Shown here one piece after another: positions 1 through 64,000 of a stretch of DNA of 64,000 bases. The notes under the pieces are model-generated. The model saw only the letters and a list, made by a program, of their open reading frames with translations. It did not search any database and was not told the origin of the DNA. Each line of letters starts with the position of its first letter. The stretch's first letter is position 1. Source of the stretch: Pantoea nemavictus (lineage in GTDB: Bacteria; Pseudomonadota; Gammaproteobacteria; Enterobacterales; Enterobacteriaceae); the NCBI RefSeq assembly GCF_037479095.1, contig NZ_JBBGZW010000001.1, positions 1,860,001 through 1,924,000 of the forward strand, given 5' to 3'. The position numbers were made by a program, and so were the translations under genes.

Positions 1-638
1 AGATTGCCTTTGCGGAAGAAGTTTTCGATGGCGCGTTCGGCGCGATCGCCGACGTAGACTTTGCCCTCTTTCAGCCGCTGACGCAGATCGTCCGGCGGCA
101 GATCCACCAGCACCACTTCGTCGGCGCTATCGAAGAAGGGATCGGGCACGGTTTCACGTACCTGGATGCCGGTGACGCCGCCGACCACATCATTCAGGCT
201 TTCCAGATGCTGCACGTTAACGGTAGTGATGACGTCAATGCCCGCCTCGAGCAACTCCTCAATATCCTGCCAGCGTTTCGGATGGCGCGAACCCTGCACG
301 TTGGTGTGCGCCAGCTCATCCATCAGAATCACCGCCGGATGGCGCGCCAGTGCGGCATCAAGATCGAATTCAGCATGGCGCGAACGCCCGGAGGTACGAC
401 GTGGCAATACCGCCAGCCCGTTAATCAGCGCGGCGGTCTCTTCACGGCCGTGGGTTTCCACCACGCCGGCTAACACGTCGAGCCCCTGCGCGCGCAGACG
501 CTGCGCCTCCTGCAGCATGGCGAAGGTTTTTCCCACGCCCGCGCAGGCGCCGAAGTAGATTTTCAGTTTACCGCGATGGCTGTCGCTGTGATTGAGCAGC
601 AGCGCATCGGGATCGGGGCGGGAAATGTCGTCGTTCAT
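1..638 (-). CDS. kdpD: Osmosensitive K+ channel histidine kinase KdpD, N-terminal part (cut by window edge)
   Basis: This is the sensor kinase of the KdpD/KdpE two-component system, which switches on the high-affinity K+ pump when potassium is limiting. About 212 N-terminal residues are present and the rest lies beyond position 1. The protein starts MNDDISRPDPDALLLN and carries the KdpD-type Walker A motif GACAGVGKT near residue 30. The universal-stress/kinase-regulating N-terminal domain follows, including the stretches DELAHTN and TTVNVQHLESLNDVVGG typical of KdpD. The ATG at 638 was chosen because the upstream ATG at 649 runs into a stop after four codons. The Shine-Dalgarno sequence is weak. 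In E. coli kdpC and kdpD nearly touch. Here 89 bp holding a palindromic repeat separate them, which may lower kdpD expression relative to the pump. Confidence 0.96.
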   Translation of the reverse strand, partial: MNDDISRPDPDALLLNHSDSHRGKLKIYFGACAGVGKTFAMLQEAQRLRAQGLDVLAGVVETHGREETAALINGLAVLPRRTSGRSRHAEFDLDAALARHPAVILMDELAHTNVQGSRHPKRWQDIEELLEAGIDVITTVNVQHLESLNDVVGGVTGIQVRETVPDPFFDSADEVVLVDLPPDDLRQRLKEGKVYVGDRAERAIENFFRKGN

Positions 639-658
639 CGATCGTCCATTGTAAAAAC

Positions 659-722
659 CGCGCGATAAATCGCGCCGCTACGATGACGTGCACATACCGT
701 AGCGGCGCAATTCATTGCGCAA
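659..722. repeat. REP/BIME-like palindromic pair, family 1, copy a (between kdpC and kdpD)
   Basis: Two short hairpins face each other. The left unit contains GCGCGATAAATCGCGC followed by CGCTAC. The right unit starts GTAGCGGC and ends with GCGCAATTCATTGCGC. The GCGCCGCTAC and GTAGCGGCGC parts are mutual inverted repeats, so the whole element can also fold as one. The same architecture recurs at 10093, 21309, 27909, 30276 and 31266. Confidence 0.9.
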
Positions 723-727
723 TCGGT

Positions 728-1300
728 TTAACCTTGCAAATCATCCAGCGCCAGATTCAGGCGCAGCACGTTTACCGTCTCTTCGCCAATAAACGGCAAC
801 AGCGGGCGCTCGGTGTGGCGGGCAATCAATGCTTCCACATCCTTCAACGCCATGTTGCGCGCGGCGGCAATGCGCGGCGCTTGCCACAAGGCGGCTTCGG
901 GCGAAATATCCGGATCCAGGCCGCTCGCCGACGCGGTCACTAACTCTACCGGCACCGCTTTGGGCGCCTGCGGATTGGCCGCACGCAGCGCGGCGACGCG
1001 CTCCGCCACCGCTTTATCCAGCGCCGGATTGCTGCCCGCCAGATTACTGCCGCTCGAGGCCAGCGCATTATAAGGCGCATCACCGGTGGCGGAAGGACGC
1101 CCCCAAAAGTGGCCCGGCTGAGTAAACACCTGACCCATCTGCTCGGAGCCGTGCACCGCTCCATCCTGCTCAATCAGCGAACCGTTGGCCTGCGACGGAA
1201 ACCACCACTGGGCCAGACCGGTGGTCAGCAGCGGATAGACCGCGCCGGTGAGCAACGTAAGCACCATTAACAATACAATAGCCGGACGTAACTGACTCAT
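728..1300 (-). CDS. kdpC: Potassium-transporting ATPase C chain KdpC
   Basis: KdpC is the small accessory subunit of the KdpFABC K+ pump, anchored by one N-terminal membrane helix and stabilising the complex. The 190-residue length equals that of the E. coli protein. The N-terminus [19 protein letters not shown] is hydrophobic and is followed by the conserved [14 protein letters not shown] and QANGSL blocks and a C-terminal [10 protein letters not shown]. The ATG at 1300 was chosen because GAGGAGAAG lies just upstream. An in-frame TTG at 1315 would overlap the kdpB stop and lacks support. It follows kdpB by 11 bp in the kdpFABC operon. Confidence 0.97.
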
Positions 1301-1311
1301 TTCTCTTCTCC

Positions 1312-3360
1312 TCAAGCCAGACCAAGCAGCGTCAGCAGCAGGTCGATAGCTTTAATCCCGATAAACGGCACCACTAAACCGCCCGCGCCATAAATCCACA
1401 GGTTGCGACGCAGCAGCGCCGCGGCGCTCAACGGACGATAACTCACGCCTTTCAGCGCCAGCGGAATCAGGAACACAATCACCAGCGCGTTGAAAATCAC
1501 CGCCGACAGAATCGCCGAATTGGGCGAATGCAGCCCCATTACGTTCAGCATGTTGAGCTGTGGATAGGTGGCGGCAAACGCGGCCGGAATAATGGCGAAA
1601 TACTTCGCCACGTCGTTGGCGATACTGAAGGTGGTGAGGGAACCGCGCGTCATCAGCATCTGTTTACCGATGTGCACCACTTCCAGCAGCTTGGTCGGGT
1701 TGGAGTCGAGGTCGACCATGTTGCCGGCCTCTTTCGCTGCCTGGGTTCCCGAGTTCATCGCCACCGCCACGTCGGCCTGCGCCAGCGCCGGGGCGTCGTT
1801 GGTGCCGTCGCCGGTCATCGCCACTAAGCGTCCTTCGGCCTGATACTGGCGAATCAGCGCCAGCTTGGCTTCCGGCGTGGCTTCCGACAGGAAATCATCG
1901 ACGCCCGCTTCCGCCGCAATCGCCGCCGCAGTTAGTGGATTATCACCGGTAATCATCACCGTTTTGATGCCCATCTTGCGCAGCTCGGCAAAGCGCTCTT
2001 TGATGCCGCCTTTAACGATATCTTTCAGCGCCACCACGCCCAGCACCTGCGCGCCTTCGGCTACCACCAGCGGTGTGCCGCCAGCACGCGCCACTTCTTC
2101 AACCGCAGCGTTCACTTCCGTTGGGAAGCGGCCATGATTGGCTTCAATGTGGCGACGCACCGCATCGACCGCGCCTTTGCGGATCAGCCGATCCTGCACG
2201 TTCACACCGCTCATGCGCGTTTGCGCCGAGAATGGAATAAAGCTGGCACCCATGCTGCTCAGGTCGCGTTCGCGCAGGTTAAATTTCTGCTTCGCCAATA
2301 CCACGATGCTGCGTCCTTCCGGCGTCTCATCGGCCAGCGATGCCAGCTGCGCCGCATCGGCCAACTGCTGCTCGCTGACGCCCGGCGCGGGCAAGAACTG
2401 CGTCGCCTGACGGTTACCGAGCGTGATGGTGCCGGTTTTATCCAGCATCAGCACATCGACGTCACCCGCCGCTTCCACCGCACGGCCGCTGGTGGCGATA
2501 ACGTTGGCGCCGAGCATACGGCTCATCCCCGCCACACCGATGGCCGACAGCAGGCCGCCGATGGTGGTCGGAATCAAACACACCAGCAGCGCCACCAGCA
2601 CCGTGATGCTCACTGGCGTGCCGCCATAAGCGGAGAACGGCCACAGCGTAACGGTTGCCAGCAGGAACACGATCGTCAGCGACACCAGCAGAATGGTCAG
2701 CGCCACTTCGTTCGGCGTTTTACGGCGTTTGGCGCCTTCCACCATCGCAATCATGCGGTCGAGGAAGGTTTCACCCGGATTGACGCTGCACTGCACCACC
2801 AGCCAGTCAGAGAGAATGCGCGTACCGCCGGTTACCGATGAGAAATCCCCGCCCGATTCACGGATCACCGGTGCGGATTCACCGGTAATCGCGCTCTCAT
2901 CCACCGATGCGCCGCCCTCCAGCACTTCGCCGTCGCAGGGGATGATGTCGCCGGCTTCCACCAGCACCACATCGCCCTTGCGCAGCGTATCGGCGGCCAC
3001 GTTATGCCACGCTGCGCCGTAGCGCGCTTCCGCCAGTTTTTTCGCATCGCTGGTTTTGCTGATGCCTTTCAGGCTGTTGGCCTGCGCCTTACTGCGCCCT
3101 TCCGCCAGCGCTTCGGCGAAGTTGGCAAACAGCACGGTAAACCACAGCCAGATGGCGACGCTGGCGGTAAAGCCCGCGCTGCCGCTGAGCGAGCCGGTTG
3201 CCATGCCGACCGCCAATACCGAGGTCAGCACGCTGCCGATCCACACCAAAAACATCACCGGATTGCGGAACTGCACGCGTGGATCGAGTTTTTTCAGCGC
3301 ATCCAGCATGGCAACGCGAGTGAGCGCCGCATCAAACAGCGCCAGTTGTTGACGACTCAT
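1312..3360 (-). CDS. kdpB: Potassium-transporting P-type ATPase catalytic subunit KdpB
   Basis: KdpB is the P-type ATPase that hydrolyses ATP to drive K+ uptake through KdpA. The 682-residue protein has the phosphorylation motif DKTGTIT near residue 307, the TGES actuator-domain motif (seen as ITGESAPV), the [10 protein letters not shown] and [10 protein letters not shown] hinge motifs of the nucleotide and P domains, and several membrane segments at both ends. All key catalytic residues are present and the length matches the family. It lies between kdpA (7-bp gap) and kdpC in one transcription unit, so the three chains are made together. Confidence 0.98.
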
Positions 3361-3367
3361 GATTCCG

Positions 3368-5047
3368 TTATCCCTGAATTAATTGCAGATGTTCCGCGAC
3401 CGGGCCAAGTGCCAGCGCGGGGATGAACGTCAATGCGCCCACCAGCAAGACGGTGCCAATCAGCAGCGCGATAAACAGCGGGCCGTGCGTTGGCAGCGTG
3501 CCGTTGCCCACCGGCTGAATTTTCTTCGCCGCCAGCGAACCGGCAATCGCCAGCACCGGAATGATGATGCCGAAACGCCCCACCAACATGCAGAAGCCCA
3601 GCAGCAGGTTCCAGAACGGCGTGTTGGCGCTGAGTCCCGCAAAGGCGCTGCCGTTGTTGTTGGCCGCCGATGACACCGCGTACAGCACTTCGCTAAAGCC
3701 ATGAATACCCGGATTGGCCATGCCCGCGCGTCCGGCGTCGGTCATCATTGCCAGCGCGCTCCCGAGCAGCACCAGCGTTGGCGTCACCAGAATCGCCAGC
3801 GCGGTCATCTTCATCTCCCACACGTCGATCTTTTTGCCCATGTATTCCGGCGTGCGACCGATCATCAACCCGGCGATAAACACACCGAGCAGCACGAACA
3901 GCAGCATGCCGTACAGGCCCGCGCCGACGCCGCCAAACACCACTTCGCCTAGCTGCATCAACCACATCGGCACCATGCCGCCAAGCGCCGTAAAGGAGTC
4001 ATGCATCGCGTTGACCGCTCCGCACGACGCGGCGGTGGTGATCACCGCGAACAGGCTGGAGTTGAGAATGCCGAAGCGCGTCTCCTTGCCTTCCATGTTG
4101 ATGGCGCTGTCCGCGCCAAGCGCGAGAAAGTGCGGATTACCGCGCAGTTCGGCCCACATCACGGTGATCACCGCGAGCACGAACATGATGGTCATCGCCC
4201 ACAGCAGCATGTGGCCCTGACGACGATCGCCAAGATGCTGACCAAAGGTGAAACAGAGCGCCGCTGGAATCAGGAAGATGCTCAGCATCTGCACGAAGTT
4301 AGTCAGCGCCGTCGGGTTTTCGAACGGATGTGCTGAGTTAACGTTGAAGAAACCGCCGCCGTTGGTGCCAAGCATTTTGATCGCTTCCTGCGACGCCACC
4401 GGACCGAGCGGCAGCGTCTGCCGCGCCCCTTCCAGCGTGGTGAGCGCATGGTAAGGTTCGAAGGTTTGAATGCTGCCCTGGCTGACGAAGAACAGCGCCA
4501 TCGCTAAGCTGATCGGCAGCAGCACGTAAACGGTGATGCGCGTCAGGTCGCGCCAGGCGTTGCCGAGCGTCGCCAGCGAACGGTTAGCGAAACCACGAAT
4601 CAGCGCAAACGCCACCGCGATACCGGTCGCCGCCGACAGGAAGTTCTGCACCGTCAGGCCCGCCATCTGACTGAAATAGCTCAGCGTGCTTTCGCCCGCG
4701 TAGGATTGCCAGTTGGTGTTAGTGACAAAGCTGATGGCGGTATTCAGCGCCAAATCCCAACTCAGATTGGGCAGATGCTGCGGGTTAAGCGGCAGCGCCG
4801 CCTGCGACATCAACATCAGCAATAACACAGCAAAACCGAGTGCGTTAAACAGCAGAATCGCCAGCAGATAGTGCGGCCAGCGCATGGCGGCGCCATCCGA
4901 ACCGGCCAGCCGCCACAGCGCGCGTTCGGTGCGCGGCAGCAGCGGCTTGTCGGCGACAAAGTGCGCGAGGAGACGTCCCAGCGGTTGTGCCAGCACCATC
5001 AGCACCAGCAGGAACACCGCAATCAGCAAGAATGCATTCGCAGCCAT
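3368..5047 (-). CDS. kdpA: Potassium-transporting ATPase K+-binding subunit KdpA
   Basis: KdpA is the channel-like inner-membrane subunit that binds and conducts K+ and is related to the SKT K+ transporter superfamily. The 559-residue protein is almost entirely transmembrane and has selectivity-filter-type stretches, such as [13 protein letters not shown] near residue 110 and [19 protein letters not shown] near residue 230. A third, [14 protein letters not shown], lies near residue 465. These are the conserved K+ pore signatures. The start codon overlaps the kdpF stop (TGATG), which points to translational coupling. Confidence 0.98.
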
Positions 5048-5136
5048 CAGAACGCCTCCGCATTAAGCAGGGCATAAATCAGGTAGCCCAGAAGAACAAA
5101 TACCAGCACGATGCCGGTTATCACGCCCACGCTCAC
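5047..5136 (-). CDS. kdpF: Small K+-ATPase subunit KdpF
   Basis: KdpF is a single-helix membrane peptide that stabilises the KdpABC complex. The ORF encodes 29 residues beginning (M)[19 protein letters not shown], followed by a short ALLNAEAF tail, which matches KdpF in length and character. It starts with GTG at 5136, preceded by a strong GGAGG Shine-Dalgarno at about 5143-5147. Its TGA overlaps the kdpA ATG. It is the first gene of the operon. Confidence 0.93.
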
Positions 5137-5213
5137 AGCAACCTCCAGAGGATTTGGTAGTGCTGTAAGCATGCGCGGCGCGGCATAAAGAAGAGGTAAA
5201 AAGGCGGGAATCA

Positions 5214-5232
5214 GGCGTAAATAAAGTATAAA
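5214..5232 (-). promoter_or_regulatory. Probable KdpE operator upstream of kdpFABC
   Basis: On the minus strand the sequence reads TTTATACTTTATTTACGCC, very close to the T-rich KdpE binding site known upstream of E. coli kdpF. It lies about 80 bp upstream of the kdpF start and next to the end of the HD-GYP gene, the only free space for a kdp promoter. The exact -10 and -35 boxes were not resolved. Confidence 0.75.
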
Positions 5233-5244
5233 AATGGTGCGAAA

Positions 5245-6408
5245 TTAAGCGGTTTCCAGTGCCCAGATGCGATTCAAATCGATGTTCTGCCACAAACCGC
5301 TGTCTTCCGCGCCGGTGATGCTGTCGGTGCAGAAGCTGTCGCCGAGATCGAGCTCCTCCGGTTTAACCTCGCGCTGGGCGTGCAAAGACCAGAACACGTG
5401 CACTTTGGGCTTCAGCAGCGATTTCTCTCCGGCCTGCACCACCAGCGCTACGCGCCCGGAAGCCAGACGTACCAGCGATCCCACCGGATAAATGCCGATA
5501 GTGCGTACAAAAGCGTGCAGCAGCGTGTTGTCGAAGTGACCGCGCCAGCTCAGCATGTTGTGCATTGCCTCAGCAGGCGTCCAGCCTTTGCGATACGGCC
5601 GATTCGACGTCACGGCATCGTAGACGTCACACACCGACGCCATACGCGCATACAGCGAGATTTCGTCCCCTTTCAGGCCATGTGGATAGCCATTGCCGTC
5701 ATACTTTTCATGATGATGCAGCGCAATATCCAGCAGATCTTCGCCGGCATCGGCTTCCATCAGCATCTGCGCGCCAACAATTGGGTGCTGCCGCATCACG
5801 GTGAACTCTTCATCGCTCAGCTTGCCGGGCTTGTTGAGAATCTCCAGCGGTACCGCCGCTTTACCGACATCGTGCAGCAAGCCGCCCATACCAACGCGAC
5901 GCAGCTGGTGCTCATCAAGGCCCATTTTTTTGCCGAGCGAAATCATCAAGCCGCACACCGCCATCGAGTGCAGGTAAGTGTAATCGTCGTGATTTTTCAG
6001 CCGCGCCACGCTGAGAAGCGCCGTCGGTTCGCGGGTGATCGAACCGGCAATTTGATCGACCAGATCAAGGGTGTAATCGAGGTCGAGGCCTTGCCCCATG
6101 CGCGCCTCGTTAAACATCGCCAGCACCTGCGGTTTACCCTGATTGAAGATGCTTTGCGCCTGATCCATCTCCTGAAAAAAAGGCGTTTGCGGAATATCTT
6201 TTTTTGGCGCCGGCGCCACCGGCGCCTGAACAGATTTGTCGAGATCGATCCACAGTTGCAGGATCCCTTCATTGCGGATCATCGCGATCTGGCGTTTATC
6301 AGTGATCAGCATTTGGTTGCGAATGCGCTTATCTTTGACCCACCAAACCTCCAGTTTGTGGATAAACATTCCCTGCCGCAGTTCGTCAACGTTAATCAGC
6401 TTTATCAC
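5245..6408 (-). CDS. HD-GYP domain protein, probable cyclic-di-GMP phosphodiesterase
   Basis: The protein probably degrades cyclic di-GMP, the second messenger controlling motility and biofilm. Its 387 residues begin with a DUF3391-like domain (about residues 1-125, with MIKLINVDELRQGMFIHKLE at the start) followed by the HD-GYP domain. The metal-binding HD pair is at about 179-180 (LLHDVGKAAVP), HHE at 232-234 and GYP at 240-242 (DGNGYPHGL), so the enzyme looks active. No receiver domain or membrane segment is present. It is read toward kdp, but the kdp promoter lies in between, so it is probably a separate unit. The substrate is inferred from the family. Confidence 0.92.
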   Translation of the reverse strand: MIKLINVDELRQGMFIHKLEVWWVKDKRIRNQMLITDKRQIAMIRNEGILQLWIDLDKSVQAPVAPAPKKDIPQTPFFQEMDQAQSIFNQGKPQVLAMFNEARMGQGLDLDYTLDLVDQIAGSITREPTALLSVARLKNHDDYTYLHSMAVCGLMISLGKKMGLDEHQLRRVGMGGLLHDVGKAAVPLEILNKPGKLSDEEFTVMRQHPIVGAQMLMEADAGEDLLDIALHHHEKYDGNGYPHGLKGDEISLYARMASVCDVYDAVTSNRPYRKGWTPAEAMHNMLSWRGHFDNTLLHAFVRTIGIYPVGSLVRLASGRVALVVQAGEKSLLKPKVHVFWSLHAQREVKPEELDLGDSFCTDSITGAEDSGLWQNIDLNRIWALETA

Positions 6409-6507
6409 GATATCGCTCCTTAATATCAGTGGGTGGTAAGGAGATATCGGCAGCTGAGCAAAAAATCTTCAGAGTGGATTTGTGCGATCGGGGAGGATTG
6501 TGAGGGA

Positions 6508-6531
6508 GGTGCGCATCGATGCGCACCCTAC
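6508..6531. repeat. Palindromic repeat, family 2 variant (GTGCGCAT stem)
   Basis: GGTGCGCATCGATGCGCACC is a perfect 20-bp palindrome followed by CTAC, the tail found in the GGTCGCCAT family. It lies just downstream of the higA-type antitoxin gene. The stem differs from other copies by paired changes. Confidence 0.75.
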
Positions 6532-6542
6532 GGGAACAATGT

Positions 6543-6875
6543 TTACGCCACCGCGGCAGCGCGCTGCGCTAAAAAGACATTCAACGGCGTTACGCGGCTC
6601 AATTCTTCCTGAGTTCTGGCATCGTTTTCCACTTCCCATAGATCCAGATGGCGCTGCAAATTCAGCCACAAGTCGACAGAGGTATCGAAAACAGCTGCCA
6701 GACGATACGCCATTTCGGTGGTCAGTTTTCGGTTGTTATTGACTAACGCGCTGACGGTATTGCGGTGCACATTCAGCATTTCTGCCAGGTCATTCACCTT
6801 GAGGTTAAGCGGCTCAAGAAATTCGTACTGCAGAACATCGCCAACGCTGGTCGGTTTACGCATCGCCTGTTTCAT
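6543..6875 (-). CDS. higA: HigA-family antitoxin (XRE-type helix-turn-helix)
   Basis: This is the antitoxin partner of the gene upstream and probably represses the operon. Its 110 residues contain a helix-turn-helix of the HigA/VapI type (LNLKVNDLAEMLNVHRNTVSALVNN, about residues 25-50), followed by the usual TTEMAYRLAAVFDTSVDLWLNLQ helix. The start may be the ATG at 6875 or a second ATG four codons later. AAGAGA precedes the first, so 6875 was kept. The toxin gene lies 43 bp upstream, the toxin-first order typical of hig modules. Family assignment is firm; the symbol is by family. Confidence 0.9.
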   Translation of the reverse strand: MKQAMRKPTSVGDVLQYEFLEPLNLKVNDLAEMLNVHRNTVSALVNNNRKLTTEMAYRLAAVFDTSVDLWLNLQRHLDLWEVENDARTQEELSRVTPLNVFLAQRAAAVA

Positions 6876-6918
6876 GGTTGTTTCTCTTTAACTGTTAGTA
6901 CTTTGCCACAAGTGGCTG

Positions 6919-7227
6919 CTAGCGGTGTTTACGGTAAGTATGTGGGTCAAGATAAAGATCTCTTGCCTCGCCATTCGTCCATTGAAAAATGAGTCGATAC
7001 TGCTCATTGATCCGAATTGAGTAGTAACCGAGCAGCGGAGGTTTCAATGCCTCAAAGCGATTACCCGGTGGTGATCGCAAATCATGATGCGATGTTGCCG
7101 CATGGATGATGTCGAGTTTGCGCGCCAGTGCAGACTCTATAATGACCGGAATATGCTTATGCGGCGTTGCATAAACAAAAAATAAATGCAGCCAATCATC
7201 CCTGAAACTGTGAATTGAACCCTTCAT
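6919..7227 (-). CDS. higB: HigB-family toxin (RelE/ParE superfamily mRNA interferase)
   Basis: This is a probable ribosome-dependent mRNA-cleaving toxin of about 102 residues. The sequence carries the family pattern HSFRDDWLHLFF at the N-terminus, then ALARKLDIIHAA, DLRSPPGNRFEALKP and GYYSIRINEQYRLIFQW, closely resembling graT/higB-type toxins. The ATG at 7227 was chosen to match the usual short N-terminus before the SF motif. A TTG at 7242 in frame is less likely. It is followed by the antitoxin gene and preceded by an inverted repeat (7265-7297) that probably binds the antitoxin. Confidence 0.88.
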   Translation of the reverse strand: MKGSIHSFRDDWLHLFFVYATPHKHIPVIIESALARKLDIIHAATSHHDLRSPPGNRFEALKPPLLGYYSIRINEQYRLIFQWTNGEARDLYLDPHTYRKHR

Positions 7228-7264
7228 TTGCCGCCGTACCAAGGTGTAAACATGGCAGGCAATT

Positions 7265-7297
7265 TATTGCACTTATGCACTGTGCTAAAGTGCAATA
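7265..7297. promoter_or_regulatory. Inverted-repeat operator upstream of higBA (first module)
   Basis: TATTGCACTT at 7265-7274 and AAGTGCAATA at 7288-7297 form perfect 10-bp arms separated by 13 bp, placed 38 bp upstream of the toxin start. Toxin-antitoxin operons are normally autoregulated through such a site, so HigA binding is a reasonable inference. Confidence 0.7.
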
Positions 7298-7350
7298 TAT
7301 AACATCATAGCGAATTTCAGATCGAGATTCCAAAAAATAATCAGAAGTCA

Positions 7351-8742
7351 TTAAACCGCTTTAACGCCGCTCTCTTTCGCCCGGTTTTGATAAGCGTCTG
7401 CGGAATTATGCTCCTCGCCAACACGCTCTATCGGCCCCATCACCAGCAGGAACAACAGTGCGGCGACCACGCAGTGCGCACCGACGAACACCAACCCGAT
7501 GCTGTAGCTGCCGGTTAAGCCGACGATGATGCCGAACAGCAGCGGCGTGATGAAACCAGCCATATTGCCGATGCCGTTAAATATCGATCCCGCCAGACCA
7601 ACCGCCTCTTTTGGCGCGGTATCGCTGACAATTGTCCAGGTGCCCGCGCCCGCCGCCACGCCTTTGCCAAAGAAGGCGAATGACATGATGGCGATAATAC
7701 CGACGTTGCTGGGAATGACCGCCGCCAGAATCAGCGACGCCGCCATCAACATGCCGACGATATACGGCGTTTTGCGCGCCCACGACAGGCTCCAGCCGTT
7801 CGCCAGCAGTTTGTCAGAGATATAGCCACCGCTGATGCCGCCGAGGAAGCCGAAGAGTGCCGGCGCGATGGTGGCGAAGCCGGCATCCAGAATGTTCATG
7901 CCGCGCGCCTGCACCAGATAGATCGGGAACCAGGTAATAAAGAAGTAGCTCAGCGCAATGGTGCAATATTGTCCGATATAGGCGCACCACAGCATGCGGT
8001 TGCTCAGCAGCTTTTTAAACATCGCTTTGCTCAGTGGCGGGCGGGCTTTTAAGGTGTGCGCCTCATCAATATCAACCAGCGCGCCACCCTGCTCGATATA
8101 GCGCAGCTCGGCATCTGAAACCTGCGGATGGTGGCGCGGGCTGCGCATAAAGCCCATCCAGACAAATACCGCCAGCACACCAATGCCGCCCAGCACGAAG
8201 AACGGCCATTCCCAGCCAAAGCGTGATACCAGCCAGCCGGAGAGCGGCGAGAAGATAGCCACAGCAAAATATTGCGCCGAGGCGAAGAGTGAAGAGGCGC
8301 GGCCCCTTTCGGCGCTCGGGAACCACATGATTACCGCGCGCGCATTGGCGGGAAAACTCGGCGCTTCAATCAAACCCAACGCGAAACGCAGCGCAAACAT
8401 CAGCGTCAGCGCCATGGTCATGCCGCTGGAGAACTCGCCGACAAAGCCCATCAGTAGCGTGGCGATCGACCACAGCGCCAGCGTCACGCCATAGACCTTT
8501 TTGGTGCCGAAGCGATCGAGAAACAGGCCGCCGGGGATCTGGCCGATCACGTAAGCCCAGCTAAACGCTGAGAGGATCAGGCCAAGCTGGATCGCCGAAA
8601 GTCCAAACTCCTCTTTGATCGCCGATCCGGAGATCGACAGGATCGAACGGTCGGCGTATGCCACCACGGAAAGAAACAGGATCAAACATAAGATCCCGAC
8701 GCGTACGTGGCTGTTCTGCCTGAGATTATTGGCTTGTTGCAT
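7351..8742 (-). CDS. MFS transporter, GudP/GarP-like hexarate permease family (ACS family)
   Basis: This is a 463-residue, twelve-helix major facilitator resembling the D-glucarate/galactarate permeases GudP and GarP of E. coli. Matching blocks include the SAFSWAYVIGQIPGG and LDRFGTKKVY region near residue 60, EAPSFPANARAV near residue 130, and YFFITWFPIYLVQARGMNIL near residue 260. The ATG at 8742 is preceded by GAGGA. No dehydratase or aldolase gene for glucarate lies next to it. Upstream and divergent is a sugar-binding protein gene. The real substrate could be another sugar acid. Confidence 0.88.
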   Translation of the reverse strand: MQQANNLRQNSHVRVGILCLILFLSVVAYADRSILSISGSAIKEEFGLSAIQLGLILSAFSWAYVIGQIPGGLFLDRFGTKKVYGVTLALWSIATLLMGFVGEFSSGMTMALTLMFALRFALGLIEAPSFPANARAVIMWFPSAERGRASSLFASAQYFAVAIFSPLSGWLVSRFGWEWPFFVLGGIGVLAVFVWMGFMRSPRHHPQVSDAELRYIEQGGALVDIDEAHTLKARPPLSKAMFKKLLSNRMLWCAYIGQYCTIALSYFFITWFPIYLVQARGMNILDAGFATIAPALFGFLGGISGGYISDKLLANGWSLSWARKTPYIVGMLMAASLILAAVIPSNVGIIAIMSFAFFGKGVAAGAGTWTIVSDTAPKEAVGLAGSIFNGIGNMAGFITPLLFGIIVGLTGSYSIGLVFVGAHCVVAALLFLLVMGPIERVGEEHNSADAYQNRAKESGVKAV

Positions 8743-9165
8743 AGGCTGAATTCCTCAATTGAAGCGCGCGATGTCTTGCCGGAATACCGCTTTATTTCCC
8801 ATATTCAGCAACTATAGAGAGCCGGTTCAGCCGCGGTCATTGTGCGAATGGAGGAATCGCGCGGGCAAAATGGCGTCGGATTTGGCATCTGCCACAAAGT
8901 GAGGTGCGGCGCCGCACAGAACCTTAAAAAACAGCGTGCTGTTGCACGGGAATGTGCGCTAACGCCAGGAAAATAGTTCGCATCGAAACTATGAGCGCGC
9001 AAAGAGATGGCGCACCCGAGATCAAAGTGTGCGCTTAGCAGCAAAATCCATCCATGCCGATTGTCAGCCTTCGGGCGGACTCGTAGTCTGAAAATGATTT
9101 CATTGAGCCATTTTCATCATCAATGGAACATTTATTCTAATAACAAGCTTACTCTGGAGTCTGCG
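8743..9165. other. 423-bp divergent intergenic region between the MFS gene and the sugar-binding protein gene
   Basis: No credible gene is seen. The region must hold both divergent promoters. It contains a perfect 14-bp palindrome, GTGCGGCGCCGCAC, at 8904-8917 near the middle, which could be an operator. A CTGGAG Shine-Dalgarno precedes the ATG at 9166. Confidence 0.5.
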
Positions 9166-10080
9166 ATGAAAACCCTCAAGGCAATAGTGTTACTCGGCCT
9201 GCTCACTACTTCAGCCTCGGCACTGGCGGAAAAAATTGGCGTATCAATGGCCTACTTCGATCAGAACTTCCTGACGATTATTCGCCAGTCGATCGATAAA
9301 GAAGCCAAAGCGCGCGGACTCGACATTCAGTTTGAAGATGCACGCGGTGACGTTGGCCGCCAAACCGATCAGGTGCAGAGTTTTATCGGTTCAGGTGTGG
9401 ACGCCATCATCGTCGATCCGGTTGATTCCGCCAGCACGCCGCAGCTGACCAAGCTGGCGCAGCAGGCCAAAATTCCACTGGTGTACGTTAACCGCACGCC
9501 GGGTGATAAATCGCTGCCGCCAGGCGTGGTGTTTGTCGGTTCCGACGAGCGTGAATCCGGCACCTTGCAGATGGAAGCGCTGGCAAAAATGGCCAATTAC
9601 CAAGGCAACGTGGCGATCATGATCGGTAACCTGTCTGATGCCGGTGCGCTGCAACGTACCAAAGACGTTGAGCAGGTGGTGGCGAAATATCCCGGCATGA
9701 AAGTGGTGCAGAAGCAGCCCGCCAACTATGCGCGTAATGAAGGCATGGATCTGATGAACAACTGGCTGGGCAACGATGAAGCGATTGATATTGTGGCGGC
9801 CAATAACGATGAGATGGCGATTGGCGCGGCAATGGCGCTCGCCAAAGGCAACAAGAAAGTGCTGGTTGGCGGCATCGATGCCACGCCAGATGGCCTGAAA
9901 GCGCTGTCGCAGGACAAAATTCAGGTCACGGTGTTCCAGGATGCGGTCGGCCAGGGCAAAGCGTCGGTGGATGTGGCGCAGAAGCTGATTAAAGGCGAGA
10001 AAGTCGATTCACACGTGTGGATCCCATTTGAGCTGGTGACCAAAGAGAATATGCAGAAGTACGTGGATAAGAGTCAGTAA
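9166..10080 (+). CDS. Periplasmic sugar/inositol-binding protein (type 1 periplasmic binding protein), orphan
   Basis: The 304-residue protein begins with a Sec signal peptide (MKTLKAIVLLGLLTTSASALA, cut after about residue 22). A RbsB-like binding domain follows. The blocks GVDAIIVDPVDSASTP and IPLVYVNRTPG are typical of the rhizopine/myo-inositol-binding branch, so inositol or a related polyol is a plausible ligand. A longer frame from 9007 exists, but the signal peptide and a CTGGAG ribosome site fix the start at 9166. No ATPase or permease gene adjoins it. It may serve a transporter elsewhere or act in chemotaxis or sensing. Confidence 0.88.
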   Translation: MKTLKAIVLLGLLTTSASALAEKIGVSMAYFDQNFLTIIRQSIDKEAKARGLDIQFEDARGDVGRQTDQVQSFIGSGVDAIIVDPVDSASTPQLTKLAQQAKIPLVYVNRTPGDKSLPPGVVFVGSDERESGTLQMEALAKMANYQGNVAIMIGNLSDAGALQRTKDVEQVVAKYPGMKVVQKQPANYARNEGMDLMNNWLGNDEAIDIVAANNDEMAIGAAMALAKGNKKVLVGGIDATPDGLKALSQDKIQVTVFQDAVGQGKASVDVAQKLIKGEKVDSHVWIPFELVTKENMQKYVDKSQ

Positions 10081-10092
10081 CAGGTCAAATTC

Positions 10093-10153
10093 GCGCGATA
10101 AATCGCGCCGCTACAAAAATGTGCACAACCCGTAGCGGCGCAATTTATTGCGC
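10093..10153. repeat. REP/BIME-like palindromic pair, family 1, copy b
   Basis: The left hairpin GCGCGATAAATCGCGC and the right hairpin GCGCAATTTATTGCGC are joined through facing CCGCTAC and GTAGCGG arms. It sits between two convergent genes, ending 4 bp before the acetyltransferase stop codon. Confidence 0.92.
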
Positions 10154-10157
10154 AAAA

Positions 10158-10655
10158 TTAATCAGTTTTTAGTTTAGCCATCTGCACAATATCGTGATAT
10201 TCACCATCGCGCAGGCAGGCTTTGCGCTTCACGCCTTCGCGCTCGAAGCCCAATTTTTGATACAGGCCAAGCGCACGTTCGTTGTCGTGGAACACTTCCA
10301 GCTCGATGCGCATAATCCCCAGCCAGTTGTAAGCGTAATCCATGGCGTTACGAATCAGCTTTTCACCAATGCCGCGTCCGCCAAAGGCTGGATCGACGCC
10401 GATACCAAAACTGATGCTGTGGCGGGTACGCGGGCGCTGTTCCACAAATAGCGTCAGCTCGCCGACCATCGCGCCATCAATCTCCGCCACAAAGCCGATA
10501 TACCCCAGCTCATCCATCTTCTCGAACTTCTTCTGCCATGTGGCCACGCTGGGACACGGCAGCTGCGTGGTCCAGCGATACACCTCAGGATGGCTGTAAA
10601 GGCGTTGGTAGGCGGCGGCATCGCCCGGTTCGCGACCGCGAATGAGTAAATCCAT
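10158..10655 (-). CDS. GNAT acetyltransferase, YhhY/AaaT-like
   Basis: This is a 165-residue Gcn5-related N-acetyltransferase. It resembles E. coli YhhY (AaaT, which acetylates certain L-amino acids): IRGREPGDAAAYQRLYSHPEVY at the N-terminus, then a VGELTLFVEQRPRTRH strand, the acetyl-CoA loop GFGGRGIGEKL-type sequence (VDPAFGGRGIGEKL near residue 95) and the YQKLGFEREG motif near residue 140. It is monocistronic. AAGGGA precedes the ATG at 10655. The substrate is inferred by resemblance only. Confidence 0.85.
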   Translation of the reverse strand: MDLLIRGREPGDAAAYQRLYSHPEVYRWTTQLPCPSVATWQKKFEKMDELGYIGFVAEIDGAMVGELTLFVEQRPRTRHSISFGIGVDPAFGGRGIGEKLIRNAMDYAYNWLGIMRIELEVFHDNERALGLYQKLGFEREGVKRKACLRDGEYHDIVQMAKLKTD

Positions 10656-10719
10656 GTCGGTAATCCCTTTTCACTTGCACTAAGCTGTTAACTCTCACCA
10701 ATTCGGGAAGAGTGACTCT

Positions 10720-12552
10720 ATGTTGTATCGTCGTTTTGAACGTTTTATCAATATTTTCCAGGATGCGCCAACCGATTCCCCGCCCTCCAGCGTCTGGCCA
10801 TTTTACTTTTACTATCTGCGTCAGGTATGGCCGAGCTTTGTCGCCCTGCTGATTGTTGGCTTAGCGCAGGCGCTGATTGAAGTGGCGCTGTTTAGCTATC
10901 TCAGCCGCATCATTGACCTCGTCAATCACTCCACGCCCGCCACGCTGTTCAGCGATAACTGGCCGACACTGCTGTGGATGGGAGTGGTGGCACTGATTCT
11001 GCGGCCGCTGGTGATTGCCGCGCACGACATGCTGGTGCACCAAAGCATTAACCCGAGCATGACCAGCATGATCCGCTGGCAGCATCACAACTACGTGCTG
11101 CGCCAAAGCCTGAACTTCTTCCAGAACGATTTTGCCGGGCGCATCGCCCAGCGCATCATGCAAACCGGTAACTCGCTGCGGGATTCCGCGGTACAGCTGG
11201 TGGATGCGATCTGGCACGTGGTGATTTATGCGGTGACCTCGCTGGTGCTGTTCGCCGAAGCCGACTGGCGCCTGATGATTCCGCTGGTGATCTGGATAGT
11301 CGCCTACAGCGTGTCGCTGAGCTTTTTCGTGCCGCGCGTCAAGCAGCGTTCGGTGGTGTCATCGGAAGCACGCTCCAAATTGATGGGCACCATCGTCGAT
11401 GGCTACACCAATATCGCCACCATCAAACTGTTCTCGCATAACGATCTGGAGAAGCGTTACGCGCGCGAGGCGATTCAGGAGCAAACCGACAAAACTCAGC
11501 ATGCCAGCCGCATGGTGACCACCATGGATATCACGCTCTCAACGCTGAATGGCCTGCTGATTGTCAGCACCTCGGCGCTGGCGTTGTGGCTGTGGAGCCA
11601 GTCGCTAATCAGCGTTGGTGCGATTGCGCTGGCGACCGGTTTGGTGATCCGTCTGGTGAACATGTCCGGCTGGATCATGTGGGTAGTCAACGGCATCTTC
11701 GAAAATATCGGCATGGTGCAGGATGGCCTGAATACCATTGCCCAGCCGCTGAGCGTGCAGGATGAACCGCACGCCAAAAAGATGCAGGTGACGCGCGGCC
11801 AGATCCGCTTTGAGGATGTACGTTTCGATTACGGTGGCAGCCGCCAGGTGATTAACCGCCTCAATCTCAACATCAAGCCGGGCGAGAAGATCGGTTTGAT
11901 TGGGCCATCCGGCGCCGGCAAATCCACCATGGTGAATCTGCTGCTGCGGCTGTATGACATCAACAGCGGACGCATTGTGATTGACGATCAGAACATCGCC
12001 GAAGTGACGCAAGAGAGCCTGCGCGGGCAAATCGGCATGATCACCCAGGATACCTCGCTGCTGCACCGCTCGATTCGCGACAACCTGCTGTATGGTCGTC
12101 CGGATGCGACGGAAGCGGAGCTGCAGGCGGCGATTATCCGCGCACGCGCCGACGAGTTCATTCCGCTGCTCTCCGATCCGCAAGGCCGTACCGGGCTGGA
12201 TGCGCACGTTGGCGAGCGCGGCGTGAAACTGTCGGGCGGCCAGCGTCAGCGTATCGCTATCGCCCGCGTATTGCTGAAAGATGCGCCGATTCTGATCATG
12301 GATGAAGCCACCTCCGCGCTCGACTCCGAGGTAGAAGCGGCGATTCAGGAGAGTCTGGAAACGCTGATGCAGGGCAAAACGGTGATTGCCATCGCGCACC
12401 GTCTCTCTACCATCGCCAAAATGGATCGCCTGGTGGTGCTGGAGAAAGGTGAGATTGTCGAGATGGGCAATCACCGCGAACTGCTGGCACAAGGCGGCTT
12501 GTACGCGCGCCTGTGGCAGCATCAAACCGGTGGTTTTGTCGGCGCGGATTAA
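10720..12552 (+). CDS. ABC exporter half-transporter, membrane domain fused to ATPase
   Basis: This is a 610-residue type IV ABC exporter, probably acting as a homodimer to expel lipids, drugs or peptides across the inner membrane. Residues 1-340 hold about six membrane helices. The ATPase domain follows, with Walker A GPSGAGKST near residue 395, the signature LSGGQRQR near residue 507, Walker B ILIMDEATSALD near residue 525 and the switch histidine in IAHRLST. Its stop overlaps the stop of the convergent gene by a TTAA. The substrate cannot be told from the sequence. Confidence 0.93.
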   Translation: MLYRRFERFINIFQDAPTDSPPSSVWPFYFYYLRQVWPSFVALLIVGLAQALIEVALFSYLSRIIDLVNHSTPATLFSDNWPTLLWMGVVALILRPLVIAAHDMLVHQSINPSMTSMIRWQHHNYVLRQSLNFFQNDFAGRIAQRIMQTGNSLRDSAVQLVDAIWHVVIYAVTSLVLFAEADWRLMIPLVIWIVAYSVSLSFFVPRVKQRSVVSSEARSKLMGTIVDGYTNIATIKLFSHNDLEKRYAREAIQEQTDKTQHASRMVTTMDITLSTLNGLLIVSTSALALWLWSQSLISVGAIALATGLVIRLVNMSGWIMWVVNGIFENIGMVQDGLNTIAQPLSVQDEPHAKKMQVTRGQIRFEDVRFDYGGSRQVINRLNLNIKPGEKIGLIGPSGAGKSTMVNLLLRLYDINSGRIVIDDQNIAEVTQESLRGQIGMITQDTSLLHRSIRDNLLYGRPDATEAELQAAIIRARADEFIPLLSDPQGRTGLDAHVGERGVKLSGGQRQRIAIARVLLKDAPILIMDEATSALDSEVEAAIQESLETLMQGKTVIAIAHRLSTIAKMDRLVVLEKGEIVEMGNHRELLAQGGLYARLWQHQTGGFVGAD

Positions 12553-13673
12553 TCGCCGCGTCGATACGGCAGGGCGTCGCGCGCCTCAAGCGCCCAGGCG
12601 TGCACGCCCTGCCGTTCCTGTAGCAGAAAATCAGCCACCGCATCCCGCAAACCCGGATGACACAGATAGTGCCAGGAATGGGTGATCTGCGGTTCAAAGC
12701 CGCGTACCAGCTTGTGCTCGCCCTGCGCACCGGCATCAAAACGCTGCAAACCTTCCGCAATGGCGAAATCCATGCCCTGATAAAAACAGGTTTCAAAATG
12801 CAGCCTATCAAACTCCGCCAGGCAGCCCCAGTAGCGACCATACAGCGTATTGCCATCCACTAAACAGAAGGCCATCGCCGCCGGTTGGCCTTGCAGCGTC
12901 GAAATCACCACGCGAATCGAACGCGGCATCCGTTCTGCCAGCAAGCTAAAAAACTGACGCGTCAGATAGGGTCGCTGACCGCGCACCGCATAAGTGTTGG
13001 CGTAACAGGTGTAGATGAAATCCCACTGATCTTCGCGCAGCTCATCGCCGCGATACCAGGTGAAGTCGAAACCGCTGCTCATCACCTGCTCACGCTCTTT
13101 GCGCAGCTGTTTGCGTTTGCGCGACATCAGCGTGTCGAGGAAATCCTGAAAATCACGATAGCCTTTGTTGTGCCAGTGATACTGCAAGCCAAGGCGCTCC
13201 AGCCAGTCCGGCTGTTGCTGCATCAACGCGTTGGCGAACGGCGTGGTGAAGTTGATATGTGCACCGCTGAGGCCATGTTCAAACAGGTGATCCGGCAGCG
13301 CGCCGAGCAGTTGCAGCACCGCGTTTTCATCGCCCAGCAGACGTCCGCCGGTCACCGGGCTGAACGGAATCGCGCCCAGCCATTTCGGATAATAAGCAAT
13401 GCCAGCGCGTTGACAGGCTTCCGCCCACGCATGGTCAAACACATATTCACCGCGCGAATGGCGTTTGCGATAGCCCGGCAGCGCCGCGCGCAGCGTGCCG
13501 TTCTCGCGCCACAGCAGATGCTCGGGCTGCCAGCCGTTTTCCGGCCGCACGCTGCCGCTCTGCTCTAATGTCAGAAGAAAGGCGTGGCGTAAAAAAGGTT
13601 GATCGTCAGGTAACAGCGCATCCCATTCGACAGCGGAGATCTCCGCCAGCGACGACAGATGAAGCAAAGACAT
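12549..13673 (-). CDS. FemAB-like acyltransferase family protein (DUF482 type)
   Basis: The 374-residue protein belongs to the GNAT-fold, FemAB-like family once called DUF482 and loosely described as peptidoglycan-biosynthesis-like. Characteristic blocks are WDALLPDDQPFLRHAFL near the start, YVFDHAWAEACQRAG, YYPKWLGAIPFSPVTGGRLL near residue 100, and YWGCLAEFDRLHFETCFYQG near the C-terminus. No signal peptide is seen, so it should be cytoplasmic. Its biochemical role is not established. It converges on the ABC exporter with a 4-bp stop overlap. Confidence 0.85.
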   Translation of the reverse strand: MSLLHLSSLAEISAVEWDALLPDDQPFLRHAFLLTLEQSGSVRPENGWQPEHLLWRENGTLRAALPGYRKRHSRGEYVFDHAWAEACQRAGIAYYPKWLGAIPFSPVTGGRLLGDENAVLQLLGALPDHLFEHGLSGAHINFTTPFANALMQQQPDWLERLGLQYHWHNKGYRDFQDFLDTLMSRKRKQLRKEREQVMSSGFDFTWYRGDELREDQWDFIYTCYANTYAVRGQRPYLTRQFFSLLAERMPRSIRVVISTLQGQPAAMAFCLVDGNTLYGRYWGCLAEFDRLHFETCFYQGMDFAIAEGLQRFDAGAQGEHKLVRGFEPQITHSWHYLCHPGLRDAVADFLLQERQGVHAWALEARDALPYRRGD

Positions 13674-13899
13674 TCACGGCTCCCGGCCAGATGAAAGCGA
13701 AAGTCTAGTTCAACAGGTTTTCCCGCGCGGGAAAAGGTGCAGCGCACTGAATGCGTAGTCGCGGGGCTATCTGGCAAAAGTACGTGCTTCACACCGTTCA
13801 ACTGATTCCAAAATGGAAATAATAAAAGCCATTTTGCCCGGATTATCATGCATTCAGCAGGACTGTATGCTCTCTTCATCAATGTAGAGGAGCAAGATT

Positions 13900-14841
13900 A
13901 TGCTGGTAAACGGTAAGTGGAGTGCAGAGTGGCATCCGGTGCAAGCCACCGACAAACAGGGCGGATTTGTGCGTCAGACTTCCAGTTTTCGTCACTGGAT
14001 TACCGCAGATGGCTCCAGCGAATTTGCGGCCGAGCCGGATCGTTATCATCTTTATGTGGCGCTGATTTGTCCGTGGGCTTCACGTACGCTGCTAGCGCGC
14101 AGCCTGAAGGGGCTGAATGACGTGATTAGCGTGTCGGTGGTTGAACCGCAGCTCGGCGCACAAGGCTGGCACTTCGGCGATTACCCCGGCGCGGATCGCG
14201 ACTGGCTTAACAACGCTGAATATCTTCACGAGCTTTACACCCGCGCCGATGCCGATTTTACCGGGCGCGCCACCGTGCCGGTGCTGTGGGATAAGAAAAC
14301 GCAAACCATCGTTAATAACGAATCAGCGGATATCCTGCGCATGTTGAACAGCGGCTTTGGCGCGCTGGCGGACGATCGCATCGATCTTTATCCCGAGGAT
14401 CTGCGTGCAGAGATCGACGCGCTGAATGAATCGATCTATCCGCGCCTGAATAACGGCGTTTATCGCACCGGCTTCGCCACCACGCAAGTGAGCTATCAGC
14501 AGGCGTTTAACGACGTGTTCAGCCAGCTGGATGAGCTGGAGCTGCGTTTGCAGGATGGCCGCACTTTCCTGCTTGGCGAGCGCTTAACCGAAGCGGATAT
14601 TCGCCTGTTCGTCACGCTGGTGCGCTTTGACGCCGCCTATCACGGCCTGTTTAAATGCAACCTGCGCCGCCTGCGCGACTATCCGCTGCTCGATCGTTAT
14701 CTGAAGAGTATGCTGTCGGTCTCTGGTGTGCGTCAGACGGTGAATATCGACCATATCAAGCAGGGCTATTATTCGATTAAAGCGCTGAATCCCAACGGCA
14801 TTGTGCCGGCTGGCCCGGATCTGGCGGCCTACGGTTTATAA
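13900..14841 (+). CDS. yqjG: Glutathionyl-hydroquinone reductase (Xi-class GST), YqjG-like
   Basis: The enzyme removes glutathione from glutathionyl-hydroquinones using a second glutathione, in the cytoplasm. The 313-residue protein carries the CPWA catalytic motif (ALICPWASRTLL near residue 55) whose cysteine is essential. The Xi-class blocks VVNNESADILRMLN and NNGVYRTGFATTQ follow, then a C-terminal helical domain. AGAGGAG lies just before the ATG at 13900. An esterase gene follows after 11 bp, so the two form an operon. Confidence 0.94.
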   Translation: MLVNGKWSAEWHPVQATDKQGGFVRQTSSFRHWITADGSSEFAAEPDRYHLYVALICPWASRTLLARSLKGLNDVISVSVVEPQLGAQGWHFGDYPGADRDWLNNAEYLHELYTRADADFTGRATVPVLWDKKTQTIVNNESADILRMLNSGFGALADDRIDLYPEDLRAEIDALNESIYPRLNNGVYRTGFATTQVSYQQAFNDVFSQLDELELRLQDGRTFLLGERLTEADIRLFVTLVRFDAAYHGLFKCNLRRLRDYPLLDRYLKSMLSVSGVRQTVNIDHIKQGYYSIKALNPNGIVPAGPDLAAYGL

Positions 14842-14852
14842 GGAGCAGTGCG

Positions 14853-15458
14853 ATGGCAAAAGCGTTAGTGATTTTTTTACACGGTGTCGGCAGTAACGGC
14901 GACGATCTGGCGGTACTCGGTGAGCATTGGGCGCGTCTGCTGCCGGATGTGGCATTTGCCTCGCCAAATGCGCCCTTTCCGTTTGAACATGCGATGGGTT
15001 ATCAGTGGTTTAGCCTGACCGGCATCACGCCGGAAAACCGTCCGGCGCGGGTGCGCGAAGCACGCGCCGCCTTTGATGACACGCTGCAGCAGCTGATGGC
15101 GCAACACGACATGGCAGACGCGTGGGACAAACTCATTTTAGTCGGCTTTTCGCAAGGTTCGATCATGGCATTGGATGCGCTGGCCTCTGGCCGTTATCCG
15201 CTGGCGGGCGTGGTGGCATTTTCCGGTCGTCTGGCGTTTGAAGGCGCTTTAACGCCGCAGCCGTATACGCCCGCACTGCTGATTCACGGCAAAGCCGATG
15301 ATGTGATTCCGTTTAGCGAAAGCGAATCGGCGTTGCAGCGTTTGCAACAGGCGGGCGTGACGGTGGAAGCGCGTTATGAAGCCGCGACCGGCCACACCAT
15401 TTCATCGCAGGGCGCGATGGATGCAGCCGGTTTTATCGCCCAATGTTTGCAGGATTAA
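14853..15458 (+). CDS. Alpha/beta hydrolase, phospholipase/carboxylesterase family
   Basis: This is a 201-residue serine hydrolase of the carboxylesterase/lysophospholipase type (Pfam Abhydrolase_2), a small cytoplasmic esterase. The oxyanion loop LHGVGSNGDD is near residue 10, the nucleophile elbow GFSQGS near residue 99, the acid in HGKADDVIP near residue 150, and the histidine in ATGHTIS near residue 180, giving a complete triad. It is co-directional with the upstream GHR gene (11 bp). Its stop overlaps that of the convergent isomerase gene. The true substrate is unknown. Confidence 0.9.
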   Translation: MAKALVIFLHGVGSNGDDLAVLGEHWARLLPDVAFASPNAPFPFEHAMGYQWFSLTGITPENRPARVREARAAFDDTLQQLMAQHDMADAWDKLILVGFSQGSIMALDALASGRYPLAGVVAFSGRLAFEGALTPQPYTPALLIHGKADDVIPFSESESALQRLQQAGVTVEARYEAATGHTISSQGAMDAAGFIAQCLQD

Positions 15459-16252
15459 GGCCAGTAACGGTTTAATGCCTGCCACGCCTTGTGCGCAGCC
15501 ACATCTGCTGGCTGCGCTTTCAGCTCATCATTGAATACTTCAATGCCGACCGGACCGCTATAGCCGGCACTTTTCAGCTTATCGACAAAGCGTTCCACTT
15601 CGATGATGCCATCGCCCGGCAACAGGCGCTGATGACGCGCATACTCGCTGAGCGGCTGCTTCTCCTGCGGCGGCATCTCTGCCATGTCGCACAGCTGCAC
15701 TTCATAGATGCGATCGGCGGGAATGCCATCCAGCTGTGACGCATCGCCGCCCAACGCGCAGATGTGGAACAGATCGACCACCAGCCCAATATTCGGCTGA
15801 TCCAGCCGCTGCAGCCGTTCCCACGCCAGCGGCAGCGTGTTATCTACGCTGCACCATGCCATCGGCTCATACATGATGCGCATATTGAAGCGCGCCGCTT
15901 CCGACGCCAGCCAACGCAAATCTTCATCAATTCGCGCCGCCACGCAATCTTCGCGCGTGCTGGCGGGTGCCTGAATGGTGTCGCAGCCGATAGTTTGGGC
16001 AATCCGGATAAACTGGCGCAGCTCTTCGCGTTTTTGCTGACGTTCGCGATCCGGCGCGCCGGTGAAATCACGCAGCACCTGCACATTGGTGAAACCCAGC
16101 TGCAACTGCTTTGCGAGCTGCGGCGTACTGGCCTGCACATCTTCGCGCCAGATCTCAACCTGGTCGAAACCGGCGGCGCGTGCGGCGCGCAGCTTCTCCT
16201 CAGGTTCACCGTTTAACAACACCAGGTTAAGGAATTTGGGGTTACGGCTCAT
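15455..16252 (-). CDS. Sugar phosphate isomerase/epimerase-like TIM-barrel protein
   Basis: The 265-residue protein belongs to the xylose-isomerase-like/AP-endonuclease-2 TIM-barrel family. Blocks that show this are KFLNLVLLNGEPEEKLRAARAAGFDQVEIW at the start, YEPMAW near residue 135, NIGLVVDLFHICALGG near residue 170 and PVGIEVFNDEL near the end, with the usual glutamate, aspartate and histidine metal ligands. Related enzymes interconvert keto-sugars or inositol intermediates. No neighbour reveals the substrate. The gene stands alone on the minus strand, convergent with the esterase gene. Confidence 0.85.
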   Translation of the reverse strand: MSRNPKFLNLVLLNGEPEEKLRAARAAGFDQVEIWREDVQASTPQLAKQLQLGFTNVQVLRDFTGAPDRERQQKREELRQFIRIAQTIGCDTIQAPASTREDCVAARIDEDLRWLASEAARFNMRIMYEPMAWCSVDNTLPLAWERLQRLDQPNIGLVVDLFHICALGGDASQLDGIPADRIYEVQLCDMAEMPPQEKQPLSEYARHQRLLPGDGIIEVERFVDKLKSAGYSGPVGIEVFNDELKAQPADVAAHKAWQALNRYWP

Positions 16253-16358
16253 TCATTCGCTCCTTAATCGTCCGGATAATCGGTGACAAATTCTGTCCGT
16301 CACGCGGACAGAACGGCGTTCAGTATCTACCTCTTAGTGGTTATTTCAAGCGTGGCGG

Positions 16359-16736
16359 TTATCCCAGCAGATTTACCACGGCAAAACCGGCGAAGGTCAT
16401 CAGCAGAGAACCGATAACATGCACCATGACACTCGACATCGCCCAAAGGTATTTTCCTGATTGTAGCAGTCCGACAATTTCCGCCGAAAAGGTTGAAAAC
16501 GTGGTTAAACCGCCACACAAACCGGTGACAATCAGTAATTTCCAGAAAGGGTCGATGTGGGGATTACGGACAAAAAACGCCAGCGCGGCGCCAATGATAA
16601 AACCGCCCACCAGGTTCACCATCAGGGTGCCGGGCGGCAGATTGGGGAACAGCGCATTGAAACGCAATGAGATCAACCAGCGCAGCGAACAGCCCACCGC
16701 ACCGCCAACGACAACCGCGAGTAACGACTTCAACAT
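16359..16736 (-). CDS. crcB: Fluoride-specific ion channel CrcB/FluC
   Basis: CrcB forms dual-topology dimeric channels in the inner membrane that let toxic fluoride leave the cell. The 125-residue protein has four membrane helices and the fluoride-pore signature GGLTTFSTFSAE near residue 75, plus GGAVGCSLRWLIS at the start and GTLMVNLVGGFIIG near residue 38. The ATG at 16736, preceded by AGGAG, gives the normal family length. A 21-residue N-terminal extension in the same frame was rejected. A fluoride riboswitch lies in the leader at 16834-16900. Confidence 0.96.
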   Translation of the reverse strand: MLKSLLAVVVGGAVGCSLRWLISLRFNALFPNLPPGTLMVNLVGGFIIGAALAFFVRNPHIDPFWKLLIVTGLCGGLTTFSTFSAEIVGLLQSGKYLWAMSSVMVHVIGSLLMTFAGFAVVNLLG

Positions 16737-16833
16737 AGTGTGTAGCTCCTGAAAAGAATTACGCGCAGGGCCGCGGCAGGACAGAATAACACCTGACACA
16801 CCGCCGTCTCCCGCGCAGGGATACGAGTGTTGT

Positions 16834-16900
16834 CAGGCGTCATCAGCCGTCTGTGACCAGAACGGCGGTTGGGGAAGGTGGCACGCCATCACCTTAGGCG
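16834..16900 (-). promoter_or_regulatory. Fluoride riboswitch (crcB motif)
   Basis: On the minus strand the leader contains GGTGATGGCGTGCCACC, then AACCGCC, a stem GCCGT/ACGGC with an inner CTG/CAG, and finally GGCTGATGACGCCT. These are the conserved blocks of the crcB/fluoride aptamer, including the pseudoknot that can form between GGCGT and ACGCC. It lies about 100 nt upstream of crcB. Between aptamer and gene is a further possible stem (TGACAACAC with GTGTGTCA) that may be the expression platform; there is no clear U-run terminator. Confidence 0.88.
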
Positions 16901-16944
16901 GGAGATAATACGCTGGCTGGGATGGGGTGACAATATGATGCCAG

Positions 16945-17286
16945 TTAATGCACAAGCAAGCGTTTGAAAAGCAACTGCTGAATACTTTGGCGTTGTGATA
17001 ACAGCACGTGGGCAAAAACGGTTTGTTTTTCAACTGAGAATAAAATTCGATAGCTTTCACTGCTATTGAATTCTCTATAACGCGTGACGCCAAGATCGGC
17101 TAATTCTGAACACACCGCACAACTTAAAGGAAATTGGCTCACTCGTGCTTCGAACTCATCAAGAACGCGCGCGATAATTGCGTTGTAATCATTCCCCAGG
17201 CGACGATGGAAGGCGACGATCTCTTGCAGACTCAATCGGACCGTGGATAGGTAGATGATAGTGAATGACTCTTCCTTGTGCTGCAT
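16945..17286 (-). CDS. RelE/ParE superfamily toxin
   Basis: This is a 113-residue probable toxin of a type II module. The pattern is ParE/RelE-like: two N-terminal helices (LSLQEIVAFHRRLGNDYNAIIARVLDEFEARVSQFP), then YREFNSSESYRILFSVEKQTVFAHVLLSQRQSIQQLL, the strand-strand-helix end of the fold. It follows its antitoxin gene by 9 bp, with AAGGAC upstream of the ATG at 17286. Whether it attacks gyrase or mRNA cannot be decided from sequence. Confidence 0.82.
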   Translation of the reverse strand: MQHKEESFTIIYLSTVRLSLQEIVAFHRRLGNDYNAIIARVLDEFEARVSQFPLSCAVCSELADLGVTRYREFNSSESYRILFSVEKQTVFAHVLLSQRQSIQQLLFKRLLVH

Positions 17287-17295
17287 ACTTTGTCC

Positions 17296-17523
17296 TTAGA
17301 GATCCTCTAACAACTGTTGTCGTGTCATTCCTTTGCCAGCTGCTTTGTCCTCTTCCGACAATGCAAGCAGCTTGAGTAACGCCAAGGTTTCATCTCGCTG
17401 CTGGCGCGCTTCCCATGACTCAATAACGTAAGCAGGGTTGCCGTTTTGTGTCACAAGAATTGGCTCCGAGAGATCGAGAGCAGCGGCGTTTTTTTTGATG
17501 TAGCTTATAGTTTCGATTTTCAT
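17296..17523 (-). CDS. Phd/YefM-family antitoxin
   Basis: This 75-residue antitoxin neutralises the toxin encoded downstream and probably represses the pair. The N-terminus [21 protein letters not shown] continues into [19 protein letters not shown], which is the Phd/YefM DNA-binding fold. The acidic C-terminal tail, [20 protein letters not shown], would wrap the toxin. A strong GGAGGAG precedes the ATG at 17523. Confidence 0.88.
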
Positions 17524-17538
17524 AGACTCCTCCGAATC

Positions 17539-17554
17539 AGTCCAAATTTAGACT
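17539..17554. promoter_or_regulatory. Palindromic operator upstream of the Phd/ParE-type module
   Basis: AGTCCAAATTTAGACT is a 16-bp near-perfect palindrome (one mismatched pair) 16 bp upstream of the antitoxin start, between the Shine-Dalgarno and the upstream promoter space. It is the expected position for antitoxin autorepression. Confidence 0.62.
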
Positions 17555-17651
17555 TTTTATGGATGTTACGCAATGAGTCTTTGGTTTGTTGCCGTGCACC
17601 GACTTGATGTTAAGTTGCATGCCCTATGAAAACCAAACGACTTAATCGCAG

Positions 17652-17671
17652 GGTCGCCATTTATGGCGACC
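17652..17671. repeat. Palindromic repeat, family 2 (GGTCGCCAT)
   Basis: GGTCGCCATTTATGGCGACC, with 8-bp arms flanking a short AT loop, lies 20 bp beyond the lgoD stop. It matches copies at 32195, 45404, 49623 and elsewhere. Confidence 0.85.
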
Positions 17672-17691
17672 GAACATGCTGGAGGAAGAGA

Positions 17692-18720
17692 TTAACGCTC
17701 GAAGTGAATCACGCCCTTAATCAGTTCGCGATTATTGATAACTTCAGATTCAAAGGTCTCCGCCAGCGTAGAGAAATCATAGTGACGATTCAGCATCATG
17801 TCGGCACGAAGCTGACCGTTCGCCATCAGTTCGCCGACTTTAGCGAAATCTTCCAGCGTGGCGTTGCGGCTGCCCATCAAGGTGGTTTCCTTTTTATGGA
17901 ACTCGATGTCGGGAATCACCAAATCCCCTTTATGCAGGCCAACAAACACGATGGTGCCGCCGTGACGAATCAGTTTTACCGCACCGTTCATTGCCGCCGG
18001 GCTGCCGGTAGCATCGATCACTTTGGCGGCTAAGCGTCCGCCAAACTCCGTTTTCAGCTGCGTTTCAAAATCCTCTTCTAACGGATTCACTGTCGCCAAA
18101 CCCAGCTTCTGCGTCACGTGTGCACGCCGCTGCTCGCTGGTATCCGCCACCACCACATTAGCGCCAGCCGCTGCGGCGATTGCCGCCACGCCGAGCCCAA
18201 TCGGCCCTGCGCCGACCACCAGCACCTGCTCATCCGCCGCCACCGCTGCACGGCGTACCGCATGGGCGCTGATGGCAAAGGGTTCAATCAGCGCCGCGGC
18301 TTCCGGATCAACCTCATCCACCGCCAGCAAATTGCTGGCAGGCACGCTAAGGAATTCGCAAAATCCGCCATCCTGATGCACGCCAATCACCGAGATTTTT
18401 TCACAGCAGTTGGTTTTGCCGCTCAGACAGGCATCGCACTGCTGGCAGGCCACATAGGGAATCAGCGCCACGCGCTGGCCCAGCCGGAAACCGCTGACCG
18501 CGCTGCCGAGTTCCACCACTTCGCCGCACAGCTCATGCCCCAGCACGCGTGGATAGCTGAAGAACGGCTGATTGCCGGCCCAGGCATGAATATCGGTGCC
18601 GCAAATCCCGGCGGCGATCGGTTTAATCAGAACATCATGGGCGGCGGGCGTCGGTTTCGCGCGCTGCTGCCACACCATCTGGCGCGGCTCGGCGACTACC
18701 AGCGTTTTCATTGTTGTCAT
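17692..18720 (-). CDS. lgoD: L-galactonate 5-dehydrogenase LgoD (zinc alcohol dehydrogenase family)
   Basis: The enzyme oxidises L-galactonate to D-tagaturonate with NAD+, feeding the hexuronate pathway. The 342-residue medium-chain dehydrogenase closely follows E. coli LgoD (YjjN): the catalytic zinc site GICGTDIHAW and GHELCGE, the structural zinc cysteines CQQCDACLSGKTNCCEK, then ISVIGVHQDGGF, and the Rossmann motif VVGAGPIGLG near residue 170. AGGAG precedes the ATG at 18720. It is divergent from lgoR, which probably regulates it. The uxa/uxu enzymes needed downstream are not in this window. Confidence 0.95.
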   Translation of the reverse strand: MTTMKTLVVAEPRQMVWQQRAKPTPAAHDVLIKPIAAGICGTDIHAWAGNQPFFSYPRVLGHELCGEVVELGSAVSGFRLGQRVALIPYVACQQCDACLSGKTNCCEKISVIGVHQDGGFCEFLSVPASNLLAVDEVDPEAAALIEPFAISAHAVRRAAVAADEQVLVVGAGPIGLGVAAIAAAAGANVVVADTSEQRRAHVTQKLGLATVNPLEEDFETQLKTEFGGRLAAKVIDATGSPAAMNGAVKLIRHGGTIVFVGLHKGDLVIPDIEFHKKETTLMGSRNATLEDFAKVGELMANGQLRADMMLNRHYDFSTLAETFESEVINNRELIKGVIHFER

Positions 18721-18855
18721 TGGCTTCTCCTGTGCTGTTGTCGCAGTTATGGCGAAAATCGCCGACGACGACTTTTTGCGTTAGGGGAAGTGTGAAGCCA
18801 GGCGCTTTTTTTGGGCTTTGTATGGTTTTTAATAGATAAAAAACCGGAGACACGC

Positions 18856-19758
18856 ATGAGCCGCAGCCAGAACCTTCGCCAAAACGTCATTAACCAAATG
18901 CTGGAGGGCATCGCCAAACGGCACATCCGTTCGCCGCTGCCACCGCAGGCGGCGCTGGCCGAAATGTTCAACATCAGCCGCACCACGGTGCGCCACACGC
19001 TGCAGCATCTGCATGAGCGCGGCGTGCTGGAGAAGGTGGATGAAACCTACGTGATTGTGCGCGATCCCAGCGATGAAGACGGTTTTAACGCCCTGACGCC
19101 GCCGATCGATCAGCAGGCGCTACAGTTCGAACAGACCTTTTTCAATCTGATTAATCAGCGCCAACTGATGCCGGGCGACACCTTTAGCGAGCTGCAGCTG
19201 GCGCAGCAGGTGAAAGTCAGTCCGATTGTGGTGCGCGAATTTCTGCTGCGTTTTATGCGCTATGACCTGCTGGAGCCGGTCAAACGCGGCCAGTGGCGCA
19301 TGAAAAAGTTTGATCAGACTTATGCCGAAAACCTGTTTGAACTGCGCGAAATGCTGGAAACCCACGCGCTGACCCGCTTCCTCAATCTCCCTTCGCAGGA
19401 TGAGCGCTGGATGCAGGCGCGTGACCTGCTCGATCGCCACCGTTCGATGCGCGACACCATCGCCAGCAATTACCGCCACTTCGCCGCGCTGGATAAAGAG
19501 ATGCACACGCTGATTCTCTCGGCCGCCAACAATCCGTTTTTTAATCAATCGCTGGAGATCATTTCAGTGATTTTTCACTCGCATTATCAGTGGGATGAAA
19601 CCGATCTTAAGCAGCGCAATATTGTGGCACTTGAGGAGCATATGGCGATTCTCACCGCGCTGATTAGCCGCCAGGATGTGGAAGCGCTGTGTGCCCTGCA
19701 CAACCATCTCGGCACCGCCAAAACCTCGATGATCCGATCGATCCGCCAGTACAATTAA
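18856..19758 (+). CDS. lgoR: GntR-family regulator of L-galactonate genes, LgoR
   Basis: LgoR is the probable activator of lgoT and lgoD. The 300-residue protein starts MSRSQNLRQNVINQMLEGIA, as in E. coli LgoR (YjjM). It has a winged helix (ALAEMFNISRTTVRHTLQHLHERGVL, about residues 35-60) and, unusually, a second GntR-like segment (FSELQLAQQVKVSPIVVREFLL), then an FCD-type ligand domain (LFELREMLETHALTRFL; DKEMHTLILSAANNPFF). An in-frame extension from 18811 was rejected because GGAG sits 6 bp upstream of the ATG at 18856 and the homologue starts there. Confidence 0.93.
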   Translation: MSRSQNLRQNVINQMLEGIAKRHIRSPLPPQAALAEMFNISRTTVRHTLQHLHERGVLEKVDETYVIVRDPSDEDGFNALTPPIDQQALQFEQTFFNLINQRQLMPGDTFSELQLAQQVKVSPIVVREFLLRFMRYDLLEPVKRGQWRMKKFDQTYAENLFELREMLETHALTRFLNLPSQDERWMQARDLLDRHRSMRDTIASNYRHFAALDKEMHTLILSAANNPFFNQSLEIISVIFHSHYQWDETDLKQRNIVALEEHMAILTALISRQDVEALCALHNHLGTAKTSMIRSIRQYN

Positions 19759-19932
19759 AAACCGATTAAAAACCACAAAGCATTAGCTCCCGCACGAATC
19801 TGAAACAACTCCGCAACATCCCGATCTGAATGCTTCTAGTCTCGAAGTCAATCCGTTGGGGCAGCACCGTTTCGCTGCCACAGGATCCCATACAAACGCA
19901 TAACGATAAGTACCCAGATCCGGGAGGTCGCA

Positions 19933-21285
19933 ATGGAAAATACTTCGGCTCGTGGCCGCGAAAACGCGCCACAACCCGCTGCAGACGGGCAAGATTTTAT
20001 CCCGGCACGTAGTGACGTGGTGCGCTCGCCGCGCCTCAAAAAGATTCAAATTACCGCCATGTTGCTGCTGCTGTTTGCCGCCATGATTAACTATCTTGAC
20101 CGCAGTTCACTCTCCGTCGCCAACATGACGATTCGCGGCGAGCTGGGTTTATCCGCGACCGAAATTGGTTTACTGCTCTCGGCGTTCTCACTGGCTTACG
20201 GCTTAGCGCAGCTCCCCTGCGGCGCGCTGCTGGATCGCAAAGGGCCGCGCATCATGCTGGCGATTGGCATGTTCTTCTGGTCGCTGTTCCAGGCGGCTGC
20301 CGGTTTAGTGCATAACTTCACCCAGTTTATTTTGGTGCGTATCGGGTTGGGTATCGGTGAAGCGCCGATGAATCCGTGCGGCGTGAAGGTGATTAACGAT
20401 TGGTTCAACATCAAAGATCGCGGCATGCCGATGGGCATGTTTAATGCTGCCTCGATGATTGGTTTATCCATCGCGCCACCGATTCTGGCGGCAATGATGA
20501 TGGTAATGGGCTGGCGCGGCATGTTTATCACCATCGGCGTGCTGGGCATGTTCCTCGCTGTTGGCTGGTATCTGATGTATCGCGACCGCGATAACAACAC
20601 ACTGAGCGGTGAAGAGATTCACTATCTGCAGGCGGGTAGCGTGGCATCACGCAAGGAGCCGCTGAGTTTTGCCGAGTGGCGCGGGCTGTTCAAGCAGCGC
20701 ACCATGTGGGGCATGATGATTGGCTTCAGCGGCATCAACTACACCGCATGGCTGTATATCGCCTGGCTGCCGGGCTACCTGCAATCGACTTACAACCTGG
20801 ATCTGAAAAGCACCGGTTTACTGGCGGCGATTCCGTTCCTGTTCGGCGCGGCGGGCATGCTGCTGAACGGTTATGTGGTCGATGCGCTGGTACGTCGTGG
20901 TCATGATGCGGTGAAGGTGCGTAAAATTTCCATCGTCAGCGGCATGTTGCTGTCCGCCGCGTTTACCGCGTTTGTGACTCGCGCCACCGACACCACCAGC
21001 GCGGTGACGCTAATTGGTATGGCGCTGTTCTGCATCCACTTTGCCGGGACGTCCTGCTGGGGTTTGATTCACGCCAACGTTACGGCGCGCATGACGGCGT
21101 CAGTCGGCAGCATCCAGAACTTCGCCAGCTTTGTCTTCGCCTCGTTCGCGCCGGTGATTACTGGCTGGGTGCTGGATACCACCAAGTCATTTAGCCTGGC
21201 ATTGATGATTTGCGCCGCCGTCACGGTGGTGGGTGCGCTGGCCTATTTGCTGCTGGTGCGTAAACCGATTACGGATGGGATTTGA
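19933..21285 (+). CDS. lgoT: L-galactonate transporter LgoT (MFS, ACS family)
   Basis: LgoT imports L-galactonate with protons across the inner membrane. The 450-residue permease has about 45 cytoplasmic residues followed by twelve helices, and tracks E. coli LgoT (YjjL) closely: INYLDRSSLSVANMTIR, GEAPMNPCGVKVINDWFN, GFSGINYTAWLYIAWLPGYL and SVGSIQNFASFVFASFAP. GGGAGG lies upstream of the ATG. It follows lgoR by 174 bp on the same strand, so it may have its own promoter. It differs in gene order from a simple lgoTD operon. Confidence 0.95.
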   Translation: MENTSARGRENAPQPAADGQDFIPARSDVVRSPRLKKIQITAMLLLLFAAMINYLDRSSLSVANMTIRGELGLSATEIGLLLSAFSLAYGLAQLPCGALLDRKGPRIMLAIGMFFWSLFQAAAGLVHNFTQFILVRIGLGIGEAPMNPCGVKVINDWFNIKDRGMPMGMFNAASMIGLSIAPPILAAMMMVMGWRGMFITIGVLGMFLAVGWYLMYRDRDNNTLSGEEIHYLQAGSVASRKEPLSFAEWRGLFKQRTMWGMMIGFSGINYTAWLYIAWLPGYLQSTYNLDLKSTGLLAAIPFLFGAAGMLLNGYVVDALVRRGHDAVKVRKISIVSGMLLSAAFTAFVTRATDTTSAVTLIGMALFCIHFAGTSCWGLIHANVTARMTASVGSIQNFASFVFASFAPVITGWVLDTTKSFSLALMICAAVTVVGALAYLLLVRKPITDGI

Positions 21286-21308
21286 TTCAGCAAAGCGCCG
21301 CACATGCC

Positions 21309-21386
21309 GTAGCGGCGCGATTTATCGCGCATGTCGATGACCGCAAAGTGCCCATTCGGGCAATGCGCAATAAATTGCGCCGCTAC
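21309..21386. repeat. REP/BIME-like palindromic pair, family 1, copy c (inverted unit order)
   Basis: The element begins GTAGCGGCGCGATTTATCGC and ends with GCGCAATAAATTGCGCCGC followed by TAC, with 34 bp between the hairpins. Unit order is inside-out relative to copies a, b, e and f. It lies between convergent lgoT and the LysR gene. Confidence 0.9.
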
Positions 21387-21390
21387 AGAT

Positions 21391-22299
21391 TCAGCGCGTG
21401 AAAAACTGCGATTCACACTGGCGCGCGATCTCCCACAGCTTGTTACGAATCACCTGTTTCAGCTGCAGCGTCGATTGCGACTGCGGCTGATCGCGGCGAC
21501 TGATTAACATCACCTCAAACGGCAGCGGCTGCGCCACCGGCAGCAGCTTGAGCTGGTTGGCATAACGGCAGGCGGTAAACAGATCGACAATCCCCACGCC
21601 GCCGCCCGCCAGCACCATATCGGCAATCACCGAATAGGTTTTGATCGACAGCGATACCGCAGGATTCAGCCCCTTATCACGCAGCGCGCGGTGCAGCACC
21701 CGGCCGAGCGGATCCTGATTCTGCATCATCAGCAGATTATTGGCGCACAGCCACTCCAGCGTTACCGGCTCATGATGCGTGTGATCGCGCGGCAGCAACG
21801 CTACCATCGAAGACTGAAACAGCGGCTCTGCCAGTAAATCGGCTTCAACCTGCTGGCCGAACACTAGCGCGAAATCGAGCTGATTCTCCATGATCATGCG
21901 GCATAAGGTGCTGAAGTGCTCGGTAACCAACTCGACGCTGACCGACGCCGCCTGCTGCCGCCAGTTCACCAGCGCCGGCGCCAGTACCATCTGACCAAAC
22001 GCGTGCGCAGCCCCGACGCGCACCGTTTGTCCTTCGCCGCGCCGCAGCTGTTCGGTTAGTTGGGTAATTGCCTGTAAACGTTGGTAGATATCTTCCACTT
22101 CCGGCAGTAAGCGCCGCCCTTCTGCGGTGACGATCATGCCCTGCGCGCGCCGTTCAAACAGCGCAAAACCGAGCTGCTGCTCGGCGTGATTCAGCACCCG
22201 GCTGACATTCGGCTGCGACACATTAAGCAGGCGAGCCGCCGCACTGATGCTGCCGGTCTGCACTATTGCCTGAAACACTTCAATATGCCGCAGCCGCAT
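21391..22299 (-). CDS. LysR-family transcriptional regulator of the D-peptide region
   Basis: The 302-residue protein has the N-terminal LysR helix-turn-helix (FQAIVQTGSISAAARLLNVSQPNVSRVLNHAEQQLGFALFER, residues 9-50) and a periplasmic-binding-like effector domain with GGGVGIVDLF near residue 225. The C-terminal part resembles regulators of amino acid and opine catabolism. It begins only 2 bp after the stop of the dipeptidase gene and is transcribed with it, divergently from the first peptide transporter. Control of both units is the simplest inference. The inducing ligand is unknown. Confidence 0.9.
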   Translation of the reverse strand: MRLRHIEVFQAIVQTGSISAAARLLNVSQPNVSRVLNHAEQQLGFALFERRAQGMIVTAEGRRLLPEVEDIYQRLQAITQLTEQLRRGEGQTVRVGAAHAFGQMVLAPALVNWRQQAASVSVELVTEHFSTLCRMIMENQLDFALVFGQQVEADLLAEPLFQSSMVALLPRDHTHHEPVTLEWLCANNLLMMQNQDPLGRVLHRALRDKGLNPAVSLSIKTYSVIADMVLAGGGVGIVDLFTACRYANQLKLLPVAQPLPFEVMLISRRDQPQSQSTLQLKQVIRNKLWEIARQCESQFFTR

Positions 22300-22301
22300 G
22301 A

Positions 22302-23357
22302 TTATTCGCCCCAGGTGGCTTCAAGTACGCGCAGCCAGTTGCCGTGGCAAATCTTCTCCAGCAGCGCGCGCGAATAGCCGCGCGCCGCCAGCGCCTGCAC
22401 CAGCAGCGGGAATCCGGCTACGTCTTTCAGGTCGCCCGGCATGGTTGCGCCATCAAGGTCCGAACCAAATCCGACGCCATCTTCCCCCACTTTTTCCAGC
22501 AGATACTCAACATGACGCACGATGGCATCAACGCCGGTTGGCGCATGGCGATCGCCATCTTCACGCAGGAATGGCACTGCAAAGTTAACCCCGACAAAGC
22601 CGTTGGTTTCGGCAATCGCTGCCAGCTGACGATCGGTGAGATTACGCGACTGCGCGCTTAGCACATGCGCGTTGGAGTGGCTCGCCACCAGCGGTGCATC
22701 GCTGATCTCTGCGGTGTGCCAGAAGCCTTTCTCATCCATATGCGACAGATCGACCATGATGCGGCGGCGATTACAGTCGCGCACCAGCTGCTTGCCCGCT
22801 GCCGTCAGACCGTTGCCGACATCCGGCGACGAGGGATAGAGGAACGGCACGCCGTCGCCGAACTGATTCGGACGACTCCACAGCGGCCCCAGCGTACGTA
22901 ACCCGCTGGCGTACAAGATATCCAGCAGCTCACCGTTGCTATCCAGCGCTTCCGCGCCTTCCACGTGCATCACCACCGCTAACACCTTGTTTTCCATGCA
23001 GTGGCGGATATCGCGCACGCTGCGGCAAATCTTCACCTGCCCGTTCGATGCCTGCTCAATACGCAGCAGCAGCGCCAGCATGGAAAAAGTGGCGTCACGC
23101 GCTGAATTGATAATTTCCTGAGGAAAATCTGCGAGGTCTGGCGCACTTCTTGCAATCAGAGGATGGGACGGCACCCAGGTGGCGAAAATGCCACCTAACA
23201 TATTTCCCTGACGGATACGCGGGAAGTCCATTTGGCCGCTTTTGCTGCCAGTGAAAAAGACATTAACCGCGTCCGGCTGATGGTGCTGCCACAGCTTATT
23301 CAGCACATCGTTATGGCCGTCAAAGACCGGAATATCGAGGGTAATCGAGTCAGACAT
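22302..23357 (-). CDS. Membrane dipeptidase (peptidase family M19, renal dipeptidase-like)
   Basis: M19 enzymes are dizinc dipeptidases that accept dipeptides, commonly including those with a C-terminal D-amino acid. The 351-residue protein has the metal-ligand blocks PVFDGHNDVLNKLW near residue 12, VMHVEGAEAL near residue 125 (bridging glutamate), ASHSNAHVLSAQSRNLTD near residue 220 and GFGSDLDGA near residue 305. No signal peptide is evident, so despite the family name it should be cytoplasmic. The ATG at 23357 was taken; a 31-codon extension upstream is unsupported. It is divergent from the ABC operon and co-transcribed with the LysR gene. Confidence 0.92.
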   Translation of the reverse strand: MSDSITLDIPVFDGHNDVLNKLWQHHQPDAVNVFFTGSKSGQMDFPRIRQGNMLGGIFATWVPSHPLIARSAPDLADFPQEIINSARDATFSMLALLLRIEQASNGQVKICRSVRDIRHCMENKVLAVVMHVEGAEALDSNGELLDILYASGLRTLGPLWSRPNQFGDGVPFLYPSSPDVGNGLTAAGKQLVRDCNRRRIMVDLSHMDEKGFWHTAEISDAPLVASHSNAHVLSAQSRNLTDRQLAAIAETNGFVGVNFAVPFLREDGDRHAPTGVDAIVRHVEYLLEKVGEDGVGFGSDLDGATMPGDLKDVAGFPLLVQALAARGYSRALLEKICHGNWLRVLEATWGE

Positions 23358-23555
23358 GTTGGTCAGTTCCCTGTTCGTGGCAAAGCGCGGTACTGCCTGC
23401 TGGCGGAGCAAATTGCACCAAAAAAGGGCGAGCATCGACGCGTGAAACAAAAGGCTTAGAGCCGGTATTAATCCTCCCGCACAGGAGGAAAGTCAAGACA
23501 AAAAACAATCAAATAACAATTTTTTATTTTAATTATCAATTAGTTGGGAGTTTAC

Positions 23556-25151
23556 ATGGTTACCAGAAGACGTTTTCTTGCAGGATGCACTGCTGTACCT
23601 GTTGTTTCCTACCTCAGCCTGAATTCCACCTTTGCCGCCACGCCACCCAGCATGCTGGTCATCGCGATGCAGCTCGATAACATCACCAGCCTCGATCCGC
23701 ATGAAAGCTTCGAAGCCACCGGCGGCCAGATCTGCGGCAACCTGTATCAACGTTTAGTCACGCCCGATCCGCAACAAGCCGACAAAGTGATTGGTCAGTT
23801 GGCGCAAAGCTGGGACGTCAGCAGCGATAACGGCACTTATACCTTCCATCTCGATCCGGCAGCGACGTTCGCCGATGGTTCGCCGCTCACCGCGGAAGAT
23901 GTGGCGTTCTCGATTGAACGTATCGTCAAGCTGGATAAGAGCCCGGCGTTCATTATCAACCAGTTCGGCTTTACCAAAGACAACGTGACGCAGCTGATCA
24001 CCGCCAAAGATGCACACACCGTGGAGATGAAACTCGGTGCGCCAGCGGCAGAAACCTTCCTGCTGTATTGCCTGTCCGCCACCGTCGGCAGCATCGTGTC
24101 GAAGAAAGCCTGCCTGGCGAATCAGCAGAACAACGATTTTGGCAACGGCTGGCTGAAGCAGCACAGCGCCGGATCCGGGGCTTTCACCCTGCGCACCTGG
24201 AATGCCAGCGAAACGGTGATTCTGGAACTCAGCCCGCAATATGCCGCGCAGAGCAAAATCAAACGCGTGATCCTCAAACATATCGCTGACCCGGCGGCGC
24301 AGGCGCTGATGCTGAAAAAAGGCGATGTCGATGCGGCGTATGACCTCACCACCGAACAGTTGCTGCAGGTGAAAAACGACAGCAGCGTGGCGCTGGTGAA
24401 TCAATCGCTGTCGGCCATCATGCTGATGTCGTGCAACACCAATAATCAGTACCTGAAAAAGCCGCAGGTGTGGCAGGCGCTGAAGTGGGCACTGGATTAC
24501 GACAGCATTCAGAAAAACATTCTGTCGATGAGTTTTGTCACCCATCAGAGTTTCCTGCCGAGCGGTTTCCCGGCGGCGCTGGACGATACGCCATTCCATA
24601 AAGATCTGGCAAAAGCCAAAGCGCTGCTGGCCGAAGCCGGTTATCCGGACGGCTTCGAAATCACCCTCGATCACTACTCGATGCAGCCGTATCCGGACAT
24701 TGCGCAGGCAATTCAAACCCAGCTGGGCGCGATTGGCATCAAAGTGTCATTGATTGCCGCCGAAAACCGTCAGGTGCTGACCAAAATGCGTGCACGTCAG
24801 CATCAGCTGGCGTTGACCGTGTGGGGCGCCGATTACTTTGATCCCAACTCCAACACCGAAGCCTTCTGCGTCAACACCGATAACAGCGATAACGCGCGTG
24901 CGCGTACCCTGGCATGGCGCTGCAGCTGGTCAGATGAAGCGTTCAACAAACTGACCGAGCAGGCGCTGCACGAGCCCGATCCGGCTAAACGTATTGCCCT
25001 CTACCAGCAAATTCAGCAACTGGGGCGTGAAAAAAGTCCGTTCATTTTCATGATGCAGAAGACCAAAAATGTGGCCACCAGCAAAGCGCTGGCTGATGTA
25101 CACATGACCGTGCTGGAGCAGTGGCCGTATGCGCAGGTGAAAAAAGCCTGA
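23556..25151 (+). CDS. Peptide/nickel-type ABC substrate-binding protein with Tat signal
   Basis: This is the periplasmic receptor of the first importer (SBP family 5, DppA/OppA/NikA type). The 531-residue protein starts with a twin-arginine signal, TRRRFLAG, followed by a hydrophobic stretch and cleavage near AFAA-like TFAA. Family blocks include ITSLDPHESFE near residue 45, ATFADGSPLTAEDVAFSIERI near residue 105 and KALLAEAGYPDGFEITLD near residue 355. GGGAG precedes the ATG at 23556. Its TGA overlaps the permease ATG (TGATG). Binding of D-residue-containing peptides is inferred from neighbours only; a metal chelate is an alternative. Confidence 0.92.
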   Translation: MVTRRRFLAGCTAVPVVSYLSLNSTFAATPPSMLVIAMQLDNITSLDPHESFEATGGQICGNLYQRLVTPDPQQADKVIGQLAQSWDVSSDNGTYTFHLDPAATFADGSPLTAEDVAFSIERIVKLDKSPAFIINQFGFTKDNVTQLITAKDAHTVEMKLGAPAAETFLLYCLSATVGSIVSKKACLANQQNNDFGNGWLKQHSAGSGAFTLRTWNASETVILELSPQYAAQSKIKRVILKHIADPAAQALMLKKGDVDAAYDLTTEQLLQVKNDSSVALVNQSLSAIMLMSCNTNNQYLKKPQVWQALKWALDYDSIQKNILSMSFVTHQSFLPSGFPAALDDTPFHKDLAKAKALLAEAGYPDGFEITLDHYSMQPYPDIAQAIQTQLGAIGIKVSLIAAENRQVLTKMRARQHQLALTVWGADYFDPNSNTEAFCVNTDNSDNARARTLAWRCSWSDEAFNKLTEQALHEPDPAKRIALYQQIQQLGREKSPFIFMMQKTKNVATSKALADVHMTVLEQWPYAQVKKA

Positions 25152-26161
25152 TGCCGTTACTGAAGAGAATCGTCAGCACCCTGGGAAGCCTGGTGCTGAC
25201 GCTGTTTGGCCTGTCGGTTTTGACCTTTTTCATCGGCCGCGTCATGCCCACCGATCCGGTGCTGGCGGCGGTCGGCGATAACGCACCGCAATCGGTCGTG
25301 GAGCGCGTACGGGTGGAAATGGGGCTGGATCAGCCCCTTTACGTGCAGTTTGGTCACTACCTCAATCAACTGCTGCATGGCGATCTCGGTAAATCGATCC
25401 TCACCTCCAATCCGGTGAGCACCGATATCGCGCGCTTCTTCCCTGCCACCATGGAGCTGGCAACGGCCGCCATCATCATCGCGGCGTTGATTGGCATTCC
25501 GCTCGGCGTGTGGGCGGCGGTACGCCAGAGTTCGTGGGTCGACCAAACCATTCGCGTGATCTGTCTTGCCGGCCATTCGCTGCCGGTGTTCGTGCTGGCG
25601 CTGCTGAGCCTGCTGGTGTTCTACGCGGTGCTCGGCATTGCGCCCGGCCCCGGACGGCAGGACATCATCTGGCAGGATATGGTGCCGCAGGTTACCGGTT
25701 TCCTCACCATCGACTCGCTGCTGGCGGGTGAAGTTGACGCCTTCTGGGATGCGCTGGCGCACATGGCGCAGCCGGTGCTGATCCTGGCCTATTTCAGCAT
25801 GGCCTACATCACGCGTATGACGCGCACCTTTATGCTCAACGCGTTGAGCGGCGAGTTCGTGATCACCGCGCGCGCCAAAGGGTTGTCGTCACGCCGGGTC
25901 ATCTGGCGCCATGCGTTTCCCACCGTGGCGGTGCAGCTGGTGACGGTGCTGGCGCTGACCTACGCCGGCTTGCTCGAGGGCGCGGTGGTGACGGAAAACG
26001 TCTTCGCCTGGCCTGGCCTCGGCCAATATCTCACCACCTCGCTGATGAACGCCGACATGAATCCGGTGGTTGGCGCGACGTTGCTGGTCGGCACCGTGTA
26101 TGTGCTGCTCAACCAGCTGGCTGACCTTCTCTATCGACTTTGGGACCCGCGCGTAAAATGA
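25151..26161 (+). CDS. Peptide ABC transporter permease (DppB/NikB type)
   Basis: This is the first inner-membrane subunit of the importer, 336 residues with six predicted helices. The N-terminal segment LKRIVSTLGSLVLTLFGLSVLTFFIGRVMPTDP and the LGLDQPLYVQFGHYLNQLLHGDLG-like block are hallmarks of DppB-type permeases. The ATPase-contact EAA loop appears as FVITARAKGLSSRRVIWRHAFP near residue 245. Its start overlaps the receptor stop and its stop overlaps the next gene (ATGA), so translation is coupled along the operon. Confidence 0.93.
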   Translation: MPLLKRIVSTLGSLVLTLFGLSVLTFFIGRVMPTDPVLAAVGDNAPQSVVERVRVEMGLDQPLYVQFGHYLNQLLHGDLGKSILTSNPVSTDIARFFPATMELATAAIIIAALIGIPLGVWAAVRQSSWVDQTIRVICLAGHSLPVFVLALLSLLVFYAVLGIAPGPGRQDIIWQDMVPQVTGFLTIDSLLAGEVDAFWDALAHMAQPVLILAYFSMAYITRMTRTFMLNALSGEFVITARAKGLSSRRVIWRHAFPTVAVQLVTVLALTYAGLLEGAVVTENVFAWPGLGQYLTTSLMNADMNPVVGATLLVGTVYVLLNQLADLLYRLWDPRVK

Positions 26162-27057
26162 TCTTCTTCTCTCGTGACTGGCTGCTCGACGACACGCCAG
26201 CCAACCGTCGCCAGGCGGTGTGGGGCCGGCGTTATCGCCTGTGGCTAAGCCTGCGCAGCAATCCCCTGGCGATGGCCGGCCTGCTGGTGATTAGCGTGAT
26301 GCTGTTTCTGGCGCTGTTTGCACCGTGGCTGACGTCGTTCGATCCCGGCGCGCAGCATCTGGAAAACCGCCTCGCTGCGCCTTCTGCCGCGCACTGGCTC
26401 GGCACCGATGAGCTGGGGCGCGATGTCTGGACGCGTATTATCTACGGCGGCCGCACTACTCTCGGCATGGTAATCGCTGTGGTGCTGCTCACCGCGCCGC
26501 TCGGCCTGCTGATCGGCTGCATCGCCGGTTACGCCGGCGGCTTCATCGATAAAGCACTGATGCGCATTACCGATATTTTCCTCGCCTTCCCGCGTTTGAT
26601 TTTGGCGCTGGCCTTTGTTGCCGCACTGAAACCGGGCGTGGAGAGTGCGATTTTAGCGATTGCCCTCACCTCGTGGCCGCCGTATGCGCGCCTGGCGCGC
26701 GCCGAAACCCTGCAGTTCCGCCACAGCGACTTTATCGCTGCCAGCCGTCTGACTGGCGCCTCGCCGCTGCGCATCATTCTGCGCCATATCATGCCGCTGT
26801 GCGTGCCGAGCCTGATTGTACGCATCACGCTGGATATGAGTTCCATCATCATTACTGCCGCCAGCCTGGGCTTTCTCGGCATGGGCGCGCAGCCGCCCTC
26901 ACCGGAATGGGGCACGATGATCGCCACTGCGCGTCGCTTCCTGTTCAGCGAATGGTGGGTGCCCTTAATGCCCTGCATCGCGATTTTCCTGACGTCGCTG
27001 GCATTCAACTTTCTCGGCGACGGTCTGCGCGACGTGCTGGATCCTAAGGAGCGCTAA
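26158..27057 (+). CDS. Peptide ABC transporter permease (DppC/NikC type)
   Basis: This is the second membrane subunit, 299 residues. It has the usual DppC N-terminus with one helix and the WLGTDELGRDVWTRIIYGGRTTLGMV block near residue 85. The EAA loop is FIAASRLTGASPLRIILRHIMP near residue 200, and the C-terminus is FNFLGDGLRDVLDPKER. The ATG at 26158 overlaps the preceding stop by ATGA. The next gene begins immediately after its TAA. Confidence 0.93.
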   Translation: MIFFSRDWLLDDTPANRRQAVWGRRYRLWLSLRSNPLAMAGLLVISVMLFLALFAPWLTSFDPGAQHLENRLAAPSAAHWLGTDELGRDVWTRIIYGGRTTLGMVIAVVLLTAPLGLLIGCIAGYAGGFIDKALMRITDIFLAFPRLILALAFVAALKPGVESAILAIALTSWPPYARLARAETLQFRHSDFIAASRLTGASPLRIILRHIMPLCVPSLIVRITLDMSSIIITAASLGFLGMGAQPPSPEWGTMIATARRFLFSEWWVPLMPCIAIFLTSLAFNFLGDGLRDVLDPKER

Positions 27058-27885
27058 ATGTTGGTGGAAATTGAAAATCTGCGCATCGCCTTCCGTTCAC
27101 GCACCGAGACCTTTGAAGCGGTGCGCGGCGTGAGTTTTAGCGTGGGCCGCGAGAAGTTCGCCATCGTTGGCGAAAGTGGCTCTGGCAAATCGTTGACCGC
27201 GCGCAGCCTGATGCAGTTGCTGCCGGGCAATGCCGAGGTCAGCGCCGACGTACTGCGCTTTGATGGCATCGATCTGCGCGGTGCCAGCGAAAAAGTGCTG
27301 CGTAAAATTCGCGGCAAGCGCGTCGGTTTTATCCTGCAGGACCCGAAATATTCGCTCAATCCGGTGATGACCATTGGCCAGCAGATTGCCGAAGCCTGGC
27401 GCGAGCACAAAGGCGGCAGCCATAAAGCAGCGATGCAGGCAGCGATTGCGCTGCTGGAACAGGTGAAGATTCGCGATCCGGCCGCCGTGGCGAAACGCTA
27501 TCCGCATGAAGTGTCTGGCGGCATGGGGCAGCGCGTGATGATTGCCATGATGCTGGCGCCCGATCCGGAACTGCTGATCGCCGATGAACCCACCAGCGCG
27601 CTGGATGCCACGGTGCAAGCCGAGATCCTCAAGTTGATTGACGAGCTGGTGTCAGCGCGCGGCATGGGGCTGATCCTGATTAGCCACGATCTGCCGCTGG
27701 TGTCGCACTTCTGCGATCGCGTGGCGGTGATGTACGCCGGTCGCATCGTCGAGCTGTTGGATGCCGGGCAACTGCAGCAGGCGCAACATCCGTATACGCG
27801 CGGTTTGCTGGCCTGCTTGCCCTCGCTGCGCCATCCGCGTGAGCGTTTACCCGTATTGCAGCGCGATGCCGCATGGCGGGACTAG
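27058..27885 (+). CDS. Peptide ABC transporter ATPase (DppD/NikD type, short form)
   Basis: This is the cytoplasmic ATPase subunit of the first importer. Walker A GESGSGKS is near residue 40, the signature SGGMGQR near residue 152 and Walker B LLIADEPTSALD near residue 172. At 275 residues it is shorter than typical DppD (about 325), ending soon after the HPYTRGLLACLPSL motif. This size resembles the Nik system. A family 1 palindromic repeat (27909-27987) separates it from the second ATPase gene. Confidence 0.93.
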   Translation: MLVEIENLRIAFRSRTETFEAVRGVSFSVGREKFAIVGESGSGKSLTARSLMQLLPGNAEVSADVLRFDGIDLRGASEKVLRKIRGKRVGFILQDPKYSLNPVMTIGQQIAEAWREHKGGSHKAAMQAAIALLEQVKIRDPAAVAKRYPHEVSGGMGQRVMIAMMLAPDPELLIADEPTSALDATVQAEILKLIDELVSARGMGLILISHDLPLVSHFCDRVAVMYAGRIVELLDAGQLQQAQHPYTRGLLACLPSLRHPRERLPVLQRDAAWRD

Positions 27886-27908
27886 AACATTTAAAGCCGC
27901 ACATATCC

Positions 27909-27987
27909 GTAGCGGCGCGATTTATCGCGCATTTTGATGGCGACACCGTGCCCCATCCCGACATTGCGCAATAAATTGCGCCGCTAC
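27909..27987. repeat. REP/BIME-like palindromic pair, family 1, copy d (inside the ABC operon)
   Basis: Hairpin units GCGCGATTTATCGCGC and GCGCAATAAATTGCGC face outward, with GTAGCGG and CCGCTAC at the outer edges, as in copy c. The element occupies most of the 136-bp gap between the two ATPase genes, which otherwise belong to a tightly overlapped operon. Confidence 0.92.
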
Positions 27988-28021
27988 GAAATGGTGTATG
28001 TAAAACGAATACAGGCATCCC

Positions 28022-28762
28022 ATGATTCAAATCGATAACCTGCGCATCAACTTCGGTGCGCACACGGCGGTGAAAGACGTCAGCTTTGCAGTTGGCAATG
28101 GCGAAAGCTTTGGCCTGGTCGGTGAAAGCGGCTCGGGCAAATCCACTATTCTGCGCGCCCTCGCCGGGCTGAATGCTGACTGGCAAGGCAGCATGCTGTT
28201 TGGCGGCATGCAGCTCAGCGCCAAACGCAGCCGCGCCTTCTATCGCCAGGTGCAGATGGTGTTTCAGGACCCGTTTGGTTCGCTGCATCCGCGTCAAACC
28301 ATCGATCGTATCCTGCACGAACCGCTGCTGGTGCATCAGCTCGATCGCGCCGAACAGCGCATCAGCCAGGCATTAAGCGAAGTCGGTTTACCGGCGGCAG
28401 TACGTTTTCGCTATCCGCATCAGCTGTCGGGTGGCCAGCGTCAGCGCGTAGCGATTGCCCGCGCACTGATCGCCGAACCGGAAGTGCTGCTGCTGGATGA
28501 GCCGACTTCAGCGCTGGATGTGTCGGTGCAGGCCGAAATCCTCAATTTACTCAGCGATCTACGCAGCGAGCGCAAACTCACCTACATTATGGTGACGCAT
28601 AACCTCGCGGTGGTAACGCACCTGTGTCAGCGCATTGGCGTGATGCAGAATGGTGAGATGGTGGAGCAGCTGAGCGCCGACGATTTGCGTGCGCGGCGCA
28701 TCCAGCATCCGCATACCGCCCAACTTTTCGATCTCAGCATGACGCTGGAGGAACCGGCATGA
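28022..28762 (+). CDS. Peptide ABC transporter ATPase (DppF/NikE type, short form)
   Basis: This is the second ATPase of the importer, 246 residues. Walker A GESGSGKST is near residue 37, QMVFQDPFGSLHPRQT near residue 78, the signature LSGGQRQR near residue 138 and Walker B LLLDEPTSALD near residue 158. Like its partner it is short, stopping after IQHPHTAQLFDLS without the extended C-terminal region of DppF. The stop overlaps the next ATG (ATGA), so the hydrolase that follows belongs to the same operon. Confidence 0.93.
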   Translation: MIQIDNLRINFGAHTAVKDVSFAVGNGESFGLVGESGSGKSTILRALAGLNADWQGSMLFGGMQLSAKRSRAFYRQVQMVFQDPFGSLHPRQTIDRILHEPLLVHQLDRAEQRISQALSEVGLPAAVRFRYPHQLSGGQRQRVAIARALIAEPEVLLLDEPTSALDVSVQAEILNLLSDLRSERKLTYIMVTHNLAVVTHLCQRIGVMQNGEMVEQLSADDLRARRIQHPHTAQLFDLSMTLEEPA

Positions 28763-30270
28763 CCGCTAACTGGCAACACGCCGCGCAGGTCGCACAACAG
28801 ATCACTGAAAGCTGGCAACAGCCTGGCGCACCGGGCGGCGCAATCGTGCTGTTTGATGCGCAGCAGATTCACTCAACCCACTGCGCCGGCTTGGCCGATT
28901 TGGCGCAGCAAACGCCGTTTAGCGCCGACAGCGTGGTGCGTTTCGCCTCCATCACCAAACATATCTTTGCCGCTTTAGTGACGGGACCCGGCCGCCGCTA
29001 TCTGCAGCTTGATGACACGCTGGCGCAGCATCTGCCGCAGCTCAGCGGCGCCAACGGGCAGATTACCGTTGGTCAGGCGCTGGATATGAGCAGCGGCTTG
29101 CCGGACGTGCGCGAAACCTTATCGCTGCTGGGATTGTCGGTGTACAACGCGACGAGCGCCGCCGACCTATTGGATTTTATCGCGCGTGAAGGCGAGCTCA
29201 ACTATGCGCCCGGCAGCGAAATCTCATACACCAACACCGGCTATCGGCTGGTGGAAGAAGCGTTAAAAGCCAAAGGCGTGGGCTTCAACGATCTGCTGCA
29301 GCAGTACCTCTGCGATCCGCTGGATATCAACCTGATTGCGCCGGAAAGCTGGTTTGATGTCGTGCCAGGTTTAGTGCCGGGTTACTGGCAAAACGGCGCA
29401 CGCTGGCAGCTTGCCAGCGCCGGTTTACATCTTTCTGCTTCGGGTAGCGTGACCGGCAGTCTGAACCATTTGACGCGCTGGCTGCAGAGCCTGCTGGCCG
29501 ATAGCGGACCGGGCGCGGGCGTGCTGCAGCGCCTGACTGCGCCGCGCAATCTCAACGATGGCCGCACCAGCGGTTACGGTTTGGGCATCACCAGCTCGAC
29601 GCTTGGCAGCCAGACGCTGTTTGGCCACGGCGGTTCGCATGCAGGCTATAAGAGCTATTTCCTGCTGCATCCGGAGTTAAAACTTGGCGTGGCGCTGGTC
29701 GCCAATCGCGAAGATGTCACCACCTCGGAAAGCGTGTTGCGCGTGATGGCGGCGCTGCTTAAGCGCGAATTGCCGGAGAAAGGACACGATTTAACGCCGG
29801 GGCTGTACGTGGCGGAAAACGCGGCCGACTGGCTGGAGATCAACGGCGTGACGGCCACCTGGCTCGGCGCCGGTGAAACGTTGTGGCGTGACGATGCGCA
29901 TGGCGATGCGGTGTCGCTCTCCAGCACCTTCCCGCTGCAGTTACGCCATGATGGCGCGGCGATTGTGGGTGAAATCGGTCATGCCGCACGACGTTTTGTG
30001 CCGGTGCAGGCCGATCGGGCCAGCCTCGATAATCTGCAAGGCCGCTGGTTGGCGCCGCAGTGGCGCAGCGAGTTGGTGATTGAGGACGACAGCCTAATTA
30101 TGGGCATCGGCCCGGCAGCCATTCGTGCCCGGTTGCAGTCGCTGGGCGGCGATCGCGTACTGGCCACCGCGCAGGATGGGCCGTGGGAGAAGCGTTTTGT
30201 GATTGCGCGTGAAGGCGATTCGCTGCGGTTAATGCTGAACCGCAGCCGCGTGGTGAAGTTTAGGCGTTAA
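28759..30270 (+). CDS. Serine hydrolase, beta-lactamase/D-aminopeptidase-like (family S12)
   Basis: The 503-residue protein has the penicillin-binding fold: SITK at residues 64-67 (nucleophile Ser64), YTN near residue 155 and HGG in LFGHGGSHAGYKS near residue 291. After about residue 340 comes an extra C-terminal beta-rich region, as in D-aminopeptidase DAP and related S12 enzymes, which release N-terminal D-amino acids from peptides. No signal peptide is seen, so it should act in the cytoplasm on imported peptides. It is the last gene of the first ABC operon. A simple esterase function remains possible. Confidence 0.87.
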   Translation: MTANWQHAAQVAQQITESWQQPGAPGGAIVLFDAQQIHSTHCAGLADLAQQTPFSADSVVRFASITKHIFAALVTGPGRRYLQLDDTLAQHLPQLSGANGQITVGQALDMSSGLPDVRETLSLLGLSVYNATSAADLLDFIAREGELNYAPGSEISYTNTGYRLVEEALKAKGVGFNDLLQQYLCDPLDINLIAPESWFDVVPGLVPGYWQNGARWQLASAGLHLSASGSVTGSLNHLTRWLQSLLADSGPGAGVLQRLTAPRNLNDGRTSGYGLGITSSTLGSQTLFGHGGSHAGYKSYFLLHPELKLGVALVANREDVTTSESVLRVMAALLKRELPEKGHDLTPGLYVAENAADWLEINGVTATWLGAGETLWRDDAHGDAVSLSSTFPLQLRHDGAAIVGEIGHAARRFVPVQADRASLDNLQGRWLAPQWRSELVIEDDSLIMGIGPAAIRARLQSLGGDRVLATAQDGPWEKRFVIAREGDSLRLMLNRSRVVKFRR

Positions 30271-30275
30271 ACACC

Positions 30276-30336
30276 GCGCGATGAATCGCGCCGCTACGGT
30301 ATGTGCACGTATTGGTAGCGGCGCAATTTATTGCGC
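30276..30336. repeat. REP/BIME-like palindromic pair, family 1, copy e
   Basis: Left unit GCGCGATGAATCGCGC and right unit GCGCAATTTATTGCGC flank facing CCGCTAC and GGTAGCGG arms. It fills the 68-bp gap between two convergent stops (S12 hydrolase and FAH-family gene). Confidence 0.9.
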
Positions 30337-30338
30337 AT

Positions 30339-31175
30339 TCAGGCCACGCGGTGACGCAATCGTCCGATTTTCTCGATTTCCACTTCAATCTCATCGCCGG
30401 GGAACATAAATAGCGGTGGCGTGCGTTTTTTACCGACGCCGCCCGGAGAGCCGGTGATGATCACATCGCCCGGCGACAGCGGGCTGAACGCTGAAATGTA
30501 CTCAATGATCTTCGCCACCGGATGCACCATGCTGGCGGTGGTATCGTTCTGCACTTCGCGCTGATTAAGCCAGGTTTTAATCGCCAGCTGCTGCGGATCG
30601 GGGATCTCGTCGGCAGTGGTCATCCACGGACCGAATCCACCGGTTTGCTGCCAGTTTTTACCGGCGGTGAACCAGGTAAACTGCATATCGCGTACCGTGG
30701 CGTCCATAAAGCAGCTGTAGCCAGCAACGTGTTGCAGCGCATCGGCGGCCTTCACCTGATAGGCGGGTTTACCGATGATCACCGCCAATTCGCCTTCGTA
30801 ATCAAACTCTTGCGTGGTGGCCGGTTTCAGCAGCGGCTGTTCGTGCGCCGCCAGCGAATCTGCGAAACGTACAAACAGCGTTGGCGCTTCAATCGTCTCG
30901 GCAAACTCTTTGCGTTTATCGGCGTAGTTCATGCCAACGCAGAACACTTTGCCAGGATTTTCCACCACCGGCAGGAAGCGAATAGCGCTAAACGGATGAT
31001 CAACTGGCTGTGAAAGGTAGGCATCGAGATCGCTCAACGCGCCGCGTTGCAGCAAAGTTTTCAGATCCGGACAGTCAGCGCCGAGGCGCGAACCGATATC
31101 AATCACGCCCTCTTGCTGCACAATACCGTAACTTTTTCTTTGCTGGTCAATAAGATAAAAACTGCAGAGCTGCAT
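30339..31175 (-). CDS. Fumarylacetoacetate hydrolase family protein
   Basis: FAH-fold enzymes cleave or decarboxylate beta-diketo acids or act on acylpyruvates, using a metal in the cytoplasm. The 278-residue protein has a short N-terminal domain and the FAH core: VFCVGMNYADKRKE near residue 80, FDYEGELAVIIGK near residue 130 (metal-binding glutamates), GYSCFMDATVRDMQ and GDVIITGSPGGVG near residue 230. The ATG at 31175, preceded by GAGGCA, gives the normal length. It is the last gene of the minus-strand D-peptide operon, after a palindromic repeat. Its role in the pathway is not obvious. Confidence 0.88.
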   Translation of the reverse strand: MQLCSFYLIDQQRKSYGIVQQEGVIDIGSRLGADCPDLKTLLQRGALSDLDAYLSQPVDHPFSAIRFLPVVENPGKVFCVGMNYADKRKEFAETIEAPTLFVRFADSLAAHEQPLLKPATTQEFDYEGELAVIIGKPAYQVKAADALQHVAGYSCFMDATVRDMQFTWFTAGKNWQQTGGFGPWMTTADEIPDPQQLAIKTWLNQREVQNDTTASMVHPVAKIIEYISAFSPLSPGDVIITGSPGGVGKKRTPPLFMFPGDEIEVEIEKIGRLRHRVA

Positions 31176-31265
31176 GACTGCCTCGTTGTTATATATAAAT
31201 TGCGCGCAGGTTAGCAAAATTCAGCAGGAAATGCGGACCGACCTGCTGATGCAATAATCAAAATC

Positions 31266-31326
31266 GCGCAATAAATTGCGCCGCTACGGTACGTGCACAT
31301 ATATGTAGCGGCGCAATTTATTGCGC
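31266..31326. repeat. REP/BIME-like palindromic pair, family 1, copy f (inside the minus-strand operon)
   Basis: Both hairpins are of the GCGCAAT/ATTGCGC type (GCGCAATAAATTGCGC and GCGCAATTTATTGCGC), with facing CCGCTAC and GTAGCGG arms. It lies between the M55 aminopeptidase stop and the FAH-family gene. Confidence 0.92.
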
Positions 31327-31338
31327 AAATTATTTCAA

Positions 31339-32160
31339 TTAAGACTGCGTGCTCGCCAGATAGGAGAAGGCGCTCAGCAGGCTAATCAGCGTATTCATAT
31401 CATCCGCGCGATAGCCGACGGTAACCGCGTCGATGCGCGTCACGCCGGGAATCAGGCTGAACAGATCCGCCAGCACCGGTTTGCTGGCCTGCAGCTGCAT
31501 ATCATAAGGCGCGCTCAGGCGCGTGGTGCTGACCTGCCGTTTACGCTGCACGGCGGCGGTCGCCGCTGCGCGAATGGCGTTTTGCGCCGCCTGCGGACTG
31601 ATAGATTCCGCGCAAGTGTGCGAAATCGCGCGTTTCACGCAGACGTAATCCACCGATGGATAGTGTTCAGCCATCCAGCCTTTAAGCTGATCGTCACCGC
31701 TCACCAGCCACAGCGGCGTGCCCTGTTCAGCCGCCGCTGCCGCATAAATGTCGCTTTCGCCCATCACCTTGCCGTTGATGTGAATACGCCAGAACGCGCG
31801 GCCGTTAATGGTGTGCGCCAGCACGCCAGGCTCGCCCGCCGCGCTGTGATAGCCAATAAAGAACAGGCCATCAAACGGCTGCTGCTCGATGCCTTCCACC
31901 ATTGATAAACCGCGCGGTTTGCCCTGCACCATGCGCGCACGTGGATCGATATTTTCCGCACGCAGGTTGGTCATCTGCGCGTGGCTGTCAGCCACCACCA
32001 CTTCGGTGGCACCACCGGCAAATGCGCCATCGATAGCGGCGTTGACTTCCTGTTCCATCAATCCACGCGCCAGTTGGTATTCCGCGTGGCCGGGTGAACA
32101 CTGTTCCGGGCGCATCACGCCCGCAATGCCTTCGATATCGGCTGAGATGAATATTTTCAT
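31339..32160 (-). CDS. D-aminopeptidase, M55 family (DppA-like)
   Basis: M55 enzymes are zinc D-aminopeptidases. The Bacillus subtilis member DppA releases D-alanine from D-Ala-D-Ala-type peptides. The 273-residue protein opens MKIFISADIEGIAGV, with the aspartate and glutamate ligands at residues 8 and 10. It continues with VADSHAQMTNLR near residue 58, LFFIGYHSAAG near residue 98 (histidine ligand) and GKVMGESDIYAAAAAEQGTPL near residue 130. It lacks a signal peptide. It is flanked by transporter genes and other D-peptide enzymes. The Shine-Dalgarno is poor, and a double palindromic repeat lies upstream. Confidence 0.92.
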   Translation of the reverse strand: MKIFISADIEGIAGVMRPEQCSPGHAEYQLARGLMEQEVNAAIDGAFAGGATEVVVADSHAQMTNLRAENIDPRARMVQGKPRGLSMVEGIEQQPFDGLFFIGYHSAAGEPGVLAHTINGRAFWRIHINGKVMGESDIYAAAAAEQGTPLWLVSGDDQLKGWMAEHYPSVDYVCVKRAISHTCAESISPQAAQNAIRAAATAAVQRKRQVSTTRLSAPYDMQLQASKPVLADLFSLIPGVTRIDAVTVGYRADDMNTLISLLSAFSYLASTQS

Positions 32161-32194
32161 GAGGTTATCTTGGGTTCCGTGCGATTTTTAACAC

Positions 32195-32274
32195 GGTCGC
32201 CATGAATGGCGACCCTACGAAGCGATATGTCTGCACCGGTCATGTGTTTTGTAGGGGCGGCATTTATGCCGACC
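32195..32274. repeat. Two tandem family 2 palindromes overlapping the 3' end of the DmpA-type gene
   Basis: GGTCGCCATGAATGGCGACC (32195-32214, then CTAC) is followed by GTAGGGGCGGCATTTATGCC plus GACC (32251-32274). The second has a GGCGGCAT/ATGCCGAC stem, a paired-change variant. The TAA of the downstream aminopeptidase gene (32264-32266) lies in the loop of the second palindrome. Confidence 0.85.
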
Positions 32275-33322
32275 GGGACGACAGCGCCAATCGATCCAAA
32301 ACGTCGCTTAACGATGGGCGATGATGGCCGCGGAAACCGGTGACGGCTTCGGCGCTCAGCAAGGCATCCAGCACCGCGTGTTCGGTGGCATCAGCAGCGG
32401 CGGCGAGCAGCGGTTCCAGCGCCGATTCTTCCGGCGGCTGCGGCTGCGGCTGGGTGGAGAACGCCACAGCAATATCGCCCGAACCGTGGCCCCAATAGCT
32501 GCCCAAACGTCCTAAACCGGCACCGGCGCGTTTGGCGACGCGCTTGAGTTGCCGTGCATCAAGCGGCGCATTGGTCGCCATAATAATGATGATGGAGCCG
32601 GCATCACGCTGTGGCGCCAGTTCCGGCAGCAGCGGCGCAATCATCTCGCCGAGGCGCACGCCGTCCAACGTCAGTGCGGTTAAAGCACCAAAGTTGGCCA
32701 GCACGAATACGCCAAGCGTGGCATTGAGCGACGGAATCAGGCGCGATGCCGTGCCAATGCCACCTTTTAAACTGAAGCAGCTCATACCGCGCCCGGCACC
32801 GACGCTGCCGCGCGCAAAATCGGCGGTGGCGTTATCCAGTGCCTGTTGCGCCATGGCTTCCGTGATTGCCAGCGCCTGAATATCGTTGAGCCAGCCATCG
32901 TTGCACTCCAGCGCCAGCGGATTGACCGTCGGCAAGCTGCGGCCCAACTCGTGGTTGCGGCTGATGGCATCGCGCACCAGCGTGGTAAATAGCGTGCCCA
33001 CCGCCAGCGTGTTGCTGAGCAAAATCGGCGTCTGCAGCACGCCCAACTCTTCAACCTGCACCAGGCCAACCGGCTTTGCGAAACCGTTGAACACCGCAGC
33101 CGCACAGGGCAGCGGCTGAGTAAACAGATTGTCGCCCGGCGGCACAATCGCGGTGACGCCGGTTTGCCGCTCGCCATCGGCCAGCGTGTAATGTCCGACG
33201 CGCACGCCCGGCACATCGCTTAGGCGATTGTTGGCACCACTAACGGTGCGCGGTTGTCCCAGCTGACGCTCGCTGCGCCAGCGTTGCAGCAGCAGGTCGC
33301 GCTGCAGTTGTTGAAAGTCCAT
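32264..33322 (-). CDS. P1-family aminopeptidase (DmpA/BapA type, L-aminopeptidase/D-esterase)
   Basis: DmpA-type enzymes are self-cleaving N-terminal nucleophile hydrolases that remove N-terminal residues, some accepting D-amino acid amides or beta-peptides. The 352-residue protein has NNRLSDVPGVRVGHYTL near residue 32, GSVGAGRGMSCFSLKGGIGTASR near residue 170 and RDAGSIIIIMATNAPL near residue 240. The Gly-Ser there is the predicted autocleavage site and the Ser the nucleophile. It starts 2 bp after the permease stop. Its last residues and stop are encoded by an inserted-looking palindromic repeat. Confidence 0.9.
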   Translation of the reverse strand: MDFQQLQRDLLLQRWRSERQLGQPRTVSGANNRLSDVPGVRVGHYTLADGERQTGVTAIVPPGDNLFTQPLPCAAAVFNGFAKPVGLVQVEELGVLQTPILLSNTLAVGTLFTTLVRDAISRNHELGRSLPTVNPLALECNDGWLNDIQALAITEAMAQQALDNATADFARGSVGAGRGMSCFSLKGGIGTASRLIPSLNATLGVFVLANFGALTALTLDGVRLGEMIAPLLPELAPQRDAGSIIIIMATNAPLDARQLKRVAKRAGAGLGRLGSYWGHGSGDIAVAFSTQPQPQPPEESALEPLLAAAADATEHAVLDALLSAEAVTGFRGHHRPSLSDVLDRLALSSRSA

Positions 33323-33324
33323 GC

Positions 33325-34209
33325 TTAGCTCTTTAATTTGGGATCGAGCGTGTCGCGCAGCGCGTCACCCAGCAGGTTAAACGCCAGCACGGTAATAAAT
33401 ATCGCCAGCCCCGGAAACACGCTGACGTGCCACAAGCCGGCCATCATCATGCTGCGGCTCATCGCCAGAATATTGCCCCACTCCGGCACATCGGGTTCCG
33501 GGCCAAGGCCGATAAAACTCAGCCCGGCAGCAGTGAGAATACTGGTGCCGATACGCATGGTGAAATAGACAATCACGTTAGAGAGCGTGCCCGGCAGAAT
33601 ATGGCGCAGCAGAATCACGCGATCCGGCGCACCGGCACAGCGCACCGCTTCGACGTACGCCGCCTGCTTCAGCGACAAGGTGGAAGCACGCACGATACGC
33701 GCAAATACCGGCACGCTGAAGATCGCCACCGCGATGATGACGTTATTCAGCCCCGGGCCGAGAATCGCTACCACCGCAATCGCCAGCAGCATGCCAGGAA
33801 AGGCAAACAGCACATCGGAGCCGCGCATGATCAGCATATCGATCCAGCGGCCATAGTAGCCCGCCAGCAGCCCCAGCAGCACGCCAACCACCATGCCGAG
33901 CGTGACCGACAGCACGCCGACGTACAGCGAGATGCGCGCGCCAAAGATGATGCGGCTGAAGAGATCGCGGCCCAGTTCGTCGGTGCCCATCCAGTGCGTG
34001 CTGGACGGCGGCGAGGACAGCGCCATCCAGTCCGGCGCCATCGGGTCCCAGGGCGCGAGCCACGGCGCGAAAATAGCCACCAGCACCAGCAGCAGTACAA
34101 AACCACCAGAGACCAGCGCCAGCGGATTACGCACCAGCGCGTGCAGGAAATCACGCCACGGCGAACGGATCGCCTCCTGCGCGTGGGCAGGCAGAGATTG
34201 CAGACTCAT
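33325..34209 (-). CDS. Peptide ABC transporter permease (GsiD/DppC type)
   Basis: This is the second permease of the second importer, 294 residues with about six helices. Blocks seen are HWMGTDELGRDLFSRIIFGARISLYVG near residue 70, the EAA loop AYVEAVRCAGAPDRVILLRHILP near residue 185, and the C-terminus FNLLGDALRDTLDPKLK. The ATG overlaps the preceding stop (TAATG). It resembles GsiD of the glutathione importer but is not close enough to assign glutathione as substrate. Confidence 0.92.
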   Translation of the reverse strand: MSLQSLPAHAQEAIRSPWRDFLHALVRNPLALVSGGFVLLLVLVAIFAPWLAPWDPMAPDWMALSSPPSSTHWMGTDELGRDLFSRIIFGARISLYVGVLSVTLGMVVGVLLGLLAGYYGRWIDMLIMRGSDVLFAFPGMLLAIAVVAILGPGLNNVIIAVAIFSVPVFARIVRASTLSLKQAAYVEAVRCAGAPDRVILLRHILPGTLSNVIVYFTMRIGTSILTAAGLSFIGLGPEPDVPEWGNILAMSRSMMMAGLWHVSVFPGLAIFITVLAFNLLGDALRDTLDPKLKS

Positions 34210-35138
34210 TACGGCTCCTGTCGCAGGCGAATCGCTGGGTTGACCACGGCATACAGCAGATCGACCAGCAGGTTAATCACAATAAATTCAAACACGAACA
34301 GCATCACTAACGCCTGGATCACCGGCTGATCCTGCGCCTTGATCGACTCGATCAACAGCCAACCTAATCCCGGCCAGTTGAAGACGCTTTCGACCACGAT
34401 CGATCCGCCGAGCAGAAAACCAAACTGCAAGCCGAGCATGGTGATCACCGGGATCAATGCGTTACGCATCACATGTTTCCACGTCACCAGCCGATTGCGC
34501 AGCCCTTTGGCTTTGGCGGTGCGCACGTAATCTTCCTGCGCCACTTCGAGAAACGCCGAGCGGGTGAAGCGCGCCATCACCGCCGCCACCGACGAACCGA
34601 GCGTGATAGCCGGTAATACGATGTCGCTGGGTTGATTGAAGCCGCTGACCGAAAACAGGCCAAACGGCATGGCGACGAACTGGATCAGCAACAGACCCAG
34701 CCAGAAGGTCGGCATCGAGATGCCGCCGACGGCGACGCTCATCAAGGTCCAGTCCTGCCATTTACCGCGTTTCAGGGCGGCAAAGACGCCGAGGAACAGG
34801 CCGAGAATGACCGACCAGGCAAACCCCGCCAGCGCCAGCCACATCGTCGGCATAAAGCCTTGTTTGATGACGTCCAGCACCGGCTGTTGGGTGCGGTAAG
34901 TGACGCCAAGATCGCCGCGCAGCAGGCCGCCGATCCAGTTGATATATTGCTGCGGCAGCGGATCGTTGAGCCCGAGATGTTGACGCGCGGCTTCCACCGC
35001 AGCCAAAGGCGCATCCGGCCCAGCGTAGATGCGCGCCGGATCGCCAGGCAGCAGCTTGATGAAGCCGAAGACCAGCAGCGAGACCACCAGCAGAACGGGG
35101 ATCATCTCCAGCAGTCGGCGAATGATGTATGCGAACAT
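34209..35138 (-). CDS. Peptide ABC transporter permease (GsiC/DppB type)
   Basis: This is the first permease of the second importer, 309 residues. The start MFAYIIRRLLEMIPVLLVVSLLVFGFIKLLPGDPARI and LGLNDPLPQQYINWIGGLLRGDLG-type block are typical of DppB/GsiC. The EAA loop is DYVRTAKAKGLRNRLVTWKHVMRNALIP near residue 205. AAAGGAA precedes the ATG at 35138. Between it and the receptor gene lies a 275-bp gap with a family 3 repeat, so its expression may differ from that of the receptor. Confidence 0.92.
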   Translation of the reverse strand: MFAYIIRRLLEMIPVLLVVSLLVFGFIKLLPGDPARIYAGPDAPLAAVEAARQHLGLNDPLPQQYINWIGGLLRGDLGVTYRTQQPVLDVIKQGFMPTMWLALAGFAWSVILGLFLGVFAALKRGKWQDWTLMSVAVGGISMPTFWLGLLLIQFVAMPFGLFSVSGFNQPSDIVLPAITLGSSVAAVMARFTRSAFLEVAQEDYVRTAKAKGLRNRLVTWKHVMRNALIPVITMLGLQFGFLLGGSIVVESVFNWPGLGWLLIESIKAQDQPVIQALVMLFVFEFIVINLLVDLLYAVVNPAIRLRQEP

Positions 35139-35204
35139 GCGGTTCCTTTATATTTGGCATGGTGCTGGGTGTAACAGATTGTGCTGGCTGTCCCAGATCG
35201 TGCT

Positions 35205-35380
35205 GGCTGCCCCCCATCCCGGCCTTCCCCCGCTTGCGGGGGAAGGAGATGCTGCCACATGCAACTTCTGAGCTGGCATGTGGCAGCATCTTCCTCCCCC
35301 ATTGCAGCTACAGCACTCACATGTGGCAGCATCTTCCTCCCCCATTTATGGGGGAGGACCGAGGAGGGGGACAGCAAGCA
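35205..35380. repeat. Compound palindromic repeat, family 3, copy 1
   Basis: The hairpin CCTTCCCCCGCTTGCGGGGG (plus AAGG) is followed by CATGTGGCAGCATCTTCCTC blocks, present twice in this copy. A second hairpin, CCTCCCCCATTTATGGGGGA (plus GG), closes with GAGGAGGGGGACAGC. The outer arms CTGCCCCCC and GGGGGACAGC are inverted. A reverse-oriented relative lies at 54612-54750. It occupies the gap between the receptor and permease genes of the second importer. Confidence 0.85.
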
Positions 35381-35413
35381 CATTCGTAGGGGCAGCCCAC
35401 ACCCACCCAACCT

Positions 35414-36955
35414 TTACTTAAACGCCGCCTGATTAAACAGGAAGTTACCATCCGGCAGCATCGACACACCGCTCAGCGTGCTGCGCTTGCCAACCAGATT
35501 GTCTGGCGTGCCGAGGAAAGCCACCGGTGCCTCTTTCCACAACACTTTCTGCGCTTCAGCGTACGCCTCGCCACGTTTGGCCGGATCGGCGGTGGCTAAG
35601 CCACCGGCAATCGCTTTGTCGGCTTCGGCATTGCTGAAGTACGAAACGTTGTACGAGGTTGGCACCCAGGATTCGGTGGCATAAAGGGGACGCAGCGCCC
35701 AGTCGGCATCACCGGTTGAGGTCGACCAGCCGCCGTAATAGAGGTCAAATTCCGCCTCTTTCGGATCCTTCACGCCCCACAGTTTGGCGTTACGCGTACC
35801 GGAATCCATTGGCGTGACCGTGGCGCGAATGCCGACCGTTGCCAGCTGCGCTTTCAGCACCTGCGCGGCACGCACGCTGGCGGTGGCATTGGTGACCCAC
35901 AGTTTCAGGTCGAGGCCGTTCGGGTAACCGGCGGCTTTCAACAGCGCTTTGGCTTCATCCGGTGCATAGCGATAGTTCGGCGCGCTCTGCTTCTGATAGA
36001 ACTGCACGCCTGCAGGAATCGCCGAGCTGGCCGGTTTGCCCAAGCCGGCAAAGGCGACTTTTAGCCACAGATCGCGGTCGATGGCGTAGTTGATCGCCTG
36101 GCGTACACGTACATCGGCCAGCGGTTTGTGCTGGGTGTTGATCGCCATGTAGTAGAGGTAAATGCTCGGATCGCGCTGGATCGCCAGTTTGCTATCGCTC
36201 TGCACGGTGGCGATCAGATCCGACGGTAGCGGCCAGATCGCATCAACCTGGCCCGACTTCAGTGCCGCGACGCGCGTAGCATCTTCCGGACTTGGCGAGA
36301 AGATCACGTTATCCACCTTCGGCCAGCCCTTTTGCCAGTAGCCATCATACTTTGCCAGCGTCACCGCTTTACCCGGCTGCCAGGTGACGAATTTGAAGGG
36401 ACCGGTCCCCACCGGATGCAGACGCAGCTGCGCTTCTTCTGGATATTGCTTGAGGATTGCCGGGCTCCACATCACTGCCGACGGATGCGCCAGCGTGTTG
36501 ATGAAGGCACCAAACGATTGGTTAAGCTCGATTTTTACCTGATCCGGCGCCAGCACCGTCACCTTCTCAATCATCTTGTACAGACTGTTGCGCTTGAGGC
36601 CTTTTTTCTGGTCGGCGAGGCGATCGAGGTTGGCTTTTACCGCTTCGGCATCAAACGGCGTGCCGTCCTGGAAAGTGACGTCTTTACGCAGCGTCAGGGT
36701 AAATTCGGTGGCGCTGTCGTTGCTGGTGTAGCGGGTGGCCAGCCACGGCTGCAGCTTCATCTTTGCATCGAACTGGAACAGGCGTTCAAAGATGCCGCTC
36801 TGCACCGAGTAGCTGACGTTGTCTGAGGTATCGTGCGGATCGAGGCCGGTGATGTCGGCATACATCGAAATGCGCAGATCCTGTGCCTGAGCCGCGGCGG
36901 CCAGCGAGAGGGTCAATCCGAGCGCAAGCGCCGTACGGCGGAAAATCGGGTTCAT
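35414..36955 (-). CDS. Peptide ABC substrate-binding protein (GsiB-like)
   Basis: This is the periplasmic receptor of the second importer, 513 residues with a Sec signal peptide (MNPIFRRTALALGLTLSLAA, cleaved near AQAQ at residue 25). Family 5 blocks are ITGLDPHDTSDNVSYSVQSGIFERLF near residue 40, VTFQDGTPFDAEAVKANLDRL near residue 95, HPVGTGPFKFVTWQPGKAV near residue 175 and NGLDLKLWVTNATASVRAAQVLKAQL near residue 345. The size equals that of GsiB. AGGAG precedes the ATG. The substrate is not fixed by sequence; peptide uptake fits the neighbours. Confidence 0.93.
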   Translation of the reverse strand: MNPIFRRTALALGLTLSLAAAAQAQDLRISMYADITGLDPHDTSDNVSYSVQSGIFERLFQFDAKMKLQPWLATRYTSNDSATEFTLTLRKDVTFQDGTPFDAEAVKANLDRLADQKKGLKRNSLYKMIEKVTVLAPDQVKIELNQSFGAFINTLAHPSAVMWSPAILKQYPEEAQLRLHPVGTGPFKFVTWQPGKAVTLAKYDGYWQKGWPKVDNVIFSPSPEDATRVAALKSGQVDAIWPLPSDLIATVQSDSKLAIQRDPSIYLYYMAINTQHKPLADVRVRQAINYAIDRDLWLKVAFAGLGKPASSAIPAGVQFYQKQSAPNYRYAPDEAKALLKAAGYPNGLDLKLWVTNATASVRAAQVLKAQLATVGIRATVTPMDSGTRNAKLWGVKDPKEAEFDLYYGGWSTSTGDADWALRPLYATESWVPTSYNVSYFSNAEADKAIAGGLATADPAKRGEAYAEAQKVLWKEAPVAFLGTPDNLVGKRSTLSGVSMLPDGNFLFNQAAFK

Positions 36956-36976
36956 GAAATCTCCTGGTATTGAGGG

Positions 36977-38839
36977 TTAGCGCGAAACAAAGTCAGCGAC
37001 CCAGTGTTGCGGAGCAACCTGGCGATAACGCGGTTTAATGACCGTTTCTCCCACCTTGCGCAGCGGCGAAGGAATTTCGCTCTCTTCGAAAGTGCGGGGT
37101 TGACGGTTCTGGGGATCGGCTACCGGCACCGAGGCCAGCAGACGTTGGGTATAAGGATGTTGTGGCTGGTTAAATATCGACTGGCGCGGCCCGAGCTCGA
37201 CAATCTGGCCGAGATACATCACCGCCACGCGGTTGGCGATGCGCTCTACCACCGCCATATCGTGCGAGATAAAGATCCACGCCACGCCGGTTTGCTGCTG
37301 CAGATCCATCATCAGATTGACCACCTGCGCCTGAATCGACACGTCGAGCGCCGAGACCGCTTCATCGGCGATGATCACTTTGGGTTTCAACGCCATGGCG
37401 CGTGCGATGGCGATGCGTTGACGCTGGCCACCGGAAAACTCGTGCGGATAGCGCTGCGCATGTTCCGGCAGCAGTCCCACGCTTTTTAGCAGCGCATCGA
37501 CCTGCGGCGAAGCTTCTTCCAGCGACTTCACCATGCCGTGCAGCAGCAGCGGTTCAGCAATGGTGAAACCAACCGTCAAACGTGGATTGAGCGAGGCGTA
37601 GGGATCCTGGAACACCATCTGGATTTCACGGCGCAGCGGCTGGAACTGCGCCTCTTTAAGATTGGCAATTTCATTACCCTGGAAATGGATGCTGTCGGCG
37701 TCGCTGTTGATCAGCCGCATCAGCGCACGACCGGTGGTGGATTTACCGCAGCCGCTTTCGCCGACAATCGCCAGGGTTTCGCCCGGCCACAGGCTGAAAT
37801 CAATCTGCTCCACCGCGTGCACCTGGTGGGTCAGCGCCGAGAAAATCCCGCTGCGAATCGGGTAGTACACTTTCAGACCGCGCACATCCAGCAGCGGCGT
37901 TTCGTCGTAGCGCGCGGTGCGCTGCTCGCTGCGATCGTTGGCCTCGCTGCCCAACAGCGGAAAACGCTGCGGCCACGCGTGTTCGCGCATATCGCCCAGC
38001 TTCGGCACCGCGGCGAGTAGCGCTTTGGTATAAGGATGCTGCGGCGCATTGAAGATGTCGCTGACCGTGCCCTGCTCAACCACTTCGCCTCGCAGCATCA
38101 CCACCACGCGATCGGCGATTTCGGCCACCACGCCCATGTCGTGGGTGATAAACAGCACCGCCATCTGCTTCTCGCGTTGCAGGTCGCGCAGGATGTGCAG
38201 AATGCGCGCCTGCACCGTAACGTCCAGCGCGGTGGTCGGCTCATCGGCAATCAACAGCTGCGGATCGCAGGCCAGCGCCTGGGCAATCATCACGCGTTGG
38301 CGCATGCCGCCCGACAGCGAATGCGGATAGCTTTTCATAACGCGATCCACATCGGCGATGCGCACCTGACGCAGTAATTCGCGCGCGCGCGCCTCGGCCT
38401 GGCTTTTGTCACAAATCTGGTGGTCACGCAGCGCTTCGGTCAGCTGATCGCCAACGCGTAATACCGGATTGAGCGAGGTCATCGGCTCCTGAAAAATCAT
38501 CGCCATCTCACGGCCACGCAGGGCGCGACGTTGAGGTTCATTCAGGCTGGCCAGTTGATGGGCTTTGCCCTGACGATCGCGAAACTGCATGCTGCCGCGA
38601 TCGATACGGCCAGAGGCGGCGAGTAAGCCCATCACCGCCAGCGAGGTGACCGATTTACCCGAACCACTTTCGCCCACCACGGCGACGATTTCGCCCTGAT
38701 GAATATTAAAACTGATGCCCTTTAGCGCCTGATTTTCGCCGCTGCGGCCGCGAAAGCTGACGCTGAGGTCCTGAATCGCGAGCACCGGTGGTGAACCGGC
38801 AACGCTGGCGGCGTTGGGGGTAAGTAAAGTGTCCGTCAT
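36977..38839 (-). CDS. Fused two-domain peptide ABC ATPase (GsiA-like)
   Basis: Both ATPase domains of the second importer are in one 620-residue chain, as in GsiA. Domain 1 has Walker A GESGSGKS near residue 55, signature LSGGMRQR near residue 172 and Walker B LIADEPTTALD near residue 191. Domain 2 has GESGCGKSTTG near residue 363, FSGGQRQR near residue 473 and IIADEAVSALD near residue 493. Linker motifs HPYTKALLAAVPKLG and HPYTQRLLASVPVADP end each domain. GGAGCAACG precedes the ATG, and the epimerase gene lies 18 bp upstream. Confidence 0.95.
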   Translation of the reverse strand: MTDTLLTPNAASVAGSPPVLAIQDLSVSFRGRSGENQALKGISFNIHQGEIVAVVGESGSGKSVTSLAVMGLLAASGRIDRGSMQFRDRQGKAHQLASLNEPQRRALRGREMAMIFQEPMTSLNPVLRVGDQLTEALRDHQICDKSQAEARARELLRQVRIADVDRVMKSYPHSLSGGMRQRVMIAQALACDPQLLIADEPTTALDVTVQARILHILRDLQREKQMAVLFITHDMGVVAEIADRVVVMLRGEVVEQGTVSDIFNAPQHPYTKALLAAVPKLGDMREHAWPQRFPLLGSEANDRSEQRTARYDETPLLDVRGLKVYYPIRSGIFSALTHQVHAVEQIDFSLWPGETLAIVGESGCGKSTTGRALMRLINSDADSIHFQGNEIANLKEAQFQPLRREIQMVFQDPYASLNPRLTVGFTIAEPLLLHGMVKSLEEASPQVDALLKSVGLLPEHAQRYPHEFSGGQRQRIAIARAMALKPKVIIADEAVSALDVSIQAQVVNLMMDLQQQTGVAWIFISHDMAVVERIANRVAVMYLGQIVELGPRQSIFNQPQHPYTQRLLASVPVADPQNRQPRTFEESEIPSPLRKVGETVIKPRYRQVAPQHWVADFVSR

Positions 38840-38857
38840 CGTTGCTCCGCGTGCGGG

Positions 38858-39823
38858 TTACAGCCAGATTTGGCCTTGAGCGTAAGTAAGGAACGGCGAG
38901 CTGTCAGCGGCCAACCAGATCGGGCCATCGAGGTCGACGTGTTCCGCGGCAATCGCCACCGGCAACGCCGCCTCCATCGCCAGTGATGAGCCGAGCATGC
39001 AGCCCACCATCAGCCGCATATCCAGCTTCTGCGCCTCTTCCACCATCGCCAGCGCTTCGGTTAAACCGCCGCACTTATCCAGCTTGATGTTGATCATTTC
39101 GTAGCGATTGCGCAGCGGCGCGATGTCTTCTCGCGTGTGGCAGCTCTCATCGGCACAGATTGGAATCGGGTGCGCAAAACGCTGCAGCGCCTGATCCTGA
39201 CCCGCCGGCAGCGGCTGCTCGACCATCGCAATGTTAAAGCTGACCAGCGCGTTGAGCAGGCTGGGCAAATCCACGCCTGACCAGGCTTCGTTAGCATCAA
39301 TGATTAACGTGGCGCGCGGCGCGGCCTGACGAATCGCGGCGACTTTCTCCAGAATTTCGTCGCGATTGAGTTTGATTTTCAGCAGGATGGCACCGCGTGA
39401 TACCGCATCGGCAGCAGCGGCGGCCATGTTCGCGATGGAATCGAGGCTGAGGGTTTCGGCGGTGATCACCGAGGGCGGCTGAAGGCGTTCGCACTGTTGC
39501 CACAGCGTGTGTTTCGCCAATGCAGCATCCAGGCGCCACAGCGCACAGTCCAGCGCATTACGCGCTGAACCCGCAGACAAACGGCTTTGCAGATCGAGGC
39601 GGCTCAAACCCGCTTCAATGTCGGCGCGCAGCGCGTCCAGCTCGGCGTTGACGCTTTCCGGCGTTTCATCGTAGCGCGGCGTTGGCGTACATTCGCCACG
39701 GCCAATAAAGCCGTTTTGCTCCAGCGTTACGCGAATTACCGTAACCGCCGTACGCGTGCCACGCGAGATGGCAAACGGACGCGCCAGCGGCAGCTCCAGC
39801 ACTTCAATCTGCATGCGCCGCAT
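38858..39823 (-). CDS. Dipeptide epimerase / N-acetyl-D-glutamate racemase (enolase superfamily, YcjG/DgcA-like)
   Basis: This enzyme inverts the alpha-carbon of a dipeptide residue (as L-Ala-D/L-Glu epimerase YcjG does) or, in the DgcA group, of N-acetyl-D-glutamate. The 321-residue length equals that of E. coli YcjG. The catalytic KIK lysines are in LLKIKLNRDE near residue 150, metal ligands in IDANEAW, VEQPLP and CADESCH, and the second lysine in NIKLDKCGGLTE near residue 248. The ATG at 39823, 1 bp after the DUF1611 stop, gives the family length. Pairing with a DUF1611 gene favours the DgcA role. Confidence 0.9.
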   Translation of the reverse strand: MRRMQIEVLELPLARPFAISRGTRTAVTVIRVTLEQNGFIGRGECTPTPRYDETPESVNAELDALRADIEAGLSRLDLQSRLSAGSARNALDCALWRLDAALAKHTLWQQCERLQPPSVITAETLSLDSIANMAAAAADAVSRGAILLKIKLNRDEILEKVAAIRQAAPRATLIIDANEAWSGVDLPSLLNALVSFNIAMVEQPLPAGQDQALQRFAHPIPICADESCHTREDIAPLRNRYEMINIKLDKCGGLTEALAMVEEAQKLDMRLMVGCMLGSSLAMEAALPVAIAAEHVDLDGPIWLAADSSPFLTYAQGQIWL

Positions 39824-39824
39824 G

Positions 39825-40832
39825 TTAGCCGCGCTCCTGCAGCAGCGCGGCGATATCCGCAATGCCGAAGCGCACCGGATCGGTGGCAGGCACGCCGAAT
39901 TCAGCGCTGACCTCTGCACAATAGGCGCGCGCTTCCTCTTCGCTGTAGTTCGAGGTGTTGATGGCGAAACCGGCCAGCTGCACGGCATCACTGGTGACAT
40001 GCGCCGCGCGCAGGTTGGCTTCGACACAATCTTTCAGGCTGACCATCGGCTGATGCGGCAGATGGCGCATATGCGGACGGCCCATTTCGTGGCACATCAC
40101 CAGCCAGTGCGGCTGCGCACCGTGAATCAGGCCCATGCTGACGCCAGCATAGGAAGGATGGAACAGCGAACCCTGACCTTCGACGATATCCCAGTGATCG
40201 GCGTCATTGGCGGGCGACAGCGCTTCAACGGCACCGGCGATGAAGTCGGCAATCACCGCATCAATCGCAATCCCTTCGCCTGCCACTAAAATGCCGGTCT
40301 GACCGGTAGCGCGGAAATCGGCTTTCATGCCGCGTTCGCGCATCGCCGCTTCCAGCGCCAGCGAGGTGTACATTTTGCCCACTGAGCAGTCAGTGCCAAC
40401 AGTAAGCACTCGCTTACCTGTACGCTTTTTACCGCTGCCGACGTTCAGTTTTGGACGCATATGGCGCAGGTCGAACAGCTCCACGCCGAACTCTTTGGCC
40501 AATGCCACCAGCTCAGGCTCATCCACCAAACGATGATGTAAACCGCTGGCAACATTCATACCAGCGGAAATGGCGCTTTTTACCGTGTCGAGCCAGTGTG
40601 TTGGCAGGTAACCACCCGCATTGGCGGTACCGAGCACCAGCGTTTTGGCACCGCGCGCTTTAGCAGCGTTAATATCGAGTTCGTCGAGGCCAAGGCTGAC
40701 GGCGCAGCCCGGCAATTTGATTTCGCCAACGCACTGCTCCGGTCGCCAGACCTGAATGCCGCGTGCCGTTTTAGCGGCCAGTGGATCGGTTACGTCGCCG
40801 AGGAAGAGTAAATAAGGTTGTGGGATCAGCAT
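39825..40832 (-). CDS. DUF1611 family protein, probable D-glutamate N-acetyltransferase (DgcN-like)
   Basis: DUF1611 proteins of the DgcN type acetylate D-glutamate so that a DgcA racemase can convert it to N-acetyl-L-glutamate. The 335-residue protein shows a Rossmann-like N-terminal half (LVLGTANAGGYLP near residue 68) and a P-loop-like half with TVGTDCSVGKMYTSLALE near residue 145. FRATGQTGILVAGEGIAIDAVIADF lies near residue 175, and IVEGQGSLFHPSYAGVSMGLIHG near residue 215. It is the first gene of the nine-gene minus-strand operon and abuts the epimerase gene. The function rests on family knowledge and this pairing. Confidence 0.82.
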   Translation of the reverse strand: MLIPQPYLLFLGDVTDPLAAKTARGIQVWRPEQCVGEIKLPGCAVSLGLDELDINAAKARGAKTLVLGTANAGGYLPTHWLDTVKSAISAGMNVASGLHHRLVDEPELVALAKEFGVELFDLRHMRPKLNVGSGKKRTGKRVLTVGTDCSVGKMYTSLALEAAMRERGMKADFRATGQTGILVAGEGIAIDAVIADFIAGAVEALSPANDADHWDIVEGQGSLFHPSYAGVSMGLIHGAQPHWLVMCHEMGRPHMRHLPHQPMVSLKDCVEANLRAAHVTSDAVQLAGFAINTSNYSEEEARAYCAEVSAEFGVPATDPVRFGIADIAALLQERG

Positions 40833-41000
40833 GATGTTTCTCGTTTCAGACGGTTTATAGGGCCTGAGCTGACTATTTCATGCAGAAGAAAGGGTGACGA
40901 ATGCTTGTTTAGTAGCGGGGTATAACCTGCGGCTATAGCCAGATCGAAATGTGATGGCTGAAGGAATAAATCAACCTATTAGCGGGGAAATGGCAGGGAA
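40833..41000 (-). promoter_or_regulatory. Upstream region of the D-peptide operon with GGCTATAGCC palindrome
   Basis: A perfect 10-bp palindrome GGCTATAGCC lies at 40931-40940. On the minus strand it is followed by GGTTATACC, whose TTATAC could be a -10 box with TTCGAT 17 bp upstream. The operon's regulator could bind here. No further gene is seen between dgcN and the small ORF at 41082. Confidence 0.4.
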
Positions 41001-41081
41001 AGCGGTTGGAGAGATAAGAAAACAGTTGATAACCACAGGTCGATCCCTGACCGCGATTATCGAGGGTATTCTGGGGAGATC

Positions 41082-41159
41082 TTAATTAAGAGCACCCGGC
41101 GGTACGTGTTTGAAGGTTTCTACATAAGAACGGAACACGTAGCGGAAAAAGCGTTTCAT
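41082..41159 (-). CDS. Possible 25-residue small protein
   Basis: The ORF encodes 25 residues starting MKRFFRYVFRSY and ending HVPPGALN. It is basic and aromatic, with no clear membrane helix. AGGTG lies 4 bp before the ATG, and a strong sigma-70 promoter (41200-41228) would start transcription about 34 nt upstream. I do not recognise it. It is not obviously MntS, although it neighbours mntP. The combination of promoter, ribosome site and compact frame makes a real gene likely, but this is not proven. Confidence 0.6.
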   Translation of the reverse strand: MKRFFRYVFRSYVETFKHVPPGALN

Positions 41160-41199
41160 AAAGCACCTGATTCAAAAATTGTTGAAGAAATACGCAAAA

Positions 41200-41228
41200 A
41201 GTATAACGTCTGAGCGTTTTTACCGCAA
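41200..41228 (-). promoter_or_regulatory. Strong sigma-70 promoter for the 25-codon ORF
   Basis: On the minus strand TTGCGG is followed by a 17-bp spacer and TATACT. A half-CRP-like TGTGATCTACTTCA lies just upstream (about 41234-41247). It points to the small ORF at 41159. Confidence 0.65.
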
Positions 41229-41277
41229 TTATTTTTGAAGTAGATCACAGAATAGGGATTTATTGCGGGTTTGCGGT

Positions 41278-41338
41278 GGTCGCCATGAAGGTACGACCAG
41301 GCACAGTGGAAGTTGTAGGGTGCGCATTTATGCACACC
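41278..41338. repeat. Two family 2 palindromes downstream of mntP
   Basis: A decayed copy, GGTCGCCATGAAGGTACGAC plus C (41278-41298), is followed by GTAGGGTGCGCATTTATGCA plus CACC (41315-41338), the GTGCGCAT stem variant. Confidence 0.7.
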
Positions 41339-41352
41339 AGGCAGCAGTATCG

Positions 41353-41925
41353 TTAGTTAAACCAACCCATGTGCTGGCTTAAAATGGTGCAGCCAATACT
41401 GATCAGTACCACGCCGCCAAGCACTTCAGCCCATTTGCCCATTACCGGGCCGATAAAACGTCCAACCAGCACGCCGGTGGTCGCCATCACGGTGGTGGCG
41501 GCGCCGATGGTGACGGCGGTCATGATGATATTGACCTGCAGAAATGCCAAACCCACACCCACCGCCAGCGCATCCAGACTGGTGGCGACAGCGGTTAATG
41601 CCAGCACCATAAAACCGTGACGCTGCGGCGCTTCGCAGGGCTCATCAGCCGTTTGACGGAAGCCTTCCATGATCATACGGCCGCCCAGCACGCTTAACAG
41701 ACCGAAAGCGACCCAGTGATCCCATGCCATAACATAGCGACTGGCCGCCAGGCCAATTGCCCAGCCAATCAGCGGCGTCAGCATTTCGATGACGCCAAAG
41801 ATCAAGCCCGTACGCAGCGCTTCTCTGAAATTCGGGCGATGCAATGATGCGCCTTTGCCCAGTGCTGCAGCGAAAGCGTCCATCGACATACCAAAGGCCA
41901 GAATCAGGGTTGCGATAAATGTCAT
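41353..41925 (-). CDS. mntP: Manganese efflux pump MntP
   Basis: MntP exports Mn2+ across the inner membrane and protects against manganese excess. The 190-residue protein has six helices arranged as two repeats, each with the family's acidic motif: [16 protein letters not shown] near residue 12 and [16 protein letters not shown] near residue 112. The start codon lacks a clear Shine-Dalgarno. An MntR-type operator overlaps the upstream -10 region at 42057-42078, consistent with manganese control. Confidence 0.96.
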
Positions 41926-42056
41926 GGGTTTTCAATCAATGCCGCGGAACAGGCCCTGAAGCCGCTACTTCTCCGCATTTATTGTTCAGTAATGAAAAAG
42001 TGCGCGCAGTCTAACACGCAAAAACACCAAAAAAAAGACAGTAAAATCAGGGCTTT

Positions 42057-42078
42057 AAGTATAGCAAAGGCTATAACT
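42057..42078 (-). promoter_or_regulatory. MntR box and promoter of mntP
   Basis: TATAGCAAAGGCTATA (42060-42075) closely matches the core of the E. coli MntR box (ATAGCAAAGGCTAT). On the minus strand its end forms a TATACT -10 box with no good -35 box, fitting activation by MntR. It lies about 130 bp upstream of mntP. Confidence 0.8.
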
Positions 42079-42204
42079 CTTAACTTTCGCTATTTTTGAC
42101 GCTAAGTGAATGGAATAGAAGAAATTTCTTAGCGCGATCCGGCACGGGGATTGCACCCCAGCGCCATTTTATGCGCTAATGCCCGCGCTAACTGATTTGG
42201 AAAA

Positions 42205-42450
42205 ATGACCATGAATAACCCGTTCGAAACGCTGATTATCCCGGGTGGCATTCTGCTGCTGGGCTTTCTCTCTGCACTGCTGCTGCCCGCGCCCTCGTTT
42301 GGCATTGAGCTGGCAAAACAGCTGCAAGAAAGTTTGCACCTGATGGATGTTAATCAGCTGTATACGATTGTCTTTAGCCTGTGGTTTTTGCTGCTGGGCG
42401 CGATTGAGTTCTTCGTGATTCGCTTCCTGTGGCGACGTCGCTCGCGCTGA
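42205..42450 (+). CDS. Small inner-membrane protein of unknown function
   Basis: The ORF encodes 79-81 residues with two membrane helices: PGGILLLGFLSALLLPAP (about 13-30) and YTIVFSLWFLLLGAIEFFVI (about 53-72). A basic tail, RFLWRRRSR, ends the protein. Two ATGs, at 42205 and 42211, are possible; GGAAAA before the first favours it slightly. I do not recognise the family with certainty. It is divergent from mntP, sharing the intergenic region, and stands alone. Confidence 0.72.
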   Translation: MTMNNPFETLIIPGGILLLGFLSALLLPAPSFGIELAKQLQESLHLMDVNQLYTIVFSLWFLLLGAIEFFVIRFLWRRRSR

Positions 42451-42985
42451 TCGCTTTTCCTGCAAGGTGATGCATTTTTCTTCTGCATGGCATGCCTGCT
42501 CACGCCTAAATTCATCACCACAAAAATGTAACATTACTTTTACACGGCGTGGCGAAATATCACGCAACATAAATTCCGCATAAATAGTCAATTTACGTAA
42601 ACCACTTAAAATTCATACAATTAAATTGTGACACACCTCACTACCTATTAACGCACCCGCCAATAACACTCACAAACCCATAACATTCACATTACTATAA
42701 GCGTCTGATTAAGAGATAAAAATCCCTTATGGCAGCGGGGTTGAGCTGATTAATTCTTATGCTGAATCATTTCCGCCTTTAAAAAATAAACAAACGTTTA
42801 ATTCCGATACGAGAATGTTATATTCGAATGCATATGCATAACGTGCAGTTAACCGTTATCGTCCCCATGACTTATACCTGAGTCTTAACCTTTGAGAAGT
42901 AGCGCCACGCGCTCGAAAGAAGCGCGGCTATTTCGCCTGCGAACCTGTTGAGCTTCAGGTCAACAGAAAGAGGAGATGTCGCCTC
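42451..42985 (+). promoter_or_regulatory. 535-bp region upstream of mqo: promoter and structured leader
   Basis: No gene was found. A plausible promoter (TTTAAT, 16 bp, TATATT; about 42800-42827) lies 160 bp before mqo, beside a perfect 12-bp palindrome ATGCATATGCAT. The leader contains the hairpin AGCGCCACGCGCT and further stems near 42899-42935. GAGGAG lies before the mqo start. Confidence 0.45.
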
Positions 42986-44596
42986 ATGAGTACTACTGCG
43001 GTAAATCTGGCGCTCGCCGCCGCTGGCAAGGAAAGCGCAAACCTTCAGGAACGAAAAGACGTCGACGTACTGCTGATTGGCGCAGGCGTGATGAGTGCGA
43101 CCCTCGGCACATGGCTGCAGGATCTCGAGCCTGACTGGTCGATTGAGATGGTTGAACGCCTTGATGACGTGGCGGTTGAATCCTCGAATGGCTGGAACAA
43201 CGCTGGCACCGGCCACGCCGCGCTGGCCGAGCTGAACTATACGCCGCAGAAGGCGGATGGCAGCATCGACATCGCTAAAGCGGTGGCGATTAACGAATCG
43301 TTCCAGATTTCGCGCCAGTTCTGGGCTTATCACGTTCAGAAAGGCAACCTGCGCAATCCCAAAAGCTTTATCCACAGTACGCCGCACATGAGTTTCGTCT
43401 GGGGCGACGATAACGTTGAATTCCTGCGTAAGCGCTTCAATGCGTTGCAGAAAAGTACGCTGTTCCGCGGCATGAGCTATTCAGAAGACCGCGATCAAAT
43501 CACCCAGTGGATTCCGCTGGTGATGAACGGGCGTGACAGCAAGCAGAAAGTCGCCGCCACCTGGACCGAGATGGGTACCGACGTGAACTTCGGTGAAGTG
43601 ACGCGTCAGCTGATTGCTGCTTTAGAGAAGAAAGCCAATTTCCGTCTGCGTCTACGCCAGGAAGTGCGTGATATCAAGCGCCTGAGCGATGGCCGCTGGC
43701 AGGTAAGCCTGCATAATCTGGTCAGCGGCGAAGATCGCGTGCTGACCACGCGCCAGCTGTTTATTGGTGCCGGCGGCGCGGCGTTGCCGCTGCTGCAGAA
43801 ATCGGGCATTCCGGAAGTGAAAGGCTACGCCGGTTTCCCGGTGGGCGGCTCTTTCCTGGTGACGGAAAATCCGGAGGTGGTGAAACAGCACATGGCGAAG
43901 GTGTATGGCAAAGCCAGCGTCGGCGCCCCGCCGATGTCGGTGCCGCATGTCGATACGCGCGTGCTGGATGGCAAACAAGTGCTGCTGTTTGGCCCGTTCG
44001 CCACCTTCTCCACCAAATTCCTCAAGCAAGGTTCGCTGCTGGATATGTTCGGTGCGATGAATGGCAGCAACCTGAAACCGATGGTGCAGGTTGGCCTGAA
44101 GAGTTTCGATCTGGTGAAATATCTGGTTGATCAGGTGCTGCAAAGCGACAGCGATCGTATGGAAGCCTTACGTGCTTACGTACCGCAGGCACAGCAGGAA
44201 GATTGGCGTTTGGTGACGGCAGGCCAGCGCGTGCAGATCATCAAAAATGATGCCAAAGAGGGCGGCGTGCTGCGTCTGGGCACCGAAGTGGTGACCTCGG
44301 AAGACGGTACAATTTCGGCGCTGCTCGGCGCATCGCCTGGTGCATCAACCGCGGCACCGATTATGCTCGAGCTGATGGCGAAAGCCTTCCCAGAGCAGAT
44401 GCGTTCACCGGAATGGCAGACCAAAATCCGCATGGTGATCCCATCGTGGGGCCGCAAGTTGAACGGCGATGTGGCGCTGACCGAGAAAGTGCTGGCCGAT
44501 ACCAGCCGCGTGCTGCAGCTCGATTACGAGCCCGTTGTTACACCTGATGCCGCCAACGATGAAGCGCGCGAAACGGCGCATGTGGTGGGGAAGTAA
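42986..44596 (+). CDS. mqo: Malate:quinone oxidoreductase
   Basis: Mqo is a peripheral membrane FAD enzyme that oxidises malate to oxaloacetate and passes electrons to the quinone pool. The 536-residue protein has an N-terminal FAD-binding motif ([16 protein letters not shown] near residue 30). The family blocks [43 protein letters not shown] and [28 protein letters not shown] follow. The start is preceded by GAGGAG. A Rho-independent terminator follows at 44625. Confidence 0.97.
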
Positions 44597-44624
44597 CAAG
44601 GTAGCGTTGTTTGCTGCAAAGATG

Positions 44625-44652
44625 AGAGGCCGCGCAAGCAGCCTCTTTTTTT
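44625..44652 (+). terminator. Rho-independent terminator of mqo
   Basis: AGAGGC and GCCTCT form a 6-bp stem around a 10-nt loop, followed directly by seven T residues, 28 bp after the mqo stop. Confidence 0.85.
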
Positions 44653-44671
44653 ATGCCTAACGCAAGAAATG

Positions 44672-44713
44672 TCCCAAATTGGGATTCAGGTTTGTTATAG
44701 TCCCAAAACGGGA
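44672..44713. promoter_or_regulatory. Twin palindromic operators of higBA (third module)
   Basis: TCCCAAATTGGGA (44672-44684) and TCCCAAAACGGGA (44701-44713) are two near-identical palindromes flanking a TATAGT -10-like box, just upstream of the toxin gene. Antitoxin-toxin complexes typically bind such paired sites. Confidence 0.8.
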
Positions 44714-44727
44714 TTAAGATGCGCTGC

Positions 44728-45030
44728 ATGAGAATTATATCGGTAAGGTCATTAAGGGAGTTTATGACGGCGAACCCCGACTCTTCGCAGCCGTTGAGAG
44801 CCTGGATTGATGAAGCACAAAAGGCCGACTGGTCAAGCCCGGCAGACATCAAGGAACAATACCGCCACGCCAGCATTCTTAAAGGTAGCCGAGTGGTATT
44901 CAACATCAAAGGAAACGATTATCGACTGATAGCGGCCATCGCGTATCCACAGAAGCTGATATTTATAAAGTTTATCGGCACACATCGGGAATATGACGCG
45001 ATTGACGCTAATACGGTGGAGCAACGCTAA
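44728..45030 (+). CDS. higB: HigB-family mRNA interferase toxin (E. coli HigB type)
   Basis: This is a toxin of about 100 residues of the HigB (YgjN-type) family, which cuts mRNA on the ribosome. Typical blocks are MRIISVRSLREFMTANPDSS, LRAWIDEAQKADWSSPADIKEQY, VFNIKGNDYRLIAAI and FIKFIGTHREYDAID. It may begin at the ATG at 44728 or three codons earlier. Family members usually start just before the I-I/L-S pattern, so 44728 was chosen. The stop overlaps the antitoxin start (TAATG). Confidence 0.92.
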   Translation: MRIISVRSLREFMTANPDSSQPLRAWIDEAQKADWSSPADIKEQYRHASILKGSRVVFNIKGNDYRLIAAIAYPQKLIFIKFIGTHREYDAIDANTVEQR

Positions 45031-45395
45031 TGACATTAACCATTAAACCCATTCATTCCGAACAGGATTACGAAGCCGCTCTTGAGGCTATCTCGCCGCT
45101 CTTTGAAGATGTGCCTGAGCTCGGCACGCCAGAGAGCGATTATATGATCGTGATGAGCATGCTCATTGAGGCATGGGAAAAAAAGCATTATCCCATAGAG
45201 GCGGCAGATCCGATTGAAGCCATTAAATTCCGCATGGAGCAACAAGGGCTGACAGCCAAAGATTTGGAGCCTGCCATCGGTCGTCGCAATCGCGTTTATG
45301 AAGTGCTCAATGGGAAACGTTCTTTATCACTGGAAATGATCCGTAATCTGCATAAGCAGTTTGGTATTCCATTGGAGAGTTTGGTTGGGTTGTGA
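45030..45395 (+). CDS. higA: HigA-family antitoxin
   Basis: The 121-residue antitoxin has an N-terminal toxin-binding part (TIKPIHSEQDYEAALEAISPLF) and a C-terminal helix-turn-helix (LTAKDLEPAIGRRNRVYEVLNGKRSLSLEMIRNLHKQFGIP). This is the layout of E. coli HigA. It is translationally coupled to higB. It probably binds the twin operators at 44672-44713. This differs from the module at 6.5 kb, whose antitoxin is of the VapI type. Confidence 0.93.
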   Translation: MTLTIKPIHSEQDYEAALEAISPLFEDVPELGTPESDYMIVMSMLIEAWEKKHYPIEAADPIEAIKFRMEQQGLTAKDLEPAIGRRNRVYEVLNGKRSLSLEMIRNLHKQFGIPLESLVGL

Positions 45396-45403
45396 ATGGT
45401 TGC

Positions 45404-45459
45404 GGTCGCCATGAATGGCGACCCTATCATTACGGTGCACCGCCATGCGCATCGTAATG
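45404..45459. repeat. Family 2 palindrome and adjacent hairpin between convergent genes
   Basis: GGTCGCCATGAATGGCGACC (45404-45423) is followed by an inverted repeat CATTACG (45428-45434) and CGTAATG (45453-45459). The hairpin may serve as a weak two-way end for higA and the LysE-type gene, but it lacks a U-run. Confidence 0.65.
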
Positions 45460-45460
45460 G

Positions 45461-46048
45461 TTAACTCAACAACACTGCGTCGTACAGCATCCAACCGGTG
45501 GTGGCCACCAGCGACAATGCCATCAAACTGTTAAACGCCTGACGTTTCCACGCTACCTGCAGATGGCTGCGTAGGCGGTCGCCCAGTGCAGCCCAAATCA
45601 AGATGCACGGCAGATTCAGCGCCGCGAATCCCAGTAACACGGTTAGCACGCCGTTGCTGTTGGCGTATATCAGCGCCACATTCGTCACCATCAACCACGC
45701 TTTTGGGTTCACCGCCTGGAAACAGATGCCGCCAATTAACGTCATGGGGCGCGGGCGTTCGCGTAGCTGCGGTGCGCCGGCGCGGAATATCTTCCACGAA
45801 AGCCACAGCAGATAACTGCATCCGACCACTGTCAGCGGCAGGCGAATCGCGCCCATCCAGTGCAGCAACACATCGAGCGCCATACTCGCCAGCAGCATCT
45901 GAATCGCACAACCCAGTAGAATGCCAAATAGCATCGGCAGCGTGCGTTTGAAGCCAAAGTTGACGCCGGAAGTCGCCAGCAGCAGGTTGTTCGGGCCGGG
46001 AGTGATCGACATAACGGTGACATAGCTGAAAAACGAGGGATCGAGCAT
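45461..46048 (-). CDS. LysE/RhtB-family amino acid exporter
   Basis: This is a 195-residue inner-membrane exporter with six helices. The N-terminal FFSYVTVMSITPGPNNLLLATSG carries the LysE-family motif TPGPNN. CFQAVNPKAWLMVTNVALIY near residue 120 is the second family signature. AGGAAG precedes the ATG at 46048. The divergent MocR-type regulator suggests that the pair works together to expel an amino acid. Which amino acid cannot be told. Confidence 0.9.
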   Translation of the reverse strand: MLDPSFFSYVTVMSITPGPNNLLLATSGVNFGFKRTLPMLFGILLGCAIQMLLASMALDVLLHWMGAIRLPLTVVGCSYLLWLSWKIFRAGAPQLRERPRPMTLIGGICFQAVNPKAWLMVTNVALIYANSNGVLTVLLGFAALNLPCILIWAALGDRLRSHLQVAWKRQAFNSLMALSLVATTGWMLYDAVLLS

Positions 46049-46184
46049 GGCGTACTTCCTTAACAATCAATGAGGCCTTCATGCTAATGCGTACGCTGCA
46101 ATGGAAACAGAGACACAAAATGACTATTGTAATGGATACAGTTGTCTCAAAAATGAATTGTACCCATCGCGCGCGGAGGCTTTT

Positions 46185-47675
46185 GTGTCCCTTCCCCTTT
46201 CATCCGGCCAAACGCTGTATCAGCAGTTGGTCGATAGCTTTGCCGAGTCGATTCATCAGGGCACCCTGAAGCCGGGCAAGCGGCTGCCGGCGATTCGCCG
46301 CGTGGCGCAATCGCATCAGGTTAGTATCAATACGGTGCTTAATGCGTGGCAAGTGCTTGAAGATCGTGGCCTGATCGAATCACGTCCGCAATCCGGCTAT
46401 TACGTGCGTGGCGTGCTGCCCGCCGTGACGCGCGCGGTAAAACCGTTACCTCCTAAAATTAACGATCCCAGTGCGCAAAAGCTGGAACTGATTGAGCAGG
46501 TGTTCGCCGCGCAAAATAATCCGGAGTACACCAATATCTCGCTGGCCTGTCCGCAGGATGGCACCTTCTATCCTGCGGCGCGTATCGGGCGCATTACCGC
46601 GTCGATTTTACGACAGAATCCCGACATTATCGGACGCTATGCGCTTCCGCCTGGTAGTGAGCGCTTACGGGAGGAGATTGCACGGCGCGCGCTGCATAAT
46701 GGCATCAACCTGCCGCCACAAGCGATCACCCTTACCCACGGCTGCATGGAAGCGTTGCAGCTGGCGCTGCGTGCGGTGACCAAACCTGGCGACTGCATCG
46801 GTCTGGAATCGCCGACCTATTTTTTCCTGTTCCCGCTGCTGGCCTCGTTGGGACTGAAGGCGCTGGAAATCCCCACCGATCCGCAGCAAGGGTTGTCGCT
46901 CGATGCGCTGGAGATGCTGCTGCAGGAGAAACGTATTCAGGCAGTGATCGCCATGCCGGGCGCACAGAACCCGCTGGGCTATGTGATGCCGCTGGAGAAC
47001 AAAAAGCGCCTGGCGAAGTTAGTGAACACTTACCACGTTCCGCTGCTGGAAGATGGTTTGTATGACGAATTGCAGTTTGAGTGGCCGCTGTCACCGCCGG
47101 TGAAGGCCTTTGATAGTGACGGCTGGGTGATTTACTGCACCAGCTTTACCAAAACCGTGGCGCCCGATTTTCGCGTCGGCTGGACCGCCGCCGGACGTTT
47201 TCATCACGCCATCGCTCACCTCAAAGCGGTTTCATCGATGGCGGAGTCACGTTTGCTGAGCGAAACGCTGGCCGAATTCCTGGCAAGCGGCGGTTACGAT
47301 CATCATCTGCGTACGCTGCGTCGCCGCTATGCGGCGAATCTGGATGCGGCACGCGGCATTCTGGCGCGCCACTTTCCGCAGGGCACGCGCGCTACCCTGC
47401 CGCGCGGCGGGTTTGTTTTCTGGGTAGAACTGCCGGGCAAAGTCGATACCGTGGAGATGTTTCACCGTCTGCTGCAGGAGCACATTTGTGTGACGCCGGG
47501 CGCGCTCTACTCGCTGAGCGATCGCTATACGCACGCGTTGCGCCTCTCCTGCTGCTATCCGTTTGATGAGCGTTATACCTGGGCACTGCAGCGCACCGGC
47601 GCGCTGGCCTGTGAGATGACAGGCCTCGCGCCGGGACAGGATCAGGGTTTGCCGTTGCGGCCCCAGGTGGTGTAA
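46185..47675 (+). CDS. MocR-type regulator (GntR helix-turn-helix fused to aminotransferase-like domain)
   Basis: The protein combines a GntR winged helix (TLYQQLVDSFAESIHQGTLKPGKRLPAIRRVAQSHQVSINTV-type, about residues 10-60) with a class I aminotransferase-fold domain. That domain probably senses PLP or an amino acid; the PLP lysine lies in SFTKTVAPDFRVGW near residue 325. A start at GTG 46185 was chosen because GGAGG lies exactly 5 bp upstream. The in-frame ATG at 46101 has no ribosome site and would consume the shared promoter region. Length is 496 residues. The last 34 bp overlap the convergent GST gene. Confidence 0.88.
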   Translation: MSLPLSSGQTLYQQLVDSFAESIHQGTLKPGKRLPAIRRVAQSHQVSINTVLNAWQVLEDRGLIESRPQSGYYVRGVLPAVTRAVKPLPPKINDPSAQKLELIEQVFAAQNNPEYTNISLACPQDGTFYPAARIGRITASILRQNPDIIGRYALPPGSERLREEIARRALHNGINLPPQAITLTHGCMEALQLALRAVTKPGDCIGLESPTYFFLFPLLASLGLKALEIPTDPQQGLSLDALEMLLQEKRIQAVIAMPGAQNPLGYVMPLENKKRLAKLVNTYHVPLLEDGLYDELQFEWPLSPPVKAFDSDGWVIYCTSFTKTVAPDFRVGWTAAGRFHHAIAHLKAVSSMAESRLLSETLAEFLASGGYDHHLRTLRRRYAANLDAARGILARHFPQGTRATLPRGGFVFWVELPGKVDTVEMFHRLLQEHICVTPGALYSLSDRYTHALRLSCCYPFDERYTWALQRTGALACEMTGLAPGQDQGLPLRPQVV

Positions 47676-48265
47676 GGCTCGCGCTCGGTCAGGCGCTCGT
47701 AATAGGTTTGCACCGCCGGGAAGTGAGGATGCTCCAGCGGTGTTTCGAACCAGCGATTCACCGCCAGCCCAACCGGAATATCCGCCAGCGAGAAATTACG
47801 GCCTGCGACGTAGCGCCCGGTTTTTTCCAAATGCTGGTTAAGAATGTTCATGGTGTGCGACCAGCCTTTGACGGCAGCGGCCAGCAAGCGCGGATCCTGG
47901 TGCGCTGGCGAGTTGCGTACCAGCGACATAAACGCGTAGCGCCAGGACGTGTTCAGTTCGGTGGCTTGCCAATCCATCCACTGATCAACCGGTGCCCGCG
48001 CGCGCGGATTTTCGGGATAGAGCCAGTCGCCGCCGTTGCTGTTCGCCAGATAGCGCAAAATGGTGTTGGATTCCCACAACACGAAATCGTCCTCGATCAT
48101 CACCGGGACCATCGCGTTGGGATTGAGCGCCATAAATTCTGCTGAGTGCAGCGATTGCGGATCGTCGCCCCAGGGTTCAGATTCATACGCGATATCCAGT
48201 TCTGCGCACAGCCACAGAACTTTTCGCACGTTAATTGAAGAAGTACGGCCAAGAACTTTTAACAT
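47642..48265 (-). CDS. Glutathione S-transferase family protein
   Basis: The 207-residue protein has the thioredoxin-fold N-terminal domain with MLKVLGRTSSINVRKVLWLCAEL (probable catalytic serine at 9-10). NPNAMVPVMIEDDFVLWESNTILRYL near residue 50 contains the glutathione-binding cis-proline and the E-S pair. A helical C-terminal domain follows. The ATG at 48265 has CGGAG upstream; a 20-codon extension was rejected. Substrate unknown. Confidence 0.92.
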   Translation of the reverse strand: MLKVLGRTSSINVRKVLWLCAELDIAYESEPWGDDPQSLHSAEFMALNPNAMVPVMIEDDFVLWESNTILRYLANSNGGDWLYPENPRARAPVDQWMDWQATELNTSWRYAFMSLVRNSPAHQDPRLLAAAVKGWSHTMNILNQHLEKTGRYVAGRNFSLADIPVGLAVNRWFETPLEHPHFPAVQTYYERLTEREPYTTWGRNGKP

Positions 48266-48378
48266 TGCAGACTCCGATTGCAGAATTCTTAATCTATTCA
48301 TAGCCCTGATGCTGATCTTTCGCAATCGGCAGGATGTAAATCCGGATTTCAGACAACCTCAACGAGGAAGGAGTGACA

Positions 48379-49227
48379 ATGAAGGTCGCATTTAAACAAG
48401 TGGATGTGTTTACCTCATCGGCGTTTAAAGGTAATCCGCTGGCGGTGATCATGGATGCACAGGGATTGAGTGATGCGCAGCTGGCAGCGATTGCGCGCTG
48501 GACCAACCTATCGGAAACCACCTTTGTGCTGCCGCCACAGGATCAGGCGGCGGATTACCGCGTGCGTATTTTTACCGTTGAAGGCGAACTGCCGTTTGCC
48601 GGTCATCCTACGCTCGGCACCGCGCATGCGCTGCTGGAAGCCGGTTGGCCGCTGAAAACGCCGGGCAAAATCGTGCAGGAGTGCGGCGTTGGTCTGGTGG
48701 AGGTGAAAATCAGCGATGATGGCGCGCTGGCTTTTGCTGCGCCCGCGGCCACCTTAACGCCCTTTAGCGATGCGTTGATGAGCAGTGCGTTAAATAGCGA
48801 AGCTTTCGATCTCAGCCAGGCACCGACCATCGTCGATATGGGCATTCGCTGGCTGCTGATTCCGCTGAGCAGCGCGCAGGCGGTGCTGGATGTGGTGCCG
48901 TCAGCCTCTGATTTACACCGTTTACATCAACATGCCGACGTTAACGGCACAGCGATTTTTGGCGCGCTGCCCTCGGGTGAGAATGAGCAGTATGAAGTGC
49001 GCGCGTTGCTGGTTGAGAACGGCAGTTTGACCGAAGATCCGGTAACCGGTAGCGCCAATGCCTGTCTGGCGCGCTACCTGGCGGCACAGGGCCAAACGCA
49101 AGATTACCGGGCGCGTCAGGGCAGCGCGATTCAGCGTGAAGGTCGAATTCAGGTGAGTTTTACGCATGAAGCGATTTGGATTGGTGGCCAAACCGTGACG
49201 GTGATTGACGGGACGATTACGTTGTAA
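48379..49227 (+). CDS. PhzF family isomerase-like protein
   Basis: The 282-residue protein has the double diaminopimelate-epimerase-like fold of the PhzF family. Blocks are FKQVDVFTSSAFKGNPLAVI at the start, LSETTFVLPP near residue 45 (catalytic glutamate), ELPFAGHPTLGTAHAL near residue 72 and EDPVTGSANACLARYL near residue 217. Many members have no known reaction and are not tied to phenazines, and no phenazine genes are nearby. The ATG at 48379 is preceded by GGAAGGAG. Confidence 0.92.
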   Translation: MKVAFKQVDVFTSSAFKGNPLAVIMDAQGLSDAQLAAIARWTNLSETTFVLPPQDQAADYRVRIFTVEGELPFAGHPTLGTAHALLEAGWPLKTPGKIVQECGVGLVEVKISDDGALAFAAPAATLTPFSDALMSSALNSEAFDLSQAPTIVDMGIRWLLIPLSSAQAVLDVVPSASDLHRLHQHADVNGTAIFGALPSGENEQYEVRALLVENGSLTEDPVTGSANACLARYLAAQGQTQDYRARQGSAIQREGRIQVSFTHEAIWIGGQTVTVIDGTITL

Positions 49228-49287
49228 GGTTGCCATTTATGGCAACCTGCTGGCGTCGCTGTTTAATGAGGTCGCCATAAATGGCGT
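49228..49287. repeat. Family 2 palindromes directly after the PhzF-family stop
   Basis: GGTTGCCATTTATGGCAACC (49228-49247), with a paired C-to-T/G-to-A variant stem, starts right after the TAA. A partial copy, GGTCGCCATAAATGGCG, follows at 49270-49286. Confidence 0.75.
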
Positions 49288-49984
49288 AATGCCGATCTGT
49301 TAAGCGCTGAGCGACTTTCGTTCGCCATCGGCTGAGGCAGTTTCAGCTATGCCGTGCGGCGACCGAGCAGAGGACGCCTGGCCGCGCCCTCTGCACTCCC
49401 GGGCCCTGCGCCAGCCCATCCCGCCGCTGCGCGGTGCCTTCACTCCCTCACGATTCCTGACGGACCGGCGGCGATTCGCTCCTGCTCAGCGCCGCCTCTC
49501 GCCGCATCCCTGCGGCTCGCCCTGGAATCCCTCACTCGCTCAGCGGGCTGGGATGTCGCCTCAACACCCGCGCTGCAGCATCAATGCCTATTCCTGAATC
49601 ATCATCGCTGTAGCGCCTGTCGGGTCGCCATTCATGGCGACCACATGACCCAAAATCTTCAGCCTGCAAAATTTCAAATCAGATGCGGTAATGGCAGGCG
49701 ATGGTGTTGGGCGCTATCCGCAGCGCCGAGCGCAGAGTGACGGCCAGGATGAGCCGACACGACGTCGGCGAAAGCGCGGCATGAGCCAGGGATGGCGAAT
49801 CCGCGCGGTCCGTCAGGCCGGAGCGATAAGCGAGGGAACAGCGAGGACGGCGCAGGCGCGGATTGCTAAGGTCCGCGCCTTCGGACCTTAGCCCGGCCGC
49901 CGGCTTCACACATTCTGAAACTGCCATATGCTTAGCGGGCGGAACCCCCGCGGAGCCAGTACGCTGCTTAACTGGCGAGCATTA
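49288..49984. other. About 700-bp mosaic non-coding region with inverted repeats
   Basis: No convincing gene was found; the open frames here lack ribosome sites and recognisable products. Features seen are a family 2 palindrome (49623-49642) and inverted arms around CCTGACGGACCG (49456-49480 versus 49795-49817). There is also a perfect 11-bp hairpin GCTAAGGTCCG/CGGACCTTAGC with a 6-nt loop (49865-49892). Base composition is G+C-rich with strong local palindromes, unlike flanking genes. It may be a degraded or non-autonomous mobile element, or encode a structured RNA. Confidence 0.5.
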
Positions 49985-50005
49985 CGCCATGAATGGCGAC
50001 CCTAC
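49985..50005. repeat. Family 2 palindrome fragment before the SDR stop
   Basis: CGCCATGAATGGCGACCCTA plus C is a copy with a shortened left arm, 4 bp from the SDR gene's stop codon. Confidence 0.7.
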
Positions 50006-50008
50006 CGA

Positions 50009-50767
50009 TTACAGTGCCTGGCCGCCTGAGGCTTCAATGCGTTGTGCGGTGATCCAGCCGGTTTCATCGCTGAGAATCGCGCTAATCGCATCACCGATAT
50101 CATCCGGCAAGCCGACGCGGCCCAACGCGGTAACCGAGGCGATATGATCGTTGAGATCTTTGGTATCACGCACGCGACCACCGCCAAAGTCAGTTTCAAT
50201 CGCGCCAGGTGCCAGAATGTTGACGCGAATATGGCGCTCGCCCAGCTCCTTCGCCTGATAACGGGTTAACACCTCCATCGCCCCTTTGATTGCGGCGTAA
50301 GTGCCCGAACCTGGCAGCGTCAATCGGGTTAAGCCGCTGGAGATATTCAGGATGCGTCCACCATCGATGATTAGCGGCAACAGTTTTTGCGTCAGGAAGA
50401 ACGGCCCTTTGAAGTGCACATTCACCAGCGCATCAAACTCATCCTCTGTGGTCTCGGCAAAGAGCTTATAGTGACCGTGGCCGGCGTTGTTCACTAAATA
50501 ATCAAAATTGTCGCGTTGCCAGGTTTTTTGCAGCGCCTCTTTCACCTGCGCCACGAAGTCATCGAACTGACCGGTGTCGCCAACATCCAACTGCAGCGCC
50601 ACCGCACGCGCGCCCAGCGCTTCAATCTCTTGCACCACCGCCTGTGCTTCATCCGCATGACCGCGATAGGTAAACAGGATATCGGTGCCTTTGGCGGCCA
50701 GTTTCAGCGCCCCATTCTTACCTAAACCGCGATTTCCGCCGGTAATCAATGCAATTTTATGACTCAT
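50009..50767 (-). CDS. Short-chain dehydrogenase/reductase (SDR)
   Basis: This is a 252-residue classical SDR using NAD(P)H. The cofactor motif TGGNRGLG is at residues 9-16, NNAGHG near residue 95, the catalytic serine in ILNISSGL, and YAAIKGA (YxxxK) near residue 162. The aspartate/basic pattern after strand 2 (FTYRGHADEAQ) suggests NADPH. TGGAGC precedes the ATG. It is divergent from a LysR-type gene that probably regulates it. Substrate unknown. Confidence 0.92.
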   Translation of the reverse strand: MSHKIALITGGNRGLGKNGALKLAAKGTDILFTYRGHADEAQAVVQEIEALGARAVALQLDVGDTGQFDDFVAQVKEALQKTWQRDNFDYLVNNAGHGHYKLFAETTEDEFDALVNVHFKGPFFLTQKLLPLIIDGGRILNISSGLTRLTLPGSGTYAAIKGAMEVLTRYQAKELGERHIRVNILAPGAIETDFGGGRVRDTKDLNDHIASVTALGRVGLPDDIGDAISAILSDETGWITAQRIEASGGQAL

Positions 50768-50882
50768 GTTTCGCTCCAGTTGGAAAATTGAACACCGGAT
50801 AAGGATATTCGCGAATAATTGATCTATAAACGCAGAGGAATACGCAGCACTGTTTCACTAACAACAACAATCGGTGCACAAC

Positions 50883-51782
50883 ATGGATAAAATTCACGCA
50901 ATGCAGGTGTTTGTGCGGGTGGCCGAAATGGGCAGTTTTACCCGCGCGGCAGAAAGTCTGGGTTTACCGAAAGGCAGCGTATCGCGCCAGCTTCAGGCGC
51001 TGGAAAATCAAATGGGTACGCGCTTGCTGCATCGCACCACGCGCCGCGTGCATCTGACGCAGGATGGTTTGGTCTATTACGATCGCTGCCTCGATTTGTT
51101 GTCGATGCTCGACGACATGGACAGCCTGTTCCAGCACGATCCCGGCACCTTAAGCGGCAAGCTGCGGGTGGATATGTCGGTGGCGATGGCGACCGGCTTT
51201 GTGTTGCCGCGTCTGCCGGAGTTTTTGCAGCACTATCCTGGGCTCGAAATTGAGCTGAGCAGCAGCGACCGCCAGGTGGATGTGATTCGTGAAGGCTTTG
51301 ACTGCGTGGTACGCGTGGGTGAGCTGAAAGATTCCGGCCTGATTGCGCGAAAAATTGGCTCGCACGCCTTGATTAACTGCGCCAGTGCCGACTACCTTTC
51401 CCGTTTCGGCATGCCGGTGCGGCTGGAAGATCTGTCGCAACACGCGATGGTGCATTACAGCCAGCAGCTTGGGCAGCCTTCGCAAGGTTTTGAGTATTTC
51501 GATGGCAAACAATGCCATTACATTCAAACCGGTGGCGTGGTGACGGTAAACAGTACTGAAACCTATCGCGCCGCGTGTATGGCCGGACTCGGCATTATTC
51601 AGGTGCCGGCGATTGGCGTACAGCCGCTGCTGGAATCAGGAAAGCTGGTTGAAGTGCTGCATCACTTCCCGGCTAAACCGATGCCGATCTCGCTGCTTTA
51701 TCCGCATCGCCGTAACGTGGCGCGCCGCGTGCGGGTGTTTATGGAGTGGCTAAGCCATGTCTTGCAGGAGTACGTCACATAG
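50883..51782 (+). CDS. LysR-family regulator, divergent from the SDR gene
   Basis: This is a 299-residue LysR protein with an N-terminal helix-turn-helix (MQVFVRVAEMGSFTRAAESLGLPKGSVSRQLQALENQMGTRLLHRTTR) and an effector-binding domain. It belongs to the group that typically controls a neighbouring oxidoreductase. A GTG three codons upstream is also in frame. The ATG at 50883 was chosen because the protein core starts there; neither has a clear Shine-Dalgarno. The 115-bp gap to the SDR start is the likely operator region. Confidence 0.9.
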   Translation: MDKIHAMQVFVRVAEMGSFTRAAESLGLPKGSVSRQLQALENQMGTRLLHRTTRRVHLTQDGLVYYDRCLDLLSMLDDMDSLFQHDPGTLSGKLRVDMSVAMATGFVLPRLPEFLQHYPGLEIELSSSDRQVDVIREGFDCVVRVGELKDSGLIARKIGSHALINCASADYLSRFGMPVRLEDLSQHAMVHYSQQLGQPSQGFEYFDGKQCHYIQTGGVVTVNSTETYRAACMAGLGIIQVPAIGVQPLLESGKLVEVLHHFPAKPMPISLLYPHRRNVARRVRVFMEWLSHVLQEYVT

Positions 51783-51786
51783 CACG

Positions 51787-51913
51787 TATACCCGTCATAC
51801 TTCGAGTTGCAGGTGCGTTAGCTGCGTGCGTTCACCCCAGTCACTTACCTAAGTAAGCTCCTGTGGATTCACACACTTGCCGCCTTCCTGCGTCTCGAAT
51901 TATTTAGGGTATA
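51787..51913. repeat. ERIC element (enterobacterial repetitive intergenic consensus)
   Basis: The element is exactly 127 bp, bounded by TATACCC and GGGTATA. It contains the conserved core TCACTTACCTAAGTAAGCTC followed by CTGTGGATTCAC. It is full length and lies between the LysR gene and yhjD. Confidence 0.95.
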
Positions 51914-51951
51914 TAATTGAATTTTCGCAGTGAACAGGATGACTATCGTCT

Positions 51952-52959
51952 ATGACGGACAAAACCCCTAAAGAGACAGCGGCTGAGGCAGAAACCAAGC
52001 CGCTGATTGATATTAAAACCGGCAATAAAACCGTGGATGGCTCAATCCAAAATGTGTCGCGCTTCGCCGCCTGGTTTCAGGCGATTCCAGCGGTGGCGCA
52101 CTTTATGCGCGCGCTGGAACGCTTTAACGATCGCCTCGGCAGCCAGTTTGGTGCAGCCATCACCTACTTTTCCTTTCTCTCCCTGATACCGATTTTGATG
52201 GTCTCCTTTGCGGCGGTCGGCTTTGTGCTGGCGTCGAATCAGGATTTGCTCACCGAGTTGATCAACAAAATCGTTAACAGCATCAGCGATCCGACGCTGG
52301 CAACTACGCTGAAGAACACGGTGAATACCGCGATTCAGCAGCGTGCCACGGTGGGAATAACCGGTTTGCTGCTGGCGCTTTACTCCGGCATTAACTGGAT
52401 GGGCAATCTGCGTGAAGCGGTGCGTGCCCAGTCGCGCGACGTCTGGGAACGTAAGCCAGACGATCAGGAGAAGTTTTGGAAGAAGTACGCGCGCGATCTG
52501 CTGTCGCTGCTCGGTTTGATGTTTGCGCTGGTGATTACGCTGTCGCTGACCTCGATTGCCGGTGCGGCGCAGGCGGCCATCGTTAATGCGCTGGGGCTGG
52601 AGGATATTGAGTGGCTGCGTCCGGCGATGACGGTGATTGCGCTGTCGATCTCCATCTTCGCTAACTATCTGCTGTTCCTGTGGATCTTCTGGATTTTGCC
52701 GCGCCACAAGCCACGTAAAAAAGCGCTGTTCCGCGGCACGCTGCTGGCGGCGATTGGCTTTGAGGTGATCAAGTTTGTTATGACGCTGACGCTGCCGAAG
52801 CTGGCAACCTCGCCGTCTGGCGCGGCTTTTGGTTCGGTGCTTGGCTTGATGGCGTTTTTCTACTTCTTTGCGCGTTTGACGCTGTTCTGCGCGGCGTGGA
52901 TCGCTACTGCGAAATACAAAGATGATAAAGAGATGCCGCAGCCGCATCAGGTAAAATAA
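51952..52959 (+). CDS. yhjD: Inner membrane protein YhjD (YihY/BrkB family)
   Basis: This is a 335-residue polytopic membrane protein. The core AHFMRALERFNDRLGSQFGAAITYFSFLSLIPILMVSFAAVGF and the C-terminal GSVLGLMAFFYFFARLTLFCAAWIATAKYKDD match E. coli YhjD. The protein has been linked to lipopolysaccharide precursor export because altered YhjD supports growth of strains lacking normal Kdo-lipid A. A hydrophilic N-terminal segment of about 45 residues precedes six helices. yhjE follows at 53249, the same order as in E. coli. Confidence 0.95.
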   Translation: MTDKTPKETAAEAETKPLIDIKTGNKTVDGSIQNVSRFAAWFQAIPAVAHFMRALERFNDRLGSQFGAAITYFSFLSLIPILMVSFAAVGFVLASNQDLLTELINKIVNSISDPTLATTLKNTVNTAIQQRATVGITGLLLALYSGINWMGNLREAVRAQSRDVWERKPDDQEKFWKKYARDLLSLLGLMFALVITLSLTSIAGAAQAAIVNALGLEDIEWLRPAMTVIALSISIFANYLLFLWIFWILPRHKPRKKALFRGTLLAAIGFEVIKFVMTLTLPKLATSPSGAAFGSVLGLMAFFYFFARLTLFCAAWIATAKYKDDKEMPQPHQVK

Positions 52960-52998
52960 GCTGACGGGATTGTTACAAATGCCGTACTAGCTAAAAAT

Positions 52999-53096
52999 GT
53001 TTCCTGCTGGCTATTTTTTCCGCAAAAACCAGCAGGAAACGCTGAAGGGTCACTTTAATTTGGCCCTTTTGCAGAGATTCCCGCCAAAAAAGTGAC
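52999..53096. other. Two strong hairpins between yhjD and yhjE
   Basis: GTTTCCTGCTGG (52999-53010) pairs perfectly with CCAGCAGGAAAC (53029-53040). A second nested structure pairs GTCACTTT (53049-53056) with AAAGTGAC (53089-53096) and TTTGGC (53059-53064) with GCCAAA (53083-53088). No U-run follows on the plus strand. They may protect or regulate the yhjE transcript. Confidence 0.6.
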
Positions 53097-53248
53097 ACTT
53101 CCCGTTCCCATCCGCCATTGATCGCGGCAACTCAGAAATTATCCACTTATTCGACGAAAAAGCCCGGTCTGACGCGGTTTTTCGCCATTGAATGCCGCAA
53201 ACCAGGTGCGTAAGATTCTCTGTCTACATTTACAATTAAGAAACACTT

Positions 53249-54583
53249 ATGCAAGCCTCCATCACAGAAACACTCGACAAAAAACACGACGAAACGCCGG
53301 TTAATTCACGTGGCAAAGTGGTTGTGGCATCGCTGGTCGGCACTGCCATTGAGTTCTTCGATTTCTATATCTATGCCACCGCCGCGGTGATTATTTTCCC
53401 GCACATCTTCTTCCCGCAGGGCGATCCTACCGTCGCCACGCTACAGTCGCTGGCGACCTTCGCTATCGCCTTTGTTGCGCGTCCAATTGGTTCTGCCGTA
53501 TTTGGCCACTTTGGCGACCGCGTCGGTCGTAAAGCCACACTGGTCGCATCGCTGCTGACCATGGGCGTTTCGACGGTGCTGATTGGTTTGCTGCCGAGCT
53601 ATCAAACGATTGGTGTGGCTGCTCCGCTGCTGCTGGCGCTGGCACGTTTTGGTCAGGGTCTTGGCCTGGGCGGAGAATGGGGCGGTGCAGCCCTGCTGGC
53701 TACCGAGAATGCGCCGGCGAAGAAACGCGCGCTTTATGGTTCGTTCCCACAGCTTGGCGCGCCGATTGGCTTCTTCTTCGCTAACGGTACTTTCCTACTG
53801 CTTTCATGGCTGCTGACCGATGAGCAGTTCATGAACTGGGGCTGGCGCGTGCCGTTTATTCTCTCTGCGGTGCTGGTGTTGATTGGCCTGTATGTACGCG
53901 TTTCGCTGCATGAAAGCCCCGTGTTCGCCAAAGTGCAGAAAGAGAATAAGCAGGTAAAAATGCCGATTGGCACGCTGCTGAGCAAGCATATGACGGCGAC
54001 GATTCTCGGCACCTTCATCATGCTGGCCACCTATACGCTGTTCTATATTATGACTGTCTACTCAATGAGCTACGGTACCGCGCCCGCGCCGGCCGGCCTT
54101 GGCTATTCGCGTAACAGCTTCCTGTGGATGCTGATGGTGGCGGTGATTGGTTTCGGTGTGATGGTACCAATTGCCGGTCTGCTGGCCGATCGCTTTGGCC
54201 GTCGTAAAACCATGATCACCATTACGCTGATGATTATCGCCTTCGCACTGATGTTCCCAATGCTGCTGGGTTCCGGTTCTCAGGTGCTGGTGATGGGCTT
54301 CCTGATCCTGGGCTTAAGCATTATGGGGCTGACCTTTGGTCCAATGGGCGCGCTGCTGCCGGAGTTGTTCCCGACCGAAGTGCGCTATACCGGCGCGTCT
54401 TTCTCTTACAACTTGTCGTCGATTCTTGGTGCATCCGTGGCGCCGTATATCGCCACCTGGCTGAATGCGAACTACGGTTTGCAGGCGGTGGGTTTCTATT
54501 TGGCTTCAATGGCGGTGCTGACGCTGATCGCGCTGATTGCCTGTAAAGAGACGCGCAATCAGACGCTGTATGAAGCGGTATGA
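53249..54583 (+). CDS. yhjE: MFS transporter YhjE (metabolite:H+ symporter type)
   Basis: This is a 444-residue, twelve-helix major facilitator of the metabolite:proton symporter group. It follows E. coli YhjE nearly throughout: KVVVASLVGTAIEFFDFYIYATAAVI, FGHFGDRVGRKATLVASLLTMGVSTV, GQGLGLGGEWGGAALLATENAP and ELFPTEVRYTGASFSYN. The substrate is not known. A family 3 repeat and the ilvC terminator separate it from convergent ilvC. Confidence 0.95.
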   Translation: MQASITETLDKKHDETPVNSRGKVVVASLVGTAIEFFDFYIYATAAVIIFPHIFFPQGDPTVATLQSLATFAIAFVARPIGSAVFGHFGDRVGRKATLVASLLTMGVSTVLIGLLPSYQTIGVAAPLLLALARFGQGLGLGGEWGGAALLATENAPAKKRALYGSFPQLGAPIGFFFANGTFLLLSWLLTDEQFMNWGWRVPFILSAVLVLIGLYVRVSLHESPVFAKVQKENKQVKMPIGTLLSKHMTATILGTFIMLATYTLFYIMTVYSMSYGTAPAPAGLGYSRNSFLWMLMVAVIGFGVMVPIAGLLADRFGRRKTMITITLMIIAFALMFPMLLGSGSQVLVMGFLILGLSIMGLTFGPMGALLPELFPTEVRYTGASFSYNLSSILGASVAPYIATWLNANYGLQAVGFYLASMAVLTLIALIACKETRNQTLYEAV

Positions 54584-54611
54584 TTGAGCGGTGCTGTACT
54601 CTGGTTCGTAT

Positions 54612-54750
54612 GTGCTTGCTGTCCCCCTCCTCGGTCCTCCCCCATAAATGGGGGAGGAAGATGCTGCCATATGTTAGTTCTGAAGCTGCATGTGGCAGCG
54701 TCTCCTTCCCCCGCTTGCGGGGGAAGGCCGGGATGGGGGACAGCGAGTAC
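54612..54750. repeat. Compound palindromic repeat, family 3, copy 2 (reverse orientation to 35205)
   Basis: The hairpin CCTCCCCCATAAATGGGGGA (plus GG) is followed by AGATGCTGCCATATG and GCATGTGGCAGCGTC. The hairpin CCTTCCCCCGCTTGCGGGGG (plus AAGG) comes next. Outer arms are TGCTGTCCCCC and GGGGGACAGCG. It lies between convergent yhjE and ilvC. Confidence 0.87.
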
Positions 54751-54778
54751 ATACATAGAGCAACAGCGAGCACTAATT

Positions 54779-54802
54779 AAAAAAAACCCCGGCAAGCCGG
54801 GG
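54779..54802 (-). terminator. Rho-independent terminator of ilvC (possibly two-way)
   Basis: CCCCGGC and GCCGGGG form a 7-bp GC stem with a 2-nt loop. On the minus strand it is followed by eight T residues. On the plus strand TTTCTTCTTTC follows, so it may also end yhjE transcription. Confidence 0.88.
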
Positions 54803-54838
54803 TTTCTTCTTTCTGCTGAAAACTGTGTCGCGCGTGGC

Positions 54839-56314
54839 TTAGCCAGCGACAGCGATACGTTTCATGTCGGTCATGTAGCCACGCAGTTTGCGGCCTACTG
54901 ATTCGATTGGATGCTGGCGTACCGCTTCGTTGACGTCGCGCAGCTGTGCGTTATCAACCTGCGTGCCTTCAATCGCTTTGCCCAGATCGCCCGGCTGCAG
55001 CGTGGTCATGAACTCTTTCAGCAGTGGAACCGCGGCGAAGGAGAACAGGTAGTTACCGTATTCTGCGGTATCAGAGATAACCACGTTCATTTCATACAGA
55101 CGCTTACGGGCGATGGTGTTGGCAATCAGCGGCAGCTCGTGCAGTGATTCGTAGTAAGCCGACTCTTCAATGATGCCCGCATCAACCATGGTTTCGAACG
55201 CCAGCTCAACGCCTGCTTTCACCATCGCAACCATCACAACACCTTTGTCGTAGTACTCTTGCTCTTCGATTTTGCCCTCAAACTGCGGCGCGTTTTCGAA
55301 TGCCGTTGCGCCGGTCTCTTCACGCCAGGTCAGCAGGTTTTTGTCGTCGTTAGCCCAGTCAGCCATCATGCCTGAGGAGAATTCGCCAGAGATGATGTCA
55401 TCCATGTGCTTCTGGAACAGCGGCGCCATGATGGTTTTCAGCTGCTCAGACAGCGAATAAGCACGGATTTTCGCCGGGTTAGACAGGCGATCCATCATCA
55501 GCGTGATGCCGCCGAACTTCAGTGATTCGGTGATGGTTTCCCAGCCGAACTGAATCAGTTTTTCGGTATAAGCCGCGTCGTGACCTTCAGCCACCAGCTT
55601 GTCGAAGCACAGCAGAGAACCGGCCTGCAGCATACCGCACAGGATAGTTTGCTCACCCATCAGGTCAGATTTCACTTCTGCAACGAAAGAAGATTCCAGC
55701 ACGCCAGCACGGTCGCCGCCGGTGGCTGCAGCCCAGGCTTTCGCAATCGCCATGCCTTCGCCTTTTGGATCGTTCTCCGGGTGAACCGCGATTAGCGTCG
55801 GCACACCGAAACCGCGCTTGTACTCTTCACGCACTTCCGTACCTGGGCACTTCGGCGCCACCATCACTACGGTGATGTCTTTACGAATGGTTTCGCCTAC
55901 TTCAACGATGTTGAAACCGTGCGAGTAACCCAGCGCAGCGCCATCTTTCATCAACGGCTGAACGGCCTGAACTACCGCTGAGTGCTGTTTGTCTGGCGTC
56001 AGGTTTACTACCAGATCGGCCTGCGGGATCAGATCTTCGTAAGTGCCGACTTTGAAACCGTTATCGGTCGCTTTGCGGAAAGAGGCACGCTTCTCAGCAA
56101 TCGCTTCAGCACGCAGGGCATAGGCCACGTCGAGGCCAGAATCACGCATGTTCAGGCCCTGGTTCAGACCCTGAGCACCACAGCCAACAATGACCACTTT
56201 CTTGCCTTTCAGGAAGCTAGCGCCATCAGCGAATTCGTCGCGTGACATGAAACGACATTTGCCCAGCTGCGCTAACTGGTTGCGCAGATTCAATGTGTTG
56301 AAGTAATTAGCCAT
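54839..56314 (-). CDS. ilvC: Ketol-acid reductoisomerase (class II, NADP+)
   Basis: IlvC converts acetolactate and acetohydroxybutyrate to the dihydroxy acids, the second step of valine and isoleucine synthesis. The 491-residue enzyme is the long class II form of enterobacteria. [29 protein letters not shown] near residue 37 is the NADPH site, and GYSHGFN and [16 protein letters not shown] near residue 130 and 150 belong to the fold. The duplicated helical domain carries the Mg2+ acids. It is divergent from ilvY and has its own terminator. Confidence 0.98.
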
Positions 56315-56437
56315 GGGTACTCCGGTTAGATGTTGTGTTTGTTTTTGTTCAGTAACGGCGATGTGAACTACGCCGCGAATGACCCCATCATATGACAGGA
56401 AATCCGTTGCTTAAATTGATATATTAGCAAGGTCACA

Positions 56438-56452
56438 TTGCAAAATTTGCAA
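56438..56452. promoter_or_regulatory. Probable IlvY operator between ilvY and ilvC
   Basis: TTGCAAAATTTGCAA is a perfect 7-1-7 palindrome 24 bp before the ilvY start, at the position of the IlvY operator in E. coli, where acetolactate-bound IlvY activates ilvC. A second operator nearer ilvC is expected but was not clearly resolved. Confidence 0.75.
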
Positions 56453-56475
56453 CACAACGTTGAGGCGATACGCGC

Positions 56476-57357
56476 ATGGATTTACGAGACCTGAAGCTCT
56501 TCCTTCATCTGGCTGAAAGCTGCCACTTTGGCCGCACCGCACGCGCCATGCACGTCAGCCCATCGACCCTTTCACGCCAGATTCAGCGCCTGGAAGAGGA
56601 TGTCGGTCACGCGCTGTTCCTGCGTGATAACCGCACCGTCACGCTGACCGAAGCCGGTGAGCGCCTGCGCCAGTTTGCGCAGCAGACGTTGCTGCAATAT
56701 CAGCAGCTGCGCCATGTGATGGATCTAAACGGCCCGTCACTGAGCGGCGAGCTGCGCCTGTTCTGCTCGGTGACGGCCGCATACAGCCATCTGCCGCCGA
56801 TTCTCGACCGCTTCCGCGCCGAACATCCGCAGGTAGAGATCAAACTCACCACCGGTGACGCCGCCGATGCGATTGAGATGGTGCAGTCCGGTGATGCCGA
56901 TCTCGCCATTGCCGGTCGTCCCGAATCGCTGCCCGCCAGCATAGATTTTACGCCACTGGGGTTGATCCCGCTGGTGCTGATTGCCCCGGCGCTGCCTTGT
57001 CCGGTGCGCAGCCAGGCAACGCAGGACGAGCCTGATTGGGCGCAAATCCCGTTTATCCTGCCGGAACAAGGCCCTGCGCGCCGCGGTATCGATTTGTGGT
57101 TCCGCCGCCAGCGCATCCCCAATCCGCAGATTTACGCCACGGTTTCGGGACACGAGGCGATTGTCTCGATGGTGGCGCTGGGTTGTGGCATTGCGCTGCT
57201 GCCGGATGTGGTGCTGGAGAACAGTCCGGAACCGGTGCGCAATCGCGTGTTAACGCTGGAGAATGTGGAATCTGTCGCGCCGCTGGAGCTTGGCGTGTGC
57301 GTACAAAAAAAGCGGCTCGGGGAGCCGCTTATCAATGCGTTCTGGCACCAGCTATGA
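56476..57357 (+). CDS. ilvY: LysR-family activator of ilvC, IlvY
   Basis: IlvY senses acetolactate or acetohydroxybutyrate and activates ilvC. The 293-residue protein starts MDLRDLKLFLHLAESCHFGRTARAMHVSPSTLSRQIQRLEEDVGHALF, a classic LysR helix-turn-helix. VALGCGIALLPDVVLENS lies near residue 235. The 3' end contains, on the opposite strand, the terminator of the ilvGMEDA operon, encoding residues around KKRLGEPL. The stop codon abuts the ilvA stop. Confidence 0.97.
   Translation: MDLRDLKLFLHLAESCHFGRTARAMHVSPSTLSRQIQRLEEDVGHALFLRDNRTVTLTEAGERLRQFAQQTLLQYQQLRHVMDLNGPSLSGELRLFCSVTAAYSHLPPILDRFRAEHPQVEIKLTTGDAADAIEMVQSGDADLAIAGRPESLPASIDFTPLGLIPLVLIAPALPCPVRSQATQDEPDWAQIPFILPEQGPARRGIDLWFRRQRIPNPQIYATVSGHEAIVSMVALGCGIALLPDVVLENSPEPVRNRVLTLENVESVAPLELGVCVQKKRLGEPLINAFWHQL
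57304..57330 (-). terminator. Rho-independent terminator of ilvGMEDA, embedded in the ilvY coding region
   Basis: AAGCGGCTC and GAGCCGCTT form a perfect 9-bp stem with a CCC loop on the minus strand, followed by a run of seven T residues. It lies 28 bp beyond the ilvA stop and inside codons of ilvY. Confidence 0.88.
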
Positions 57358-58905
57358 TTATTGCCCGGCGAGGAAGAAACGAAACGCCGGGTTGTTCGCT
57401 TCGTCGTGCCATTCGTAACCCAACGCGGTGAGATGGGTTTCGAAATCCGGCTCTTGCTCGTTAGCTTCAAAGGCCGCCAGTACCCGGCCGTAATCGGTGC
57501 CGTGACTGCGATAGTGGAACAGCGAGATATTCCAGTGTGCGCCGAGCGTCTGCAGGAACTTCAGCAGCGCGCCCGGTGCTTCCGGGAATTCAAAGCTAAA
57601 CAGGCGTTCGTGCAGCGGCTTCGATGGACGTCCGCCCACCATGTAGCGCACGTGCAGCTTGGCCATCTCATCATCCGAGAGATCCACCACACGATAACCG
57701 GCTTCGTTCAGCTGGCTGATGATCTCACTGCGCTCCTCCAGCCCGCGCGTTAAGCGGACGCCGACGAAAATGCAGGCGTTATCCGCATCCGCGTAGCGAT
57801 AGTTGAACTCGGTGATCGAACGTCCGCCGATGGTTTGGCAAAACTTGAGGAAACTGCCCTGCTGCTCTGGAATCGTCACCGCCAGCAGCGCTTCACGCTG
57901 CTCACCCAGTTCGCAACGCTCAGAGACATAGCGCAAGCCGTGGAAGTTGACGTTGGCACCTGACAACACGTGCGCCAGGCGCTCGCCTTTGATTTCATGC
58001 TGCTGGATATACTTCTTCATGCCCGCCAGCGCCAGCGCACCCGAAGGTTCCGCTACCGCGCGCACATCTTCGAACAGGTCTTTTACTGCCGCACAAATCG
58101 CATCGCTATCCACCGTGATGATGTCGTCGAGATATTCACGACACAGGCGGAAGGTTTCATCACCAATGCGTTTGACCGCCACGCCCTCGGCAAACAAGCC
58201 GACGCGCGGCAAATCTACCGGCTCACCGGCCTCCAGCGCCGCCTTTAGGCAGGCTGAATCTTCCGACTCCACGGCGATCACTTTGATTTGTGGCATCAGC
58301 TGCTTGATCAACACGGCAACGCCCGCCGCTAGACCGCCGCCGCCAACCGGCACGAAGACGCGATCGAGATGCGCATCCTGTTGCAGCAGTTCCATCGCCA
58401 ACGTGCCCTGTCCAGCGATGACCGCCGGATGGTCAAACGGCGGTACGAAGGTGTAACCCTGCTGTTCAGACAGCTCGATCGCCTTGGCTTTTGCCTCGTC
58501 GAAATTGGCCCCAAACAGATAAGCCTCACCGCCAAATGCGCGTACTGCATCAACCTTGATGTCTGCCGTGGCCAACGGCATCACAATCAGTGATTTGATG
58601 CCAAGCGTGCTGGCTGAGAGCGCCACGCCCTGCGCATGGTTACCGGCCGAAGCCGTCACCACGCCGCGCGCTTTTTGCTCTTCATTCAGCCCGGCTATCA
58701 TCGCGTACGCCCCGCGCAGCTTGAAGCTGTGCACCGGCTGACGATCTTCACGCTTCACCAGAATGGTGTTGCCAAGACGCGATGATATTTTTTCCATTTT
58801 CTGCAGCGGCGTCACCTGGGCAATTTCATACACCGGTGAGCGCAGCACGGCGCGCAAATATTCCGCGCCGTTTGGCGACGCGGGTAGCGGTTGAGACTCA
58901 GCCAT
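57358..58905 (-). CDS. ilvA: Threonine dehydratase (biosynthetic)
   Basis: IlvA deaminates threonine to 2-oxobutanoate, the first step of isoleucine synthesis, and is inhibited by isoleucine. The 515-residue PLP enzyme has the lysine motif SFKLRGAYAMI near residue 60 and the glycine loop VPVGGGGLAAG near residue 190. Two ACT-like regulatory domains follow from about residue 330 (LAVTIPEQQGSFLKFCQTIGG; FSFEFPEAPGALLKFLQTLG). It follows ilvD by 3 bp. Confidence 0.98.
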   Translation of the reverse strand: MAESQPLPASPNGAEYLRAVLRSPVYEIAQVTPLQKMEKISSRLGNTILVKREDRQPVHSFKLRGAYAMIAGLNEEQKARGVVTASAGNHAQGVALSASTLGIKSLIVMPLATADIKVDAVRAFGGEAYLFGANFDEAKAKAIELSEQQGYTFVPPFDHPAVIAGQGTLAMELLQQDAHLDRVFVPVGGGGLAAGVAVLIKQLMPQIKVIAVESEDSACLKAALEAGEPVDLPRVGLFAEGVAVKRIGDETFRLCREYLDDIITVDSDAICAAVKDLFEDVRAVAEPSGALALAGMKKYIQQHEIKGERLAHVLSGANVNFHGLRYVSERCELGEQREALLAVTIPEQQGSFLKFCQTIGGRSITEFNYRYADADNACIFVGVRLTRGLEERSEIISQLNEAGYRVVDLSDDEMAKLHVRYMVGGRPSKPLHERLFSFEFPEAPGALLKFLQTLGAHWNISLFHYRSHGTDYGRVLAAFEANEQEPDFETHLTALGYEWHDEANNPAFRFFLAGQ

Positions 58906-58908
58906 CGG

Positions 58909-60759
58909 TTAGCCTCCCAGCTTGGACTTATCGCGCACCGCGCCTTTGTCAGCGCTGGTCGCCAGTGATGCATAGGCGCGCAGGGCAAAGGAGACTTCAC
59001 GCACACGGCCGTGCGGCGTATAGGCCGCTTCGCCACGCGCCTGCTCTTCTTCACGACGGGCATGCAGTTCGTTATCCGCCACCGCCAGCTTGATGCCACG
59101 GTTCGGGATATCGATTTCAATCATGTCGCCATCTTTCACCAGCGCAATGGTGCCGCCGCTCGCCGCTTCCGGAGAGGCGTGACCAATCGACAAACCGGAG
59201 GTGCCACCAGAGAAACGACCATCGGTGATCAATGCACAGCTTTTGCCGAGGCCCATCGATTTGAGATAGGTGGTTGGATAGAGCATTTCCTGCATGCCCG
59301 GCCCGCCTTTCGGCCCTTCGTAGCGGATAACCACCACGTCACCGGCCACCACTTTGCCGCCAAGAATCGCTTCAACCGCATCGTCCTGGCTTTCGTACAC
59401 TTTGGCCGGGCCTGTGAAGGTGAGGATCTCTTTGTCTACGCCGGCGGTTTTTACGATACAGCCATCTTCTGCAATATTGCCGTAAAGGACTGCCAGGCCG
59501 CCATCTTGTGAGTAAGCGTGCTCGCGCGTACGAATACAACCTTCGCTGCGATCGTCATCCAGCGTGTCCCAACGGCAATTCTGCGAAAATGCCTTGGTGG
59601 TACGAATACCGGCAGGACCGGCGCGGAACATATCCTTCACGGCCTGATCTTTGGTCAGCATGATGTCGTACTGATCGAGGGTTTCACGCATGCTCTGCTG
59701 CAGAATGTTGCGCGCGCTGGTGTCGATCAGACCGGCACGATCCAGCTCACCGAGAATGGCGATAACGCCACCCGCGCGGTGCACATCTTCCATATGATAT
59801 TTCGGCGTACTTGGCGCCACTTTACACAGCTGAGGCACTTTACGAGACAAGCGATCGATATCAGAGATATTGAAGTCGATTTCGCCTTCCAGCGCTGCTG
59901 CCAGCAGGTGCAGAACGGTATTGGTGGAACCGCCCATGGCGATATCCAGCGTCATCGCATTCTCGAACGCCGCCTTGGTGGCGATGTTACGCGGCAGCAT
60001 GTTGTCGTCATCCTGCTCGTAATAGCGTTTGGTCAGGCTAACAATGCGCTTACCGGCATTAATGAACAGCTCTTTACGATCGGCGTGGGTTGCCAACAGT
60101 GAACCGTTACCCGGCTGCGACAAGCCCAGCGCTTCAGTCAGACAGTTCATGGAGTTAGCGGTGAACATCCCGGAACAGGAACCGCAGGTTGGGCAAGCGG
60201 AACGTTCGATCTGATCGCTGTCGGCATCGCTGACGTTCGGGTTGGCACCCTGAATCATTGCGTCCACCAGATCCAGCTTGATGATTTGATCGGACAGTTT
60301 GGTTTTACCGGCTTCCATCGGGCCGCCAGAGACAAAGATCACCGGAATGTTGAGGCGCAGTGCCGCCATCAGCATGCCCGGGGTGATTTTGTCGCAGTTG
60401 GAGATACAGACCATGGCGTCAGCACAGTGCGCGTTAACCATGTACTCCACTGAATCGGCAATTAGCTCACGTGAAGGCAGTGAATACAGCATGCCGCCAT
60501 GACCCATGGCGATACCATCATCCACCGCAATGGTATTGAACTCTTTAGCCACACCGCCTGCTGCTTCGATCTCCTCGGCAACCAGTTTGCCTAGATCGCG
60601 CAGGTGCACGTGGCCCGGTACGAATTGGGTGAATGAGTTGACCACGGCGATAATCGGCTTGCCGAAATCGTCGTCGGTCATTCCTGTCGCGCGCCACAGG
60701 GCACGGGCACCGGCCATGTTACGTCCATGGGTGGTGGTGGCGGAACGGTACTTAGGCAT
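58909..60759 (-). CDS. ilvD: Dihydroxy-acid dehydratase
   Basis: IlvD dehydrates dihydroxy acids to the 2-oxo acids of valine and isoleucine using an iron-sulfur cluster. The 616-residue protein has the cluster cysteines in [12 protein letters not shown] near residue 118 and [19 protein letters not shown] near residue 190. The C-terminal block [25 protein letters not shown] lies near residue 515. Length matches the family. It lies between ilvE and ilvA in the operon. Confidence 0.98.
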
Positions 60760-60821
60760 GCTCTATTTACTCCAGTAATAATAAGGTTGCGGGCGTCATC
60801 TGACACCCGCAAAAAAGCGCG

Positions 60822-61751
60822 TTATGCGTTAACCGGATCCAACCAGCCCCACTTGTCTTCCGTTTCGCCAGTAAACAGGCCAAAGAATGCCTTCTGGATA
60901 CGACCGGTGACCGGACCACGTTTACCTTCGCCGACCTGAATGCCGTCGACGCTGCGCACCGGAGTGATCTCCGCTGCAGTACCAGACATGAACACTTCGT
61001 CTGCCAGATACAGGGATTCGCGCGACAGCACCTGCTCACGCACTTCGATACCCATGTCTTGCGCCAGCTTGATGATGGCGTCACGCGTGATGCCCGGCAG
61101 CGCTGAAGAGGTGAACGGTGGCGTGAACAGAATGCCATCTTTCACTTCGAACAAGTTTTCGCCAGCACCTTCTGAAATATAGCCGTTGGTGTCGAGGGCG
61201 ATACCTTCCTGATAGCCGTGGCGACGTGCTTCGCTACCCACCAGCAGAGAGGAGAGATAGTTACCACCCGCTTTTGCGGCGGTCGGCAAGGTGTTTGGTG
61301 CCACGCGGTTCCACGAAGAAACCATCGCGTCGATGCCGTTTTCCAGCGCTTCAGCGCCCAGGTAAGCACCCCATGGGAAGGCGGCGATGATTACATCGGT
61401 GGTGTAGCCATCTGGCGGGTTCACACCCAGACCCACGTCACCCACAAAGGCCAGCGGACGGATATAAGCGCTTTTCAGTTTATTCACGCGGATCACTTCG
61501 CGGCACGCTTCCATCAGTTCATCAACGCTGGCTTTAATCGGGAAACGATAAATTTTGGCGGATTCATGCAGACGCTTCATGTGCTCACGGTGACGGAACA
61601 CCACTGGGCCTTTGTGTGAGTCGTAGCAACGCACGCCTTCAAACACAGAAGTACCGTAATGCAGTGCATGAGACATCACGCTAACCTTGGCGTCTTCCCA
61701 CTTAACCATCTCCCCATTGAACCAAATAAAGTCTGCTTTCTTCGTACTCAT
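60822..61751 (-). CDS. ilvE: Branched-chain amino acid aminotransferase
   Basis: IlvE makes the final transamination to valine, leucine and isoleucine. The 309-residue class IV PLP enzyme has the same length as E. coli IlvE: MSTKKADFIWFNGEMVKWEDAKVSVMSHALHYGTSVFEGVR at the start, NTLPTAAKAGGNYLSSLL near residue 153 (catalytic lysine) and NLFEVKDGILFTPPFTSSALPGITR near residue 200. The ATG at 61751, after AAAGGA, was chosen over an upstream extension. Confidence 0.98.
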   Translation of the reverse strand: MSTKKADFIWFNGEMVKWEDAKVSVMSHALHYGTSVFEGVRCYDSHKGPVVFRHREHMKRLHESAKIYRFPIKASVDELMEACREVIRVNKLKSAYIRPLAFVGDVGLGVNPPDGYTTDVIIAAFPWGAYLGAEALENGIDAMVSSWNRVAPNTLPTAAKAGGNYLSSLLVGSEARRHGYQEGIALDTNGYISEGAGENLFEVKDGILFTPPFTSSALPGITRDAIIKLAQDMGIEVREQVLSRESLYLADEVFMSGTAAEITPVRSVDGIQVGEGKRGPVTGRIQKAFFGLFTGETEDKWGWLDPVNA

Positions 61752-61770
61752 TGCTTTTTTCCTTTGGCGA

Positions 61771-62028
61771 CTAAGCGCGGATTTGTTGTGTTGTCTGTTG
61801 TTGGATCTCGACGCAAGCGACATCCATAAGTTTGCTTAACTGCGAAGACAGTAAATCGACAGAGCGTTGGCTGGCAACGGTCATTTCGATATTAATGTTC
61901 CCGGCATTGACCGCGGAGGCCATATTCATCGCACACACCTGGAAGCCGCGGTGACGCACGACACGCAAAATGCGCTCCAATATTTCAGGACGAAAGCGGG
62001 CTTCGATAGACAATTGATGCTGATTCAT
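61771..62028 (-). CDS. ilvM: Acetolactate synthase isozyme II small subunit
   Basis: IlvM is the 85-residue regulatory ACT-domain subunit that activates IlvG. The fold is visible in [28 protein letters not shown] and [31 protein letters not shown]. The start ATG overlaps the ilvG stop (ATGA), indicating coupled translation. Confidence 0.96.
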
Positions 62029-63671
62029 GCGGTTCTCTCCATCATGTTTGCGTTGCTGGCACCCGGTGGTACCAATGGCCAGACGTTTTCATGCTCATCT
62101 ATCGAAACATGCAGGAAGTAAGGACCTTCACTGTTCAGCAGAGCATCGAGGGCGGCGTCGACCTGATCTTTACGGCTAATGCGCTGGCCCGGAATATCAA
62201 AGGCGCTGGCCAGCGTGAGGAAATCGGGATTATCGGTAAGAATGGTTTCGCTATAGCGACCATCAAAGAACAATTGCTGCCACTGGCGCACCATGCCCAG
62301 ACGTTGGTTATCCAACAGCAGGATTTTCACCGGTAACTTGCCGCGCTTGATGGTGCCCAGCTCCTGAATGTTCATCATGATTGAGCCATCGCCGGACACG
62401 CAGATTACCGTATCTTTAGGACGCGCCACTTGCGCACCGATCGCCGCCGGCAGACCAAAGCCCATGGTGCCGAGGCCGCTAGAGGTAATGAAGTTTTCTG
62501 GGGCGGTGAAGCTCATGTGCTGAGCGGCCCACATCTGGTGCTGGCCCACATCGGTGGTCACCACGGCGCTATCTGCTTTACGATCGGACAACTGCTTCAG
62601 CAGCAACGGCGCGTAAATCGCTTCGCCTGGATGATCATAACGCCAGTCGAATTCGCTTTTCATCGCGCTCACTTCTTTGCGCCAGCCATCAATCTGCAGC
62701 GGCATGCTGAGCGCAGGCAACACCTGATTCATATCGCCCTGCAACGAGACATGTGCACGACGCAGTTTGTTCAGCTCGGCAGGATCGATATCGATGTGAA
62801 TGACGCTGGCATGAGGTGCAAAAGTATCCAGCTTGCCGGTGACGCGGTCGTCAAAGCGCGCGCCCACTGCAATCAGCAAATCACAGGATTGCACGGCGAG
62901 GTTGGCGGCTTTGGTGCCGTGCATGCCCAGCATACCCAGATAAAGATCGCTGCTGGCATCCGCGCTGCCGAGACCTTTCAGGGTGGAAACCATCGGAATA
63001 CCCGTTTCCTGCGCCATGGCGCGCAGTGCTGGAACCGCCTGCGCCATTCCTACGCCACCACCGATATACAACATCGGTTTGTGGGACTGCGCCATTAAGG
63101 CTCGCGCCTCCGCGATATGCTGCGCAGAATGGCTCACTTCTTCTTCCACTGGCAGCAGGTGCGGCGTCAGTTCGCCATTGGCGACCTGAATGTCTTTCGG
63201 GATATCGACCAGCACCGGGCCAGGGCGGCCAGCCTGGGCAATGGCGAAGGCTTCGGCCATTACAGAAGGTAAATCATCAAGGGATTCAACGAGGAAACTG
63301 TGCTTGGTACAAGCTAACGACAAACCGAGAACATCGATTTCCTGGAAGGCGTCGGTACCGATGAAGGCGGAAGAGACCTGACCGGTGATCGCCACAACTG
63401 GGATTGAATCCATCATCGCATCCGCCAGCCCTGTAATCAGGTTGGTGGCACCTGGGCCCGAAGTCGCAATACATACGCCAGTCTTCCCGGTTGCGCGGGC
63501 ATAACCAATTGCCGCCATCACCGCACCTTGCTCATGACGGCACAGTAGGTGTTCCACGCCGCCATCGTAGAGCGCGTCATACACTGGCATGATTGCGCCG
63601 CCAGGATAGCCAAACACTGTATCGACACTCTGCGCGCGTAAAGCCTGAACTACCCACTGTGCACCTGTCAT
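62025..63671 (-). CDS. ilvG: Acetolactate synthase isozyme II large subunit (intact)
   Basis: IlvG is the ThDP-dependent catalytic subunit condensing pyruvate with pyruvate or 2-oxobutanoate. The 548-residue protein is unbroken, unlike the frameshifted ilvG of E. coli K-12. [31 protein letters not shown] near residue 18 holds the catalytic glutamate. [29 protein letters not shown] near residue 425 is the ThDP/Mg2+ site. AGGAG precedes the ATG at 63671; an ATG 30 bp upstream is less likely. Confidence 0.98.
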
Positions 63672-63763
63672 GGTTATTCTCCTGTATTCCTTGGGGAACA
63701 ACAGAATTTTATGCTACTGCTCATAATCTGTTCCTCGCTGATTCGCTGATATTTCGTCTGGTT

Positions 63764-63796
63764 AAAAAAAAACCCCCGGACCTTTCGGTGCGGGGG
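63764..63796 (-). terminator. ilvGMEDA attenuator terminator
   Basis: On the minus strand CCCCCGCACC, a GAAA loop and GGTCCGGGGG form a near-perfect 10-bp stem (one mismatch), followed by nine T residues, between ilvL and ilvG. This is the transcription attenuator controlled by translation of ilvL. Confidence 0.93.
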
Positions 63797-63820
63797 TTTT
63801 TGGAATTCCAGACTTGATTT

Positions 63821-63919
63821 TTAAGCCTTTCTTTCTCCAAGCGATGCCCCGCACCGTGGGATAATAATCACCACCACGCTAATCACGACTAGGCTAATCA
63901 CTTGTAGAAGGGCTTTCAT
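63821..63919 (-). CDS. ilvL: ilvGMEDA leader peptide IlvL
   Basis: The 32-codon peptide begins MKALLQVISLVVISVVVIII and ends PRCGASLGERKA. It is rich in isoleucine, valine and leucine control codons, as in E. coli IlvL, which is also 32 residues. When charged branched-chain tRNAs are scarce, the ribosome stalls here and prevents the terminator at 63764-63796 from forming. The operon promoter must lie upstream (63920-64000). Confidence 0.95.
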   Translation of the reverse strand: MKALLQVISLVVISVVVIIIPRCGASLGERKA

Positions 63920-64000
63920 GTGTAATTTGTTTTTTCGATTGTTCGAAGTAATACCTACAGAGTTACCATAGTTAGCATGATGTTGACAATAATTTTCATG

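Follow-up and report, generated by a model that had tools for sequence, protein, structure and literature searches.

Closest described systems

The dpp-ykf locus of Bacillus subtilis comprises an M55 D-aminopeptidase, an epimerase of the enolase superfamily and a family-5 peptide importer, together with YkfA and YkfC, which belong to the LD-carboxypeptidase and NlpC/P60 families. In Escherichia coli, iaaA-gsiABCD encodes the glutathione importer with its fused GsiA, and the D-dipeptide system ddpXABCDF places a peptide importer beside a hydrolase. The DgcN-DgcA D-glutamate pathway is treated in two further reports (PMC10845958, PMC11747546). No description of the gene set of the island analyzed here was present among the literature matches listed, from a coverage that leaves out most subscription journals.

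Gene content and layout

The window, a 64,000-nucleotide stretch of the Pantoea nemavictus genome, contains the following features.

21391..22299, minus strand: LysR regulator (DgcR-type), 2 bases downstream of the M19 gene; from best-match comparison and tree
22302..23357, minus: M19 dipeptidase family (PF01244, 310.4 bits; PDB 3ly0, 361.4 bits)
23414..23430, plus: candidate NtrC-type dyad in the divergent M19/substrate-binding protein (SBP) promoter, 2 mismatches to consensus; coordinates by hand
23556..25151, plus: family-5 SBP of importer 2 (PF00496, 273.2 bits), N-terminal TRRRFL
25121..26161 and 26140..27057, plus: two permeases of importer 2 (Pfam)
27058..27885 and 28022..28762, plus: two ABC ATPases of importer 2 (Pfam)
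28759..30270, plus: S12 serine hydrolase (PF00144, 145.4 bits; best PDB match 1ei5, D-aminopeptidase, 74.8 bits)
30339..31217, minus: accessory FAA-hydrolase family protein, between S12 and M55 (PF01557, 203.2 bits)
31339..32160, minus: M55 D-aminopeptidase family (PF04951, 326.7 bits; 1hi9 DppA, 127.6 bits)
32264..33322, minus: S58 (DmpA/P1) aminopeptidase family (PF03576, 340.8 bits; 2drh, 244.9 bits; 1b65, 158.5 bits)
33325..34209, minus: GsiD-like permease (GsiD model 410.8, cut-off 484)
34209..35138, minus: GsiC-like permease (GsiC model 394.1, cut-off 463)
35414..36955, minus: GsiB-like SBP (GsiB model 465, cut-off 594; 1uqw, 401.2 bits)
36977..38839, minus: GsiA-like fused double ATPase (GsiA model 833.4, cut-off 1077)
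38858..39820, minus: dgcA-type N-acetyl-D-Glu racemase/dipeptide epimerase (DgcA model 426.7, cut-off 400; YcjG model 361.7, cut-off 343; 1jpd, 302.7 bits)
39825..40832, minus: dgcN, D-glutamate N-acetyltransferase family, DUF1611 (NCBIfam DgcN 528.3, cut-off 480; PDB 7xrj, 373.7 bits)
40921..40937, minus: predicted DgcR box TATAGCCGCAGGTTATA, a palindrome upstream of dgcN, from comparison of upstream regions

The longest open reading frames of the M19 gene and dgcA were drawn to 23450 and 40027, respectively, with the likely starts further in, at 23357 and 39820. The core of the island is a minus-strand operon, dgcN-dgcA-gsiABCD-like-S58-M55, with dgcN as its first gene; the island genes as a whole are spread over several transcription units and do not form one block. 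Every family named in the initial annotation is encoded where it had been placed and scores above its Pfam cut-off, and the gene list was incomplete, having missed the FAA-hydrolase-family gene, which occurs in 16/78 related loci.

Enzymes of the island

The pairing of the DUF1611 protein with a DgcA-type epimerase had been read as a D-glutamate catabolic pair, and this reading is supported: both proteins exceed the curated DgcN and DgcA cut-offs, and they are accompanied by the LysR and the box found at dgcN loci. The island epimerase passes the DgcA and YcjG models alike, and the DgcA model is not discriminating, as another epimerase in the genome also passes it (428.5 against 400). That second epimerase scores far above the YcjG cut-off (596.6 against 343), and DgcA as the sole dipeptide epimerase of the genome was rejected. 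By eye, the second epimerase adjoins mpaA- and tpx-like genes. One clade retains dgcA at the locus but has no dgcN there; its dgcA shows purifying selection together with a changed Arg24 column, which makes the clade a natural experiment on DgcA.

Residues D8, E10, H60, H104, H115 and E133 of 1hi9, presumably active-site residues, align with identical residues in the M55 protein, which does not reach the DppA equivalog cut-off (174.1 vs 430). The S12 protein carries SITK, YTN and HGG, which we take to be the catalytic motifs of S12 hydrolases, and falls short of the D-aminopeptidase (DAP) equivalog NF009622 (95.4 vs 443). Relatives of S58 and M55 were assigned by family only. A paralogous importer lies at 4.08 Mb on contig C1, next to an enolase-superfamily-like gene (judged by eye).

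The regulator and its predicted box

When 15 dgcN-linked LysRs from other bacteria were compared with 79 LysRs of the genome (4/83 were not recovered), the island LysR was the best match for 14. In a tree, 14 dgc-linked and 8 core LysRs formed a single clade with support of 99/94. By these sequence comparisons the island LysR is orthologous to the dgcN-linked LysRs of other bacteria; we call this D-glutamate-type regulator DgcR, a name we presume applies.

A palindromic box typically lies ∼105 bases before dgcN. Within 2 mismatches it was found in 46/48 core dgcN loci, in 20/20 dgcA-only loci and in none of 48 shuffled upstream regions. Part of the box analysis was limited to dgcA matches of >250 residues that are free of stops (40 near, 42 far); the census described below counts dgcA in 66 near loci. 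Stand-alone dgcN loci were sampled as 42 stretches, with four second copies and two genomes having about 35% matches left out; the box was present in 9 of the 14 with a DgcR-type regulator and in 0/28 without one. In one of the 42 (L111), genes resembling S58 and S12 lie within about 6 kb. As the box tracks the DgcR-type regulator across loci, a D-glutamate-type signal likely controls the core. The genome has one perfect copy, and at 3 mismatches there was no genome-wide enrichment (32 matches, control 55). The second-best copy is at 2.09 Mb on contig C1, beside AsnC- and MioC-like genes, as judged by eye.

Distribution

Searching other genomes for the same gene set, a check put forward with the initial annotation, revealed that the gene order recurs, so the island is more than a chance assembly. 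In a census of 78 loci chosen for their M55 gene, with genes beyond contig ends scored as lacking, the complete nine-gene core was present in 40. One locus (L079) has neither importer in its stretch and a partial M55 match. The slot between M55 and LysR is empty in some relatives; in others it is occupied by iaaA, an isoaspartyl-peptidase gene, by the second importer along with M19 and S12, or by both. The core also occurs on plasmids of Klebsiella, Enterobacter and P. ananatis, and the order from dgcN to LysR was preserved in the four plasmid copies inspected. This occurrence in Klebsiella, Enterobacter and Pantoea suggests that the cassette travels as a unit.

The second importer block

The block of M19, importer 2 and S12 has its own divergent promoter, and a box common to both blocks was rejected, since for the DgcR box the second block does no better than shuffled sequence (5.72 against 5.53 mismatches). 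The NtrC dyad has the consensus TGCACY-N5-GGTGCA. Over 18 upstream regions, a dyad of this type was found with a mean of 1.83 mismatches, against 4.04 in shuffles, the consensus having been chosen after the alignment was viewed; the best site is at the aligned position in 11 regions and elsewhere in 7. Sites with at most 2 mismatches number 1007 in the genome, counted by strand, against 439 in the control; the aligned position is thus the sole argument for NtrC control of the second block, and such control is a weak possibility. No sigma-54 site was found before the block (3.17 vs 3.13 in shuffles). The TRRRFL at the N terminus of the SBP resembles what we take to be a twin-arginine signal.

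Orthologs of importer 2 (permease identity of 83% or more) occur in 4/295 genomes of the order, each of which belongs to the 11 that have M55; in two of the 4 they sit on other contigs than the core. Another 11 genomes of the order have permease matches of only 52%–57%, of which six were examined besides the paralog in the genome itself. In two cores that lack a full Gsi-like importer, importer 2 is retained, in one case beside the core (L044) and in the other on another contig of a draft of about 190 contigs (L250).

Proposed function and alternatives

From its gene content and regulation, the cluster probably imports D-amino-acid peptides, cuts them and recycles D-glutamate under its own D-glutamate-type switch. 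DgcR would activate the dgcN-to-M55 operon through the palindromic box. The core importer would take up D-residue peptides, most likely gamma-D-glutamyl ones of murein type, although other D-peptides or isopeptides may also enter, and S58 and M55 would act in the cytoplasm, freeing L- or D-residues from the N termini. Free D-Glu would then be acetylated by DgcN and inverted by DgcA to N-acetyl-L-Glu. The second importer, with the M19 and S12 hydrolases, would act as a separately controlled accessory feeding the same enzymes. Taken as a whole, this explanation of a switched core plus accessory block is the one we favor with reasonable confidence. Its observed elements are the gene content, the regulator's orthology, the box and its association with that regulator, the recurrent assembly and the co-occurrence, whereas the inducer, the imported substrate, the enzyme specificities and the flow through the pathway are inferred. 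If it is true, enterobacteria would have a dedicated route for feeding on D-peptides, and its predicted sensor, operator and importer would each be open to testing. A bolder version, to which we lean only tentatively and with more doubt than belief, would make the island a self-contained, plasmid-borne cassette for scavenging the murein of other bacteria, combining D-glutamate sensor, gamma-D-glutamyl peptide importer, D-peptidases and D-Glu racemization; its range of substrates would be widened by an exchangeable slot that can be empty or hold iaaA or the M19/S12 importer.

The operon might instead import glutathione or L-peptides, with the D-Glu genes riding along. All four core importer subunits do score best with Gsi models, yet each is below its cut-off, and a GsiB (1040.3 against 594) and a GsiC (629.7 against 463) above cut-off are encoded elsewhere in the genome; a true glutathione importer was rejected on these grounds. 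The D-Glu-type regulator and box also speak against this idea, which is highly improbable. That glutathione importers are nevertheless the closest named family agrees with a broader role, the general handling of side-chain-linked (beta-aspartyl, gamma-glutamyl) isopeptides, for instance from damaged proteins, with D-Glu as one case among several. iaaA is present in 27/78 loci and lies within the M55-LysR slot in all 24 where LysR was found, and five genomes (L085–L089) have iaaA-gsiABCD-S58-M55 units in stretches that contain no dgcNA, the identity of iaaA having been Pfam-checked in two of them. The composite operon, however, has the same regulator and box as dgcN loci, and the window has no iaaA match, so that we consider this broader role possible and somewhat unlikely.

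The M19-importer-S12 block could also be a neighbor with an unrelated job. Its own promoter, different dyad and lack of a DgcR box would fit, as would its absence from 18 of the 40 complete nine-gene cores and the existence of copies away from the core. Those distant copies, however, still occur in core genomes: among 295 genomes, all 4 in which the block was found carry the core, also where the two are unlinked. It stands beside the core in two arrangements, one slot (L252) has M19 with iaaA and no importer, and S12 was matched at E 1e-40 in just one of 299 genomes of the phylum, Pantoea nemavictus itself. An unrelated job is accordingly hard to favor and, in our estimate, quite unlikely. For the preferred reading, DgcN and DgcA, the dgcN-type regulator with its box, the D-peptidase families in the same operon and the restriction of the second block to core genomes lend partial support to the D-peptide pathway originally proposed; its being one pathway under one regulator is not supported as it was put, given the promoter and the missing blocks.

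Comparison with known systems

The island shares dgcN and dgcA with the DgcN-DgcA pathway, as well as an orthologous LysR and the palindromic box seen at stand-alone loci, but here the two dgc genes stand at the head of an operon that also encodes a peptide importer and two peptidases; the Gsi-S58-M55 set was found in 0/42 of the stand-alone dgcN stretches fetched. With E. coli iaaA-gsiABCD it shares a fused GsiA and Gsi-like subunits, and iaaA occurs in its relatives, whereas the island subunits fall below the Gsi cut-offs and are joined by S58-M55. The ddpXABCDF system likewise has an importer beside a hydrolase, and a candidate NtrC-type dyad precedes the second block of the island, which differs in having M19 and S12 and no sigma-54 site found; no VanX-type family was detected among the island proteins scanned. 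Compared with dpp-ykf, to which the island had been called non-homologous in much of its content, the difference is smaller than claimed, because both have M55, an epimerase of the same superfamily and a family-5 importer. No LD-carboxypeptidase or NlpC/P60 family, and hence no YkfA or YkfC homolog, was present among the island proteins scanned; in their place the island has S58, DgcN, M19 and S12, together with LysR control.

Organization of the Island

All of the gene families named in the initial annotation were found in the window above their Pfam cut-offs; an FAA-hydrolase-family gene (30339-31217) had been overlooked. The window lies in a 4.30 Mb contig of a 5.19 Mb genome, and the closest named match, Pantoea sp. 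RIT-PI-b, is 99-100% identical across the island proteins. The gene order is as follows.

Minus strand: core, dgcN (DUF1611)-dgcA-gsiA-gsiB-gsiC-gsiD-S58-M55
Plus strand: second block, binding protein, two permeases, two ATPases, S12

The plus-strand block and M19 diverge. Because the LysR gene starts only 2 bases past M19 by gene coordinates, the two probably share a transcript in this genome. An MFS transporter gene (19933-21285) adjoins LysR; its nearest model is D-galactonate (279.4 against a cut-off of 395). As a 55% relative adjoins M19 in a stand-alone second block (L168), the transporter may belong to the accessory block. The gsiB-gsiC gap (35139-35413, 275 bases) holds a long inverted repeat, which perhaps sets the ratio of binding protein to permease. 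A 16-base REPIN-like palindrome, GCGCRATTTATYGCGC, forms six pairs in the window with starts 45-51 bases apart, three of them at gene-module borders (MFS/LysR, S12/FAA, FAA/M55). Counted by strand at up to two mismatches, it matches 24 times against 0.92 expected.

660-720, palindrome pair
10093-10153, palindrome pair
16827-16902, fluoride riboswitch (Rfam match)
21315-21380, palindrome pair
27915-27981, palindrome pair
30276-30336, palindrome pair
31266-31326, palindrome pair
49745-49818, TwoAYGGAY RNA (Rfam match)
63687-63994, Rev39 5' UTR (Rfam match)

Recurrence and Mobility of the Modules

The gene content was counted in 78 loci chosen by their M55 gene, with presence set at 40% of the L003 score. 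A nine-gene core (dgcN, dgcA, four Gsi-like genes, S58, M55, LysR) is present in 40, of which 22 carry the second block but 18 do not. Counted singly, S58 is found in 73 loci, dgcA in 66, LysR in 65, the complete Gsi-like quartet in 64, dgcN in 47, the complete second block in 27 and FAA in 16.

Among 299 genomes sampled from the phylum, 46 have a dgcN match and 12 an M55 match (both E 1e-20); three genomes have both, one of them on different contigs. The sole S12 match (E 1e-40) in this sample is the window's own genome. The Gsi-S58-M55 set was found in none of 42 fetched stand-alone dgcN stretches; in one of these, L111, genes resembling S58 and S12 lie no more than about 6 kb away. The reverse arrangement, gsiABCD-S58-M55 without dgcNA, is seen in five M55 stretches (L085-L089), with an iaaA match adjoining gsiA in each (confirmed by Pfam in L085 and L086). 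Since the dgcN and gsiABCD-S58-M55 units each occur apart, the core appears to have arisen when a D-Glu unit was fused to an iaaA-Gsi-S58-M55 one. Four more M55 relatives (L090-L093, 34-35% identity) lack S58. S58 and M55 form a pair in L065-L070, from Serratia and a Vibrio, with no further island genes matched in the stretch.

Plasmid records that match 80% or more of the Enterobacter copy of the core, from dgcN to LysR, number 35 (20 from Klebsiella, 3 from Enterobacter and 12 from Pantoea ananatis), and the gene order was intact in all four plasmid copies inspected. In E. coli, 5 of 5426 genomes contain the dgcN-dgcA-gsiA stretch to 80% or more, always on the chromosome; the one copy inspected is a complete core adjoining transposases. 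On one Enterobacter plasmid, a permease, two ATPases and iaaA are convergent with LysR and adjoin an IS5-like transposase.

The LysR Regulator and Its Predicted Box

A LysR gene lies within 2.5 kb of dgcN in 15 of 42 stand-alone dgcN loci. Among the 79 LysRs of its own genome, the window LysR is the top match for 14 of these 15, and in a tree the 14 form one clade with eight core LysRs (support 99/94), excluding the other 78. The predicted box before dgcN, TATARCCnnAGGTTATA, was derived from core loci, so its occurrence at up to two mismatches in 46 of 48 core loci (three mismatches in the other two) and in 20 of 20 dgcA-only loci is descriptive. An independent test comes from the stand-alone dgcN loci: those with a DgcR-type regulator have the box in 9 of 14 at up to two mismatches and 11 of 14 at up to three, against 0 of 28 at up to two mismatches where that regulator is absent. 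The only perfect site in the window's genome is at 40921-40937, before dgcN. Weak sites are uninformative, because at up to three mismatches the reversed pattern matches that genome more often (55 against 32).

In Pectobacterium, extra DgcR-like boxes with one or two mismatches were observed.

About 10735, inside the 3' end of M55: L032, L033, L035, L036, L038-L043
About 11950-12220, about 83 bases upstream of LysR: L035, L039, L041-L043

The boxes upstream of LysR in these five loci suggest that the regulator may control its own gene in Pectobacterium.

Core Loci without dgcN and the Substrate of DgcA

For the window DgcA, the DgcA model gives a higher score than the YcjG model. The genome's other epimerase passes both cut-offs, so the models do not decide between the substrates. 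Core loci without dgcN are those of Pectobacterium and its kin; in the one such genome of the phylum sample (G222), dgcN was not found in a genome-wide search. DgcA sequences were compared at the column of Arg24 of E. coli AEE, which we take to be functional. Arginine occupies it in the window, in all 22 of the dgcN-bearing core loci compared and in 40 of 41 stand-alone dgcN loci, against 1 of 18 core loci without dgcN, where N, S, Q or C is found otherwise. The two DgcA proteins scanned from dgcN-less loci fall below the DgcA cut-off and above that of YcjG. In these loci dgcA is under purifying selection, yet it is the least constrained of five genes compared (median dN/dS 0.098 from 16 sequences and 70 pairs; S58 0.089, gsiB 0.056, LysR 0.025, M55 0.023). 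A single locus, L075, lacks dgcN but retains the arginine. This pattern suggests that dgcN was lost before DgcA was redirected, though the sequences are related and the events few.

The Second Importer Block

Between M55 and LysR the relatives have a variable slot: mostly below 750 bases with no recognised gene, about 1.2-1.5 kb with iaaA and about 7.9-9.5 kb with the second block. Of the 78 loci, 27 have a match to iaaA; the second block is complete in 4 of these and not in the other 23. Both iaaA and the block share the slot in L034, L044, L051 and L076. One of the 23, L054, has a broken second block, and the slot of L252 holds iaaA and M19 with no importer. The second block lies past LysR, not in the slot, in L052 and L077.

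Of 295 genomes of the order, 4 have an ortholog of the second-block permease (83% or more), and all 4 are within the 11 that carry M55. A naive draw puts the chance of this overlap at 1e-6, or about 3e-5 leaving out the window's genome, but these are related genomes. Two of the four have the block and M55 on different contigs. No DgcR box was found in the divergent promoter of the block. Across 18 such promoter regions, an NtrC-type dyad, its consensus picked once the alignment had been viewed, averages 1.83 mismatches against 4.04 in shuffles and is at the aligned position in 11; no sigma-54 site was found in the 18.

It is as if the second importer could replace a lost Gsi-like importer, since two loci have lost Gsi-like genes and keep the second block: L250, from a draft genome in which a misjoin is possible, lacks gsiABCD and its genome has the block on another contig, and in L044, where no gsiA or gsiB was seen, the block adjoins the core. 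Against such a stand-in, L079 lacks gsiABCD, and M19 is all that it shows of the second block; its M55 match is partial.

The family names used here are taken from curated models, and we infer the flow of substrate through the cassette. The island is a composite and mobile peptide-catabolic cassette that is probably under D-Glu control and has an accessory importer.
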